Shown: in pieces, positions 1 to 64,000 of the stretch
Numbering within the stretch: the first letter of the stretch is position 1
How the letters are laid out: each line of letters begins with the position of its first letter
DNA from: Zelonia costaricensis
Taxonomy: Eukaryota > Euglenozoa > Kinetoplastea > Trypanosomatida > Trypanosomatidae
Reading direction: 5' to 3'
Assembly (NCBI GenBank): GCA_030849075.1
Contig: JASAOO010003482.1
Coordinates: 1-64,000, forward strand
DNA: 64,000 nt
Notes under the pieces: model-generated
The model's input: the letters and a program-made list of their open reading frames with translations, nothing else
Databases searched by the model: none
What the model was told of the DNA's origin: nothing
Made by a program: the position numbers and the translations under genes

Positions 1-180
1 AAGGGGGGAGGGAAACGGAGGGAAGGGGGGAAGGGGGGAATGGCGAGCAAAGCAGCTGCGAGGAGGAGGAGGAGGAGAGGGGAAAGGGAGAAGGCGGGAG
101 GGGAAAGTGGAGTCGCAGAGTGGGAAAAAGAGCGTGGGGAAGAGGGGATGTCCAAAAGCAAGAGAGATGGAGAAACCCAC
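1..180 (-). promoter_or_regulatory. Minus-strand polypyrimidine region, likely trans-splicing signal of a gene left of the window
   Basis: The plus strand is almost entirely A and G with repeated AGG/GGGA blocks. The minus strand is therefore a long C/T tract, the usual signal ahead of spliced-leader addition in trypanosomatids. The implied gene would start beyond position 1. This is inferred from composition only. Confidence 0.4.
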
Positions 181-3100
181 AAGTCAAGGGCAGAAAAAGA
201 AACCAGAAAATGACAAAGCGAAGCGCTGCCTGCGCTTCTCCTGACTATTCAGCTCTCCCACCGGGAAAAAAAGCTGTGGTGCGAGCGGAAGACTGAGCAG
301 GGCCGCACACGCTTTCTTTTCTTTTTTGTACTCTGTCGTCTGGAAGAAGGCGTGTGAGTGTGTAGGGGAGGCGTGAGAGTCACCTTTGGCGCTGGAAAGG
401 CACCACGAGAAGAATGTGAAAGCGGCTGTGTTGGTAGTCGCCCCTCTCTCTCGCGCACTGTGAGGGTGGCGCCGGTGTTGCGGCTGTTGTCCTGCGCACG
501 GACGTGTGCAGTCCTTCCCGAGAAACAGTGAGGTGAAACGTCTCTGTACACACACGCACACGCACAGAGCTGCGCAAAAGCACCGCGAAAACGAAAAACT
601 GAATAACCCGAATGCTGAGCGGCCTCGGCCACCGTCAGCTTCGATGGAACGTGAGAGGGAGGAGAGCGGGAAATGGAAGATGGGAAGTTAGAGAAGCACA
701 AGTGGAGGAAGGGAGACGGGGAGACCGGAAGAGCGAAACGAAGAAAGGGGAGGGAGGGGGAGGGTGTAGAGGAAGACGGAAGAGTGCGAGGGGGGCCAAA
801 CGCAAGCCCCGACGTGCACAGACGTGCGTATGAACCTCCTCGGAAGACAGGGGAAAACAAACCTCTTGTCCTGTGGACCGGCTTGTTTGTAGAAGGCCGG
901 TCTGCCTCGCGGTGGGCCTCGCGTAGAGGACCCTGAGCAGCGGCGAGAGAGGTGGAGAGTGTCTCTCGAGATTCTGTTGATTGGCTCTTGCCGCTTTGTT
1001 GCCTTCACAACACGAGATTGGCGTGCGAGGGGGCGAGGGAAGGAGGAGCCACCGATTGCACGCAGACGACACACACAAGTTTGCAGCTCCGTTTGGTGGA
1101 ACAGATTTGAAAGGCAAAAAAGGGAGCGGGCACGGCTTCAACTCTGAGGAGTGTGGGGACAGGGGTGGAGAGCTGCTGGCGAGGGTCGACGGTGGCGCGA
1201 GATGCTCAAAAAAACAAGAGACAAGACCGGAGGAGATGAAACAAGCAGGAAGCTAGCGAGCACGTGTTTTGGCTGGGTGAAAAGACAACAAAACGGGGCT
1301 GCAAATGGGATATCGGGAAGAGGAAAGAGAGGGGGGGGGAAGCAGCTCGTTTACAATAGAGGTGGTGCTCCCTTGCCTCTTCCTCTCTCTCGCCGTCTTC
1401 CTTGCGATGGCGGGTTGTTGCGGGGAGGCGACTGGGACGAAAGGCAGAGAGGGAGAGCCAGGAGTGGGGCAGCGCAATTGAAGCACGGCCGCCGTGTGCG
1501 CTGTTGGCAAGACAGAGGAGTCGTGGCGCAGTGTGAAGCGGCCATTGTATGTGCGTGTGCGGAAGGCGATGGCGGTGAAGTGGAAGGGTCCATGAGTGTG
1601 TGGGTGGATCATACTGCGGCAGTGACAAGAAGAGCTCAGCGTGCATTCGCGCGTGCCGCTGACTCCTCCCCCGGTCACGAGCAAGACGGAGAGGGATAAG
1701 CCGACCCAGCTGTCGGCACTCGCACCCTGCGCGTGCACGAAGCTGCGCTTCCTGCATCGAGCGACGCCCGCCCGCAACCCTGCGCCGGTAGCTGAGTGTG
1801 TGGCAAGCGTAGCGCTTCTCAGGAAGCAAAAGAAGCGTGCCCTTCGCTGTGAACAAGTGGGAGCTGGTCACTCGCTCCTGTCAACGTTGCTCAGAGGCAG
1901 GGGATCACTCATGGTTGTTGCTTCTCGATGATGGCGATTGCCAGCCCCTTCCCTCCTGCCACCCTCCGGCTCGCTGTTCCGCAACACAAGAAGGTCTGGC
2001 CAGCGCACAGGGAAAGCCGAAAGTGGTGGGGAGCGCACATGCACGCGAGTTGCACAAGTGCAAACCCTCGCGGGGAAGACAAACAGGGAAATCAAAAACA
2101 CCATCGCTTATGCATTTACGTGCACACGGTGTCAACCTCCAGCGCACGCGACGTGACGCGCACACAGCCACACACAAACGAAACATACGGACGCACACAG
2201 TCAAAGAAGCGAGAGAACGGTGACGAAGAGAAAGAGGTTCGAGGAAAGAGAGGAGGAGAGGAAGTAAACGATGAACTCAAGAGGCGAAGCGGACATCGAG
2301 CAAGGAGCATGAGCTTCCCCCCCCCCCCTCCCTCCTCCTCCCTCCTCCTCCCCAGCCTCTCTGGGCAGCTCGCACCTGGGAAAAGGAGGGAGAAAGCGCG
2401 GCATAGACCACGGATACGCCGGGGCGTCAAAATGTGGCAGAGCCGCAAAATGTGCGAACGCGGACCGCAATCACGGCAAAAAAACGCGAGAGAGAAAGAG
2501 AGGAAGGAGAGGAGAAAGAGAGGTTGCTTGAAGCAACTGGGCAAGCGAGCGAGAGTCCCAGAAGCACTTTGGTGGAAAAGAGAGAGAGGAAAGGAGAGAA
2601 CGCTTTTGTATACGTCCTCCTTCTACGCGCGAGTTCGCCAGGGTCTACTTCAAAGGGGCAACAAAGGCCCCCCACAGCGGCCTTGCGGAAAGACCCTGCG
2701 CTAAGCCACAGTCTTGACTGTTCGGTTGTGGGTCGGCTAGATGGCGTCCACCTTCGCTCCCGTGCAGAGCACGCTGCAGCCCGCTCACCCATCGACACGA
2801 TCACCCGTCGGTGTTGAGCACAAGAGTCTCGACAGCTACGGCGGCAGGGCAGGTGTGCATACAAAGCAGGGACTAGTGCCTGAAAAAGGCGGGAATGCGA
2901 GCCAGCGATAAGGGTGCACCAAAAAAGGCGACGTATACATTAAGCAGGTAGGTGCCAGCGCATCGACGCGGCGGTGGCCTCGGCGTACGCCACGCGCTGC
3001 ACCCACGGTGGTGAAGCTCCGCGAATGGTGCACGAAACCGCGAAGCACCAGACGATGGCGTGCGGCGGAGATAACAGCACTCTGCTACGCGGGAAGAGGC

Positions 3101-3858
3101 CCATGGTTTAGCGGTGCATCGGGGAGAAAAAGACCCAAGCAAGAGCCTCATGTCACCACCGACACCGGCACGCGCGCACACACACAGCCACACCCACAGC
3201 CACAGAAACAAAAAGAGGCAGCTACAGTGCGCGCCCCACCACCACGATGAACACAAAGGAGGAAATGAGAGGGAAAGGGGGTCGCCACACTAAAGGTCCG
3301 CGTAGGGGGAGAAGGAGGTTGCGTAGATGCAGGAAGATGGAGAGGCCGCGAGTCAATGAAAGCGCTTTCTATGAACAGCAGAGGGTATGGTCTTTGAAAA
3401 GAGAGAGACTCAGAAGAAAAAGGGTAGAAAGCCTCGAACAAAACAGAAGGTGAAGGCACGGTAAAGCAAGAGAAAAGGGTAACGGAACGCAAAGACACGC
3501 GAGCGCCACCTTGGACGGAACGCCCCTCGGCATCGCTGCACCGACAACGGCGGGGTGACGAAAAAGAGATCCATCGACAACAGTTTCCAACACTTCGTCT
3601 AACGACACGAGCTCGTGCAGACTTTTCTCTTCTTGTGTACTGTAAATGTCTATGAGAGCGGAGGAAAACCAACAGGTGAAGCAAAAAGGAAAGTCACACG
3701 CCCACCCACGACTAGAAAAGAAAGCAAGGAAAGCGAGCATATGCGCGACAGCAGCGAGCCCTCGGCACCTATGCGCCACGAGAGACCGCGCGACCGCGGT
3801 GCCCTAGAAGGCATCCCAGTGGCAGCGATGTTGCGACTGCATGGCTTCCTCACCCTCT
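1..3858. other. Left intergenic/untranslated region without a convincing gene
   Basis: I see no coding region I can support here. The open frames are short, overlap on all frames, and translate into Ser/Pro/Arg-rich sequence that follows base composition. Much of it is purine-rich on the plus strand, so pyrimidine-rich on the minus strand (for example 1-180, 640-790 and 2220-2290). That fits leftward transcription from the 3859-6834 gene, with its 3' UTR followed by the spacer and splice region of a further leftward gene beyond the window. A C10 run lies at about 2321-2330. Long UTRs of this kind are normal in Leishmania; a retroposon-derived SIDER element could be hidden here but I cannot recognise one. 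Confidence 0.5.
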
Positions 3859-6834
3859 TCACATGCCAGGGCCCTGCCACTGATCGAGGTGTGACTCGCG
3901 CCTCAGAATATCCTGCTTGGAGTGACTGCGTGAAACGCGACGGGTGAACCCCTGCCCCGCATCACGCGCCGCCAGCGACACCGTGCTGAGGCGTCGGCCG
4001 CTGCCTCCGTGACCGTGCGACGGCGTCAGTGCCTGCGATGCTGCTTGCTGATGCTGCATGTGGATGATAGACGTCACCTCATCCAAGCGTCGCTCGATCC
4101 GACTGAGCGCCTTGGACAGGATCGGGCTCGTAGCGTAGCCGTCCGACGCAAGAGCGCCGCTCCCGCCAACGCCGTTGTAGGACACGGCGTCACGGTGAAA
4201 GCGGACGTCTTGACCGGCGCTGCTGTGCCGCTGCGGTTTAAAGTAGCCAGTCATCAGCGCCGCCGTGTCCACGCTGCAGTTGTTCAGCGCAGAAGCCTCA
4301 CCGCCGTTGCGGCTACGCAGCCGCTCCTGCTCCTCGATCTGCCGCTCCAAAATCATGAGCCGCTGCTCTTTGGAGAGCAGCCACACCTGCGAGTCGCGCA
4401 GAATCATCATGTCGTGCTCCAGCCCCTGCGCCTGCTCCTCCAGGTTAAAGCGGACCTTGCTGAGGAGCTGCCCACGCTTCGACGACGAGCGTACGCCATC
4501 CCGCTTGGCTGCCAGCACGTCCTGCTTCCACTGGTGCCGTGTCCGCTTCAGCTGCTGCCGGCGTTCCTCCAGGTTCAGCTGCTGCTGCTCAACGTACCGG
4601 CGGCCCTCTTGCAGACGCTGCCGCTCACCGTCCACGAGGCTGCGCTGCTCCTGGAAAGAAAGAGGTAGGGCGAAGCTGTTTGGCACCCTTGTAGTGTTTC
4701 CACTGAGCGGCGGCGGCGTTGCATTGACCAGTCCCACTACCGGACGAGGCTCTTGTGCGGCCCGTGAAGGCGTTACCGTGGAGGCAGCTGCGGCCGCGGC
4801 ATGCGCCTCGGGTGCCGGCGCAGCAGTCTCTCGAGCCTGCCCAGGGGAAGGAAGGATAAATGGCGACCCAGCGAACATCTCGCGCAACGCCTCTGTGACA
4901 AGAGCCTTGATGTCCGGCTGCGCCGGCATGACAGGGGATGATACGACATTGTCATCCATCGAAGGCCGCGCAAGCAGCTTTCGGTCAAGGGGAGGCGGCG
5001 ATACCTTGCCCGGGTCGACGTCCTCCTCGTCGTCCGTGGCGCTGACGGACCGACTAAGACCCACTCGCGCAGCCTCGTGCGTCTCGACAAACCGAGCCGC
5101 ACTCAAGCTGTTGCGCCGCGACTCCTTCTCCCTCGTCAGCTCCTGCATGACGGCATTGAGCTCCTCCTGCGCCTTCTCCTTGAGATGCTCCTTGAGTGTC
5201 TCGAGCTCTTTGGCCTGAGAGGCCTTAATATCTGCCAGCGCCGTCATGAAGCGCTCATGTTCCTGCGACAGCTGCTCTTTTTGATCGGCGCTCCGCTGCT
5301 CCGCAAACTCGTCCTTGGTTTTTTGGAGCTGCTGCTCATGTGTTTGCCTCAGCTCTGCGGCCTCTCGATCCAGGTCCTTCCGCAGTGCGCTGAGTTTGCA
5401 GTCAAAGTGCTCCTGCTCTTGCTGCAGCTGACGAGCGTTTTCTTGGCGCATGCTATTCAGCTTCGCATCCAGCGACTCTTGCAGCTCCCTCTGCTTCCGA
5501 GCTCCAATTTGATCAACGGCACTTTTCGAGCTGCTCACCGCTTGCACGAAGTCGCTGAGCGCGGTCTCGTACTCGCGCACAAATGAGGAGGCGTACTGCT
5601 TGACATCAGTAATGCCTTTGCTCACTTCCAGCAGCGCCTGCGATTGCGCCTCCTTCTTGATCTCAGACTCTTGCCGCTTTTCCCGAGTGAAGGCCTCCAG
5701 CATTTGCGCAACCTCGGCCTCAACCTTGCGCTTGTCGTGGTCCAGCTGTGCCTTGAGTTTGTTGCGCAGTCGCTCGCTCTCGGCAGCTCGCTTCGCCTCG
5801 TACTCCTGCCGGAGCGACGCGAGCTTGCCGTCCAGTTCCGCTCCCAGGCGGGCCGACTCTGCCTTCACTGCGTCAGCGTTTTCCCTATCGACGCTGGCGC
5901 GCCGCTTTTGCCTCTCGGTGTTGGCGCGCTCTTGGTGCTGCTTCAGCTCCTCAGCAATTTTGGCATCCAGCTCGTCCTTCTTGCGCTGGAGGCTGCTCTG
6001 TCCCTGAGCCTTGTACTCCTCGAGTTCCTTGGCCGACTGTTGCTCGAGCTTTGCCTTTTGCTCCTTTGCACGGGGATTCACTGCAGACTCCGTGGCATGG
6101 GCGCCAAGCTTGTCGAGCGCCCGCAGCCCATTCACGCCGCCACCGGCCACCACGCGTGTCGGGAGAGGAATCGCATCTGGCTCGTCGATCTTCGGTGCTT
6201 TCGCCGCATCTGACGTCTGAGAGGAGTCCGTCTGGGACGTGGCGGACTGGAACTCGGGCGAGCTCAGCCGCCGCGCGGCCGCGTTCGGCTTGCTGTTTTT
6301 GCCGCCCTCGCTCGCCACCGGAGTGAGCTTCAGCGGCCCGGGCAGCTCCCTCTTGGCCTGAATCGGCTGCAGTTCTTTTGCTGGACCCGGTGCCTTACTG
6401 GTAGCCTCTTGAGGTGCGCTTGTGCTGCCTGACTCTGCGTCACCGCTTACCGACTTTTTCCTTTTCGCTGCCTTGCCAGACTGCGCCACCGGTGAGCTGG
6501 AGGCGGCAGCGGGAGGCCCGCTCTTCCCTCTCTTGCCGTTCTCCCTTGTTTGGAGTTTGGCTTTTTCCGTCTTGAGAAGTTCGCGGTAGTGCTCATCTGA
6601 CGGGTGGTCCCAGATGCTCTGCCCTGTCTTGAAGTTGAAGTAGTACAGCTCGCCCTTCTCACTCTTGCACGCCTTCCAGTTGTCCGGGAGAGGCGCCTTG
6701 AGCCCCTCCCGAGCAATCCAGAGCAGCGGCATGTCCTCAGGCAGCTCCATCCCGAGCCACTTCCCGTACTCGACCATTTCAGCTTCGGAGGGCTCATAGC
6801 TGATGTCCGGCTGCACCTCGAGAACTACCGACAT
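3859..6834 (-). CDS. CEP164-like WW-domain coiled-coil protein (centriole/basal body distal appendage candidate)
   Basis: This 991-residue protein has an N-terminal WW domain at about residues 47-80. W53, the YYF triplet at 64-66, W75 and P78 are visible, preceded by a short acidic helical stretch. A single N-terminal WW module followed by long coiled coils is the architecture of CEP164, the distal-appendage protein of mother centrioles and basal bodies in other eukaryotes. A Ser/Ala/Pro-rich linker (about 95-245) leads to a long Glu/Lys/Gln coiled coil (about 250-580), another low-complexity linker, a second coiled coil (about 725-842) and a short helix near 907-932. The start is the first Met after the strand-switch region. 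It is the only gene in the window on the leftward unit and the first gene left of the presumed start region. A role at the flagellar basal body is inferred from family architecture; another WW/coiled-coil scaffold is possible. Confidence 0.72.
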   Translation of the reverse strand: MSVVLEVQPDISYEPSEAEMVEYGKWLGMELPEDMPLLWIAREGLKAPLPDNWKACKSEKGELYYFNFKTGQSIWDHPSDEHYRELLKTEKAKLQTRENGKRGKSGPPAAASSSPVAQSGKAAKRKKSVSGDAESGSTSAPQEATSKAPGPAKELQPIQAKRELPGPLKLTPVASEGGKNSKPNAAARRLSSPEFQSATSQTDSSQTSDAAKAPKIDEPDAIPLPTRVVAGGGVNGLRALDKLGAHATESAVNPRAKEQKAKLEQQSAKELEEYKAQGQSSLQRKKDELDAKIAEELKQHQERANTERQKRRASVDRENADAVKAESARLGAELDGKLASLRQEYEAKRAAESERLRNKLKAQLDHDKRKVEAEVAQMLEAFTREKRQESEIKKEAQSQALLEVSKGITDVKQYASSFVREYETALSDFVQAVSSSKSAVDQIGARKQRELQESLDAKLNSMRQENARQLQQEQEHFDCKLSALRKDLDREAAELRQTHEQQLQKTKDEFAEQRSADQKEQLSQEHERFMTALADIKASQAKELETLKEHLKEKAQEELNAVMQELTREKESRRNSLSAARFVETHEAARVGLSRSVSATDDEEDVDPGKVSPPPLDRKLLARPSMDDNVVSSPVMPAQPDIKALVTEALREMFAGSPFILPSPGQARETAAPAPEAHAAAAAASTVTPSRAAQEPRPVVGLVNATPPPLSGNTTRVPNSFALPLSFQEQRSLVDGERQRLQEGRRYVEQQQLNLEERRQQLKRTRHQWKQDVLAAKRDGVRSSSKRGQLLSKVRFNLEEQAQGLEHDMMILRDSQVWLLSKEQRLMILERQIEEQERLRSRNGGEASALNNCSVDTAALMTGYFKPQRHSSAGQDVRFHRDAVSYNGVGGSGALASDGYATSPILSKALSRIERRLDEVTSIIHMQHQQAASQALTPSHGHGGSGRRLSTVSLAARDAGQGFTRRVSRSHSKQDILRRESHLDQWQGPGM

Positions 6835-7768
6835 TGCGCCGACCTACACCACGTTTGCTTGTGTACGCCCAGAAAGGAAAGTGCAGTGAGCTGGAAAATC
6901 CTCCCTTGACTCTGAGTACGAATCCGCTGTGAGGGTGCCGAAAACAGGAAAGGTGGTGAAAATGAAGGGAGTGAAACGAGGTAGATGATGCGCAGACACC
7001 ATGAGTTAAACTGGTCGGAGGTGCATTAGCGCCGGCGCAGAGAGCCGCGACGCACTAGAACAACGTTCGCCGCGCTCCCAGGGCAGCTTTTGACCTTGGA
7101 AGACCGGCAAAGAAAACAGGCGAGGCATAAGCCGAGAAACATGCGAGTGCTTTTCTCGACAAAGGCGTTTTCTTGTGGCTTACGGGGAATCGGAATCGCC
7201 GCAGACAGCTCCGGCGCGCGCGCCACGTGCACGAAGTGCAGTCGTTGGTGTTCAACGCACTAGAAAGCGGTGCAAGTGTGATCAACACAGATAGGCTGTG
7301 AGCCCCTGCTCTACCGTTAGTAGCTCGTACTGGTGAGCTGGTTGGTACCGGTCGCGAAGCATCCCGCTCTGCTGCCATCACCGGCGTGCGGCTGTGCACA
7401 ACAGCGGCAGTGAAAGCCCGTCACAAGCAGCACCACATCGCGACTGCGACACTGTCCAGCCATGAAAGTTCGCCCTTACAGCCCCTGACGCTTCGATACC
7501 CTCGTTGTGCAAAGCGTCCACGGAACCCAGACCGTACGCACTGCGGTGCAGGTCGGTGTGAACGCCCGCAACACTGAGATTTGTCAACTCGTCCTTTGAC
7601 GTCGCGCACCAGGCTCAGTATCCCCTCGCTCAGTCCCGCCGCCCGCCGCCAAAGGCAGCGAACTCGGACGGCTGCTGTCGACATGCTCTCCGGGAGGGGT
7701 ACGAACTCAGTCACAAAACCAGCCAACAAGCCTCGCCACGACAAGCTCGCGCCGAGACTCCACTCTGA

Positions 7769-7778
7769 CCCCCCCCCC
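7769..7778 (-). repeat. C10 homopolymer (G-tract on the leftward strand)
   Basis: Ten consecutive C on the plus strand, with a second C9 run at 7844-7852. Both are G-tracts on the strand transcribed leftwards. G-tracts have been reported at Pol II start sites of Leishmania chromosome 1, so this is a candidate marker of the leftward start. Confidence 0.5.
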
Positions 7779-8997
7779 TGACCCTCTATCCCACCCTAGG
7801 CCTCGCGCCAGCTCTTGTTGGCAGCCACTTTACCACTTCTCCACCCCCCCCCTTCGCCCAGCAATCACTGAAGTCGCGCATCGCGCCGCCCTCAACCGCC
7901 AGTGAGCACATGGCCTATTGCGTTTTTCTGAGCCACAGCACAAAACAAAGATGCGCGCGGAAATAAGAACCTCGACAGCTCACCTGAACCCCCCCTCCCC
8001 TTCCCCACGCCTCGCGCGCCGGCGGCTGGAAGAGGCACAACAAAACTTCCCAAACAGCAGCAGCAGTTTCACAGGAAGCGGCGGCGTGGCTGAGAGAAAT
8101 CTGCCAGATGTAATGCACGGCGGCCGTCAGCTTGAAAGCACCCGGCGGGTCTACGCGAGCCAAAGCAGAGGCGACACAAAAGACGCCTGCGCAAAGCCTC
8201 CAGAGGCAACCACCCCATCGCACACCCCAAACCGGCGCCTCGCGGAGCAATAGCACCTGGGCGCGCCGCCTTTTCCCGACACCTGTCGAAAACCACCTGG
8301 CATGAGCACACAATCGCACAGCTCACATCGGGATGCGACAGGGCAACCCAGCCAAACGGGACCAGTGCTACACGACCGACCAACTGAGGGCTTTTCCAGA
8401 GAAGCAATCGACAAGAATGCCCCGGCGCCGCACACCCGAGAGAGTCGAGAACTCACATCGCCGGACGTCGCCCTCTTCGAACAGCGCTCAACCTGCAGCT
8501 GGCACCTGACCAGCACAGCGCCGCGCTTGCCCAATTGATTGACACAGCCCACGCGACCAATTAGCAGAAAAAAGCCCGACAAGCCCCCAGATCGAGGAGG
8601 CGCCCCCCCTTTTCAGCCGGCGTTTCCGCTCTCAACCAGTGCCAGGCTAGCGCCGCAGGCCCTGTGCGCACGCGAAGCGGCCCGTTTCCGAGCGACCCGC
8701 CCGCCTTTCAGAAGCCCCACACCCCGTGTCCCCCGCCAGCCACCCGACGCGGCGGTGAACACAGCAAGCGGCCCCCGAGCAGGAGAACCGGAGGCAGAAA
8801 CAGCCCCCGACCCGCAGGGGCCACGCACAGACCACACACCCGAGCCAAACTCCGACATCCGAGTGGTGAAATAACAAACGCGTAGCCGTTTCCGTTACCT
8901 TGGAAGCGGCCCCGCCCCAACGGAAGCCCCGTGAAACCCCGTTCGGCCAATAACGCCAATGAGGCCAGGCAGCCCTGGCCCCGGGGCTTGGCGTGTT

Positions 8998-9008
8998 CCC
9001 CCCCCCCC
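8998..9008 (-). repeat. C11 homopolymer followed by T run
   Basis: Eleven C followed directly by a T run on the plus strand. It is the rightmost long C run on the left flank of the skew switch, giving a G-tract on the leftward strand. Confidence 0.5.
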
Positions 9009-9737
9009 TTTTTTTCCTCGCGTGGGCGAGCCCCCAGGAGAACACCGGAGCACAAGCCGCCCCCAGAGCAACACCCACACACCCCGCAAAGCAGAAACAC
9101 ATGCCGGGGCAGCGCCCCCGTCGCCAAACCCGGCCACTAAGACCCCCGAAACCGCCGTTTCACCCGCGGGCTCCGGGAAAAGGGGGGTGGACGATCGGGG
9201 TGGCAAAGGAAAGAGCGGCCCTATTCCTGAAGCGGCCGCGGGTTTGCACGAAAAGCTCAAGTTTGGCAAAGAACCAACCCCGCGCCTCACGAACAGCGCC
9301 ATCTGCAAAAACCCACGCGTGTCACGATGGCCGGGTGGGGCAGAGCCGGCGCTTATTTTCAGAAGGCCCCCGGGGCCTCCGCGCGAAAGCGGCCGGGCCC
9401 AGCGCGGCCACGCCGGAACACGGTGGGGGGGCCTCCCCGGTGGGGCATGGCGGGGGTGGGGAATGCCGTCTTCCCCACTCCTTCCCCCGGCGCACCAGGC
9501 AGGGGCTGCCCTGCTGACCCCACGAGCAATACCCGCCCGGCCACTGGCTTTGCCAAGAGCCGGGCGCGGGGGCTGGTGCGGCGGCCCCCGGGGCACCCCC
9601 CCCGCCGGCCCCGCCCGCCCCCCGTTTCCTGCCCGCCGCACGGGGGTGCGCCCCAAGGGAAACAGAACCCGCAGCCCCCGCCACGCCAGTTCCCCGCCTG
9701 CGGTGAGTTGGGTGCTTCTGGGGCCCAGCGTTTTTGC

Positions 9738-9753
9738 GGGGGGGGGGGGGGGG
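9738..9753 (+). repeat. G16 homopolymer
   Basis: Sixteen consecutive G on the plus strand, the longest such run in the strand-switch region and close to the middle of the gap. It is a candidate landmark for the rightward transcription start zone. Run length is prone to sequencing and assembly error. Confidence 0.55.
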
Positions 9754-9883
9754 CGGTGCGGGATCGCGTGCGGCTGAGGGCCGCCGCCCCGCCCTGCAAG
9801 AATAGGGTAGTCGGCAGCTCTGGCCCAGGCAGGGGATGGCTGCCGGCCTACCCTGCTGCGGATAACATAGAGTGTGTACGGCC

Positions 9884-9894
9884 GGGGGGGGGGG
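9884..9894 (+). repeat. G11 homopolymer
   Basis: Eleven G on the plus strand about 130 bases after the G16 run. A C9 run at 9936-9944 follows closely, so local G/C tract polarity is not absolute. Confidence 0.45.
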
Positions 9895-11278
9895 TGGCGC
9901 GACGGGACCACACGCGGCGGCCACCTTCGCGCCGGCCCCCCCCCGAAAGCCAGTGGGGAAGGTCGCGGGCCGCCCTCTTTTGTGACGCTTGGTGTGGCCC
10001 CGCGTCCACTAGAGATGTCTTTCGCGGCCGGAAATTCTCAGGGTATTTCGTGGATACGAAACTGTAGGTCCATATCTTTGTCTTTGGTTTGCGTCTGTCC
10101 GCGGTGGGTTCCGTCAGGTTAAGACTGTCAGAAGGGTGCCGAAAGCGGCCGTGTGAAAAAAGTAACGCCGCGCGCATGGATGGGGGAGTTTGTCATCGGT
10201 CCACTGCGGCGGGCTAGAGCTCCGTGAAACCGTGCCACAGGCACCGCTGGCTCTCGACAGCGACTCCTCGTTCACAACCGGCCGAAGGGGAACAAAGGCG
10301 ATCTGAAACTTACCCAGATAGAAAAACGATACCAGCACACATCCTTACGAGAGACCCGCGCGCTTTGGACTGCTCCATACGCGAGTTACGAGGGATACAC
10401 ATGTGGGATGTTGATGGTGTGGTGCTCATCAAAGAAGCCAGCAGATGTCGCACTTCTCCCCCCCTCTAGAGCCGCCGTCACCCCGAGCGTTTGCGGCACG
10501 GTCCTGTGATCCAGCACGGTGTCCAGTGTGCAACGGCCGCTCCGCCAATCGCGCCGCAGTAAAGGCACGTTTTCTCTTCGGATACGACGCGGCGCGCAGT
10601 GGACCTGTGCTCCACCCCTCGCTGAAGTCGCACCCGGTATCTTAATCCAGAACGCAGCGGTGCCGGCGTTGTCCCCCCTCCCGTGCGGCTTCTTGCGAAC
10701 TGTTTGCGCGGTGACACATGTTTGTGAGCTGCCCGCTTCCACTGAATACCCGGACCCCAGCGCGATGCGTCAATTTGCAGGGCGGGATGGCATGCCCACG
10801 GTATCTACGAGAAACTTCTGTGCTGCGCCTGGAATGCCGTCTGAGCTTTAACCATCCGGAGCCCCGTCCCGATGCAGACAACGGGAGAACTGAGAACACT
10901 GGCGACCAACTAAAGGAAGCGGTCCGCCGCCGCAGCCGTCCAGAGACCGGGCCTCAATCCGGAAGGGCACAGACTGCGGCCGGCGACTCCCCACGAACGA
11001 GGGTGTGGTGTAACACATCCAACTGGGGCATTGGAACGTGAGAGCGGGAATTGCTGCCCAAAAGAGGAATCGAGAGTGACCGCCTCCATCCGTCCAGGGC
11101 TGTAATATTGCTACGCTCTCAGGGCTGGCCACATGCCGTGAAAAGGCCCGTGCGTCACGGGAAAAGGAACGCGGAGACTGCTCCTTGACTCTTTTGATAT
11201 AACACCGCTGCTTTCGTTTACAAGGGGTTCACCCCCTTATCGTGGAATGCACGGCGTTGGTGGTTTGTCCTGGGAAGA

Positions 11279-11290
11279 GGGGGGGGGGGG
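11279..11290 (+). repeat. G12 homopolymer
   Basis: Twelve G on the plus strand in the G/T-rich right flank of the strand-switch region, with a further G7 run near 11343. It continues the pattern of G-tracts on the rightward strand. Confidence 0.45.
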
Positions 11291-12324
11291 CTCAGGCTGG
11301 TTTTTCACTTCGCGTGGATCATGGCTGAACTTGGGCGCGTGAGGGGGGGCGGGCAAAATGAAGGGTGGTATTTCAGGTTCGGGGACAGACTCGTGGTTTG
11401 GCATTTCGACGGTCCCGCTGCTTAGGTGACAGGGCGCGCCACGACGACTGCTACTGTCAGCTGAAAACCTGCAGGTCGGCCCTCTGCCGTGGCGGTTCTC
11501 GGGGCGCACCTCAAGTCCAGAGCGGGATTCTCAGCTTTTCATGGACCGGCCGTCAACGTGAAGCGCCGATGACTCGCAGGGTGTGGATGGCGCCGCGGGC
11601 GTCAACGTGTCTTGCGCTTGGGTGAGCTGTGGCCAAATGCCGAGGCGCAGCATCGCGTTTGCGAACTGAAGAGTGTTTGGCGCGAGGAAGGTGGTGAAGC
11701 TCTGGTTTTTCTCAGTGGCACGCCGGCACGTTTCGTCGTCCTGTACGTCCCCAGGGTGGACTCGTGGACTTCCTTCAAGTGTTGGCGTGCGCGTTACGGG
11801 CTTTGCGCTGCCATCGAAACCGCCGTGGGGACGCGCCGATTACTGCAGCGAGGGCCCTCGAGCGAGCGCTGCAGAGTGGTTGTCTCCCGGCACAGGCACT
11901 CAAAATCACTGCTCTTTTCTCCCTTTGTCGACCACGCTTTAGCGGCGACGTGATGTATCGCGTCGTGTACCGCTTCCGCGGTGCACTGCATTCCATGCCA
12001 ACGAAGAGCAGGTGCCGCGTGTCTTGTGCACCTTTCGCCAGCTATGGCCGAAGGAGCATCTGCTCTGGCTGCAGTGCGGAAATCATCTTTTATCCAGGAG
12101 CAACGCGGTCGATGGCTTCTCTGATAAAACCCGCGCGCTGCGCCTAGCTGACAAATCTCAAGTACAAACTTATCATAGCTGCCGCCGCGCTGGCACGCTC
12201 GCACCCACGACACCCCCGGAAGCACGCCTGCGTGCCTGCTTTCACGCGCTACGTCCCTCAGTGTTCGTGCTTCACCGACGAAGCGTCGCTTGCAAACCCC
12301 TGGGGAGTGCGTTCTTTACATCCT

Positions 12325-12357
12325 GCCCCTCTCTGATTTCTCACCTTTCTCCCACAG
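12325..12357 (+). promoter_or_regulatory. Polypyrimidine tract and AG trans-splice acceptor of the first rightward gene
   Basis: A C/T-rich stretch ends in CCCACAG, with the AG at 12356-12357. It has the form of a trypanosomatid spliced-leader acceptor and would place the mature 5' end about 105 bases before the preferred start codon at 12463. Confidence 0.55.
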
Positions 12358-12462
12358 AGTCGCTGGTGCTGGACGGCGATGCGGCGAACCATAATAAAGC
12401 TAGGTGCGAGCTCAGGAGCTGAGAACAAGGATGATATCAAAACGAGAAATGAGACTGAGCAG

Positions 12463-12669
12463 ATGAGCTCGGAGGCCGCGCTCCGCAGCCTCTCCGGTCC
12501 CACCGCGCCGGTTGTTGATGCTCACGTGCTGCACGAGTACTTAAAAAGCAAGGCGCCGCATCTGAGCGACGAGGAGATTGCGAACCTGGACAGTTTCCAC
12601 GACGCTAGCTCGACAAACGCTGAGGCTCTGCACAGCAAGGCGATCTCGTACGAGGAGTGGAAGGTCTGA
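12463..12669 (+). CDS. Small conserved-type hypothetical protein, 68 aa
   Basis: I do not recognise this 68-residue protein. It is the first gene of the rightward unit. It is hydrophilic, with no membrane segment and no signal peptide, and a helical, acidic centre (HLSDEEIANLD). The frame is open from an earlier ATG at 12379, but the codons between 12379 and 12462 are A/T-rich (ATA, AAA, AGA, AAT) whereas codons from 12463 onward are strongly GC-rich at third positions, as in neighbouring genes. I therefore chose the ATG at 12463. The clear splice acceptor just upstream and the switch to coding-like codon use support a real gene despite its size. A 27-30-residue longer form from 12379 remains possible. 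Confidence 0.6.
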   Translation: MSSEAALRSLSGPTAPVVDAHVLHEYLKSKAPHLSDEEIANLDSFHDASSTNAEALHSKAISYEEWKV

Positions 12670-12973
12670 ATCGTTGCGTGCTGTCGTGGCGATTGGAGTG
12701 CTCTGATTGTGTGTAAAGATGGGTGCTGTGGCAGGTTCTCGCTGGCGCCGTTATCTGCTATACAGACTGCAAACTCATGCAAAGCGAGTACACTTCAGAA
12801 GCTAAAAGAGTTGCGTTGCACATTTTAGTCAGCTTCTCGTGCCATTGGGGCTCAGAGGCACAGATGCACAAGCTCGCAGGCATGAGAATTACGGTCTCTC
12901 AAGGCAGGATCACTGCCATTGAGCCTGAGCGATTGCCAAGAACGATGCGTCTTTTCTCCTTGCCTATTCGCGT

Positions 12974-12998
12974 GCTCTCCGCCTTTCCTCTCCTTCAG
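12974..12998 (+). promoter_or_regulatory. Polypyrimidine tract and AG acceptor upstream of V-ATPase F
   Basis: The tract is almost pure C/T and ends in TTCAG with the AG at 12997-12998, giving a leader of about 64 bases before the ATG at 13063. It is one of the clearest trans-splice acceptors in the window. Confidence 0.6.
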
Positions 12999-13062
12999 TG
13001 CCACGTTATAGCATTCAAGCCTCACGGTCTGTTCACACTCCACCTTTGCTACCCTAGCAGCC

Positions 13063-13476
13063 ATGTCGAACCCTGTCCGCTATCGCAACGGTGAGCAGCG
13101 CATCGTTGGCATCATCGGCGACGAGGACACTGTCACAGGCTTTCTTCTCGCCGGCGTCGGCGACAACCGCGTTGCGCAGGTTCAAGCGAGCAACGCAGGC
13201 GAAGGCCACCTGAGCAGCCTACCGCCGAACTACTACGTCGTGAACCCGTCAACGCCGCTGTCGGAGATCGAGGAGGCGTTTGCGAGCATGTGCGCCCGGA
13301 AGGACATTGGTATCATCATCATCTGCCAGCACATCGCGAACGACATCCGCCACCTGGTGGAGGAGCACCACGCCGTCATTCCGTGCATTCTTGAGATTCC
13401 GAGCAAGGGGCAGAAGTACGATGCCGAGAAGGACTTTGTGCTCGAGAAGATCACGCGCGCGTTGGGTATTCGGTAG
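13063..13476 (+). CDS. VMA7: V-type proton ATPase subunit F
   Basis: The 137-residue protein matches the V-ATPase F subunit (Vma7, ATP6V1F), a small part of the central rotor stalk of the V1 sector that couples ATP hydrolysis to proton pumping across acidocalcisome, lysosome and other endomembranes. The visible signature is an N-terminal strand with GDEDTVTGFLLAGVG, a middle segment with the hydrophobic run DIGIIIICQHIA, and a C-terminal IPSKGQKYD motif that corresponds to IPSK in animal and yeast homologues. Length (about 110-140 in the family) and the order of motifs fit a complete gene. The start follows a strong splice acceptor at 12998. Confidence 0.93.
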   Translation: MSNPVRYRNGEQRIVGIIGDEDTVTGFLLAGVGDNRVAQVQASNAGEGHLSSLPPNYYVVNPSTPLSEIEEAFASMCARKDIGIIIICQHIANDIRHLVEEHHAVIPCILEIPSKGQKYDAEKDFVLEKITRALGIR

Positions 13477-14035
13477 TGCTCGTGCCTATTCGTGTGTCTC
13501 TGCGCGTGGCGCATCGCCGACAAGGAGTCGCGCGAGGTTTTGTGATCTTCTGCATCCGTTGGGTGTCTGCCCAGGTGAGTGTTTGAAGGCGACAAGGGCA
13601 GTGATTTGACTTGTGCTGTTGTTATCGACAATTAGGATGCGCGCCAGTGAAAGAAAAGAGAAGAGTCATGAACGAAAAGCAGAGGGCTGAAGAGGCCCTC
13701 GGCCTACCGCCTTCGAGGAAGCATGTGGAAAAAGAAAGCTGAGATGGCTGCCACAGCGTGCTTTTCTCACCGCAGAGATGGCGGGTCCACAGTGCCCCAT
13801 TTTTGCTGAGCCGGTGCGGCCGGCATCGCTGTCAAGAAGGTGTGCGCAGCACTCGAAACCGCCTCCGAGTCGCGCTGTACCCTGCACGCACCGTTTGCAC
13901 ACGAGGTGGGGTTTGCCACCTCTCTCTCTCGAAAAAAAAAAAGCCAACCCAAGGTGGAGCGTGCTAGTGCGGCTCCACGCCTTAACGCTTCATCTCGTCG
14001 CTACTTTCAAGCTTGCCGCCGCACTTTCGCTTCTC

Positions 14036-14068
14036 TCGCTTTCTCTCCCCCTTTTTTTTTTTTGAAAG
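14036..14068 (+). promoter_or_regulatory. Polypyrimidine tract and AG acceptor upstream of glucose-6-phosphate isomerase
   Basis: A C/T block ending in a T13 run is followed by GAAAG, with the AG at 14067-14068. This would give a leader of about 130 bases before the ATG at 14199. Confidence 0.55.
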
Positions 14069-14138
14069 GTCATCGCCTTCATCTACGTCCTGAACGCCAG
14101 CGCCCTTGCTATATCTATCACCGTTTCTGCCTTTCTAG

Positions 14139-16019
<1,881 letters not shown>

Positions 16020-17529
16020 AGCTAGCACCCAAACAGAAGGCTCGCTCTCGCGGACACACGGGTGCACCCTTTCGCACAGGCTGCCGAGTACTTGTGATCT
16101 CTTGTACGCCCGCACTTTTCCCCTTCCGTGAGCGGTGAAGGCATCAACGTGATGCAAGGCCAGAATGGACGACTCGTCGAATTCGTGGGCCGAGCATGGG
16201 AGAGAGGGGGAGAAGAAGCAGGCTGCTTTTGAGCGACCGTGCATCAAAAAAAAAAAAAAACGAAGAACAACCTAAACCTAGGGCGGGCGATTCGCGCGGC
16301 GCAAAGCAGGTACAAATGCCATCAACGGCACACGAAGGGAGCCTTTGTGCTGCTGCGTGTTTTCCATCCTGGGAAGGGAGTGAGGAAGTCATGCAGACTT
16401 TTTTCTGAGAGTGTTTCGACTGTTTAGCGGCTGCAGCAGTGGTATCAAGCACACCAACACCAATACACGCGCGGGAAAGCAAAAGCTGCTTGTGGTCTTC
16501 TTTTTGTTTTCAACGTTTTCGCCTTCTTCGCCTTCTCTCCGACAAGACCCCCGTTTCACCTTTTCTTTCTTGTCATCCACACGTGTCGCATTGCGACGGT
16601 GGGCGTTGTGTCGTGCGCATCTATAACACACCTTGCAACAGAGCCTTCGCGGACTCGGCGAAGGAGCGTGGCTCGCAGCCCCGCTCTTCCAACGTACTGG
16701 GGTTCTCCAGCGTTGGTTCCCTTCTCGGTTATTTGAGTGGACTATACCCGTGAACCACCACTTCGTCCACGCTTTCATCTCTGCCTTTTCGCGAGTGTGC
16801 ACCACCATTGCCGCACCACCATTTTCACGTAGAGGCCACCAGTTGGGCCCTGAGGGTTCTGGCCAGTCGGCGCAAAAAAGGAAAGCTAGCCAAGAGGAAA
16901 CAATCAAAATGGAGTGACAGCACGCTGAAGAGGCGGTTGCCCACTAGGGGCTCTGGGAGTCCTTTGTTTCAACTCGTCTGGGACGGACAAATACACGGCC
17001 GAGCTGCCTCAGCGATTAAGGGAGGGGGAGTGAGGAAATGCTGCTGGGTCGTGGTTGTTGCTGGGGCTTGAGATTGCACGGTTGTGTCTGTAGTGGGTGC
17101 ACACATGCGCAATTTCTATGAGGCAAGCCCTAGTCTGCCCGCAGCCCACCACGGCCACCACGGCGTCGTACGACTTCAACCGTTTCGCTGTCACCAACTT
17201 CGCGCGCCTTTTCACGCCTTGTTCCTGCCACCGCTGAAAGCGTCACACAAGTTGGCTCGCAGGGCGCAGCGCTACACACTCCGTCCCGCCGATTTCGGCG
17301 TCACAATACTCGGCTTCAAAGTCATACAAGAGAAAAAAAGTGACGCGATCACAGACCGCTCGGGCCTTCGCGTGGTAGAGGTGAGGCGAGCGTGAGAAGC
17401 CAAGCAAATCCGCACCACTAGCAAAGCGGCGCTCCTCGTTGTGTACGACGGTGCTCTTAGCCTGTCGTGCCCCAGCTCTGGCGACTCGTCTATCGGCGCA
17501 TCGTCTCCGCAGTTCTCGCTGCCATCGCC
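16020..17529 (+). other. Intergenic region between PGI and the OsmC-like gene
   Basis: No gene is supported. It holds the PGI 3' UTR, an A14 run near 16247-16260, and pyrimidine-rich blocks around 16490-16580 and 16730-16830 that could act as splice signals. The short frames on both strands lack coding-like codon use. Confidence 0.5.
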
Positions 17530-18039
17530 ATGCAGCGCACCACTGGCCGCCGCTTCCTCGGCGGCTTCACAAGCGGCTTCTCGAAGGGCTTCTCGGGCAC
17601 CGGCGGCGGTTCTGGTGGTGGCTCCAGCGGCTTCAACATTTTCGGCAGCAAAGGCGGCGGCTCTGCGGGTGGTAGCGGCAGCAGCGGGTTCGGCAGTTTC
17701 GGGAACTTTGGCGGTGGTGGCGGCGGTGGGGCGGGCTTCCCGCAGGGTGGACCGCTCGGTGGGTTCCTCGACAAGGCGCTCGAGTGGTGCAGCGAGTCGC
17801 ACGCGCGCGACATTGCACGTGAGATGGGTGTCGACTTGCGCGACATCCGCTTTGACAAGACGCCGGAGGGTGGCGTGAACGTTATGGTGGACGCCCCCAA
17901 TGCGACGCCGCTGCAGATCGAACAGCTTGGCAAGCGCGTGCAGGAGGAATGCCCGGTGGCGCGTTTTCGCAAGACGCAGGTCAGCTCGCCAAAGCAGGAG
18001 ATGAAGTGGGTGCAGCTGCCAGCCAAGTACGACCGATGA
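17530..18039 (+). CDS. Small glycine-rich, probably mitochondrial protein with OsmC-like C-terminal segment
   Basis: This 169-residue protein starts with a basic, Ser/Thr-containing, acid-free segment (MQRTTGRRFLGGFTSGFSKG), typical of a mitochondrial presequence. A very Gly/Ser/Phe-rich stretch (about 20-80) follows, then a compact domain (about 80-165). In the domain, a predicted strand (GVNVMVDAPN) leads into a helix with TPLQIEQLGKRVQEECPVARF. The helix with a CPV motif resembles the C-terminal part of OsmC/Ohr-type peroxide-resistance proteins. The second, N-terminal catalytic cysteine of that family is not evident, so peroxidase activity is doubtful and the likeness may be structural only. 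The first ATG is at 17530; frames extending further left use only GTG. Function is unknown. Confidence 0.7.
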   Translation: MQRTTGRRFLGGFTSGFSKGFSGTGGGSGGGSSGFNIFGSKGGGSAGGSGSSGFGSFGNFGGGGGGGAGFPQGGPLGGFLDKALEWCSESHARDIAREMGVDLRDIRFDKTPEGGVNVMVDAPNATPLQIEQLGKRVQEECPVARFRKTQVSSPKQEMKWVQLPAKYDR

Positions 18040-18771
18040 TGGAGAGCGTACGTGCTTCTCTGCTCTGCTTTTATTCGATGCCGTGAGCCGTCCCCCTTCT
18101 TTGCGCTCCAAAACGGAGCTCCCACCTTCGTTCCTCTCTTCCTTGTGGCGCCCCTACCGGTCGCCCATCACATTATGCTTCACCTGCGTGCCTCCATCTC
18201 AAGTGGACCGCGCGAAAACACCGAAGAGAAGCTGAGCACGTGTAGGAAAAAAGCCGCCTCAGCAGCTGGGCAGCCTTCGCCTTCGCGCGCGTATTGGCTT
18301 CGCCTGCGGCAGCAATTCAGCTGTGACTCGCTGAAAGGTAGTAGAATCGGAGCTACGCCACGGCAGCGGTGCCTCGCCGTGCCAGTGTGTCATCTCGTGC
18401 GAGTCATGTGTGCATGAAGAAGCTCAAAACAGCCAAGCACTGCCATCCGCTCCCCTTCCCTCTCTTCTCGGACTGCACTCGCCCACTTGGCAATCTCAAC
18501 GCGCCACAAGTGACACGTCTGCTTCTCACGTGGGGGTTGTGCCGCGGCTGAGCCGCAGAGTTTTGCTCGACACCAACCGCCCTTTTGCCTACGCGTCATT
18601 GCCGTTTCCTTCTCAGCCGCTGCAGTGCGCTGAGCGCTTCTTGTCCTCCACCGATCCGCGCTCGCTTTTGGAGCATATCCTCGTGCGTGTGTGGGTTGGT
18701 GGGCTACATATCAGCACCGCATATTGCCGTCTCACCTCGCACTCCCACTGGGGCAGCGTTGCGCGCCGAAG
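18040..18771 (+). other. Intergenic region
   Basis: No gene is supported. Pyrimidine-rich patches at 18110-18160 and 18440-18480 may serve as splice signals for the next gene; none is close to its ATG, so its 5' leader may be long. Confidence 0.45.
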
Positions 18772-21057
18772 ATGACCTCCATCGGGTATAGCACAGCGCA
18801 CGGAGACTTCAACTACTACCCCACCAGCACACACAAGCGCAGGGCACCGCTGCTGGAGCATGACGCGAACCGCGCATCCCCGTCAGCCAACACAAGTGCA
18901 CGGACTCACAGCCCCTCGCATGCGATTTCGCTCGTGGACTCCTTGCTAGCGAACAAAAGTATGATGCGCGCAACCGCCACCACGCCGCCCTCGCCATCCG
19001 TCCATATCGCGAAAGGCGGGGCGGCACCGCTGCTACACCGCTACCGCACCGCCAGCGCGGACATGGTCACACCGATGCGCAGTGCGTCTTCGCCTGTGCA
19101 CGTGACCTTTGCCAACTCGAGTGCGTCCAAGACTGCAGTGAAGGGGTCGAGTCATCGCCGCAGCCTCCTCCAGACGCTTCCAGGTGTTTCGCCGTCCCCG
19201 TCACCCGCAAGCGTCGCGCTTCCGCAGCCGCACGCACACCCACGCGCGGCGAGAGCAAGATCCATGCCGACTACAGCCATCACCGCCACCGCCATCGCTG
19301 CCACCTCGTTCACGTCAACAACGGCGCCTCGCCCGCTCGCGATGTCGAGAGGCGGAACAGCGGCTGCTGACGCTGTGCCCTTGACGCGGGTCCGCCTCGT
19401 CAACAAGTCATCCACGGCGGCAGGTGAACGGGGAAGCAAGGACTCGTCTACCGCAACACCACACAGTCGTGTAAATGCGACGTCAGCGGAGCAGCCGCCA
19501 ACACCCAGCTCACCACTGAACAGCGCAGCGGATGCGTCCGCAAACGTGTCGGCGTCAACGAGGCTCGAGGATGCCCCGCGCTGTGGCGATGCCCCGTGCA
19601 TGCACAGCGAGCGATCCATCTGTGAGTTCATACGCATGCAACGTGAGCTACGCCGGTGCTACGCGGCGGTGGAGCACTACGAGGGGGCGCTGACGCAGCT
19701 GCGCAGTGAGTGTGCCACGACAAACGCGGAGCTACACCAGGCACAGCGCAGCGCTGCGGAGAGGGAGGAGGCGGTGGCTGCAGAGGTGCGGGCCGAGGTC
19801 ACGGAGCAGATGAACGCGCTGCTGTGGGCGCAGCGACGTGCGGGACCAGCGGAGAAGACGGATGATGCGGCCGAGGCATCTCTCATGGTGGACACCCTGC
19901 GCGCTACCGTCGAGGAGCTGCGCGGGGCGCTGCATGCCGAGCAAGCTGCTCACGCCGCGACCCGCACGCGGCTGGCGGATGTGCAGGTCGCGAAGGACCG
20001 CTGGAAGCGGCGGGCGGCCGAGCTAGAGCAGTGGAGGGCGCACGTGCCGCCGCGCGCGTCGACGCCGGCGCGGCCGGCTGTTGATAGATTAGAGGAGGAG
20101 GAGGTACATACCACAGCGCCGGTGAGCTCTAGCCCGTCATCGATCGACCCTCGCTGCGGCGACCTGCGAGCGCGGCACGGCCACGGGCAACTCCTCACTC
20201 GCTCCAGTGAGGCAGGCCCATCCAGCTCGCGCGCGCAGAGCAGCGATGCCGCGTCCACCGGGACCGCCGCTTGTGCCGTAGCCCCGACCTCGCCCCCGCA
20301 TGCACGCAGCACTCCACATCGCCGAGGAGGGTGCCGCCCCGGGTACGCGGAGAAAGACGAAAGCGCCGCTCACAACGCGGGAGCAGGGGGAATGACAGAG
20401 GCGAGTTTTCAGAGCGACTCCACCACGTCTGACAGCTCATGCGCCGGCGTCCACAGGCCGCGAAGTGTGACAGAGGCGGTGGGCAGCGGTGTGGTGGTAG
20501 TTTGGCCCTCCAGCACGAAAAAGGTCGACAGCACCGAAGATGCAGCCGTACCAAGGTCGTCAGAAGGTGCTGACCGCATTTTTGGTGAAGAGAAGGGTCG
20601 TTTGGACTTGTCGAGCGGCGCGTCAGGTGACGGTATGCCTGCGGCTGCTGCACGACTGTCCGACGAGTCAGATCTCCGTGGTGCTGAGCCTCTGCGATTG
20701 CAGGGGCAGAGGCGCACTACGGCGATCGCTCAAGGAGGGGGTGACACCTCTACCAAGGCTCTGGTGCCCCGTGCCGTGTCCTGCGCTGTGCCTCTAGCCA
20801 CCACAACGGACATGCTGATATTTCCTTCTCCACCCAAGTCCCCGACACACCACGATACAGCAGCCACACCATCGCCGCCACAAACGCCGTCCTTGCCGCC
20901 CTTGCAAGCCGACGTGACGCTCTCCGTCACTGCTGATATGGCGGAGCGCAAGTGTCGCGAGCTACTCCGTGCGCTGCTGGATAAGGAACGGCAGCTTGCC
21001 GAGATGGCAGAGGAGCGGACTCGATACCGTCGACTCGTGGAAGCGTCAAAGCAGTGA
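18772..21057 (+). CDS. Hypothetical coiled-coil protein, 761 aa
   Basis: I do not recognise a family. The first 280 residues are Ser/Thr/Ala/Pro-rich and probably disordered. Residues about 283-425 form a long charged coiled coil beginning SERSICEFIRMQRELRRCY and ending near ELEQWRA. Residues about 426-720 are again low-complexity, and the last 38 residues form a second short helix rich in Arg/Glu (RELLRALLDKERQLAEMAEE). Helices separated by disorder suggest a cytoskeletal or scaffold protein, but no motif assigns it. The ATG at 18772 is the first in the frame; a longer frame from 18691 would need a GTG start. Confidence 0.72.
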   Translation: MTSIGYSTAHGDFNYYPTSTHKRRAPLLEHDANRASPSANTSARTHSPSHAISLVDSLLANKSMMRATATTPPSPSVHIAKGGAAPLLHRYRTASADMVTPMRSASSPVHVTFANSSASKTAVKGSSHRRSLLQTLPGVSPSPSPASVALPQPHAHPRAARARSMPTTAITATAIAATSFTSTTAPRPLAMSRGGTAAADAVPLTRVRLVNKSSTAAGERGSKDSSTATPHSRVNATSAEQPPTPSSPLNSAADASANVSASTRLEDAPRCGDAPCMHSERSICEFIRMQRELRRCYAAVEHYEGALTQLRSECATTNAELHQAQRSAAEREEAVAAEVRAEVTEQMNALLWAQRRAGPAEKTDDAAEASLMVDTLRATVEELRGALHAEQAAHAATRTRLADVQVAKDRWKRRAAELEQWRAHVPPRASTPARPAVDRLEEEEVHTTAPVSSSPSSIDPRCGDLRARHGHGQLLTRSSEAGPSSSRAQSSDAASTGTAACAVAPTSPPHARSTPHRRGGCRPGYAEKDESAAHNAGAGGMTEASFQSDSTTSDSSCAGVHRPRSVTEAVGSGVVVVWPSSTKKVDSTEDAAVPRSSEGADRIFGEEKGRLDLSSGASGDGMPAAAARLSDESDLRGAEPLRLQGQRRTTAIAQGGGDTSTKALVPRAVSCAVPLATTTDMLIFPSPPKSPTHHDTAATPSPPQTPSLPPLQADVTLSVTADMAERKCRELLRALLDKERQLAEMAEERTRYRRLVEASKQ

Positions 21058-22409
21058 CGCAGCAGGGAGGAGCGGTGTTCTTATGGTTGTTTGCGGGGCT
21101 AGTGACGTCGATATAGAAGGTGAGTCTCGCGACCCTTTCGCACTCCTCCGGTCAGGATGGGGTGACTGATAGAGGCACGAATGCACATAGAGCCTTCTAA
21201 CAACAACGCTCCTCCGAGCTCATTCTGCTCCTCTTTTTTTGTTTAGCTTTCTTTCTTGGGCGCCGATGCCGAACGCTCACTCGTCTTGAGAATAGATGGG
21301 CAGCTTTGGAAACGCACAGACGCACATACACAGGGAGCTGCACCATTAGACAAAGTGCCTTGCACGACGTACGTGCTGTCCAGCCAACCGAGAACAAGAC
21401 AGAAGAAAAAGCTCCATCGAGAAGTTGATACAAAGACGGAGTCTCCAAAAGATCCGGTGCCTGTGTTGACACGTTTTCTCCCGTGTGCTCGATGATCTCA
21501 GATATACCGTGCTTTGCGAATGGCGTAGCTCGCACGCGGTGCACGCAGCTCCGCACGGGCCGAAGGGACCGCTCTTGCCGTCGCGGGTTAAAGCCGCATT
21601 TTCACCAGTTCGCGAGGGGGAGTACAAGGAGTGGGGTGCTGGAAGGAAGACCGGGGACAGCGGATGCGCTCGGTGATTGTGTGTGGTCATCCGGACAAAG
21701 GCGTGGCGCTCTCCTTTGCTCACCGCGCCTTTTCGTCCTTGCCTTCTGTTTCGGCAGCGTGTGCACCCGGGGAAGCTCGTCTACCAGTTTGAAGACTCCT
21801 GTCTTTCACACGCTCCAACCACCTGCATTTCGTCTCCACCACGACAGGGACCCACGGGAGTGTCCGCGAGGTTCTTTGAGTGAGGTGGTCTTCTCCCACC
21901 CCCTGCGCCTCGTGATATGCTGCTATTGTTGAGATCAGACCGAGGCTAGCAAGAGTACAAGCAAAACGCTGAAGTGAGCTGGAGGGGATTCTCAAAAGAT
22001 GGCTAGTGTGGCCCGGTGCAGAGAGGTTCCTAGAAGCTGGCCGAGCCTTTCAAAAAAAAAAAATAATGAAAAGCTTGCAAGTCTTCCAGTTGCCCCATGC
22101 TGAGGCATTTTGTCTCGTCTCGACTTGGGAGCCTTCCCCCCTCTCCGTGCGCGGCGTCGCCATGCGGTCCCCGCACTTGCCTCCCTGTCAATTTGCTTCT
22201 CTCCTGCCGCTTTCCCTTTCGTGCTCTGTCGGGCTCTCTCGTTCACGCTCGACTCGGTCGATACTCGAGCCGCTCGCAGCCTTCTCTCTCCTGAGCTCTT
22301 CGTTCAGCCCCCTTCTCCCCACCGTACACCCCTCTCCCCAGCTTCGCAGCTCCGCTCGCTGTGTCGCCCCGTCCCTTCACCGACAGTTGCACACTTCCAC
22401 CAGTTCAAG
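21058..22409 (+). other. Intergenic region with long pyrimidine-rich block before SEC61B
   Basis: No gene is supported. It contains the 3' UTR of the coiled-coil gene, an A10 run near 22051, and a C/T-rich block at about 22130-22400 with several AG candidates, including CGACAG at 22381-22386 and CACCAG at 22398-22403, only a few bases before the Sec61 beta ATG. Confidence 0.5.
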
Positions 22410-22580
22410 ATGCGTGCCTCCCAGCGCCGCGTTGCCCAGGTGGGCCCCCGCCAGCCCGTGAACGACCTGGAGCCGACGGGCTTTACGATTCAGCCGATGC
22501 AGCTGCTCATCGGCTGCGCTGCCTTCATCGTGACGGTGATTCTGCTGCACTTCTTTGTGAAGCTGGCTGGGAAGATGTAG
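22410..22580 (+). CDS. SEC61B: Sec61 beta subunit-like protein (tail-anchored, 56 aa)
   Basis: A 56-residue protein with a basic N-terminus (MRASQRRVAQ) and a conserved-looking GFTIQP turn directly before one hydrophobic span (about residues 31-52) that ends LLHFFVKLAGKM. A short cytosolic head, a G-x-x-I-x-P entry into a single C-terminal membrane anchor, and a final LLH plus basic residues are the hallmarks of Sec61 beta/Sbh1/SecG-type subunits of the ER protein-conducting channel. It is shorter than animal and yeast Sec61 beta, with almost no disordered head. The start is the only ATG in frame near a strong splice region. Another tail-anchored micro-protein is possible, but the motif order fits Sec61 beta best. 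Confidence 0.75.
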   Translation: MRASQRRVAQVGPRQPVNDLEPTGFTIQPMQLLIGCAAFIVTVILLHFFVKLAGKM

Positions 22581-24381
22581 GCCCGCTGCGTCATGTCGAC
22601 TCGGCAACCACCGCCTCGCGCCTGCTTTCCCCCTTTCTCCCCCTTTCTTCCCCCCTTTCCCGTTTTGTCCAGCCTTCCGTGACCTCATTGACAGCCCTCT
22701 CAGCGCACGCGTTTTCTCTACCTCCCGGTTCCTCGCCCGTCCCAGTGCGTTGGGGACCTCTGCGTCTCTACAACGACCACGACAGAGGAAGGGGAAGAAG
22801 GAGGAGGGCCGCCGGAGGCAGTACAGCCGGGTGAGAGGACGGGGGAGGGAGGCTAGATGGGAATACCAGGTGCCAAGCGAGGAGGGAGGGCGCTTTTTTT
22901 TTCTTCTCTTCTCTGGCAAACGTGGACGCTGGCAGAGATGAGGTTGTCTCATTGATGGATAATGGCGTTGACACGCGAGCGCTCCACACCGTCCGATCTC
23001 CACCGCACGCTGCTGTGTACACAAACCGAGTTTGTCTGCGTGTGTGTTCAGCTCTGTGTTGCGGCTCGTGGGGCGTTACTGAGCGTTTACATGTCCTTCT
23101 CGTTTTGCTTGGCGGCTCCCCCTCTTCTTCACCGTCGGTGCGCACAAACCCGAGGGTGGTGTGTCCTTGCCCAGCAGCGTACCCTCCAGCCTTGCGACGC
23201 TCTTATCGTCGTTTTGGCGTGGCTGCCTGTCTGCCTGTGCATGTGTCTGTGCATACGTGTGTGTGTGTCGTGTGCTACTTCTTTTTTTCTGGCGCGGCCT
23301 CTGGTCGACGGTCTCAAGCCACCTCCGCGTGTCTCCGATTGGGCTTTTCTTTCTTTTGGATCGTGAAACGCGAGAGCTTCTGTCGTCGCACCGCAACAGG
23401 GCACCGTTCTGCGCGTTGAGTCGTGTTTTCCTTCTAACGCGGTGGTCGTGTACACACGCATGTGCAGAGGTGGCCGTGCGTATGTGTGTTTGGGAGGAGG
23501 AGTAGTGTGTCTCTGCACTACACCAAGTAAATGCCGAGGAGTTCTCACTCCGAATCTTCGAATCATTAAAAAAAAGGAAAGGACGAATGGAGAGGACTCC
23601 GCCGAGCACCCTCGCAAGGAAGCAGAGAGGGACTGGACTGTCTCGCTGTGTACGACATCAGGGAAGAGACTAAGAGCACGTGCACTCGAGCTGCGGCCTA
23701 CAGACACCGTCATGCGCTTCTGCATCGTCACCGTATGGTAGGGCGGGTAGCCTGAGCCGCCCACGTCTCACTTCACCGTCCGCTCTGTGCGTGTACGGAG
23801 CGCGAAAGGTTGTGTTGATCTGCTTCTCCGGCTTTTCGTCCCCATCTCTCGGCGGGTGTGCTGTGCTCAATGCAGCTGACCTACGCGGCGTGCGGTGATA
23901 GGAGGGTGGGGGCCCGCTTGTCTCCAAACGCAGCTTTACGCGCACCGCAATGCTCTTCAACAACGTCCTCATTTCCTTCGTACCCAGCCCTCCCTCCCTC
24001 GCATTCCTGCTGCTCAGGGTGCGCGTTGACAGGCCACTTGACCACTTGACCATTGCACGCAGCCGAGCAGTGGCGCGCCGCTTCCAACGCAGAAGTGCCC
24101 GGCGTCATGCTACTAGCCCGGAGCCGCGCGACAATCTAGCACAGTACAACACACACACGCACGTGTATTCACGCATACATCGATCTGATCGCGTCACGTC
24201 CGATACCTGGAACAGCGTGTGCGGACCATAGACCCTCTTTCCGGCGCTTCGGCCTGCTTTTGCTTGCTGCTTAGAAAGGCCTGAGGCAGCGCGTCGCGCG
24301 CATTTCTGGCTCCCTCGGGCCTGCATTGCTGAAAGAACACCCTCACAAGCACCCAGCACGGAGAGTACACGAGAGAGGCCA
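22581..24381 (+). other. Intergenic region between SEC61B and the TFIIIC-like gene
   Basis: No gene is supported in 1.8 kb. After a short C/T-rich 3' stretch (22615-22680), sequence around 23030-23280 is TG-rich on the plus strand, typical of 3' UTRs here. Possible splice regions are near 23950-24010. The open frames on both strands are short, Arg/Ser/Thr-rich and composition-driven. Confidence 0.5.
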
Positions 24382-27300
24382 ATGCCACCGAAGAAAAAAA
24401 CTAGCCCCGACGCCGCCGAGAAGCGGCGAAGTGCCGTGGCGGTGAAGCGGCTGCGGGAGGGGCGACGCAGCGAATTCTCCTCCGGCGCACTGCACGCCAC
24501 CTTCGAGGCCCACGTCACGGCGGCGCAGAGCGCCTTCCTGCGCGGTGAGGCGCAGCTGGCGGAGCACGAGGCGACACAGGCGCTGCGCATCCGCCCCACG
24601 GCGCACCTCTTCGCCCTCCTCGCCGTCATCGCCGAATCGAAGGGCAAGTTTCACCAAGCCAGCGACTTTCGCCTTCTGCAGGCGTTCATGGCCCGCGACA
24701 TCATTCTGTGGGAGGAGCTGCTGCAGGACTTCATGTCCCAGCAGCTCTTCTACAAGTCCGTCGTGTGCCTGCAGCGCATGTCGGTGCTCGAAAAAGACCC
24801 GGTCCGCAACCGCGCCTTGCAGCTGCAGCTTGCGGACCTGCTCATCGGACTGGGCGAGATCGCGCGGGCCTCGAAGGTGCTCGTGCCGCTGTGGAACAGC
24901 AGCCGCTGCCGCGACTTTGAGGTGTTCGCCCTGCTCTCCTCCCTGTACTTTCAGCTGGGCAAGTGGTCGTCTCTCCAGCGCCTCATTGAGAGCAGCATCA
25001 ACCACGCCTTTCGGGCGCAGGAGCAGGCCCCAGCATCAACCACAGCAACGCCGACGGTAGCGACGGCCGCGGGGGCCGACGACGGTGCGCCCCAGAAGTC
25101 TGCGGTGGCTGCCTCGCCTGCAGATCCGCCTGCGCCGGGGTCTGCGTTGTCGCCGCAACCTGCCGGATCGTCAAAGCGGGTTCGCTTTGCGGGCATGGAC
25201 GAGGAGGTGCAGCTCCAGCCCCCGTCCCCACCGTCCCTGCTGTCGCCGACCGGGGCGCCGCTCGACGAGTTCAGCTTTGATGACGTCCTCCCGTCGCCCG
25301 CCTCGCCTGCATCGTCCGCGCCCCCAAGCACGCTGTCGCTGTCGTCGCTGGTCGCCCCTCTCCGCGGTGTTCTGTCGACGGAGGCTCGGCCGGACGGCGT
25401 CGTGCACCGGCTTTACGGCGAGCACGTCGCGCTGCCCTCGACGGAGGACAAGCAGAACTTCCTAACGCTGATCAACGTCCACGCGGAGTTGCTGAACGAG
25501 CAGGGCACCTTTGAGGAGACGGTGCAGCTGCTGCACATGGCCGCGTGCTGCCTCGAGGTGGAGCTGATGGAGCTGCCGCCCGACTTGCTCGTGCGGCTCG
25601 GCGTGGCCTACGCGTTTCTCGGGGGTGTCTACGAACAACCGTGCCGCGACGTGTTTCAGCACTTGATCGGGGACTGCTCGATGGACGAGTACGGCGACGT
25701 CTTGCTCGACGCGGCGACGTCGCTGCAGAAGGTGAGCATGCACGCCGAAGCGGCTCAGCTGTACATGACCCTCGCCCGCTACCACCAGTTCGTCCATGAC
25801 CGCCTGCGCCGGCAGGTCAGCGCCGCGGAGGCTGAACTCGCGCTGGTCCAGGACACTGCATCGGTCAGCGAAGTGCACGCCGCCACGGAGGCGCTCAAGG
25901 CGCTGAAGGCCGAGGAGGCAGACCTGCGCACGGTGCTCGCGGCGGCGCTGCAGGGGCAGGCGCAGAGCGCGTACGCCCAGGGCCTGTATGAGGAGGCGAG
26001 GGCGCTGGCGGACCAGGTGCTTCAGCTGGAGCCGACCCACCTGCAAGCGCGGCTGCTGCTCGGGCGGTACCACTTCTACCAGCGTCAGGACACGGCCACG
26101 GCGGCGGCCGTGCTGACGCCGACAGAGCACGAGCCGGCCCTGCAGCGCATCCAGCTCGGCGTGTTCCTCGTCCAGGTCTTTCAGCGGGCGCGGCGCTACG
26201 TCGAAGCGATCGCCCTCGGCGTCTCCATCTTCGAGTTGCTCCTGTCGAGCGAGGAAGACGGCGACACGCAGTCCGTCGCGCCCAGCTCCGCCGCGACGCG
26301 CCGCAGCCGCACCTCGCTCTTCCTCCCCACCATGACCCGCGCCAGCTCCGCCATCCTCCCTGCGGGCAGCCTCGCTGGTATGGTGCGCGGTGGCGGCGGT
26401 AGCAGTGCGGCGGGAGGCGGTCTTGCCCGCACCGCGTCGCTGGCGGCGTCCATCAAGGCCTCCACCTCGGTTGCACGCCAGCAGCTTTCACGTCGCGGCA
26501 TGGAGTCGCTCACGACGACGGCGTACGGCGCGTCGGCCGCCGCGTCGGTGGCGGCGGGGTGGGACCGCAGGGAGGGGGAGCCGGAGGCGCCGCTCAAGGA
26601 CGCGTCTACCATCTTCCGCTTCACCCGCCGCCGCGGGCCTCGTCCGACCCCCGCCAAGGGACGAGGGGGCGTTGCACCCGAAGCGGGAGAGAAGGTCGTC
26701 ACGGCGGCAGTCGCGGTCGAGGAAGGGGAGGGCGACGACCCAGCTGCAGGCACTGCGGCGGAGAAGCGGCGTGCGGCGGTGCTGACCATGTCGCCATCAG
26801 ACTTCTGGGCCACGCCGGCGGGGGAGGCGGAGGGGCCGGACGCCCGGAGGGTCAAGACAGAGCAGTCGCCCAATGAGAGTGTCTCCGTGGAGAAGACGGA
26901 GGAGGCGAACAGCGACGCGGTGAATGAGGCTGTGGCAGCGCCACCGGTACCACCACCACCGGCGAAGCGCACGCGAAGCGGCAGTGCAGCGGCGGCGCTC
27001 GAGTCCGCTCCGCCCGCAGGGAAGACGCGGGCTGCGGCTAGGAAGCGGAGCAAGGCGGAGGAGGTGCCGGTGCGCTCCAACAACACCGTCGTCGGGGAGC
27101 GCGACCGTGACTTGGCGGAGCTGGAAGAGTTTCTCACCACCGCCGAGGGCGTCGAAGGTGTCGACGGCAGTACCGTCGCCGGTGCGAACTCCGTGACAGG
27201 ATCCGAGTCGGCGTCAGCGGAGGGCGGCGCCGCGGAGACGGCGTCGGAGTCGTTTGCGCTGCCGTCGCTGGAGGAGGTGAGTCGGCAGTTCAACGACCCC

Positions 27301-28383
27301 ACCATGGCGGAGCTCTTTCTGGCCGCGTCCAGCTTTGCCCCAGGGGGTGGGGTGCGCGGCAGTGGCGCCGACGACGGCGGCGGCGGCGGCGGTGGTGGTG
27401 GCGGCGACGACGACGCGCGCGACCCGTGGGCGGAGCTGGTGGAGGCGGGCGGCGCCGACCTGGACCGGCAGCAGGACAAGGTGACGCTGCGCGAGGCGGT
27501 GGCGGTGCTGGGGCAGACCGGCTTCATTGCCCTTGCCGTCGCCGTTGTGGACTGCTACAGCGCCATTGGCCAGTTCACCGAGGCCCGCGAGTTTGCCTTT
27601 GTCTCGCTGTCGCATTTCTCGCAGAAGCGGCGACTGCACCGTGTGCGGCAGGGGCTGGAGCGGCCGCTGCGTCTGGCGGTGCTGCGGGCGGCGCTGGCGG
27701 CCGGTGAGAGCGAGGATGCGTACCGGGTGGGGCTCCGGCTGCTGCAGGAGGACACCGCGGAGGAGAAGCGGTGCGAGGTGATGGAGCTGATGCACAGCGT
27801 TCTGAACCGGTGCTACGACCGCAGCTCCATCCTCTATCGCGCCGTGGCAGACGGCTACAATGAGCCGGCACTGCTGGTGCTGCTGGCGAACCGCTATTAC
27901 GAGACGCGCAGCTACACCCGTGTGCTGAACCTCTACCTCATGGCCCTGCGCGAGCGACCGTCGGACGTGCTGCTCCACTTCATGGTGGGGGTGTCGTACC
28001 TGTTCTGCAGTCACCAGAAGCGCACCCGCGCCCGCGAGGAGTGCGTGTCGGCCGCCACGTACTACCTCACCCGGTACCAGCAGCTCCGCCTGGCCGTGGA
28101 GCCGGGGGTGGGGATGGGGGAGGTGCTGTACAACATGGCCCGTGCTCTGCAGTTTCTGCGACTGTACCACCTCTGCATTCCCCTGTACGAGCGTGTCGCC
28201 TACGACCTCGTCGTGCCCGGGGAGTGCACAGTGTCGCTGCAGCGGGCTGCGCGGGTGAACCTCTACTTTCTGTACCGGTGGGTCTCCGGCAACCGCACGC
28301 TGGCGCTCTCGGCGCTGCAGCCCCGCGACGAGGCAATGCCAGCGAGGTCTCCGAGCCCCTTCGGCGCGAAGTCCGCCTACTGA
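24382..28383 (+). CDS. TFIIIC tau131/GTF3C3-like TPR protein
   Basis: The 1333-residue protein has TPR-like helical pairs in three blocks. An N-terminal block (about 30-215) includes AFLRGEAQLAEHEATQALRI and KSVVCLQRMSVLEKDP, a middle block spans about 345-620, and a C-terminal block covers about 1036-1320 with RYYETRSYTRVLNLYLMAL and a late YNMARALQFLRLYHLCIPLY segment. This N- and C-terminal TPR array interrupted by an acidic disordered region is the layout of tau131 (TFC4) in yeast and GTF3C3 in animals, the TFIIIC subunit that bridges to TFIIIB at tRNA and 5S genes. The disordered insert (about 623-1030) is large and contains basic patches that could be nuclear signals (AKRTRSG, ARKRSKAEE) and a Gly10-Asp run near residue 1000. 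Assignment rests on repeat layout and local similarity; a different TPR scaffold cannot be excluded. Confidence 0.72.
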   Translation: MPPKKKTSPDAAEKRRSAVAVKRLREGRRSEFSSGALHATFEAHVTAAQSAFLRGEAQLAEHEATQALRIRPTAHLFALLAVIAESKGKFHQASDFRLLQAFMARDIILWEELLQDFMSQQLFYKSVVCLQRMSVLEKDPVRNRALQLQLADLLIGLGEIARASKVLVPLWNSSRCRDFEVFALLSSLYFQLGKWSSLQRLIESSINHAFRAQEQAPASTTATPTVATAAGADDGAPQKSAVAASPADPPAPGSALSPQPAGSSKRVRFAGMDEEVQLQPPSPPSLLSPTGAPLDEFSFDDVLPSPASPASSAPPSTLSLSSLVAPLRGVLSTEARPDGVVHRLYGEHVALPSTEDKQNFLTLINVHAELLNEQGTFEETVQLLHMAACCLEVELMELPPDLLVRLGVAYAFLGGVYEQPCRDVFQHLIGDCSMDEYGDVLLDAATSLQKVSMHAEAAQLYMTLARYHQFVHDRLRRQVSAAEAELALVQDTASVSEVHAATEALKALKAEEADLRTVLAAALQGQAQSAYAQGLYEEARALADQVLQLEPTHLQARLLLGRYHFYQRQDTATAAAVLTPTEHEPALQRIQLGVFLVQVFQRARRYVEAIALGVSIFELLLSSEEDGDTQSVAPSSAATRRSRTSLFLPTMTRASSAILPAGSLAGMVRGGGGSSAAGGGLARTASLAASIKASTSVARQQLSRRGMESLTTTAYGASAAASVAAGWDRREGEPEAPLKDASTIFRFTRRRGPRPTPAKGRGGVAPEAGEKVVTAAVAVEEGEGDDPAAGTAAEKRRAAVLTMSPSDFWATPAGEAEGPDARRVKTEQSPNESVSVEKTEEANSDAVNEAVAAPPVPPPPAKRTRSGSAAAALESAPPAGKTRAAARKRSKAEEVPVRSNNTVVGERDRDLAELEEFLTTAEGVEGVDGSTVAGANSVTGSESASAEGGAAETASESFALPSLEEVSRQFNDPTMAELFLAASSFAPGGGVRGSGADDGGGGGGGGGGDDDARDPWAELVEAGGADLDRQQDKVTLREAVAVLGQTGFIALAVAVVDCYSAIGQFTEAREFAFVSLSHFSQKRRLHRVRQGLERPLRLAVLRAALAAGESEDAYRVGLRLLQEDTAEEKRCEVMELMHSVLNRCYDRSSILYRAVADGYNEPALLVLLANRYYETRSYTRVLNLYLMALRERPSDVLLHFMVGVSYLFCSHQKRTRAREECVSAATYYLTRYQQLRLAVEPGVGMGEVLYNMARALQFLRLYHLCIPLYERVAYDLVVPGECTVSLQRAARVNLYFLYRWVSGNRTLALSALQPRDEAMPARSPSPFGAKSAY

Positions 28384-31300
28384 TGGACGCGAGGAGAACC
28401 GGAGCGCTGGTGGCGGCCCGATGGACCGTCAAGCTTGCGACCGTGACGCACGCCCCGCGGCCTGTGCTTTGATGTCTCTCCTCAGTGTTGCAAACGAATG
28501 TGTGAAGGGGTGACGCCAACGATGCATGTACCGGCGATGTCTGCAGATGAGCGCTGCCTCGCACGTAGCTGTGCATGCGAAACGATGACACCGCATCGGT
28601 AGACTGCGGTGCGCCTGGTGAGCCCGGTTCTCCGTCTCACTTGTCAACAGCTTGGCCGCAACGTTTGTGGTCTGTGTGCGACTGTGCATGCGCTCGCGTT
28701 CATTTTTCCGCTTCAGTCCACTCCCTCCTCTACCCATCACAACCCCCTCGCCGTTCATCCTCCTCTTCGTCGCCACTCCACTCGCCATATCTCGACTGCG
28801 ACTCATCCCTTCTCTCTGCACCATCGCACCCCCCTCGCCATCTCTTTCCTACCTCCCCGCAGGGACCCAACGCGCGTTGACATCCCAGCTAGCAACTCCA
28901 CCCCTCCAACGAAAAGGAGAGGAGAACCGAACCACACACACCCCACACAAGGCAGGGAGCGTGCAAGAGGCGAGGCACCAGACGCCAGAGCTCTTCACCC
29001 ACGCTCCTCCTTTTTCCCCGGCGCCCCCCTCCCCCCCAGTGTGCACTACCGTTTTTCCCTCTGTCTCCCCCCCACCTGGAGCCGCAGTTATATTGACGGC
29101 TCCCCCACTCCTTTGGTTGTCTTCGCCTCCGCTCTGACGGGAGAATCGCTGTTACCTTTCTCTCCCATCTTTTTCTGTTTTGTTCTTCAGCTGACGACAA
29201 AGGCGTGAAGGCGACACCACCCGCGTGAGCGGCACCCTGTGGGAAGCGGAGACGCAGCATAACGATAGTGGCTCTTTGAAGCTCCTCGACACCTGTTGCT
29301 GCGTTGCGGGCCAGATCCCGGTTAACGAGCGCAAACTTTTGTCTGGGATTGTTTGCCGTGTTTCGCTCGACGGAGGCAGCCGTTGCTTCCTCCTTTTGTT
29401 GCCTCTGATACGAGGTCGGAGGAGCCGTTTTGCCCCTTCCCCTCGGCCTCTTCGTACTGTTGTTTGTACTTCATACGATTCTCGTCTGCGCGCGCGTTAA
29501 CGACAAAACGGTACACACTCAGGGCTGCGTCACTTTCCGTAAGCCTCCACGTTCGCTTACGTTTCCGCTCTTTGCGTCTCCCTACTCGGAGTCCACACAT
29601 TCCGTTGTTTGTCTTGAGTTGAAAGCTCTGGCTGTTGCGGCACTCCAGCAGGCGCACCACCACACACACCATATTGCTACATCAACTCCCACTGCCCTTT
29701 TGTTTTTCTCGTGTAGACAGTGAGGAAGGAAAAAGAGGGTGACACAAGAGAGAGGGAGGAGTGACCCAAGCTCTTGTCCCGTCTGTCTCTGAGGAGGTAG
29801 GCCTGAAACCCAAAACAACCGGCTGCTCGCAAGCCCGCGCGCGCGTGTGTGCGTGTCTCGATCACAAGAAGTGAGAGAGGGCCGCGGGCGAAAAAATCGC
29901 TGACCTCGCTCCTCCCCTCCCCCCTTCCCCGTTCTAAACGCGCGCACAAACACAAGAAAAGAGGGGCGCACAAAAAACGCCTTTTTTTTGGTTATCAGAC
30001 TTCCTTCGTCTTCTCGCCTCCTCTACGCGTGACGTTAACGCGACGCATCTTTGCGTGTACTTTGTTCTTCTAGAGCGAAGCCAAGGAGCTAGTGCCAGGT
30101 CAAGACCTAACCACGTGCGCGGCTCCCGCGATCTCGTGCACCGTCTTCCTGCGGTGCCTCAGTGCCTTTGCAGGCGTTCTCCTCCCCGCGTCCCTTCCTC
30201 TCCACGCCACGTATCTCCACCTTCTGCTAAGTACTCGTCTACTCGATTTGGCCTCCATCTTTGCTTTCCTCATTTCATCACCGCTGTTCTCCCTTTTTCC
30301 TCCCCTTTTCAGGTTTACCTGCTTTCCTTTTGTTTCTCAGCGCCGCCCCCCTCCCCCTTGATCACCGCTGCCGCCATCGTGCGCACAGACGCGCTCGTCG
30401 TCACGCGTCGCACCTTTCCTCTGCTCTCCTCGTTTCGTGACACTTGTCTGAAGGCGCTGTGTGCGACATCCGCCTCCGTTTTTTTCGGCTACTCTTGCTT
30501 GTCTTTGGCTTCTGTGGGCTGTGCTGCTCGCAGCCCCCCCTCACTTCCCCGCTGTTCACGACGCCGCTGCCTGTGTCAATCCTTCTCGGCTCCACGCCAG
30601 CCTGCACGCACTCCTGCACTTTCCACGCGTCGCGCCATTTTTTTTTTCCCGCCCTCTCCGTGCGACTGTGGCTGTCAGCCGACGTTGACGCTTCCTTTCT
30701 TTTTGTCAGACGGACGGCTACCTTACGAGCCTGCTTGTGTATCTGTGCACCCTCCTTTACCCTCCTCCCCTTTCCTCGCCCCCCTGCTTGTGACTCTCTT
30801 TTTTTCGAGAGACACCGTGAGGGCAAGGGCACCTCACGTGTAAACCGCAGCTTCCCTTTCCACTTCTCCTTTCAGCACGGCCTCTGTTATTACCTTGGTG
30901 TCTTCTCGTTCTCTGTTCTCGATCGGCTTATTTCTGTGCGTACGAAGGTGCTCTGCCCTGCTGCAGTGTGTGTGTATGTGTGTCTGCGTGTGCGTCTAGG
31001 CGAACTCAATTGGCATCTTGCTTGCGTTTTCGCTCACCGCCATTCCATTCTCCGCTGCGCCGTCGCTGCCCTCCCCCTCTCCCCCTCCCCACTGTTCGAC
31101 AAAGCGCACAGGTCTGGCGTCTGCCACTCACTGCGGCGTGCCTTCTTGAACGTTTTGCTCCACAGCGAGTGGTGGCTGACACCCGCTTCTTTCTTTTTTG
31201 TTTGTACTGTTTGACTTTGCTCCCGTTGCGGAGGGTTCTGTGTCTGCCCCGCATTTCTTCTTTTGCTCTTCTTGCTTGGCGGACTCTGCCCTGTTGTGCT

Positions 31301-31923
31301 GGTGAGTGTGTGCCCGCGCGTTGCGACACACCTTCTGCTTTTCATAGTTTCAAGTTTTCTCTGGTTGTCCAGCGCGCACGTTACGTATCTCGATCGTTTT
31401 CTCGCTTTCTTCGTGTCGTCTGAGTGTTGTGTGCCTTCCTTTAGCCGTCCTGCGTTTTACTCTACGCCCCCCCACCTCCCCGTCTCTCCGCCTCCCCCCC
31501 TTGTTTCCCCACCGCCTGCTGCGCTTTCTTCTTGCTTTTCTTTCGCAGCCCTCCTCCTCCCTACCCCTGAGGTACCTCGCGGACGGAGACTTCTCCGCCT
31601 CCACCTCCTCCCCCTCCCTTACCCACGTGACTCGGTGAGCTATCACCGGAACGCACCACGCCGCACTGCGCCGCTGGACTCTCTCCTCCCCCTTTTTCCT
31701 CTTCTTGCCGCCTCCCTTTCTCAAGCGTCTGCCAACCTGGGTGCTCTGCATTCCCGCGTAAGCGCGAGCCCAGCACCCCCCCTCCTCCTTCATCTTCTTC
31801 TTTTTTCGCCGGTGTCCGCGCGTGGCTACCCGCTGCTCTGATACAAGCAGCCAGCTCCACTGCGTTCTCCTCCTCTTCTTCGTCGTGATCTTTTTTTGTT
31901 GATTGCAGTGAGGGAGGTCCGTC
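28384..31923 (+). other. Long pyrimidine-rich intergenic region before FUSC-like copy 1
   Basis: No gene is supported in 3.5 kb. From about 28.7 kb onward the plus strand is dominated by C and T, with repeated CTCC/TTTC blocks at 28690-28860, 30120-30360, 30520-30800 and 31430-31720. Open frames of up to 262 codons translate to Ser/Phe/Pro/Leu/Arg-rich sequence expected from such DNA. The final tract and acceptor sit directly before the ATG of the next gene. The region probably holds the 3' UTR of the TFIIIC-like gene and several alternative splice regions. Confidence 0.5.
31866..31908 (+). promoter_or_regulatory. Polypyrimidine tract and AG acceptor adjacent to FUSC-like copy 1
   Basis: CTCC/TTC repeats and a T7 run lead to TTGCAG-type sequence with the AG at 31907-31908. 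If used, the leader after spliced-leader addition would be only about 15 bases long, unusually short. Upstream acceptors are also possible. Confidence 0.5.
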
Positions 31924-34900
31924 ATGGAGTCCCGCGACGACAGTCCCATCGGCGTCTTCGACACCAGCAGCCCTGCTGTTGGCGATGTGTCGCAAGGGCT
32001 CGTCTTCGACGCCCATCAGCGGCAGGACACGGGGGACTCGAGCGACACGCCGGGCCACAGCATCCGCTCCGATGGCGGGCACCGCCGCACTCGTCCCACC
32101 GGTGCCCCGACCATGGGCGTGACGAACGACTCCTTCGGGCAGCCGCTGGGCAACAACGCCATCTTCGCCTCCACGCGCCCCTTCGACAGCCGCCAGAACT
32201 CCGCCGCAGTGGAGCAGTTTCTGTTGGAAAGCCCGACAGCCAACTACACCTTCACCCCAAGCACGGTGCAGCGCGGCGGCGCCGGGGACGGTACGCGGTT
32301 CAGCGAAAACTCTAGCTTTGTGTCCATCCCCAAGGCGGGCATGCCGGCTGCCGACCCGCCGCTCGGCGTCTCGCCGTGGTCCACGAGCGACGCGCTGCCC
32401 ATCGTGAGTCCCGCCCCCATCGGCCGCAGCACCGCTGCCGCCTCCTCTGTCACGAGCACCTCGTCGCGCAAGACGGCGGCGCCGTCGCCTGAGCAGGCGC
32501 CTGCTACGCACCGTGACCCGCACGCCGCACCCGCGCCGGTGCTGACGGCGGTTACGTCGTCAACGTCTCATGCATCCGCGACCCCCGCGAGGGCCACGCA
32601 CACGTCCGCGCTGCCCAGCGTAGCGGCCTTCCCGGCTGCCGCCTCTGCGACGCCGCGGCCGCCGCTGACCGCCACGCTCACCAGCACCATCGTCTCCTCC
32701 TCCACGCCCTCCTCGACCGGACTCGCCTCGTCGACTCGCACGAGCAGCGGTGCGGTCGGCAGGGCCACGCCGCCGGCGCTGTCGCAGTCCACCACGCCGG
32801 CCTCCTTCGTGCATCGCACCGCGAGCACCACCGGCAGTGGCAGCGCGGCCGGTGAGCGGCGCGGCGCGGCGCCGCTGCTGGTAGCGCGGGGCGCCTCCTT
32901 CTCCATGACGTCACCCAACACGGCCGCCCCCACCGAGCGGGGCTCCGTGAATTCCGCCCCGCTGCTCCGCACTTCATCACGCCGCACATCCGAGACCCTC
33001 TTTCCCTCCCCCACGTCCGTCGTCGTGTCGGCCACCGGCACCTCAACCATGCCACCCTCCTCGGGGCGGCCCGTATCCCCGTCGCTCGGCAGCGTCGGCA
33101 GGCAGGGCTCCAACTTGTCGGCACACTCCCCGGGCAGCGAGCTGCTCGCCCCTGGCGGCACAGGCGCGGGCAATCACGGGTTCAGCCCAGTGCAGCGCAG
33201 CCCCAGCACGTCGCACCCCATGGCGGCCGCGCACTGTGGCGGTAGCAGCTTCGGCTCCGGCAGCGGGGCAGGCAGCTTCCCGACGACCTTGAACGCTGCC
33301 GGCGCGCTAGGCGGACTCCCGCGCAGCCGCTCAGACACGGAGCTGCGCCGCGTCTTTTCCGATCGCGGCGTGCCGGCCAACTTCGCCGCCCCGGCTGTCG
33401 GTCTCATGCAGGGTTACGTCGCAAACGCAGGCGGCGGCGTCGACCGCTACTCCCCGTACCGCCTCTCGCCGTCCACCACGACCGGCACGCGTACACGGGG
33501 CGTCGTGCGCGCGTCAGAGTCGTCGTTCCACCCGAGCCGGCACGCACCGTCGAGCGGGGGTGGCGGGGCGGCGGTCGGTGGGGCTGCGCAGCCGCCGTGG
33601 ATGAGTGCGGCGGAGCGGGTGCGGGAGCCGCGCGGCGGCGAGGACCTGTCGACCCTCGACCCGGTCCTGCCTTACGACCAGAGCCGAATGGGCATGCAGG
33701 TGCGGCGGGCGGCCGCGCAAGGGGTGCTGACAGCGGGCAAGCTGCGCGCGCTCGAGGCCCAGCAGCAGGCGGCCTACGGGAACATGAGCGCGGGCTACGC
33801 GCCGCAGCTCGTGGCCTACAGCTCCGCCGGGGGCAGCGTGCGGCCGAGTCCGTACAACCCGCGGTACGCTGGTGCCTCCCCCGCCACCAGCGGGGTGGGG
33901 GCTATGCCGGTGCTGGTGGCGCAGGAGGAGGCCCTCATGGCCTCCACCCGTCACCACGGGCGTACCCTGTCGGAGCAGTCGGGCTGGCGCCGCGGGGGCA
34001 ACGTGCGGTCCGTCGCCGGCGGTGGCGGGGGCACGGTCAGCGTCAGCGGCGGCCGCCGCGCTGTCACGGCGCTGCCCTCGTCGCGCGTGATCACGGCGTC
34101 GGAGACGGTGACGGGTGCCGTGAGCCCGAACAACAGCTCTGTCAGCGCCTCCTTCCGCACCCGCTCCGCGGGCGGCGGACTGCCGAGCGCGTTGGGGAGT
34201 GTTGGGTCGAAGCTTGGGCTGGCGGAGCACAAGCTCGCGAACCTTTTCCAGGGCCGGCAGCACGGCGCGCACGCAGACCCGGGGCACTCCAGCCTCTACG
34301 CCACAGACACCTCCGCTGGCGCTCTGGTGGCGTCGTCCTTGTCAGGCGGCGCCGGTGGCGGAGGGGGGAGCGGGGCGAACAACGGCGCTGGTGAGAGAGG
34401 CAGCAGCATGCCGCCTTGGGGCTGTGGCGGGGCCGCAGGGGGTGCTGGCGGTGGTGGTGGCGGCGGCGGCGGCGGCGGTGGTGGGGGCAGCAACCGCGGT
34501 GGGGCGGGGGCCTCCCCAAGCAGTCGGGGCGAACCGCGCAGGACGACAAAGGTGACCCGTGGCGAGGTGGAGCGGAACCGGGAGTACAAGTCTGCGGACG
34601 TCAAGAAGAAGATGGACACGGAGGGCGACGAGGACGAGCGCGACGAGCGCAACTTCCGGACGCGCAACATCAACGCCCTGCACGCCATTCCGTGGGACCA
34701 GCGGCGGCAGCTGCCCATGACGGGCTTCGGCACCCGCTTCTTTGCGCTGCTGAGCACGCCGCGGTTTTGGGAGAAGCTCGACTGGACGGTGCGCGGCTCC
34801 CTGCTGACGGTGCTGCCGACGATGGTGCTCTCGCTGGAGCCGACGACGGCGCCCAAGTTTCCAATGCCGTCCTCGCTCGCCTTCAACGCCTTCTGGATCA

Positions 34901-37900
34901 CGATGCCGACCTTTGGCAGCGGGCTGCGCGAGCTGATCATCGCGCTGAAGGGCTTCTCGATGGGGCTGCTCTTTCTGTGCATCATCGTCGGCGTGCACCC
35001 GGGCCCGGCGTGGGTGAGTCTGCTGCTGCTCTTCTTCTTTACCCTCATCTCTTCCTTCGTTGCTGAGGAGACGAAGAAGACGGCGGCCTACGTGCTCGCC
35101 TCGACCATCATGCAGTACATCACGAACCCGGTCGGCACGAACTTCTACTACGTGGGGCAGTACTACATCGGCCTGCTCATCGCCCTCTCGTTTGGTACGG
35201 CCGGCTTTCTCATCCCCTTCATCCGGTGGTCCAGCGACATCGCGCGGCACTACATCAAGGCGATGGGCAACTCTCTGAGCATCGACCTGCAGGGCACGCT
35301 GTCGAGCTTCTGGGTGCGCACGCCGCTGGAGCGGGAGCTGAACGTGGTGCGGCTACGGCAGCTGCGCGCGACGGCGGAGAAGTGCCTCGGCAAGATCGAG
35401 ACGGCGCTCGACGAGTCCGGCTACGAGCCGCACACAGGGGCCTACATGATGTGCATGGTGAACCGCTTCAACTTCTGCAAGTCCATCCACAACATCCTCG
35501 GCTCCCTCAGCCACGTCATCGAGCTCATCGCCGACAACCCCAGTCTGATCGACACCCCGATGTGCACCGCCTTCGGGGAGCAGATCGGCGACCACCTCGC
35601 CGTCATCTCGTCGGCCATGGACAGCATGGTGCTGAAGATTGTCGACTTCGAGCGCATCGTGACGCAGCAGGAGATCCAGTTCTTCCGGGAGGCGCGGGAG
35701 CGCTTCCAGGACGCCCTGTCGCGCGTTCGCGAGGACGTTATCCTGACAAACGAGAACTACGAGACGGACGAGTCGGATGTGCTGCTCGGGTTTTTCATGT
35801 TCAGCCTGGACGAGATGTGCGAGGTGATTAGCCAGTTCGAGGAGACGGCGCACCCGCCGAACACGCTCTGGCACGCAATGCTGTTTCCCGTGCGCGATGT
35901 GAAGAGCGTTATCGACGCCTTCAAGAACCTCGCGCTGACCGTGGTGCGGCGTCGCACCATTCCACGGCGCATGAAGGAGGCGATCAAGCTGTCCCTGTGC
36001 ATGGTGCTGCCCAGCATCTTCCAGGTGTACGCGCTCGACAACAACTCCGTCAGTCCGATGGCGGGTGCGTCGGTGATTGCCCTCATCTACAACCCGACCG
36101 GCTCGGAGAGCTTCCACTACGCCTCGGGGCGTCTGCTGGGCACGGTGCTCGGCTCGATGGGGGCGCTGATGTCCGTGACGATCGCAGGCGGCCGGTTGTG
36201 GGTGCTGTACATTTTCATCGTCATCCTGTCCTTTGTGGGGGCCTACGTGCAGGCCGCCCCAGGCTTCTACGCGCTGGGCAACGCGATTGTGTGCAGCACC
36301 ATCTCCGTGTGCACGCAGTACAAGGACCTGAACGCCGCCATGGTGCGCATTCAGCAGAACTGCTTCGCCATTCTTATGTACTTCGCCATTGCCTGCGTGC
36401 TGTGGCCAATGCGGGCGCACACGAAGGTGAAGATGAGCCTGAACGTCACGCTGCGCTGCACGCGCGAGGCCATCACGCGCATGCTGCGCAACCTCGACAT
36501 GCCGTACGACGCGAACGAGGTGACAGCCGACGTGTCGGCGCTGCTGATCGAGATGAACAAGAAGGTGCGCACGCAGTCTCGCTTCATTCCGGGCGCGGTG
36601 GAGGAACCGACGATGGGCTCGGTCGAGTACCCGGAGGATTCGTGGAAGCGCATCGTGGAGGCGGAGAAGAAGCTCTGCCTCGCGCTGTCCATGATGTGCT
36701 TCGCCTATCACGTGTTTATGTCCAGCCGCGCCGACCCGACGACTGAGCTGTCGGTGCACTGGGTCGTGCTGCACCGCATCGCCCCGCACGCGCAGGACCT
36801 CTCCGACCTCATCTACGCCGCCATCGACCTGTACCTCCTCTCGCTGTCCAAGACAACGATTGTGCCGACGTCGCACATGACGCGGCTGCGGGTGGGCATG
36901 GTCGATGCCCACCAAGCCATCCTGGACACGTACATCGCCACCATCTCGCGCAAGGTGGCAGGGGGGCCGGACTCAGACGACGAGGACGACGCCGGGGCCG
37001 GCTACCGCGAGGAGGACATGTACGCGGGCAGCTCCTACACAAACGAGATCGAGTACGACAACGGCGGAAGCGACGGGGCCCCGCACGGTGGTGGGGGTGG
37101 CGGTAACGGGAATGGGGGCCGCGGTGGTGCCGCGGCCGCGCCCACGACGCCGTCGCGCTCGTGCCCCGACAGCCGCATTTCTCCCGCGCAGGCCGGCAGC
37201 GACGCAGGTCGCGACGGCGCGTACGGCGGAGCGGCCTCCAGCAGTGCTGCCGCTGCCACTGCGGCGACCATCACAAAGGCTGGGGGCGACGAGGAGGACG
37301 ACCACGCCGGCCCTGCCTCCCCACATCGACACCGCACGGGCAAGACAGGCACGGAGCACCACACCCGCCGTACAAACGGGCGCCACCAGCATCACCATCG
37401 CCGGCGCGACGGTTCGGCGGACTCGTCTGCGTCGGACTCCTCGAGCTCGGCTGCGTCAGGCAGCGACAAGAAGGGGAAGACGAAGAGCGGTGGGCAAGAG
37501 GGCAAGCCGGGCAAGAAGCGGGTCGGCTACCTCGGCTACGACCTGACCGCAGAGGAGACGGCGGCGCTGCGCGCCTTCGTCGCGACGCGGGTGAGCAACG
37601 CCACCTTCGGCAACAAGTCCACGGCCTTGACGAACGGCACGTTTGGTGGTGGTGGTGGTGCGGCAGCGGCTGCTGCGGCTGCGGCGGCGTTGCGGGGCTC
37701 GATGGCCTTCTCCAGCTCGCCGCTTCAGGTGAACAACGATGCGCGGCTGATGGCGGTGACTGGCGGCGACGACAACCTCGCCGCGACGCTGCGAAAGAAG
37801 CACAACGTCACAGTGAAGCGCGACTCCGCTGCGGACGAGGACGCGCACGCGGCAGAGGCCAAGTCGGAGGCGGCGCCGCACGACGTGGACAACGTGCCAG

Positions 37901-39489
37901 ACATCACCTTCTCCAACACCTCCTTCCTCAAGAACAACTCCTTCCTCCGCAACACATCCTTCCTCGGGCACCTCTTCACGAAGCGTGCCAAGGAGACGCG
38001 AGACCTGGACGCCGCGGAGATGCAGCCGCACGCCGGCGGCGCCGCGAGCCGGTCCGTGAGTTGCAGCGCCAGCAGCAACGCGAGCTCCACCCTCTCCCAC
38101 CGTGGCCACCGGAAGGCGAAGAAGACGCGGAGTCAAATTGCGAAGCAGCCGAAGGGGTCGCGCCGCTGCGGCGGCAAGGCGAGGGAGGGCGACGACGACG
38201 AGGACGAGCGCGACTACGGCCCGCGCAGTCGCAGTCGGAGTGACAGCCGCCGCAGCACGCCGGCGACATCGCCGACTCGGCAGGGTGACCGGGCCAGCGT
38301 CGGGAGCGACTTCAGCGACATTGAGGACGACCCCAAGCCGGCGGCGAAGCGCCGCGGCGGTGCTGCGGAGAAGGCGCGCCGGTCCGCCCCCGCTACCGTC
38401 ACCGACGGAGCAAAGGGTGGGAAAGCGAAGGCGGCGGCTGTGATTGGCACACACCCACCGATGGCGCACTCCACGCCGGCCGACTTGTCGGCGCGCGTTA
38501 GTGGCCGGTCGGCGGCGAACCCGCTGGCGGACAGTACCCGGCCGGCCACCACTGCCACCACCGCATCGACCGCACCACCGGCGGCGGCGTCGAGCCCGGG
38601 CTTGCCGGCCATGGCGCAGTCGACCCCGGTGCTGCTCCCAACCGCGTCGCTGAGTGCCGCCGCCGCGGTGCCCGCGTCGCTGCCGAAGGTGGTGGGCGTC
38701 GCGAGCGCCGTGAGCTTCTTCAGCGGCGAGGACGCAGCGGCGACAGCGCTTCTAGCCACGTCGCAGGAGGGAACAGCGGAGCGGGCGACGAAGACGGTGG
38801 CGCACCTGGCGGGCGAGGACGGCGCCGCGCAGCCGTCCCCGCAGCAGGCCAGCGGCAGCACGACACAGAACAGCACGCCGGAGGAGTACGGGGGCGTGCC
38901 GGGCGGGGTGCCGCCTCAGCAGTCCCAAGCTGGCGAGGGCGCCAAGAAGCCGATGAGCTACGAGAGCACGCGTGGCAGCGGCGAGACGGAAGCGAAGGTG
39001 GTGCCAACGCGGGACGGCACGACAGCAGACTCACCCGACGTGGAGGTGGACGGGAAGAAGAAGAAGGTGGGCAAGGAACAGCTGTCCGGCGTGCGCAAGA
39101 CGGACGAGGCCGCGTACGACCACGACGACCCCGCGCTGTCCCACCCGCGCAGCTCCTTCGCCAGCCACCCCTCCAGCAGCGCGCTGCACCGCTCCCTCGG
39201 CGGCGCAGGCGGCGGTGCGGCGCAGCGGGCGGCCGTGAAGCTGGACAGCCAGCGCGATGGCGACGGCACGAGCGTGACCCCGTCCGACGACGCCGGCGAC
39301 CCCGAAGAGATTTTGAACAACCTGTCTTTCTTCGACGCTGACCGGGGCGAGTTCGTGCTGACCAACCACGACATCCACTCGCTCGAGGCGTTTCTCTTCG
39401 GCATGCGAGTACTTGTGGTGCACATCAACGAGCTGCAGAAGGCGCTGCTGGAGATGCAGCACGCCACCGACCTCGCAAAACGACTGTGA
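31924..39489 (+). CDS. Giant FUSC-like membrane protein, tandem copy 1 (2521 aa)
   Basis: A 2521-residue protein with a membrane core in two blocks. Block one (about 940-1105) has roughly six spans from RFWEKLDWTVRGSLLTVLP to GFLIPFIRWSS. A soluble, mostly helical section (about 1110-1350) separates it from block two (about 1353-1500), which has GRLLGTVLGSMGAL and ends in LWPMR. Two such blocks and the R-x2-GT-x2-G pattern are typical of the FUSC/aromatic-acid-exporter group that includes fusaric-acid-resistance proteins and plant ALMT channels, so transport of an organic anion is a reasonable inference, substrate unknown. The N-terminal 900 residues are Ser/Thr/Ala-rich, with a Gly-rich run near 842-858; residues about 1680-2440 are low-complexity with His/Arg and Ser/Asp patches. 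Nine Asn-x-Ser/Thr-Phe motifs occur in the tails. The last 70 residues form a module shared with copies 2 and 3. It is the most divergent copy. Confidence 0.75.
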   Translation: MESRDDSPIGVFDTSSPAVGDVSQGLVFDAHQRQDTGDSSDTPGHSIRSDGGHRRTRPTGAPTMGVTNDSFGQPLGNNAIFASTRPFDSRQNSAAVEQFLLESPTANYTFTPSTVQRGGAGDGTRFSENSSFVSIPKAGMPAADPPLGVSPWSTSDALPIVSPAPIGRSTAAASSVTSTSSRKTAAPSPEQAPATHRDPHAAPAPVLTAVTSSTSHASATPARATHTSALPSVAAFPAAASATPRPPLTATLTSTIVSSSTPSSTGLASSTRTSSGAVGRATPPALSQSTTPASFVHRTASTTGSGSAAGERRGAAPLLVARGASFSMTSPNTAAPTERGSVNSAPLLRTSSRRTSETLFPSPTSVVVSATGTSTMPPSSGRPVSPSLGSVGRQGSNLSAHSPGSELLAPGGTGAGNHGFSPVQRSPSTSHPMAAAHCGGSSFGSGSGAGSFPTTLNAAGALGGLPRSRSDTELRRVFSDRGVPANFAAPAVGLMQGYVANAGGGVDRYSPYRLSPSTTTGTRTRGVVRASESSFHPSRHAPSSGGGGAAVGGAAQPPWMSAAERVREPRGGEDLSTLDPVLPYDQSRMGMQVRRAAAQGVLTAGKLRALEAQQQAAYGNMSAGYAPQLVAYSSAGGSVRPSPYNPRYAGASPATSGVGAMPVLVAQEEALMASTRHHGRTLSEQSGWRRGGNVRSVAGGGGGTVSVSGGRRAVTALPSSRVITASETVTGAVSPNNSSVSASFRTRSAGGGLPSALGSVGSKLGLAEHKLANLFQGRQHGAHADPGHSSLYATDTSAGALVASSLSGGAGGGGGSGANNGAGERGSSMPPWGCGGAAGGAGGGGGGGGGGGGGGSNRGGAGASPSSRGEPRRTTKVTRGEVERNREYKSADVKKKMDTEGDEDERDERNFRTRNINALHAIPWDQRRQLPMTGFGTRFFALLSTPRFWEKLDWTVRGSLLTVLPTMVLSLEPTTAPKFPMPSSLAFNAFWITMPTFGSGLRELIIALKGFSMGLLFLCIIVGVHPGPAWVSLLLLFFFTLISSFVAEETKKTAAYVLASTIMQYITNPVGTNFYYVGQYYIGLLIALSFGTAGFLIPFIRWSSDIARHYIKAMGNSLSIDLQGTLSSFWVRTPLERELNVVRLRQLRATAEKCLGKIETALDESGYEPHTGAYMMCMVNRFNFCKSIHNILGSLSHVIELIADNPSLIDTPMCTAFGEQIGDHLAVISSAMDSMVLKIVDFERIVTQQEIQFFREARERFQDALSRVREDVILTNENYETDESDVLLGFFMFSLDEMCEVISQFEETAHPPNTLWHAMLFPVRDVKSVIDAFKNLALTVVRRRTIPRRMKEAIKLSLCMVLPSIFQVYALDNNSVSPMAGASVIALIYNPTGSESFHYASGRLLGTVLGSMGALMSVTIAGGRLWVLYIFIVILSFVGAYVQAAPGFYALGNAIVCSTISVCTQYKDLNAAMVRIQQNCFAILMYFAIACVLWPMRAHTKVKMSLNVTLRCTREAITRMLRNLDMPYDANEVTADVSALLIEMNKKVRTQSRFIPGAVEEPTMGSVEYPEDSWKRIVEAEKKLCLALSMMCFAYHVFMSSRADPTTELSVHWVVLHRIAPHAQDLSDLIYAAIDLYLLSLSKTTIVPTSHMTRLRVGMVDAHQAILDTYIATISRKVAGGPDSDDEDDAGAGYREEDMYAGSSYTNEIEYDNGGSDGAPHGGGGGGNGNGGRGGAAAAPTTPSRSCPDSRISPAQAGSDAGRDGAYGGAASSSAAAATAATITKAGGDEEDDHAGPASPHRHRTGKTGTEHHTRRTNGRHQHHHRRRDGSADSSASDSSSSAASGSDKKGKTKSGGQEGKPGKKRVGYLGYDLTAEETAALRAFVATRVSNATFGNKSTALTNGTFGGGGGAAAAAAAAAALRGSMAFSSSPLQVNNDARLMAVTGGDDNLAATLRKKHNVTVKRDSAADEDAHAAEAKSEAAPHDVDNVPDITFSNTSFLKNNSFLRNTSFLGHLFTKRAKETRDLDAAEMQPHAGGAASRSVSCSASSNASSTLSHRGHRKAKKTRSQIAKQPKGSRRCGGKAREGDDDEDERDYGPRSRSRSDSRRSTPATSPTRQGDRASVGSDFSDIEDDPKPAAKRRGGAAEKARRSAPATVTDGAKGGKAKAAAVIGTHPPMAHSTPADLSARVSGRSAANPLADSTRPATTATTASTAPPAAASSPGLPAMAQSTPVLLPTASLSAAAAVPASLPKVVGVASAVSFFSGEDAAATALLATSQEGTAERATKTVAHLAGEDGAAQPSPQQASGSTTQNSTPEEYGGVPGGVPPQQSQAGEGAKKPMSYESTRGSGETEAKVVPTRDGTTADSPDVEVDGKKKKVGKEQLSGVRKTDEAAYDHDDPALSHPRSSFASHPSSSALHRSLGGAGGGAAQRAAVKLDSQRDGDGTSVTPSDDAGDPEEILNNLSFFDADRGEFVLTNHDIHSLEAFLFGMRVLVVHINELQKALLEMQHATDLAKRL
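34440..34516 (+). repeat. GGY-repeat tract coding for polyglycine in FUSC-like copy 1
   Basis: Near-perfect GGT/GGC codon repeats encode about 17 glycines in a row just before the conserved core. The plus strand carries many closely spaced G runs and could form a G-quadruplex in DNA or mRNA. The length is likely to vary between strains. Confidence 0.6.
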
Positions 39490-39967
39490 GAGCCGCTTAA
39501 GGGGAGGGGGGAGGAAAGACAAGAAGCTGGGAAAAGGAGCGGAGCTCTTTCCCGGCTTCGTGAGCGCTTCTCCGTCTCACCTCTGTGTGTGCGTGTGTGG
39601 CCCCCCCTCGCTTGTGAGCTCCTTGTGCGTGGTCTGAGGTTCTTCTTTTTGCACTCGAGTAGTGCGTTGCCCTTGCGGTGCTTGCCTGTGCGTGGGTGGC
39701 GTTTTCTCATGTATACCCGCGGTACTACATGCCGCCGCGAATGCACTACATGTGTCTACACTGAAGCGGCGTATCTCTGACGAAGCGTGTGAAGAGCAAA
39801 CGAACAACCTCAGCGAAGACCTAACACGTCAGCGGGGGAACGAAGAGGAAGTCAGACGCGCGGCACGGTGGCACGATGTCTGTGCGCTGCGCACCGCCTC
39901 CACCCTCCCCAACGGACTGGTTTTGAACCACTTTCCATGGTCACGTCGTGATGGTGCTGATGTGTAG

Positions 39968-39989
39968 GTGTGTGTGTGTGTGTGTGTGT
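39968..39989 (+). repeat. (TG)n microsatellite
   Basis: About eleven TG units, continuing as TTTG variants, 480 bases after the stop of FUSC-like copy 1, so probably in its 3' UTR. Confidence 0.7.
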
Positions 39990-40646
39990 TTGTGTTTGTG
40001 GTCTTTCATCCTCGTCCGCCACCTTTCGTATAAGCGGCGCACAATGCTACGTGCGCATCCTTGCCAGTAGGGTACAGGATCGCGCACCTTCATCACGGGC
40101 GACGCGCAAGGCCGTTTCCTGTGCTGCGTGTGCGCTCTCTCTGATTGGGGGTTCTTGTGCCATTCCCACTCCCGCCAACTCTCCTCTACACTCTGAACTC
40201 CCTTTTTTCTTTGCATTGCCACTGCGTCGTTGCCATCAATGCGACGTCGCAAGAGCTGCGTTGCACACAAACGCAGGCGCACACACGCACACACTCAAGG
40301 ACGCACACGCAATCTCTTTATACCCTACCCCTTTCCGCACACATCACGGTGCCCCTTCCGCTGCATCCCCCACCCTTTCCCTTTTTTCCATTTGTGCGCG
40401 TACTGTGTCTGTGCACACGCCGGCACCCAACCGTGTCCCCTCCCACCACGGCTCCGGCACTGCAGTCCCCTCGTTGAGTGGCTGACTGGCGGCAGGACCG
40501 GGCTCTGCCGTTTTGTGTGCGTGTTTGTGCCTCTTGTGCGGCTGTGTGTCTGCGTGCACTAAACGCAAAACAATAAGGATCAACACTTGGCAACAGCGTG
40601 CCTGCGATAGTGGACAGCACGATAAGGCGCACTCGCGCTCGCGCGC

Positions 40647-40668
40647 GTGTGTGTGTGTGTGTGTGTGT
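40647..40668 (+). repeat. (TG)n microsatellite
   Basis: Eleven TG units preceded by a CGCGCG stretch, within the probable 3' UTR or spacer after FUSC-like copy 1. Confidence 0.7.
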
Positions 40669-42885
40669 ATCGGTGTCTCGGTGCCCGCGCGACTGCCTGT
40701 GTTGCGGTGCGGAGGCAGCTCTCTGCTCCCGCCTCTGGTTCTGTCTCCGGCTGCCCACCAAAAGACGTACGTCGAGGTGAACGCCCGTCACCGACGTGTA
40801 CATCACCCTCTCCCTTGTGGCTTTCTGTGCCACTTGCGCCTTTCTCCTTCTTTTTCTTTGTTTCACCTCCATCAGCTTCTACTTCCTTCTTTGCTTCCAT
40901 CTGTGCGGACTGGTTGTGCATGTAGACGTGTATGTGTGTGTGTGTTTGTGACATCTGTTCTATTCCCCCTATTGTGGAACCCACCTACCCACCCCACAAA
41001 AACGGGGCAGTGTGCGTGTGTCTTGCTTCCCCGTCTTCTTGACTCCCCTCTCTCCCCCCCTCTCTCTGTGTGTCCGTGTGCGTCTGAATTCGAAGTCTCT
41101 TGTTCTTTTCCCTCGCTGTCCCTAGCCCGTCCCGTTTTCCCCCGCTTCCCTCCCTCCCTCCCTCCCCCCCGCCCGGCCGGCGACGCGCTTGTGTGCGTGT
41201 GTACGACGCGGAAGAGATTAGGGAAAGCGGCGTGACGCGGACGTCACTTGCGTCTCTGCGTCCCCTGAAGTGGTCATCTCCCTTTCCGCCCCGTTTCTCC
41301 TGCGTCGATCAGACAAACGAAGGAGGAGGGGAGCAACGGGTCTGCTAGCCACTCCACCCCTTCTCGAGCGCGGGACCAGAACGCCGTTGTGACACTGGGT
41401 TCAGCTTGCTATCTTATCTATACACTTCCACGTCAGGCACTCAGGCCCACAAGTGCGTGTTCGCCGTGCCTCCTCGTCTTCTTCAATAAAAAAAGGAGAA
41501 GGAAGAATAAAGCCCTCCCTCCTCCGCGGAAAGTGTTCATCACCTGTGTGCACCACGTGTTTGCTGTTGGCAAGCAGCCACGTGCACCCTCCCGCTCATC
41601 TTCCCTCTCTCTCCCCCCACCCGTGCCGAGCGGTGCTTGAAACTTTATCATCCTCCCCTCTTCTTCTTCCCCCCTCCGCCTTTGTGGCGGCAACGACGTC
41701 GACTGCCCAGGCTCTGTCCCTCCTCCTCTCCCCTCCTCCCCTTGCTCCACCTCCTCCTCCCCCCGACTCATCGCGTTCGCACCAGCCTCGCGGGCAGCCC
41801 TGTCGCGCGCACGCCTCGTCGACTGAGCCACGTTTTCCCCCACTGCGCGAGACGGGGTTTCTTCTGTGTGCTTCCGTGTTTTGTTTTGTTTCGTACAGTT
41901 CTCCCTCGGTCTCCCCACTTTGCGCTTCTGCACTTTGGGGTGGAGCTCTGCCGCCCACGAGCGTCCGCGCACCGTGGCACGACGCATCACCGTGCCTCCT
42001 GTCCCCCCTCCCCCTCCGGCTTCGGCGCGCACCGAACTGCGCCCCCCCCTCCTCCCCTCTCCCCACTACCACCCTCACCACACCCGCCCCTCCTGCTGCT
42101 CTTCCTCTGTACTCTTACGATACCTCAAGACAGAGAAAAGAAAGGCGGAACATCTACACGCAACAACAACAAGCACGCACACACGCGTTTCACGGGTGTG
42201 GTTCTGTCGTGGTTCTGCTTTTCCGTTCCGCGTTTGTGTCGCTCCTTGTGCATTCCTATTACGCCGCTTCCCTCTTCCCCGCCCCACTTCTCGACCTCCA
42301 CTTCCTTGTACACCACCACCGCATTGACAGCCTACCCGCCCCTTCCCCCTCCCCCCCTCACCCCGGTGCTGTCCGTCCCTCTATCTCTGCTTTCTCTTTA
42401 CCTCTGTCGCTTTTGTTTTGTTTTATAGCCTCCGTTTTTCTTTTCTCTTCTTGAGCCCTCCCCTCCATCCTTTTCGACTCGCGTTGCGTGTTGTGGTCAT
42501 CTCACGGGGGGCGCAGTGCTGCATGCAAGCGCGGGCCATACCGCCGCTGTCCTTTGCTCCCCATTTTCCCTCTTTTCCAGCCTCTTGTCATTTTCTCTTC
42601 TCCGAGGTGGCTCGCCTCGCTGTGTGTGTGTGTGTCTGTGTGCAGTAGGTTAGTTTCCCGCTCACCATCTCTTTGCTTCCTCACTTTTTCACTTGAGTTT
42701 TTCTTTCCTTCCGCGCTCTCGAAGACCGACCGCCTTCGCGCGAGGAAGCGGATTGCTGCGGTACGCCGGCAACACACAAGTGCAGCGCTCGCCCGCCTCC
42801 CACCGCCTCCGCACACGACGGACTTTTCGATACACGCACACGCGCAGAGAAAGTGAGGGAGAGAGAGAGAGAGAACAGGGCCGCC

Positions 42886-45800
42886 ATGTCGGAGGAGGGC
42901 AACTCAGGACCGGGCACGCCGCGCGAGAACACCACTGCCCCGCCGGCCGGCGTCGGTGCCCGCTCCACCGTATCCGGGGCGCACGGCGGGCGGCGGCAGG
43001 TGCGTGCACAGGCGCAGCTCCGCCCACCACACGCGAAGGTGTCCCCCACCGCGTCCCCACCGCCGGGCTCACCCGCGACGGCAGCGCCCGGCGGCGGTGC
43101 GAGCGGCTTCCCGCAGAAGCCCAGCGGTGCCCCGGCGCCACGCAAGCTCGTCGCGTATCAGGAGGAACCCGAAAGGCCTACCGAAAATGCGGGGTCGCCC
43201 CCTCCATCGAAGGTGGCTCCGGCCGATGCGGCTGCTGCTGCTGCGCGGCTGACCAACCCCGACGCCCAGCGCCGCATCGTTGCGTCCGGCTCCTCGAACC
43301 CCTTGCATATTTGGGGACAGGAGTCGAACTTCTTCAAGTCTCACTTTTTCCAGCGCCGCCGCGGTGAGGAGGCCGAGAAGGGGAGCGGCGGCAAGGAGCC
43401 GGCAACGGCGCTGCGGGAGCTTCAGGTGAAGCAGGCAACCTACCCGACCGGTGCAGTGGGTTGGGATGCGAGCGCAACGGGGTCGCCGAAGCTGAACTCC
43501 AGCCACCACCGCCCCTTTGGCAGCAACGACAACAGCCGCGACACCGGAATGCGCATCTACGGCAGCGGGGTGTCCTCGCAGGCCACCGCGCAGTTCCACG
43601 ACGACGACGGCATCGATGTCGACGATGCGTACAAGATCGGCGGCAACGAGGCGGAGGGGCCGTCGCGCAAGCGGTCGGGGTTGTCGTACCGCTCGCAGGG
43701 CCGTAGCGGGGCTGACGGCGGCGGCAGCGGTGGTGGTGGCGGACGACGCGGCGAGGGCGATCACCTCTTGTCCACCTCCGACACGTCGGACAACACGCCA
43801 CCGGAGCCGCCCAAGGGCCCGGGCGCAACGTCGTGGGCGTCCTTGTCGAACCTGCGCACGCGCAACATCAACGCCCTGCGCGCGTACTCGTGGGATCAGC
43901 GGGCCTTTCTGCCGACCCGCGAGGGGCTGCTGGCGCCGATCTGGTACCTCTTCGCCTCGCCGCGCTTCTGGGAGAAGGTGGACTGGTCGTTCCGCGGCTC
44001 CACCGTGGCGATTCTGCCAACACTCATCCTCTGCCTCGAGCCGGCAACCGAGAACATTTTCCCAATGCCGACCTCGGTGGTGTTCCTCGCGTACTGGACA
44101 ACGCAGCCGACGCTTGGAGCAGGCCTGCGCGAGACGTTCACGGTACTCAAGGCCTTCTGCATCTCGCTGGCCTACCTCGTCATCGTTGTCACGATTCACC
44201 CAGGCCCGCAGTGGCTGACGATTCTCATCCTCTTCTTCTCCCTCGCCGTCGGCGCCTTCGTGGCGCAGCAGCTGAGGGTGATGATCGCGTACTGCTTCGC
44301 CAGTCTCATGATGCAGTACGTGGCCAACTCGGTGACGACGGACTACGTGTACATTGGCAACTTCTACGTCACCCTCTTCATTGGGCAGGCCTTCGCCATC
44401 GGCGCCCTTGTGTTTCCGTACATCCGGTGGTCCAGCGAGAACGCGCGGCGCTACATTATTGTCATGGGTGACGCGATCAGCCTTTCCGTGCACGGGGCGT
44501 GCTGCAGCTTCTGGGTGGAGGGCAACCTGCTGGAGCGGCAGCTGCACGTGTCGCGGCTACGGCAGCTCCGGCACACGATTGAGGTCAGCATGGCCAAGGC
44601 AGAGAAGGGCCTCTCGGAGATGGGCTACGAACCGCACTCGGGGGTGTACACGACGCGGCTGAAGACGCGCATGTCGTTCCTCAAGAACGTCTTCAACATC
44701 ATTCAGTCCATGACGCTCGTGATCGAGCAGATCACGTCCACCCCGGCGCTGATCGAGACCCCCATGTGCCGCGCGTTTGGCGATCGTATCCGCGAAGAGC
44801 TGGGTGTTGCCGCGGCGGCGATGGACGCGATGCTGCTGCGCATCGTGGACCTCGATGAACTCGTGTCGGAGGCGGACTTCGAGGCGTTCAGTGCAGCCAA
44901 GACGCGGTACGAGGATGCGGTGTCGAGCGTGCGCGATGAGGTAATCCTGAGCAACGAGAACTACCGCACCGACAACAGCGACATCCTGCTTGGCTTCTTC
45001 CTGTTCAGCGTGGAGGAGCTGATGGAGACCATCAATAAGTTCCGTGATGCAGAGCACTGCCCGAGCAACCTGTGGTACTTCCTGACCTTCCCACTGCGTG
45101 ACCTGCAGAGTCTCTGGTTTGCGTTTGTGGAGCTGTACCACGCGATCAAGCTGCGGCACTCCATCACGCGTCGGCTGAAGGAGGGCATCAAGCTCAGCCT
45201 GTGCGTCGCCTTGGCGGCGTACTTCCAGACCTACGCGCTCAAGAACTCAGCCACCAACCCCGTCGTTGGCGTTGACACGATCGCGTTCCTGTATCGCTCC
45301 ACCGGCGGTGAGAGCTTCCAGTATGGCCAAGGGCGTCTGATGGGCACCGTGTTGGGTTGCCTCACCGGGTTACTCGGCGTTCGGCTGGCCAATGGCCGCC
45401 GGTCCATCCTGTACGTGTGCACGCTGATTCTCACTTTCGCCGGCTCGTACATCCAGGCCTCGCCCGAGTATGGTGCGCTGGGCAACGGCATGTCGAACGG
45501 TGTCATCTCCGTCGTGCTGCAGTACACGGACCAGGACGGTGCCATCACCCGCATCCAGCAGAACTGCTTCTCCGTGATCATCTACTTCATCATCACGTCT
45601 GTGGTGTGGCCGGTGCGCTGCCAGACGCGCGTGAAGTCGGGCTTCGACGGCTCGATGCGCATGGGGCGCGAAGTGACGGACCGGCTGCTGCGCAACCTCG
45701 ACCTCCCGCACAGCGCCACCGCCGTGAGCTCCGATGCACTCGAACTGCTGGTTGAGATGCAGAAGAAGGTGGGTCAGCAACTCCAGAACATGGGCGGCGC

Positions 45801-48800
45801 ACGCGCGGAGCCGACGATGGACTCGGCAGAGTTTCCAGAGGTGCCGTGGCGCATGTTGCTGAGTGCGCAGCGCAAGCTGGTTGCCACACTGCTGATGATG
45901 CGGTACGCGTACTCGACCTTCATGACCAGCACCATTGCTGATGCGGCGGACGAGACTGACGGGGCGGTGGCGGCGGTGGCGACGAGCATCTCGGTGCACT
46001 GGGTGGTGCTGCACCGCATCTCGCCCTACACCCGGCAGCTGAGCGAACTCTTCTACGAGGCGATGGAGGTGTACCTGCTGCTGATGTCGAAGGTGACGTT
46101 CGTGCCCACGGCGGAGCTGACACGGCTGCGGCTGGGCATGATGCAGTGCTACGACCGCATCGTCGCGGTGTACATCGAGACCATCCAGCACGAGCTGCGC
46201 GACGACGGCGCCAGCAGCGAGGATCTCGACGGCTTCGATGAGCTGAACGGCGAGGACTCCGCGGCTGGCAACGGGGCCAAGGCGGAGGTGAAGCTGCCAG
46301 TCATCGGCGGGGGAGCGGCGGTCGTGCCGGCTGGCGCGTACGTGCCGGTGATCTCGCCATCCGGCCTCGTGGTGGACACCGCGCTGCGGGACAACAGCAG
46401 CTTTGTGGTCCCCATGGGAGCGCGTCGGAGCGGCGGCGGTAATGGTGCGCCGCAGCGCAGCAGCAGTGGCCTCTCCAAGTCGGGCGGCTCACAGCGTTCG
46501 CGCGGCACGAACAACACCAACCGCGGCAGCAGTGTTGGGCGCATCTCCTACAAGCTCACACCAGCAGAGCGGCAGCGGCTGCGCGAGTACGTGCTCGGCC
46601 AGTGTACGGCCGCAGCAACGGCGTCGACGGCGAGCGCCACCGCCACGGGGACAAGCATGGAGGGCTTGGCCGCACTGCGCGGCATGGGCGGCCCCATCGG
46701 TGGCGCGCCGGTGAATGCGAACAGCTTCGTTGGTGGACTGAACTTCACCAACGCAAGTATGTTCAACCTGAACGGCACCTTCTTCAACCGCAACGCGAGC
46801 ATGTTCGACTCAGCGCTGCTGCGCAATGCCGGGATCGCCGTCGCGGCGCCGGTGCACGAGGAGCCGCGCATGATGGCGAGTTCGATGCGCAGTGCGCAGG
46901 AGGGGTCCCGCAGCGAGCATCAGGGCCGCCACCGCCGTGGCGCGGATGGCCAGGCGTCGGCTGGGGCGTCCACCACGATGCACTCCACATTGCGCTCCTC
47001 AATTCGAAATGGCTTCCGGCAGCTCCGCGGCCGCTCGCACACCGACCCTGACCGCTCCGCCGTGGTTGATGACGCGTCGAGTGAGTCGGAGATGCCGGAG
47101 GCGGTGACGGTGCCCATCCTACCGATCGGCGCCGGGCTGGACATCTCCATCCTGAGTGACAGCGCGGCGGGCGAGCCGGCCACCGCGCCGCCCTCGCTCG
47201 GACAGCACCATCTGCGTCGCCGCGACACCGCAGGCCAGGGCGAGCAGCAGCAGCGGGACGGGGACGGCCGCAGCCTGCATAGCTCCATGAACGTTCCTGC
47301 GCCACCCTCGGCCTCCGTTTCGCACTCGCTGCTGAGCGCCGCCTCGGCTGCCCCGCCACCGGCGCCGGCACCCCCCGCGCCGGAGACGTCGACGGCGGCC
47401 ACCACGTGGCGCCTGCCCCAGCACACCGCGCCGCCCCCGTCCGTGCTCGTCCAGTCGGCGGTGCTGTCAGCGGAGGTCCACCTCGCCATCACGACGACTC
47501 CGGCGGCGTTGGCCAGGACGATGCACGCGGCGCCGAGCGTCAACAGCGGCGCAGCCCTGCCGACCGGCAGCTTCGCCCAGCACCAGCACCACGACCCAGC
47601 CCAGTTGCCCCAAGGGGACGGCACGCATAGCGTAGCGAACAACACGGGGCTGCTGAGCACCAGCAGCATGCTCATGAGCGGCGGGGCTGGGGCCTCGCGG
47701 GTGGCCGGCGGCGACGTCTTTGCGCTTAACCGCACGGCCCGGCAGACGCTGCGGCCCGGGGCGGCGACGGTGGGCGGCGGGTCCTTCGCCGCTCCGCACG
47801 GCGCCGCGGCACGCCAGCGCGGCAGCGGAGGCGGCCACGGCAGGGGCCGGCGGGCCGGGGAGGAGGACGAGCGCAGCGACGCGGCCTCGGCGAGCTTCCG
47901 CAGCGTGACCCCGCGTCGCGAGGACAGCACTCACTCCCCGCAGCACGGCTCCTCCTTCGCAGGGCCTCCAGCCGCGGCGTCGCAGCAAGAGCTGAAGCAG
48001 GGCAGCAGGACTACCCCCGGGCAGCCGTCCGCAGAGCGCGACGACGCGCGGCGCCCACCGCCGGCTGCAGCGGCGGCACATCGCGTGCCCGGCACTCGCG
48101 GCCTGGACTCCGACAGCTCACAAAAGTTCTCGCCTGAGAGCACGCAGCGGCACGCCATTGCGAAGATGTTCGCCGAGGCGGCGGGCGGGTCGTACGGGGA
48201 CACGGAGGACGCAGCGACGAAGGACTCTCCGCGGCAGCCGTCGCCCGGCGGGGGGCCGGAGGGTCGTGGGACGCTCCTGTCAGCCACGTCTGATGAAGGG
48301 GACGATAGGGAGGCGGGGGAGGGGCCGTGGGGCATCCACACGGACAAGCGCGGGCACCTCCTCAGCGACACGAGCAACGAGCTTCTGGGCAGCATGACCA
48401 CCACCGCCCACCTTTCCCGACCTACGCACCTCCCCACCACGCTGCCCATCCCCACCGCGGCAAAGGCACACGGGTCCGACGGGCGGGGCGCGAGCAGCGC
48501 AGACGCGACTGAGGAGAGCGTGGAGCGGGCGGCGGGTAGCGCTACGAACCCCTACCCGACTGCCTTCACGAACAACGCCAGCTTCACGGCGAGCGGCCCA
48601 GCCATCCCGGAGGCACTGCGGGCGTACGTGGAGGGGCTCGCGGCGCACCAGCAGCAGCAGGCCCCACCCCCGGCCGCGCTGCTGGGCAACGCCTCCTTCA
48701 TCCAGCTGTCGTCGAACCTGCCCGCGATCACGGGGGCCTTCCAGCGGACGATGGAGGCAACGGCCGGGATGGGCAGCGCGGCCGGTGCGACGACCGCCGT

Positions 48801-49308
48801 GCCGCCGGACATGTCCGCCACCGGCGCCGCGGTCCCGCCCACGGGCCGCTCGATGTCGAGCGGTGGTGCTGCGGCGGCAGCGAACCAGCTCGGGTCCTCG
48901 GTCTTCGCCTCTGGCGAGGCGTCCTCGCCGCTGGGAGGCCGCGCGGGCAACAGCAGCGCGCAAGGCGGGGGTGGTGGGAACGGCAACAGGCCGTCGAGCC
49001 TCGAGGACACCAGCCGTCGCGGCTCAGGGCTGAACAACAGCAGCAATTTTGTTGACCTGCTCCGCAGCTTCGCCGGCACGCAGAGCTTCAATCCTGCGCT
49101 GCTGCGCATGCTGCAGGGGGAGGACGGGACTGCCGGCTCCGCCGGGGTGGAGGAAGACGTCGGGGACGAGTACGTGCTGACGAACAGCGACATCCACAGC
49201 CTCGAGGCGTTCCTGTTCGGCCTGCGCGCGCTGATTGGGCAGGTGGAGGAGCTGGAGCGGAGTTTGCTGGAGGTCGTGCACGGCACCGAGATGGCAAAGA
49301 AGCTGTAG
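42886..49308 (+). CDS. Giant FUSC-like membrane protein, tandem copy 2 (2140 aa)
   Basis: A 2140-residue paralogue of the preceding gene. The N-terminal tail is shorter (about 350 residues) and contains a segment shared only with copy 3, RLTNPDAQRRIV followed by GSSNPLHIWG (about 118-147). The membrane core has block one at about 360-525 (RFWEKVDWSFRGSTVAILP to FPYIRWSS) and block two at about 768-910 (GRLMGTVLGCLTGLLG to VVWPVR). It is far closer to copy 3 than to copy 1, with tracts of almost identical DNA. The C-terminal 1000 residues are Ser/Ala/Gly/Pro-rich and carry NSSF, NGTF and two NASF motifs plus related NASM motifs. The protein ends in the shared module, starting DEYVLTNSDIHSLEAFLFGL. 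The start is the first ATG (42886); a longer frame from 42853 would use GTG. An organic-anion transporter or channel role is inferred from the core only. Confidence 0.75.
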   Translation: MSEEGNSGPGTPRENTTAPPAGVGARSTVSGAHGGRRQVRAQAQLRPPHAKVSPTASPPPGSPATAAPGGGASGFPQKPSGAPAPRKLVAYQEEPERPTENAGSPPPSKVAPADAAAAAARLTNPDAQRRIVASGSSNPLHIWGQESNFFKSHFFQRRRGEEAEKGSGGKEPATALRELQVKQATYPTGAVGWDASATGSPKLNSSHHRPFGSNDNSRDTGMRIYGSGVSSQATAQFHDDDGIDVDDAYKIGGNEAEGPSRKRSGLSYRSQGRSGADGGGSGGGGGRRGEGDHLLSTSDTSDNTPPEPPKGPGATSWASLSNLRTRNINALRAYSWDQRAFLPTREGLLAPIWYLFASPRFWEKVDWSFRGSTVAILPTLILCLEPATENIFPMPTSVVFLAYWTTQPTLGAGLRETFTVLKAFCISLAYLVIVVTIHPGPQWLTILILFFSLAVGAFVAQQLRVMIAYCFASLMMQYVANSVTTDYVYIGNFYVTLFIGQAFAIGALVFPYIRWSSENARRYIIVMGDAISLSVHGACCSFWVEGNLLERQLHVSRLRQLRHTIEVSMAKAEKGLSEMGYEPHSGVYTTRLKTRMSFLKNVFNIIQSMTLVIEQITSTPALIETPMCRAFGDRIREELGVAAAAMDAMLLRIVDLDELVSEADFEAFSAAKTRYEDAVSSVRDEVILSNENYRTDNSDILLGFFLFSVEELMETINKFRDAEHCPSNLWYFLTFPLRDLQSLWFAFVELYHAIKLRHSITRRLKEGIKLSLCVALAAYFQTYALKNSATNPVVGVDTIAFLYRSTGGESFQYGQGRLMGTVLGCLTGLLGVRLANGRRSILYVCTLILTFAGSYIQASPEYGALGNGMSNGVISVVLQYTDQDGAITRIQQNCFSVIIYFIITSVVWPVRCQTRVKSGFDGSMRMGREVTDRLLRNLDLPHSATAVSSDALELLVEMQKKVGQQLQNMGGARAEPTMDSAEFPEVPWRMLLSAQRKLVATLLMMRYAYSTFMTSTIADAADETDGAVAAVATSISVHWVVLHRISPYTRQLSELFYEAMEVYLLLMSKVTFVPTAELTRLRLGMMQCYDRIVAVYIETIQHELRDDGASSEDLDGFDELNGEDSAAGNGAKAEVKLPVIGGGAAVVPAGAYVPVISPSGLVVDTALRDNSSFVVPMGARRSGGGNGAPQRSSSGLSKSGGSQRSRGTNNTNRGSSVGRISYKLTPAERQRLREYVLGQCTAAATASTASATATGTSMEGLAALRGMGGPIGGAPVNANSFVGGLNFTNASMFNLNGTFFNRNASMFDSALLRNAGIAVAAPVHEEPRMMASSMRSAQEGSRSEHQGRHRRGADGQASAGASTTMHSTLRSSIRNGFRQLRGRSHTDPDRSAVVDDASSESEMPEAVTVPILPIGAGLDISILSDSAAGEPATAPPSLGQHHLRRRDTAGQGEQQQRDGDGRSLHSSMNVPAPPSASVSHSLLSAASAAPPPAPAPPAPETSTAATTWRLPQHTAPPPSVLVQSAVLSAEVHLAITTTPAALARTMHAAPSVNSGAALPTGSFAQHQHHDPAQLPQGDGTHSVANNTGLLSTSSMLMSGGAGASRVAGGDVFALNRTARQTLRPGAATVGGGSFAAPHGAAARQRGSGGGHGRGRRAGEEDERSDAASASFRSVTPRREDSTHSPQHGSSFAGPPAAASQQELKQGSRTTPGQPSAERDDARRPPPAAAAAHRVPGTRGLDSDSSQKFSPESTQRHAIAKMFAEAAGGSYGDTEDAATKDSPRQPSPGGGPEGRGTLLSATSDEGDDREAGEGPWGIHTDKRGHLLSDTSNELLGSMTTTAHLSRPTHLPTTLPIPTAAKAHGSDGRGASSADATEESVERAAGSATNPYPTAFTNNASFTASGPAIPEALRAYVEGLAAHQQQQAPPPAALLGNASFIQLSSNLPAITGAFQRTMEATAGMGSAAGATTAVPPDMSATGAAVPPTGRSMSSGGAAAAANQLGSSVFASGEASSPLGGRAGNSSAQGGGGGNGNRPSSLEDTSRRGSGLNNSSNFVDLLRSFAGTQSFNPALLRMLQGEDGTAGSAGVEEDVGDEYVLTNSDIHSLEAFLFGLRALIGQVEELERSLLEVVHGTEMAKKL

Positions 49309-49643
49309 CACGGGCGAGACGGCCACGTGGTGGAGGTGCGCTCCTCTCGGCGTGCACCTCCACACCGCAGGCATGTGCGCTTCGCTCGAAGTGAAAAAAA
49401 AAGAAAAGTAAGAAAACAGCAACAAGCAAGTGTTGCTCGAGCGGCGGCCGCTGGCGACGCCGTCATGTAAAGGTTCTCCTTCGAATTTGTTTGTTGGTGT
49501 GTGCGTGTGCGTGCTCGTGGGCGAGTGCGCTTGCCACCTTGAGCGGGCGGCTTCTTGCCCCCCCCTCCCCTTCCCCCATCCTTGATCTATTTGTGTGACC
49601 GAAGTGCACGCCTTGCCCACCGGCTGTGCGTGGCCTCTCTTAC

Positions 49644-49675
<32 letters not shown>

Positions 49676-49678
49676 GTA
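49644..49678 (+). repeat. (TG)n microsatellite with one TTTG interruption
   Basis: TG units over about 35 bases, 340 bases after the stop of FUSC-like copy 2, probably in its 3' UTR. Confidence 0.7.
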
Positions 49679-49886
49679 ACCGCCGACCCGCCTCCTCCTC
49701 CCCCGTCTCGCACACACCGCTCCTCCTCCTCTTCTTCTTTTTTATTTGCAGCCTGCCGGGAGCTCAGAGAGAGAGGGAGCGAGGATCGGCATGACGGTGG
49801 GACCAGAAGGACGTCATTGGCGGCCGGACTATTCTGCACCGCAGGAGGGGGGGGGCTGGGTCGCGAGGAGGACCCTCCAACTCCCA

Positions 49887-49912
49887 GTGTGTGTGTGTGT
49901 GTGTGTGTGTGT
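49887..49912 (+). repeat. (TG)n microsatellite
   Basis: Thirteen uninterrupted GT units about 210 bases after the previous TG tract. Confidence 0.7.
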
Positions 49913-50356
49913 GGATGCTTGAGTGTGTATGCCCAAGACGGTGCTGGTGGAGTAGCACATGCTATAACTATTATTGCCCCCCTCCTCCTCCTTGCTGTAG
50001 GCTATCACGTGTGCATGTGCGTCTGCGTGCACTGCAGTGCCTCCGCCTCTTTCTCCTTTTTGTTTTTGTCCCGTCTCTTGCCCGAGTTTGGCGTGTGCCC
50101 ACCTCACCTGTATCTCGCGGCCCCGTCTTTGGTGCCTCACACGGGCCTCTTTCCCCCCCCCCCCTGCCCCAGTACGGCCGAACCCAACACGTAAGCGCCG
50201 GCGCGCAGCGGCGAAGCAGGCTCTGCCCCCCTCCCTCCCCACTCCACCGTCTGCGGGCGGTGTGCCGTCAGCTGTTTTGGTGCCCTTTTTCCGCGTTTCG
50301 CGTTTCCCCCTTTCTGTCGCGGGAGGGCTCCGTGGATGTCGGTATTTCAGCGCGCA

Positions 50357-50380
50357 CGCACACACACACACACACACACA
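50357..50380 (+). repeat. (CA)n microsatellite
   Basis: Twelve CA units on the plus strand. It lies about 450 bases after the last TG tract and marks the switch to C-rich sequence leading to copy 3. Confidence 0.7.
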
Positions 50381-53114
50381 GACGCGTGGATGCCACCAAA
50401 TGAAAAATATTCGTAGTGCTGCTGCCTTTCCATCTCCCACGGACCGAAGCACACACAGTAAAGAGATCTTGAATAAAGGAGGGAAGGGCGGGAGGGAGGG
50501 GGGGGGGACTCTGTTGCGTATGTGAGCAGTGTTGAAAGGCGGGGGCAAGCGGCACTTCGTCGTCGCACGCACACACCGACTGTCGCTGTGCGTCGCCCAG
50601 CAGCTCACGCAATGTCCCCCCTTCGCTCTTCAAAGCAGATGAGCGACGCGGTGCGACGTGGGAAGGCCACGGGAGCGCCTGCAGTGTCTGCCGCCTCTAC
50701 GGGCGATGCCGCTCACGCAAGAAGAGGCAGAGGAAAGACGCGTAGAGCAATGCAAAAAAGGCAAACACGCGCACACACCTGCACACCCACACCTCCGAAC
50801 GCGTCGGTGCGTTGTGCAGGGCCTCCCAGTTCCATCTCTGCTTTCGAGCTCCCCACTTCTCCCGTCTTTTGCTCTCACATCTCACTCGTGACACCACCGC
50901 CTCCACGTGTCGGACTCCCACCTCGGCACGCTGACGCGTCAACACCGCTCACCGCCCGCCTCACACTGCGGGTCTCTGATGAAAGGGATTTCTGGCGCGC
51001 GTCCGTTACTGCTCAGGAAGCGCCGCGCACAGAGTAGCACTGTGCAGCCTTGTACTTCCTCCAGCTTCGCCCCACCCCTCCCTCCCCCCTCCCTCTCGCG
51101 GTCGGCACGCGTCTGTGCAGGTGCGAGGGAACGGGCAATATCGCAGTGGCGCACCTACCAACACGCGAGTCTTACGCACAGACAGGCGCCGGCGGACGTC
51201 GACCCCCCTGCGGCTCCTGTAGTTATACATACACCTCTTCTTTCCCTTTCTCCCCCTCGAAGAGCACTGCCGCGTTTCTATCCCCCCCAATACGCCCCTC
51301 GCGTCATCCTGCGCACGCGTGCCAGGGTCGATCCCCCCCCCTCCCCTCGTATTCCAGTGAAGGTGCGGAGAGGGCGCTCGCTGTCCCTCACGCCTGCGAG
51401 GCCCGGCACCATCGCGCCGTGCGCTCTTGTCCTTCCACCCTCTACAGAGAGCCGGTTGCAGCGCCACGTGGCTGTGTTCTCCAACTTCTTTTTTTCTTTT
51501 TCACTTCGAAGTGGTGCTTTGCCCGGTAGCCCCGCCCTCCCCCCTCCTCCCCCCTTCCGACTGTGGTTGTGTCTCTGTGTTTCTTCCCCTTCTCCGCTGT
51601 GACTCCTGTGAACTCTTCCCTCCCCGTCGACTTTTCTTCTGGTACGCTTGTGTGTGAATAGGTCGCGACTCCACCTCTTGCCCCTCTCTCGCAAACACAA
51701 ACACACACACGAGGTGCAACGTTGTGTGTGTCTGCTTCCCTGGCTCTCTCTTCCTCTTCTTTCCCTTCTTTCTCCGACCTCCTTCCCCTGCCCCCGTGTG
51801 TGCTCTCCTCCTCTCTTAATCCTAACCACCGCTTGGTGGAGAATTCGACTGCTCTGTTGGTGTGTGCGTGTGCGTGTGCGTGCGTGCGTGCCGGCCTCTT
51901 CCTGCGTTTCTGCTTCTTCTCTTCTTTGTTGACTGACGGCGCCGGTGGTGCTCCCGCCTCTGCTGCGTGCCGTCACATCGAAGGGCTCTTCTCCATCTAG
52001 TGCCTCCCTGCCCCCCCCCTTCCCCGCACGGCTCGCTTCGTGCGCCCTCTGGAACTCCACGTGGCACCCTCGCTCCTCCTCCTCCTCCCTTCTCACTTGT
52101 TGAGCCACCGTTAGTTGGGTTCAGGGACTGCGTGGCGGGTGGTGGGTGCACATTGTGAACGCCTCCCCTTCTCTCTCCCTCTCTTACCCCGACCGCACCC
52201 GCTGTCAAGTCGTGCTCCCCTCCACCCCTCGCCTCCCCATCTGGCTTCTTCTCTCCCCACCGCACCTTCCAGCCGTGCTCTGTGCAGCGAGTTCGCCCAC
52301 TCGTCTCTCCTTCTCTTTACACGCCGGCCGGCACACACCGCATTGACCTCCCTTTTCTTCTTCGTCTTCCTTTCTCCTATTAGCCTTCGTTGGTTCCGTT
52401 GTGCGCGGTGTGGCTTCATTGAAGTACTTCTTCACGTTTGTGTGCGTGTGTGCATCTCTAGCGGCCATCAGACCTCTGCGGCGTTTCCCGACCTGGAGCG
52501 GGTTGGCGGCTCGCCTCGCTCTGTCCCTGCTTCCCCCTCCCCGTTCCTCCCCTTGCGCTGCATCGCCGCCCTTCCAGTAGAGCGTGTTCACGAAGTCCTG
52601 CCTTCTCCTTCCCCCCCTCGCCACTCTTCCACCCTCGCCTTCTCCACTCCCTTCTTGACCTCCGGCTCCTGTGCCCTCTTTCCTCCCGTCTGTTTCTGTC
52701 TTTCTTTTTCTCCTGCATCGACGTACAACGTGCGTTGACTCTGTGACAAGTGCCGCTGCTGGAGCTCGTGGGCGTGCCTCGCCTGCTGCACTTCACGCGC
52801 GTGCTCTTCACCCCAGCGCCTTTCCCCGTTTCTCTGTTTCTGTTTCTCGTGCTTACTTCTTTGCGAGCCGTACTGTGGTGCAACCTTCCGCCCCCCTCCC
52901 CCCTTTTCCCCCCACTTCTTGTTCCTGTTCTGCAGTTTTCTATTGTGAGAAGCGCTGCTGTGCTGCGTCTCGTGTGTGCGCGCGTGCGCGCGTGTATCGC
53001 GTGCTTTCTTGACTGATCTTGCCATCATCCTACAGCTCTTACTTAAGTATCTCCGTTCGTTATCCTCTGCGTGTGCGTCTGTGTGAAGTCGTGTCTCCGC
53101 ACCCGGGCACCGCG

Positions 53115-56100
53115 ATGCATCGCGAGGATCAGTCAGTCACCTCGACCAACCCCACGCGGGGCAGCCGCGTGAGCGCCTCTAGCGGAGGCGGCACGGCATC
53201 GCGCAATCCACGCCGCCACGTCCACGCCCGCGCCGGCGGTGGCTCCGCGGCGCTGCTCATCCCCAGCGCCACCGCCACCGCCACCGCCACACACCCGCGT
53301 ACCGGCTCAGACGACTCGGCAGGCTCGCTGCTCCCCGTCACGTCCGCCAGCGGCCCCTCCGCAGCGTCCCCCGCCGCCCGCTCCACCGCCGTCCTTAACA
53401 ACGCCAGCCACGATGACAGCGATGACGCACCGGATCGAAGCACCTCCTCGACCTCCACCACGACCAAAGCACGGGACGCACCGCGGACGCTGCACGCGTA
53501 TCAAGAGGTCCCGCCGCGCCGCGTGTCCCCGCCGCCCACGGCGGCACTCGCCACGGCCGCCGCAGCGCAGGGGAAGCCAGGGACCGCCCCCACACCGGCG
53601 CCTGCTGGGGCGAAGACCGCCTCGAGTGTGTCTGCGGCGGCGCAGGCTGCGGCTGCGGCACGGCTCACCAACCCTGACGCGCAGCGGCGCATCGTGACAG
53701 CCGGCTCTTCGAACCCCCTGCACGTCTGGGGGCATGAGACCACGTTTCTGAGGTCGCGCTACTTCAACTCGAAGCGCCGCAAGGAGCACGACCCGCACAG
53801 CAGCAATGAACCCGGGGACGAGGCGGAGGAGGGCTGGACGGCGGCACGCACCACCGACGGGACGAGCGGAGGCGCCAGCTCCCCGCTGGAGAAGGAGAGC
53901 AAGTTGCGCATCTTTCCCGCCTCCACAACATCGTCGCAGCAGTCGCGCGGATGGCGCCGCTACAGCGACGACAGCAGCGGCGAGCCGTTCGGAAAGGGAG
54001 ACGAGGAGGACGAGCAGTGCAGTCGCATCGTGTCCGCGGATGCGGCGCAGGCGTCCCTCACCAGCGGTGGTGGGGGCGGTGGTGGTGGGCGCCGGCGTGG
54101 CGGCGGCGGTGGGCCGGGCGATGCCCTCGCCTCCACCTCCGACACGTCTGACAGCGGACCGCTGTGGAAGCCTGGCGCGCTGCCGAGCACCTTCGCGACA
54201 GCGTCGCAGTGCCGCACGCGGAACATGAACGCCCTGCGCGCCTACTCGTGGGATCAGCGCGTGTTCCTGCCGCAGCGTCACGGTGGCGTATCCCCCGCAT
54301 TCGGCCTGTTGGCCTCCCCACGCTTCTGGGAGAAGCTGGACTGGACGATTCGCGGTGCGGTGCTGACGATCCTGCCGACCATGATTCTGTGCCTCGAGCC
54401 GACCACAAAGCACATCTTTCCCATGCCCACGTCGGTGGTCTTCCTAGCGTACTGGACAACGCAGCCGACGTTCGGCGCAGGCCTGCGGGAGACGTACGTG
54501 GTGCTGAAGGGCTTCACCATCAGCCTCGTCTTCCTGTGCATCGTCGTCGCCATCCAACCTGGCCCAAAGTGGCTAACGCTCATCATCATGTTCATCGCAC
54601 TCGTCATCGGCGCCTTCCTGGCCGAGCAGATGAAGCGCATGATGGCCTACTGCTTCGCCAGTCTGCTGATGCAGTACGTGTCGCACCCCGACACGACGGG
54701 CTTCAAGTACATTGGGGACTACTACACGACACTGCTGATCGGGCAGGGGTTCGGGCTCGCCTCCTTCATCTTCCCGTACATCCGGTGGTCCAGCGAGAAC
54801 GCGCGGCGCTACCTCGTGACGATGGGTGACGCAATCAGCCTTTCCGTGCACGGGGCGTGCTGCAGCTTCTGGGTGGAGACAAGCCTGCTGGAGCGGCAGC
54901 TGCACGCGGCACGTCTCCGGCAGCTGCGCCAGACCATCGAAGCCAGCATGAAGAAGGCCGTGCAGGCGCTGTCGGAGATGGGCTACGAACCGCACTCGGG
55001 GGTGTACACGACGCGGCTGAAGACGCGCATGTCGTTCCTCAAGAACGTCTTCAACATCATTCAGTCCATGACGCTCGTGATCGAGCAGATCGCGTCCACC
55101 CCGGCGCTGATCGAGACCCCCATGTGCCGCGCGTTTGGCGAGCGGATCCGTGGCGAGCTTGCGGTGGCGGCGGCGGCGATGGACGCGATGCTGCTGCGCA
55201 TCGTGGACCTCGATGAACTCGTGTCGGAGGCGGACTTCGAGGCGTTCAGTGCAGCCAAGACGCGGTACGAGGATGCGGTGTCGAGCGTGCGCGATGAGGT
55301 GATCCTGAGCAACGAGAACTACCACACCGACAACAGCGACATCCTGCTTGGCTTCTTCCTGTTCAGCGTGGAGGAGCTGATGGAGGCGATCAGCGGCTTC
55401 AAGGACGCCGCACACAACCCGAGCAACCTGTGGCACTTCCTGACCTTCCCACTGCGCGACCTGCAAAGCTCGTGGCTGGCGTTTGTGGAGCTGTACCACG
55501 CGATCAAGCTGCGGCACTCCATCACGCGTCGGCTGAAGGAGGCTATCAAGCTCTCCATCTGCATCGCCGCCGCCGCCTTCTTTCAAGTGTATGCCATGAA
55601 GAGCGCCTCGACGAGCCCCGTGGCGGGTGTCGACATCATCGCGTTCGTGTACCGGCCGACGGGCGGTGACAGCTTCCAGTACGCGCAGGGGCGTCTGCTG
55701 GGCACCGTGCTGGGCTCCTTGACGGGGCTGCTCGGGGTGCAGATCGCCAATGGCCGCCGTGGCGTGCTGTACGGCTGCGCGCTCGTGCTCACGTTCATCG
55801 CGGCCTACGTGCAGGCCTCGCCCGATTACGGGGCGCTGGGCAGCGCCATGGCCAACAGCGTCATCTCCATCTCCCTCCAGTACGGCAACACGAACACCGC
55901 CCTCACCCGCATCCAGCAGAACTGCTTCGCCATTCTCATCTACTTCGTCATGTCGTCCCTCATCTGGCCGGTCCGGGGTCGCACCAAGGTGAAGGCGGGC
56001 TTCGACATGAGCCTGCGCATGGCTCGTGAGGCGACGGACCGGCTGCTGCGCAACCTCGACCTCCCGCACAGCGCCACCGCCGTGAGCTCCGACGTGCTCG

Positions 56101-59100
56101 CGCTGATCGGGGAGATGCAGAAGAAGGTGGGTCAGCAGCTGGCCCACATTCCTGGCGCGAAGGCGGAGCCGACGATGGACTCGGCAGAGTTTCCAGAGAT
56201 GCCGTGGCGCATGCTGGTGGGCGCGCAGCGCAAGCTGGCCATCACGCTGCTGATGATGCGGCACGCGTACCTGACCTTCATGACCAGCACGATTGGCGAG
56301 TCTTCTCCAGAGACGTCGGCGTCGGCCCAAGCGAACGGCGGCGAGGTGGCGGCGGTGGCGACGAGCATCTCGGTGCACTGGGTGGTGCTGCACCGCATCT
56401 CGCCCTACACCCGGCAGCTGAGCGAACTCTTCTACGAGGCGATGGAGGTGTACCTGCTGCTGATGTCGAAGGTGACGTTTGTGCCCACGGCGGAGCTGAC
56501 ACGGCTGCGGCTGGGCATGATGCAGTGCTACGACCGCATCGTCGCGGTGTACATCGAGACCATCCAGCACGAGCTGCGCGACGACGGCGCCAGCAGCGAC
56601 CGCGACATGAGCGATGATGGAGAGGAACACGAGAGCAGCCACCACCACCACAGCGACGCGGGGGAGGACGGCAGTGCGGGCAGGAGGGGGAGCCACGGCG
56701 TGGCGGCGTACGTCGACGGGGACGACACGCTCCCGATCGGTGCCGCCTCCTTCGCCGCGCTGCCTGGTGCCACCCACCTCGCCATGTCCTTTGCGGCGAC
56801 GACGCCGTCGGGGCTGCTCATCCACAACACCAGCATGGTGGGCGGCAACCCGTCGTTCAGCGGCACCGGCGGCGCACTCGACCGCACGGCGCGCCGCTCC
56901 CTCGCGAAGGGCAAGGCGACGACCAGTCAGAGCGGCCTGTCCGAGTCGGCCGGCTCAAACCCGACGCCGGCGCCGGGGCCGAAGCGTGGCACGGGTCACT
57001 TCTCCTACAAGCTCACGCCCGAGGAGCGGCAGCGGCTGCGCGAGTACGTGCTGGGGCCCGGCAACTTGAGTCAGCCCAACGCATCCTTCTTCGCCGCGGC
57101 CGGCGCGCTGGCGGCGAACGAGGCGTCGGCGGCGGCGCTGCTGACGTCGCAGTCGGCGCTCCCCACTACGACGGGCTTCGGCGGTGGCGGCGGGATGAGC
57201 TTCACCAACGCAAGTATGTTCAACCTGAACGGCACCTTCTTCAACCGCAACGCGAGCATGTTCGACCCAGCGCTGCTGCGCAATGCCGGGATCGCCGTCG
57301 CGGCGCCGGTGCACGAGGAGCCGCGCATGGCGGGGCGGTCGACCTCGGCGGAAGACGGCGACGGCGACAGCGCATCGCGCTGGCCGCTGCACCGCGTCTT
57401 CCGCGGTGGCGGTGGTGGTGTTCATGGAAGCGCTGGCGGTGGCGACGGCGGGGGCGCGGTGGACGCCGACTCCCTCGTGATCGACAACCGTAGCGGGTCG
57501 GAGGTGGTGGACGGGGCGCGCACAGGCGCTGGCGGAGCTGCGGCTGGTGGTCTTGCTGCTGCTGTCGGGCCCGCGGCTGTGACGACGGACACGAGCGCAA
57601 CATCCCCGGCAGAGCACGGGGAGCACAAGCTTGCGGAATCCCCCCAACCCCTGCTTGTCGGGGATGCGGAGCCCTCGGGCTTGCACTCGCAAGCGGCGCA
57701 GTCGCGTCCGGCCCCGTCAGAGCGGGTGGAGGAGCAGGAGACCTTGAACGGCGGCGGGTTCCTCGTGCACGCCAGGACGGTGTTCGACGCGACCTCGTCG
57801 CCGCCGCTGGTGGCCCGGCGGCCGTGCGTCTCGGCCCCGTCGCTGCTGCAGCAGTCCATCGTGTTGCCCGTCGGGGTCTCGCTAAACGACGCCGACGCCG
57901 TGGCGCGGCTCGTGGAGTCGCAGGAGATGGGGCACGCGTACACGGACATCACCGCTGCCGAGCCGGGTGCGCTGTCGATCAGCGCGCCCCACACCAGCGC
58001 GCGTGCTGCCCCCGCCGCACAGGGCAGCGGTGAGAGCGATGGGGGTGTGCTGCTGTCCAACACGAGCTTCTTCATGAGCGACAACGCGGCGGCGGCCGCG
58101 CGGGTGGCGGGAGGCGATGTCTTCTTGCTCGGTCGCGCGGCGCGGCCGACGCTGTGGGGCGCGCACACGTGGGGCATGCGCGATGTGACGCGGGCCCTGC
58201 ACCACGACCCGACCGTAGGCACCGCGTCAGACGAGGTCGGGGAGCGCGGGTCGATGGGAAGGGCGGGGCGAGGAGCGGGCGGCGGAGGCGCTTTCACGGC
58301 TGATGCACACGAGTTCAGCTCGCAGGGCTCGACCAGCCCGGGACACGAGCCCTTCGAGGAGGGTCACCCGTCCTTCACGGCGGGCGAGCCTGAGCGGGAG
58401 GGCAGGGCGGCGCGGTCTGCGGAGCGCCACGTCGGGTTCCCGTGCCTGCCGGAGTCGGACGCGGAGGGCGGGGGCGACGGCGGGGGCCGCTCTGCATCTG
58501 CTGGTACTGCCGTGAGCGGCGACACGGAGGAGGAGAGGGAGGGCGGCAGCCGCATCGGCCACCACAGCAGCACGGCGGCACCGCTCTTCACGAACAACGC
58601 CAGCTTCACGGCGACCGGCCCAGCCATCCCGGAGGCACTGCGGGCGTACGTGGAGGGGCTCGCGGCGCACCAGCAGCAGCAAGCCCCACCCCCGCCCGCG
58701 CTGCTGGGCAACGTGTCGTTTGTGCACCTGTCCAACAACTTGCCGGCGCTCAGCAACCGCTCCTTCCTGCGGGGCGGTGCCTTCCCTGTTCCTGGCCACG
58801 GCACGGAGCCGGCGGAGCGGAGCATGGCAGACCCTGCGAGCTCATCGATCCCACCACCCGCTGCGTCCACCTCCGTGTCCGCGGGTGCCGCCGAGAGCGG
58901 CCCCACCAGCCACGCGGCCTCACTCTCGGCTGTGGCCAACGCGTTCGCCGCGGCCAGCCGCGGCGAGGCGGGCCGGGGTGCATCGGTGCTGAGCAGCAGC
59001 TTCGCGCCCTTCCGCGGACTCGCCGACCACGAGGGCAGCGGCCGCGCGGGGACGCAGCGCCCACCGTCCGCGGCTGCGGCTGCTGCTGCGGTCACCAACG

Positions 59101-59402
59101 CGACGTCTGCTGGTGGAGGGGAGCTGAGGAACATGACCTTCTTCGACGCCTTCCGCAGCTTCGCCGGCACGCAGAGCTTCAATCCTGCGCTGATGCGACT
59201 GCTGCAGCCCGAGGGGGAGTCTGGCGACGGCGACGGCGAGGGCGGGGAAGACTTCGGAGACGAGTACGTGCTGACGAACAGCGACATCCACAGCCTCGAG
59301 GCGTTCCTGTTCGGCCTGCGCGCGCTCATCACGCAGGTCGAGGAGATGGAGCGGCATCTGCTGGAGGTCGTGCACGGCACCGAGATGGCAAAGAAGCTGT
59401 AG
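53115..59402 (+). CDS. Giant FUSC-like membrane protein, tandem copy 3 (2095 aa)
   Basis: A 2095-residue paralogue closest to copy 2. It has an N-terminal low-complexity tail with the shared RLTNPDAQRRIV/GSSNPLHVWG segment (about 182-211). Block one of the core is at about 397-560 (RFWEKLDWTIRGAVLTILP to FPYIRWSS) and block two at about 812-960 (GRLLGTVLGSLTGLLG to LIWPVRG). The soluble section between blocks is almost identical to copy 2 over residues around 625-760. The tail after about residue 1162 begins with a His/Asp/Glu-rich patch (HESSHHHHSDAGED) and carries eight strict Asn-x-Ser/Thr-Phe motifs. It ends with the C-terminal module shared by all three copies. The first ATG is at 53115; the frame extends left only with a TTG start. 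Substrate and membrane location are unknown. Confidence 0.75.
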   Translation: MHREDQSVTSTNPTRGSRVSASSGGGTASRNPRRHVHARAGGGSAALLIPSATATATATHPRTGSDDSAGSLLPVTSASGPSAASPAARSTAVLNNASHDDSDDAPDRSTSSTSTTTKARDAPRTLHAYQEVPPRRVSPPPTAALATAAAAQGKPGTAPTPAPAGAKTASSVSAAAQAAAAARLTNPDAQRRIVTAGSSNPLHVWGHETTFLRSRYFNSKRRKEHDPHSSNEPGDEAEEGWTAARTTDGTSGGASSPLEKESKLRIFPASTTSSQQSRGWRRYSDDSSGEPFGKGDEEDEQCSRIVSADAAQASLTSGGGGGGGGRRRGGGGGPGDALASTSDTSDSGPLWKPGALPSTFATASQCRTRNMNALRAYSWDQRVFLPQRHGGVSPAFGLLASPRFWEKLDWTIRGAVLTILPTMILCLEPTTKHIFPMPTSVVFLAYWTTQPTFGAGLRETYVVLKGFTISLVFLCIVVAIQPGPKWLTLIIMFIALVIGAFLAEQMKRMMAYCFASLLMQYVSHPDTTGFKYIGDYYTTLLIGQGFGLASFIFPYIRWSSENARRYLVTMGDAISLSVHGACCSFWVETSLLERQLHAARLRQLRQTIEASMKKAVQALSEMGYEPHSGVYTTRLKTRMSFLKNVFNIIQSMTLVIEQIASTPALIETPMCRAFGERIRGELAVAAAAMDAMLLRIVDLDELVSEADFEAFSAAKTRYEDAVSSVRDEVILSNENYHTDNSDILLGFFLFSVEELMEAISGFKDAAHNPSNLWHFLTFPLRDLQSSWLAFVELYHAIKLRHSITRRLKEAIKLSICIAAAAFFQVYAMKSASTSPVAGVDIIAFVYRPTGGDSFQYAQGRLLGTVLGSLTGLLGVQIANGRRGVLYGCALVLTFIAAYVQASPDYGALGSAMANSVISISLQYGNTNTALTRIQQNCFAILIYFVMSSLIWPVRGRTKVKAGFDMSLRMAREATDRLLRNLDLPHSATAVSSDVLALIGEMQKKVGQQLAHIPGAKAEPTMDSAEFPEMPWRMLVGAQRKLAITLLMMRHAYLTFMTSTIGESSPETSASAQANGGEVAAVATSISVHWVVLHRISPYTRQLSELFYEAMEVYLLLMSKVTFVPTAELTRLRLGMMQCYDRIVAVYIETIQHELRDDGASSDRDMSDDGEEHESSHHHHSDAGEDGSAGRRGSHGVAAYVDGDDTLPIGAASFAALPGATHLAMSFAATTPSGLLIHNTSMVGGNPSFSGTGGALDRTARRSLAKGKATTSQSGLSESAGSNPTPAPGPKRGTGHFSYKLTPEERQRLREYVLGPGNLSQPNASFFAAAGALAANEASAAALLTSQSALPTTTGFGGGGGMSFTNASMFNLNGTFFNRNASMFDPALLRNAGIAVAAPVHEEPRMAGRSTSAEDGDGDSASRWPLHRVFRGGGGGVHGSAGGGDGGGAVDADSLVIDNRSGSEVVDGARTGAGGAAAGGLAAAVGPAAVTTDTSATSPAEHGEHKLAESPQPLLVGDAEPSGLHSQAAQSRPAPSERVEEQETLNGGGFLVHARTVFDATSSPPLVARRPCVSAPSLLQQSIVLPVGVSLNDADAVARLVESQEMGHAYTDITAAEPGALSISAPHTSARAAPAAQGSGESDGGVLLSNTSFFMSDNAAAAARVAGGDVFLLGRAARPTLWGAHTWGMRDVTRALHHDPTVGTASDEVGERGSMGRAGRGAGGGGAFTADAHEFSSQGSTSPGHEPFEEGHPSFTAGEPEREGRAARSAERHVGFPCLPESDAEGGGDGGGRSASAGTAVSGDTEEEREGGSRIGHHSSTAAPLFTNNASFTATGPAIPEALRAYVEGLAAHQQQQAPPPPALLGNVSFVHLSNNLPALSNRSFLRGGAFPVPGHGTEPAERSMADPASSSIPPPAASTSVSAGAAESGPTSHAASLSAVANAFAAASRGEAGRGASVLSSSFAPFRGLADHEGSGRAGTQRPPSAAAAAAAVTNATSAGGGELRNMTFFDAFRSFAGTQSFNPALMRLLQPEGESGDGDGEGGEDFGDEYVLTNSDIHSLEAFLFGLRALITQVEEMERHLLEVVHGTEMAKKL

Positions 59403-60880
59403 CACGCGGTGCGCAGGGAGGGTGTTGCGGCTGCCACTCTCTCTCTTGCCCTCTCTTGACTGTGTGCAGGTTTGCGGCGGTGCACGTCGCCGCCCCAGCG
59501 CGTCCGCGTTTCCACGCCGACCGCGTCCGAGGCTGAGCCCGTCCGCGCCGCCGTCTGGCTGTGCGCACGGCAATTTGTGGGGTCACACACTCCCGTAAAC
59601 TGTGCATGTTTTGCCTCCCCCCTCACCCACGTGTCTAACTGTGTGTGTGCGTGTGTGTGTGTCTGAGTGTGCGCGACTGCGCATGTGGATCTGCTTGAGC
59701 TCAACGCACACACGCCTCGATGCCGCCTGCGTGTCGCTCTACCCGCGAACGAGAAGCAACAACGACAAGAGAAGACGAACGCAGCGTGCGTCCGTCAAGG
59801 TAGTGTGACGGCTGACTGGCTCGCACGTCGGAAAGACGGGGTTGCCCCCCCCCCCCCCCTCGTTGCCATAAAGCAAAGGTCGATTGCTCCAGGTGCTCTG
59901 CCCTCCGGGACTGCGGTCAGTAAAGCTGCTCGAAAGCGGGCTGCAGCTCCGTTTGTTGTCGTGTTGCCGGCGTGCAAAGCAGCAGCTGCACGGACATCGG
60001 TGTTTGTGTGTGTGTGTGTGTGCAGGGCGCTCGAGCGCTGTGTACCCTTCTTCCGCCCTCTCTCTCTCTGCACGCAGAGTCTGCGGTTTCCACACGCCGT
60101 CGTCTCGTGTGCCTGACTGGAGTGAAGGTGGAGTTGCGAGCGTCCTGTGTCGAGTCTTCTCTGTTCCATCTGTGGCGATTCTCATTTCCCTGCCCCCTCC
60201 CCCCTTTCTTGCTACCATTTCTGCACCCAATACGGTAACACATACACACACACACACATATACGTGCGCCTCACCTCAGCAACGTCGTGTCCGCCTCCCT
60301 GTCTCTGCTACGCTCGCGCTAGTGAACCCCCTCGCCCTCGGCTGTTCGCCTGTAGCCCCTGCCTCCTCGCTCGATCCTCCCCCCGACTTCACTGGCTGCA
60401 GTCGCCACAAGTCAGTCGCAGGACGCCGCGCTCTCCTCACTTCTTCTTTTCTGGTTTGTGCGAGTCGTCTGCTGCGGTCTGGAAGAGGGAGCCGCTCCAC
60501 CGCCTGCCCCACCAGCCCGTCTCCTCGCCTCTCCCCCCCCCCCGCCCACCTTACTGCCGTCTCTGTCGTTGCCGCGGTGCTTCGGAGGGACTCACACACC
60601 CACACACCCACCTACCCACACACACACATCCATACCCAAACCCACACCCACACGCGCGGAGCTGTGTGCGTGCGTGGCTCTATCGATCTTGTAGACGTGC
60701 TTCAGGTCATCGCATTCGTTTCCCATCCCCACTTGTACCGCCCGAACGCCGGCTGCGCCTTTCTCGTTTACGTGCCCGACTGTCCTTCAATTGTGTGCCG
60801 TAGCCCAGCTTATCGTCCTTGACGCTCCGCACACACAAACACACACACACGTAGACAGGAATAGGAATCAAGGCAGCATC
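59403..60880 (+). other. Intergenic region between FUSC-like copy 3 and the phosphatase-like gene
   Basis: No gene is supported. TG-rich stretches at 59640-59662 and 60003-60024 are followed by CA-rich stretches at 60241-60260 and 60594-60655, again showing a TG-to-CA change along the spacer. C15 (59845-59859) and C11 (60533-60543) runs are present. Candidate acceptor AGs occur at 60802-60803 and 60807-60808 before the ATG at 60881. Confidence 0.5.
59845..59859 (+). repeat. C15 homopolymer
   Basis: Fifteen consecutive C in the spacer after FUSC-like copy 3. Length is uncertain in any assembly. Confidence 0.6.
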
Positions 60881-62467
60881 ATGTTCGGCGAGACGTACAC
60901 AGAGAACGCGTCGCCAAAGGCGCCGCACAGTGGCAGCCACAAGAAGCCCTCGCGCTCGCAGTCGCCAGCGGGCGGTCCCCCGGCTGCCACGGCGCACCCA
61001 TCGGCCGCCAGCGGAGCCACGCCTGCTGCTGCGGCCGATGGGCAGTCGCACCCCCACTCTGTCCGCGAGATCATCAAGACGCTGGATGAAGAGCAGGACA
61101 TCAGTGGCCCCAAGGGCGGCTGCTGCTCCCGCATCTTCGTGCCCTTCCTGACCTTCGCCATGATCATTGTCGTCTTCGTCGCGATTGTGTACACGAACGG
61201 CACAGGCGCCGATGTCGAAGCGGCGCCGCGTGTCGCCGTGATTGTGCTGGAGGGCTTCTCGGGCACCATCTTCCACGCCATGATGCAGTCTGGCGTGCAC
61301 CTCCCCAACATCGCGAACATGCTGTCGGCGCAGAGCGGCGTGTGGGCCGAGTGCGCGACGAGCACGCAGTCGAGCTGCGCCCGTGCGGTGGTGGTGGAGA
61401 ACGACACCTCGGGCGAGGTGTACATCAGCGCGGCTGCCGCGATGACGTCGATCCTGTCCGGCGTGTCCCCCCGCGCACACAAGGTCGGCGCCGGTGGCCT
61501 CGAGAGCATGTCGACGTACGCGGACACGTCCAAGACGTACCCGAGCATCGCGAAGCGCGTCCGGGACGCGGGGATGCGGGTCTCTGTTGTTGGGACATCG
61601 CACCTGATCAACTCCCTGAGCATCACCTCGGGCGGCTGCTCGCAGCCCGGCGTGCTGGACATGGAGTGCGCGACCTCGCAGGCGGACTTGCTGCGGTCCA
61701 GCATCGACGAGTACTCGGGCAACGTGCAGCTCGACTGCCTGGCATCGTCGTCGTGCAACACCGACACGCGCAAGACTAAGTCGCCGACCGACCCGCAGCG
61801 CTGCAGCGACGGCCACGCTGAGTTGCAGTTCACGCGCCAGCTGAACAGCATCTTCGGTGGTCTCGCCTACACGACTCCGTCGCAGGAGACGGCGACACAG
61901 AACTCCGTGGCCGACAACCTCGACGACTCCCTATTCGTCTTCCACTTCGACGCCCTCGCCGTCCGCGCGGCGAGTCCGTACCTGCCTGCCTTCCAGTACA
62001 ACGCGTCCTCCGGGGAGTACATCGCGCAGGCCTACCTGCTGGACGCGCTGGTCGGGCAGGTGATCAGCTACCTCCGCGATCGCGCGCGTAGTCAGAAGGA
62101 GAACTGGCTGGTGATCGGCATCTCTGATCACGGCGGCAGCGACAAGAGCTACGCCACGCCTGCCCCCCTGACGACCTCAGAGGACTCCATTGCGTACTTC
62201 ATGGCCACCTACACGTCGAACACGAAGCGGCACATCACGCTCGCCCCGCTCCAGCGGCCCGTGACGCAGCTGGATGTGCTGCCGACGGTGCTGACGTGGT
62301 TGAACGTGGCTCCGTACGACGCGGAGACGAACGCCGTGATCGCGGGCACGAACACGACGGCCGCGAGTGCGGCGGTGGCGGCACACGTCGCGGAGCGAGG
62401 CGTGCTGGAGGGTCTCGTGCAGGGCATCTGCTCGTCTGGTGCCGCACTGCAGGACTGCACGCCGTAA
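60881..62467 (+). CDS. Alkaline-phosphatase-superfamily single-pass membrane protein, possibly inactive
   Basis: The 528-residue protein has a disordered N-terminal region, a membrane span at about residues 85-105 (IFVPFLTFAMIIVVFVAIVY) and a large domain after it, giving a type II topology with the domain outside or in the lumen. The domain follows the alkaline-phosphatase/nucleotide-pyrophosphatase/sulfatase fold. It has a first strand VAVIVLEGF (residue E124 where most members have Asp), a segment SAAAAMTSILSGVSPRAHKVG around 183-203 at the nucleophile position, FHFDALAVRAASPY at 355-368, SDHGG at 415-419, and VTQLDVLPTVLTWL near 464-477. The D416-H417 metal pair is kept, but the first Asp is Glu and the His normally found in the D-x3-H type motif after D357 is missing. 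Activity on phosphate or sulfate esters is therefore doubtful. Several cysteines fit a lumenal domain. The ATG at 60881 is the first in frame. Confidence 0.7.
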   Translation: MFGETYTENASPKAPHSGSHKKPSRSQSPAGGPPAATAHPSAASGATPAAAADGQSHPHSVREIIKTLDEEQDISGPKGGCCSRIFVPFLTFAMIIVVFVAIVYTNGTGADVEAAPRVAVIVLEGFSGTIFHAMMQSGVHLPNIANMLSAQSGVWAECATSTQSSCARAVVVENDTSGEVYISAAAAMTSILSGVSPRAHKVGAGGLESMSTYADTSKTYPSIAKRVRDAGMRVSVVGTSHLINSLSITSGGCSQPGVLDMECATSQADLLRSSIDEYSGNVQLDCLASSSCNTDTRKTKSPTDPQRCSDGHAELQFTRQLNSIFGGLAYTTPSQETATQNSVADNLDDSLFVFHFDALAVRAASPYLPAFQYNASSGEYIAQAYLLDALVGQVISYLRDRARSQKENWLVIGISDHGGSDKSYATPAPLTTSEDSIAYFMATYTSNTKRHITLAPLQRPVTQLDVLPTVLTWLNVAPYDAETNAVIAGTNTTAASAAVAAHVAERGVLEGLVQGICSSGAALQDCTP

Positions 62468-63945
62468 AGCGGGAAGGAGAGTGCGCTCGTTGGCGTTTCT
62501 GTTTTTTACGGTTTGATGTGTTCGCGAGGGCTGACGAGCTTTCACGTTGTCATGACGTTGCTGTCCGCCGAGACGTGTGCGTGTGTGTGTGTGGTTGTGT
62601 CCGAGCGTGTGTTTTTTGTGGTGAGGTGCGTCTTACTGTTGTCGATGCCAGCTGTTGTGTTGCACGCGCACGCTGAAGAGAGGACGGGGTGGGGCGGAGC
62701 GGCGGTGGACACGCCCTTGCGCCCTTGCGCCTCTGCCTCTGCCTCTTTCTCTGTGTTTGTTCTCGTCCTGGCGCCTCGTTGTGAATATGTGGGGATGCGT
62801 GCGCGTGTGCTCGCATGTGTGTTCGCATGTGTGTGCGTGTGTGTGTGTCGGCGAGTTTTTAAGACCCTACCGAATCTGATTCCTTCTCTTCCCCCCCCGT
62901 CCTATCTTGTGACGTATGCAAGCTGACAAGAACAAGCAAAACGAAGAACAAGGCACACCCACCACGACCCGACGTCGCACACGCGATGAGGTGATGGGCG
63001 CACGCACAACTGAGGTAAGTGTGTGTGTGTGTGTTTGTGCCCATCATGATCCGCAGCGTGGGTGTGCACGCCTGGGGCGGAAATCGTAGAAAAAAGAAGA
63101 CAGGGCTGACGCGCGTATCGCCGCGCTGCGGATGCACACTCGGGTGCCGCTCTCGCCCCCTCTCCACCCGTCTGGTGGGGCGGAGGTGGAAAGGCGGAAG
63201 AGGAGGGGCGGACGAGAGTGAGGCGCGTGGGGCAGGGTAGGCCACGGCTGGTGGCAGTGACGGTGCCGAGACGGTGCTTCGTGTGCACACGCGGGCGATG
63301 TCACCGCACACTCCTTTTTCTCTGTATGGTGGCTCAGGCAGGTGGAGCGGGAGGCGGCGGCACCACGTCGTCACATGTGGAATCGAGACGCCCTGCCCCC
63401 TCCTTCCTTCCTCCTCCCTCCCCGCCTGCGCTTCTGTCCGTGTCCCATCGAGGACGAGTACACGGCGGCCTCCCCCCCTCCACCTTCTCCTGAGGAACGC
63501 ATCACCCGGTCCCCATCAACGCGTTCATCTGTCCCATGCAACCGCTGCTCTGCCTCCACCTCTTCTTGCAACGGCGCCGCGCTCCTGCGTCCGTTTTCGT
63601 TCATTCACGACAGGGTGCACCCACACACACACACACACTTATAGGACACACAGACACACACACACACACACACATCAATCAATCTCACACGTTCGCATTC
63701 GCCGCGTGCCCACGGCACCACTATCATCATTCCGTCGGTGCTTCTCGTTGTCACGCAGCACCTCCACACACCGCAGCACCGCCCCCCCCTCCCCCTCGCC
63801 GCCGCTTTCCGCACCTCGCGTCTTCTTCGTGTTTAAGCGTGCCGTGTTGTGGCGGCTGCTTCGTCCACCCCCCCCCCCCCCCCGCCCCCCCCCCCGCGTA
63901 CCTTCGCCACCCACAGACGCACACGCGCAGGGCAGAGCTGCAGGT
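62468..63945 (+). other. Right intergenic region
   Basis: No gene is supported. TG-rich sequence follows the stop (62575-62592, 62817-62850, 63017-63036) and CA-rich tracts appear later (63618-63640, 63653-63674). A strong C/T-rich stretch at 63770-63900 with C16 (63868-63883) and C11 (63885-63895) runs precedes the next start codon. Confidence 0.5.
63868..63895 (+). repeat. Near-continuous C28 tract (C16-G-C11)
   Basis: A G interrupts an otherwise continuous C run. It is part of the pyrimidine-rich region ahead of the truncated gene at the right edge and could act in splice-acceptor choice or form an i-motif/G-quadruplex. Confidence 0.6.
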
Positions 63946-64000
63946 ATGGAGTGGCCCTCGTCGTCTCCGCTGCCGCGGGTCGAGGGCGTCGCCGCCCTCG
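63946..64000 (+). CDS. 5' end of a further rightward gene, truncated by the window
   Basis: An ATG at 63946 opens a frame that runs to the window end (MEWPSSSPLPRVEGVAAL). It follows a strong C/T tract and several AG dinucleotides, and its codons are GC-rich at third positions. Eighteen codons are too few to identify a product or to be sure this is the true start. Confidence 0.4.
   Translation, partial: MEWPSSSPLPRVEGVAAL

Follow-up and report, generated by a model that had tools for sequence, protein, structure and literature searches.

Recurrent N-x-[S/T]-F motifs in the long tails of three giant FUSC_2/ALMT-like proteins of Zelonia costaricensis

Genes and predicted protein architecture

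The window analyzed here, a stretch of 64,000 nucleotides from Zelonia costaricensis (contig JASAOO010003482.1), carries three genes for giant proteins, designated copies 1 to 3. Copy 1 has an N-terminal tail (residues ~1-910), a core (911-1681) and a C-terminal tail (1682-2482).

31924..39489, + strand: copy 1, FUSC_2/ALMT-like protein, 2521 aa (ORF, translation, Pfam FUSC_2 E 5.7e-15)
34636..36993, + strand: folded core of copy 1 (modelled), without any N-x-[ST]-F
37204..39486, + strand: modelled C-terminal tail of copy 1; pLDDT <50 at 603/761 residues
42886..49308, + strand: copy 2, FUSC_2/ALMT-like protein, 2140 aa (ORF, translation, Pfam)
53115..59402, + strand: copy 3, FUSC_2/ALMT-like protein, 2095 aa (ORF, translation, Pfam)

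In a profile search against the FUSC_2 family (PF13515), copies 1, 2 and 3 scored 56, 47.6 and 59.3 bits, respectively, all above the curated cut-off of 25.6 bits; an earlier note on this DNA had called them 'FUSC-like'. The closest match to the core was found in Novymonas esmeraldas (91%); the family occurs in Leishmania, Trypanosoma and insect-only relatives. No function of this channel-like family is described in the available portions of the literature found (PMC11520290, PMC5907651). A protein of L. donovani with this annotation (its identifier points to chromosome 12) gained a missense change in an antimony-selected line, with no causality implied (PMC5907651, available in part). LmjF.12.0530, considered as a FUSC gene, is phosphoglucose isomerase instead.

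In the modelled core of copy 1 there are two blocks, each with roughly six membrane-type helices and, after these, a helical domain. Membrane helices and helical domain of the first half superpose on solved ALMTs, so that this half has, according to the model, the ALMT anion-channel fold; a channel function is putative. Because a hydropathy scan of three cores gave no clean membrane-helix count, the count rests on the structure model. Given an ALMT fold and an even membrane-helix count, the tails should lie on the same side as the cytosolic helical domain; both tails thus probably face the cytosol, as the two-block core had suggested in the earlier note.

The C-terminal tail of copy 1 is predicted to be mostly unstructured, the ordered exceptions being mainly two short helices and approximately the last 60 residues; the C-tail alignment (A2) was poor at its start, and the resulting model was therefore used for disorder only. 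Copies 2 and 3 have DNA patches that are 95-99% identical, one of which spans the cluster NASM-NGTF-NASM; the cluster sites of these copies are not independent, because gene-converted blocks are common to both.

Motif sites

The count of strict N-x-[ST]-F motifs given earlier (nine, four and eight in copies 1, 2 and 3; 21 in total) is exact, and the coordinates differ by no more than 1 base (the first motif lies at 32125-32136 and the last, NMTF, at 59130-59141). Per-site counts refer to aligned homologue rows (group A or group B), 'strict' meaning N-x-[ST]-F.

32125..32136, + strand: NDSF, copy 1 N-tail; NDSF in 10/14 group-A rows having residues there
32242..32253, + strand: NYTF, copy 1 N-tail; strict in 5/12 rows
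32308..32319, + strand: NSSF, copy 1 N-tail; strict in 6/16 rows, including NPSF, NPSF and NVSF of three Trypanosoma
37597..37608, + strand: NATF, copy 1 C-tail; strict in 10/16 rows
37633..37644, + strand: NGTF, copy 1 C-tail; strict in 12/17 rows
37915..37926, + strand: NTSF, copy 1, first of a triplet (6-residue spacing); strict in 12/17 rows
37933..37944, + strand: NNSF, copy 1, best-conserved site; S and F in 20/20 and N in 18/20 rows, alignment gappy near three Trypanosoma rows
37951..37962, + strand: NTSF, last member of this copy 1 triplet; strict in 10/19 rows
39319..39330, + strand: NLSF, copy 1, at the conserved C-terminal hairpin; strict in 11/20 rows
46393..46404, + strand: NSSF, copy 2 C-tail
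46750..46803, + strand: NASM-NGTF-NASM cluster, copy 2 (NGTF 46771-46782); DNA identical to copy 3 there
48574..48585, + strand: NASF, copy 2
48688..48699, + strand: NASF, copy 2
56826..56858, + strand: NTSM and NPSF (NPSF 56847-56858), copy 3
57078..57089, + strand: NASF, copy 3; strict in 13/17 group-B rows
57207..57260, + strand: NASM-NGTF-NASM cluster, copy 3 (NGTF 57228-57239)
58059..58070, + strand: NTSF, copy 3; strict in only 2/17 group-B rows
58596..58607, + strand: NASF, copy 3; strict in 14/17 group-B rows
58710..58721, + strand: NVSF, copy 3; strict in 9/17 group-B rows, the others mostly with Y for F
58755..58766, + strand: NRSF, copy 3; strict in 6/17 group-B rows
59130..59141, + strand: NMTF (NMTFFDAF), copy 3, towards the C-terminal domain

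NLSF of copy 1 probably belongs to a folded hairpin and may be structural, because it lies at the edge of the predicted hairpin and N is absent in 9/20 aligned rows. FFAT motifs bind to VAP/MSP proteins, and the genome has four MSP matches. NLSFFDADR and NMTFFDAF are similar to FFAT, but only these two of the 21 sites have FFDA, and NLSF is at the predicted hairpin; this candidate was rejected.

Enrichment over chance and background

Composition predicts 0.45, 0.42 and 0.37 motifs for copies 1, 2 and 3, in line with the earlier estimate of fewer than one per protein. Regarding shuffles of the whole proteins (2000 each), the observed count was reached in 0, 1 and 0 cases, and a first-order Markov control on the tails reached it in 0, 4 and 0 of 2000; taken by itself, the count of copy 2 thus lies at the margin of what its shuffles give (1/2000). 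Among 3,200 patterns of the type a.[class]b in the tails of the three proteins, N.[ST]F ranked first (21 vs 0.69 expected; Poisson p 3.7e-24), with N.[ST]M in seventh place (5 vs 0.37 expected). The genomic background (ORFs of at least 200 aa, 46,959 aa, taken from the window and from 20 large contigs, with one 10-kb stretch per contig) contained 3 motifs in 89 other ORFs vs 3.5 expected, at most one in each. In 39 homologues, 205 motifs were counted in 47,574 aa of tails vs none in 30,003 aa of cores. In protein searches of the same genome, two tail segments recovered their source genes; one segment also recovered its copy-2 partner, and the other gave three weak matches (E 0.04-0.25).

Within the tails of the 39 homologues, N alone was enriched at position -2 given x.[ST]F (N 11.6x, D 0.5x, E 0.7x), and D.[ST]F and E.[ST]F were not enriched (1.0x and 1.4x). 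At +1 given N.[ST] the values were 13.5x for F, 4.1x for M and 2.0x for Y, and in the middle position given N..F they were 4.7x for S and 4.1x for T. Hydrophobic residues flank the motif at both ends; upstream they occupy -4 in 119, -5 in 91 and -3 in 43 of 195 cases (35 expected each), clear at -4 and -5 but weak at -3. In its wider form the motif is roughly hydrophobic-x-N-x-[S/T]-F-hydrophobic. Neighboring motifs are often 5-7 residues apart (50 pairs). Acidic residues are unevenly depleted near the motif (Glu 0 vs 10 expected at N+1; Asp 19 vs 10 at N+5), and no argument is built on this.

Could the Phe motifs be cohesive segments, or stickers, by which the tails self-associate in condensates or amyloid-like clusters? 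The composition of the tails (45-48% Gly/Ser/Thr/Pro/Gln/Asn), the predicted disorder and repetitive-looking triplets such as NTSFLKNNSFLRNTSF and NASM-NGTF-NASM would suit such an array. Stickers do not need an exact register, yet the motif is enriched 22x in tails, whereas N[ST]F and N..[ST]F reach 3.1x and 3.6x; moreover, the isolated sites NDSF (10/14 rows) and NASF at 57078 of copy 3 (13/17) are kept about like clustered sites. We consider this explanation unlikely.

The first three residues of the motif resemble an N-glycosylation sequon, and any motif without Pro formally is one, as would suit luminal or extracellular tails. However, the F that defines the motif is not part of a sequon: sequons before a hydrophobic residue number 339 vs 69 expected, those before a non-hydrophobic residue 285 vs 314, so that the residue after S/T is not free. 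Nor is Pro barred from x, since N-P-S-F accounts for 4 of the 205 motifs and fills a motif column in two Trypanosoma species. Together with the probable cytosolic position of the tails, these results bear out the doubt about simple N-glycosylation expressed previously and make it very improbable; the enhanced aromatic sequon was dropped along with it.

Conservation in homologues

The tails had been called hardly alignable, which is true of most of their drifted length but not of conserved islands, many of which are these motifs. The tails are rich in Ser and Thr, which alone is enough to slow apparent S/T loss. In the comparison of orthologues that had been proposed, N, S/T and F are kept in aligned columns while x and the flanks vary (column entropy over 17 aligned tail columns: x 3.49, N 1.55, S/T 1.84, F 2.22). 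Single-position losses in 17 tail columns without NLSF affected S/T in 4, N in 15 and F in 54 cases (N 22 and F 54 with the NLSF column included). Lost F was replaced by M/L/Y/V/I in 45/54 cases, whereas D substituted for N in only 2/15 and E in none. Of the 17 tail columns, 16 consist of S or T throughout or with a single exception, and S-T exchange for eight reference sequences was 5-14% at motif sites vs 22-31% at other tail S/T and 15-27% at other conserved S/T. As judged from the alignments, a site that has Ser mostly stays Ser, and one that has Thr mostly stays Thr.

An artefact of composition or alignment, produced by shared descent of drifting tails and by gene conversion, would be favored by the converted blocks common to copies 2 and 3, by the non-independence of related sequences and by an aligner that may prefer N and F matches. 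It is nevertheless scarcely credible in view of the shuffles, the Markov control and the genome background, and of the in-column control x, which is retained at 0.32-0.34 vs 0.68-0.90 for N and S/T (other tail N, S/T and F, 0.28-0.45). Shuffles, tail/core split and column conservation agree that the repeated short linear motif reported earlier is real and beyond chance; its probable role is in docking or as a site of phosphorylation.

Interpretation

The earlier note suggested binding of a partner or clustering of the transporter. That S/T is least often lost alone, and that Ser or Thr is kept per site, fits a phospho-acceptor at least as well.

Our best explanation, held tentatively and at somewhat less than an even chance, is a multi-site array of Ser/Thr phospho-acceptors that would regulate or relocate the channel. 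The tails would be long disordered regulatory arms, presumably cytosolic, along which a single selected short linear motif is repeated. Its Ser/Thr would accept phosphate from a kinase that recognizes Asn at -2 together with a hydrophobic +1 residue (F>M>Y). This kinase might resemble Polo or Nek6 in style, or be one of the kinetoplastids' kinases with a narrower taste, and multi-site phosphorylation might in turn gate the channel, or alter where it is located or how it clusters. Plant ALMTs are the nearest folds of solved structure, and some of them depend on kinases or phosphorylation (ALMT4; ALMT12 with OST1), and one passage of the same review calls ALMT12 voltage- rather than kinase-activated (PMC8707303, available in part). 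The available parts of trypanosomatid phosphoproteome studies yielded no usable site; one of them (PMC6611643) mentions uncharacterised motifs with Asn and spells none out.

Constitutive docking that depends on the Ser/Thr hydroxyl is a close rival, only slightly less probable. The unmodified motif would form a turn held by the Asn and Ser/Thr side chains, with Phe filling the pocket of a putative kinetoplastid reader, and many weak sites would give the avidity to anchor or cluster the channel. The strict preference for N, which D and E hardly replace, the hydrophobic residues at both ends and the frequent recurrence at 5-7 residues are as expected for docking. There is also a precedent: the PTB domain of Numb binds NMSF, an NxxF ligand in Numb-associated kinase whose N (0) and F (+3) are spaced as in the tail motif (PMC3507883, in the part available). 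Numb, however, binds NAAF 15-fold better than NMSF (same source), so that a PTB-type reader would not demand Ser/Thr; unlike the dispensable Ser of NMSF, the S/T of the tail motif is the residue least often lost alone, and the residue before F is not free (S or T in 205/239 N..F of the tails). Nor would one expect a simple pocket to keep Ser and Thr distinct from site to site. No NPF, the ligand of EH domains, occurs in the tails, and PID, EH and FERM_M had no match in the genome in searches that had no control match either.

Beyond the acceptor array, kinetoplastids may have a motif peculiar to them, hydrophobic-x-N-x-[S/T]-F-hydrophobic, whose dedicated kinase or receptor rejects Asp/Glu and which controls giant double-ALMT channels; it would predate the Leishmania-Trypanosoma split and have been extended to a separate FUSC paralogue. 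We offer this as a speculation that is rather more doubtful than probable. Long disordered kinetoplastid tails are easily skipped as unalignable, and here they hold a countable conserved code. The motif can be put to the test through a search for its kinase or receptor, and it may be a regulatory switch on ALMT-fold proteins outside plants.

Comparison with known systems

The earlier statement that no description of the motif was known stands in part. A literature search for N-x-S-F as a named motif listed papers with unrelated titles. The published Polo consensus [DEN]x[ST]F covers N-x-[S/T]-F (PMC10987667, seen as an excerpt), and NMSF is the Numb ligand discussed above. Neither fits fully.

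The Polo/Cdc5/Plk1 consensus [D/E/N]-x-[S/T]-F and the tail motif have in common Asn at -2, a Ser/Thr acceptor position, least often lost in the tails, and Phe or another hydrophobic residue at +1, with Phe the most enriched. The ELM pattern for Plk1 bars Gly at -1; Gly is not avoided there in the tail motifs (27/195). Unlike the Polo consensus, the tail motif has an extra hydrophobic residue at -4/-5 and is without Asp/Glu at -2, which Polo and Nek6/7/9 accept or prefer (excerpts of PMC10987667, PMC6570481). Acute inhibition of Cdc5/Polo in yeast lowers [DEN]x[ST]F sites, and F at +1 marks Cdc5-dependent sites in meiosis (PMC10987667). The genome has one POLO_box gene. In the tails, S[ST]P sites for docking of the Polo box hardly exceed expectation (1.22x), a weak test because the T. 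brucei polo box is without phosphopeptide-binding residues (PMC7653357, excerpt). The available portions of the literature looked up give no consensus for T. brucei PLK. The group 4 kinases Nek6/7/9 have the same site motif as Plk1 and favor Asn at -2 (Nek6 also Gly), as in the tail motif; unlike it, group 4 prefers acids and every Nek profiled wants a hydrophobic residue at -3 (PMC6570481), a position where the tails hold few more than expected (43/195 vs 35).

Plant ALMTs (AtALMT1, AtALMT9, GmALMT12/QUAC1) are like the first half of the core in these kinetoplastid proteins, which, unlike them, have a second such block in the same chain and tails that run to hundreds of residues, at a sequence identity of ~9-14%.

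Genome location and gene features

The contig of the window (C672) belongs to an assembly of 28.7 Mb that carries no annotation. The three FUSC_2/ALMT-like copies are encoded by ORFs of 2521, 2140 and 2095 codons on one strand, and the products of all three are FUSC_2 proteins, each with a core between a long N-tail and a long C-tail.

Features of the locus
14118-16244 (-): antisense ORF of 708 codons, spanning the entire phosphoglucose isomerase ORF
14199-16019 (+): phosphoglucose isomerase, upstream of the three FUSC_2 ORFs
31924-39489 (+): copy 1
34636-36993 (+): core of copy 1
39370-39486, 49189-49305 and 59283-59399 (+): C-terminal element of copies 1, 2 and 3
42886-49308 (+): copy 2
53115-59402 (+): copy 3

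A phosphoglucose isomerase is found both here and as L. major LmjF.12.0530, which makes synteny of this segment with Leishmania chromosome 12 probable. The antisense ORF yielded no match in a Pfam search and probably arose as a side effect of high GC content. The core is predicted to resemble two ALMT-type channel units in one fused chain, the first with a putative PhoU-like helical domain; its top match was from Novymonas esmeraldas (91%), so that the host probably belongs to the Leishmaniinae, close to Novymonas. The C-terminal element, made up of DIHSLEAFLFG and a long helix, is strongly conserved in all three copies, is preceded by approximately 800-1000 tail residues in each, and is confidently helical in the model, which covers copy 1 only.

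Motif content

The 21 N-x-[ST]-F tetrapeptides (x, free position) counted in the earlier note were borne out, with 9, 4 and 8 in copies 1, 2 and 3, respectively, against 0.45, 0.42 and 0.37 expected from composition. These counts were matched by 0, 1 and 0 of 2000 whole-protein shuffles and, under a Markov control of the tails, were reached in 0, 4 and 0 of 2000. Of 3,200 patterns built as a.[class]b, N.[ST]F was the top-ranked. The genome background, 89 other ORFs called mechanically in the window and in one stretch from each of 20 large contigs, held 3 motifs (3.5 expected). Patches of approximately 91-99% identical DNA are common to copies 2 and 3 (near copy-2 residues 571-690, 1044-1083 and 1282-1320) and lie between stretches of 35-60% identity, a pattern typical of gene conversion, so that some common sites count as a single observation; copy 1 by itself carries 9 motifs where about 0.5 are expected. 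No account of the motif in these proteins was found in the open-access literature, which was the scope of the search.

Two protein searches, the second of which scored the best 7,987 candidates, yielded at least 36 homologues, giving 39 proteins with the three of the window; these sequences are related and thus not independent draws. For 34 of the 39, the motif count was matched by at most 11 of 2000 whole-protein shuffles, the exceptions being P0017, P0018, P0020, P0022 (T. equiperdum) and P0024 (L. seymouri, copy-B type). All 205 motifs lie in the tails (47,574 aa; 28 in N-tails, 177 in C-tails) and none in the cores (30,003 aa).

Within the tails of these proteins, every fixed position of the motif shows its own specificity. 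In x.[ST]F, Asn is the one residue in excess at the leading position (205 vs. 17.7 expected), Asp (11 vs. 21.9) and Glu (16 vs. 21.6) falling below expectation. Among 239 occurrences of N..F, Ser (144) and Thr (61) both stand out, and after N.[ST] the enriched residues are Phe (13.5-fold), Met (4.1-fold) and Tyr (2.0-fold). The true motif reaches 22-fold, compared with 3.1-fold for N[ST]F, 3.6-fold for N..[ST]F and 0.4-fold for N.[AG]F; N.[ST].F reaches 8.2-fold, Phe often being the residue next after the motif. In 195 distinct windows, hydrophobic residues exceed expectation at N-3 (91 vs. 35), N-2 (119 vs. 35) and N+4 (104 vs. 35).

Conservation of the motif columns

Conservation was assessed in 17 aligned tail columns, with the near-duplicate rows P0031 and P0038 dropped and the column of the NLSF hairpin site (39319-39330, copy 1) left out. 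Entropy was 1.55 for N, 3.49 for x, 1.84 for S/T and 2.22 for F. Losses of exactly one fixed residue numbered 4 for S/T, 15 for N and 54 for F; 45 of the last were to M, L, Y, V or I, the M count being inflated because columns were picked on N.[ST][FM], two of them being N-x-S-M columns without any strict motif. Persistence of S/T is also somewhat favoured, since the tails are rich in both residues.

The earlier note's view of a repeated short linear motif held up in orthologues: identity to the window's residues was 0.68-0.78 for N, 0.76-0.90 for S/T and 0.61-0.79 for F or M, compared with 0.32-0.34 for x, 0.46-0.53 for flanks and 0.28-0.45 for those N, S/T and F of the tails that lie outside the motifs. 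MAFFT may draw N and F together in tails, for which x of the same columns serves as internal control. The strict motif is kept in 0 to 18 rows depending on the column; some sites are well kept and others are clade-specific. At 37933-37944, S and F occur in 20/20 and N in 18/20 aligned rows, three Trypanosoma included, in a gappy part of the alignment. The choice of Ser or Thr is site-specific, with one kind throughout or in all but one row in 16 of the 17 columns; S-T exchange was 5-14% at motifs vs. 22-31% for the remaining tail S/T and 15-27% for conserved S/T outside the motifs (8 reference sequences).

In column 1674 of the group-B alignment (46792-46803 in copy 2, 57249-57260 in copy 3), NASM is replaced by RASM in L. 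donovani, L. infantum, L. major, L. mexicana and L. tarentolae, and an extra Arg precedes RASM in four of these five, giving a likeness to a basophilic kinase site.

Paralogues

The N-tail of the paralogue on contig C675 contains NGSF, NFTF and NRSM, its two strict motifs being reached by 41 of 1000 shuffles. Across its 11 homologues, a strict motif (NRSF, NHSF or NQSF) stands at the NRSM position in six and one is retained at the NFTF position in four; three are without any strict motif. Spread of the motif to this paralogue is suggestive only. The C642 paralogue had zero motifs and the C228 paralogue one, close to the core.

Possible function and comparison with known systems

Any mechanism must explain that S/T resists loss most and is retained as Ser or as Thr site by site, that Asn is not swapped for Asp or Glu, and that Phe may give way to Met or Tyr. 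The motif S/T as a kinase acceptor would fit both the S/T retention and the Phe substitutions. An unmodified docking motif bound by a reader would suit the constancy of Asn as well as the tolerance of Met and Tyr, but is at odds with the persistence and fixed identity of S/T; we regard it as a close rival. The phospho-acceptor reading is put slightly ahead, at rather less than an even chance.

In plants, certain ALMTs depend on phosphorylation or kinases, although one passage attributes the gating of ALMT12 to voltage and not to kinases (PMC8707303). As regards candidate kinases, [DEN]x[ST]F is described as the Cdc5/Polo motif of yeast (PMC10987667), a close motif is described for Nek6/7/9 (PMC6570481), and this genome holds one POLO_box gene. 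Polo and Nek6/7/9 kinases accept acids at -2; because acids are not used there in the tails, the motif falls outside the Polo consensus in this feature. By analogy, it may nevertheless work in a Polo-like manner, with a kinetoplastid enzyme of narrower taste.
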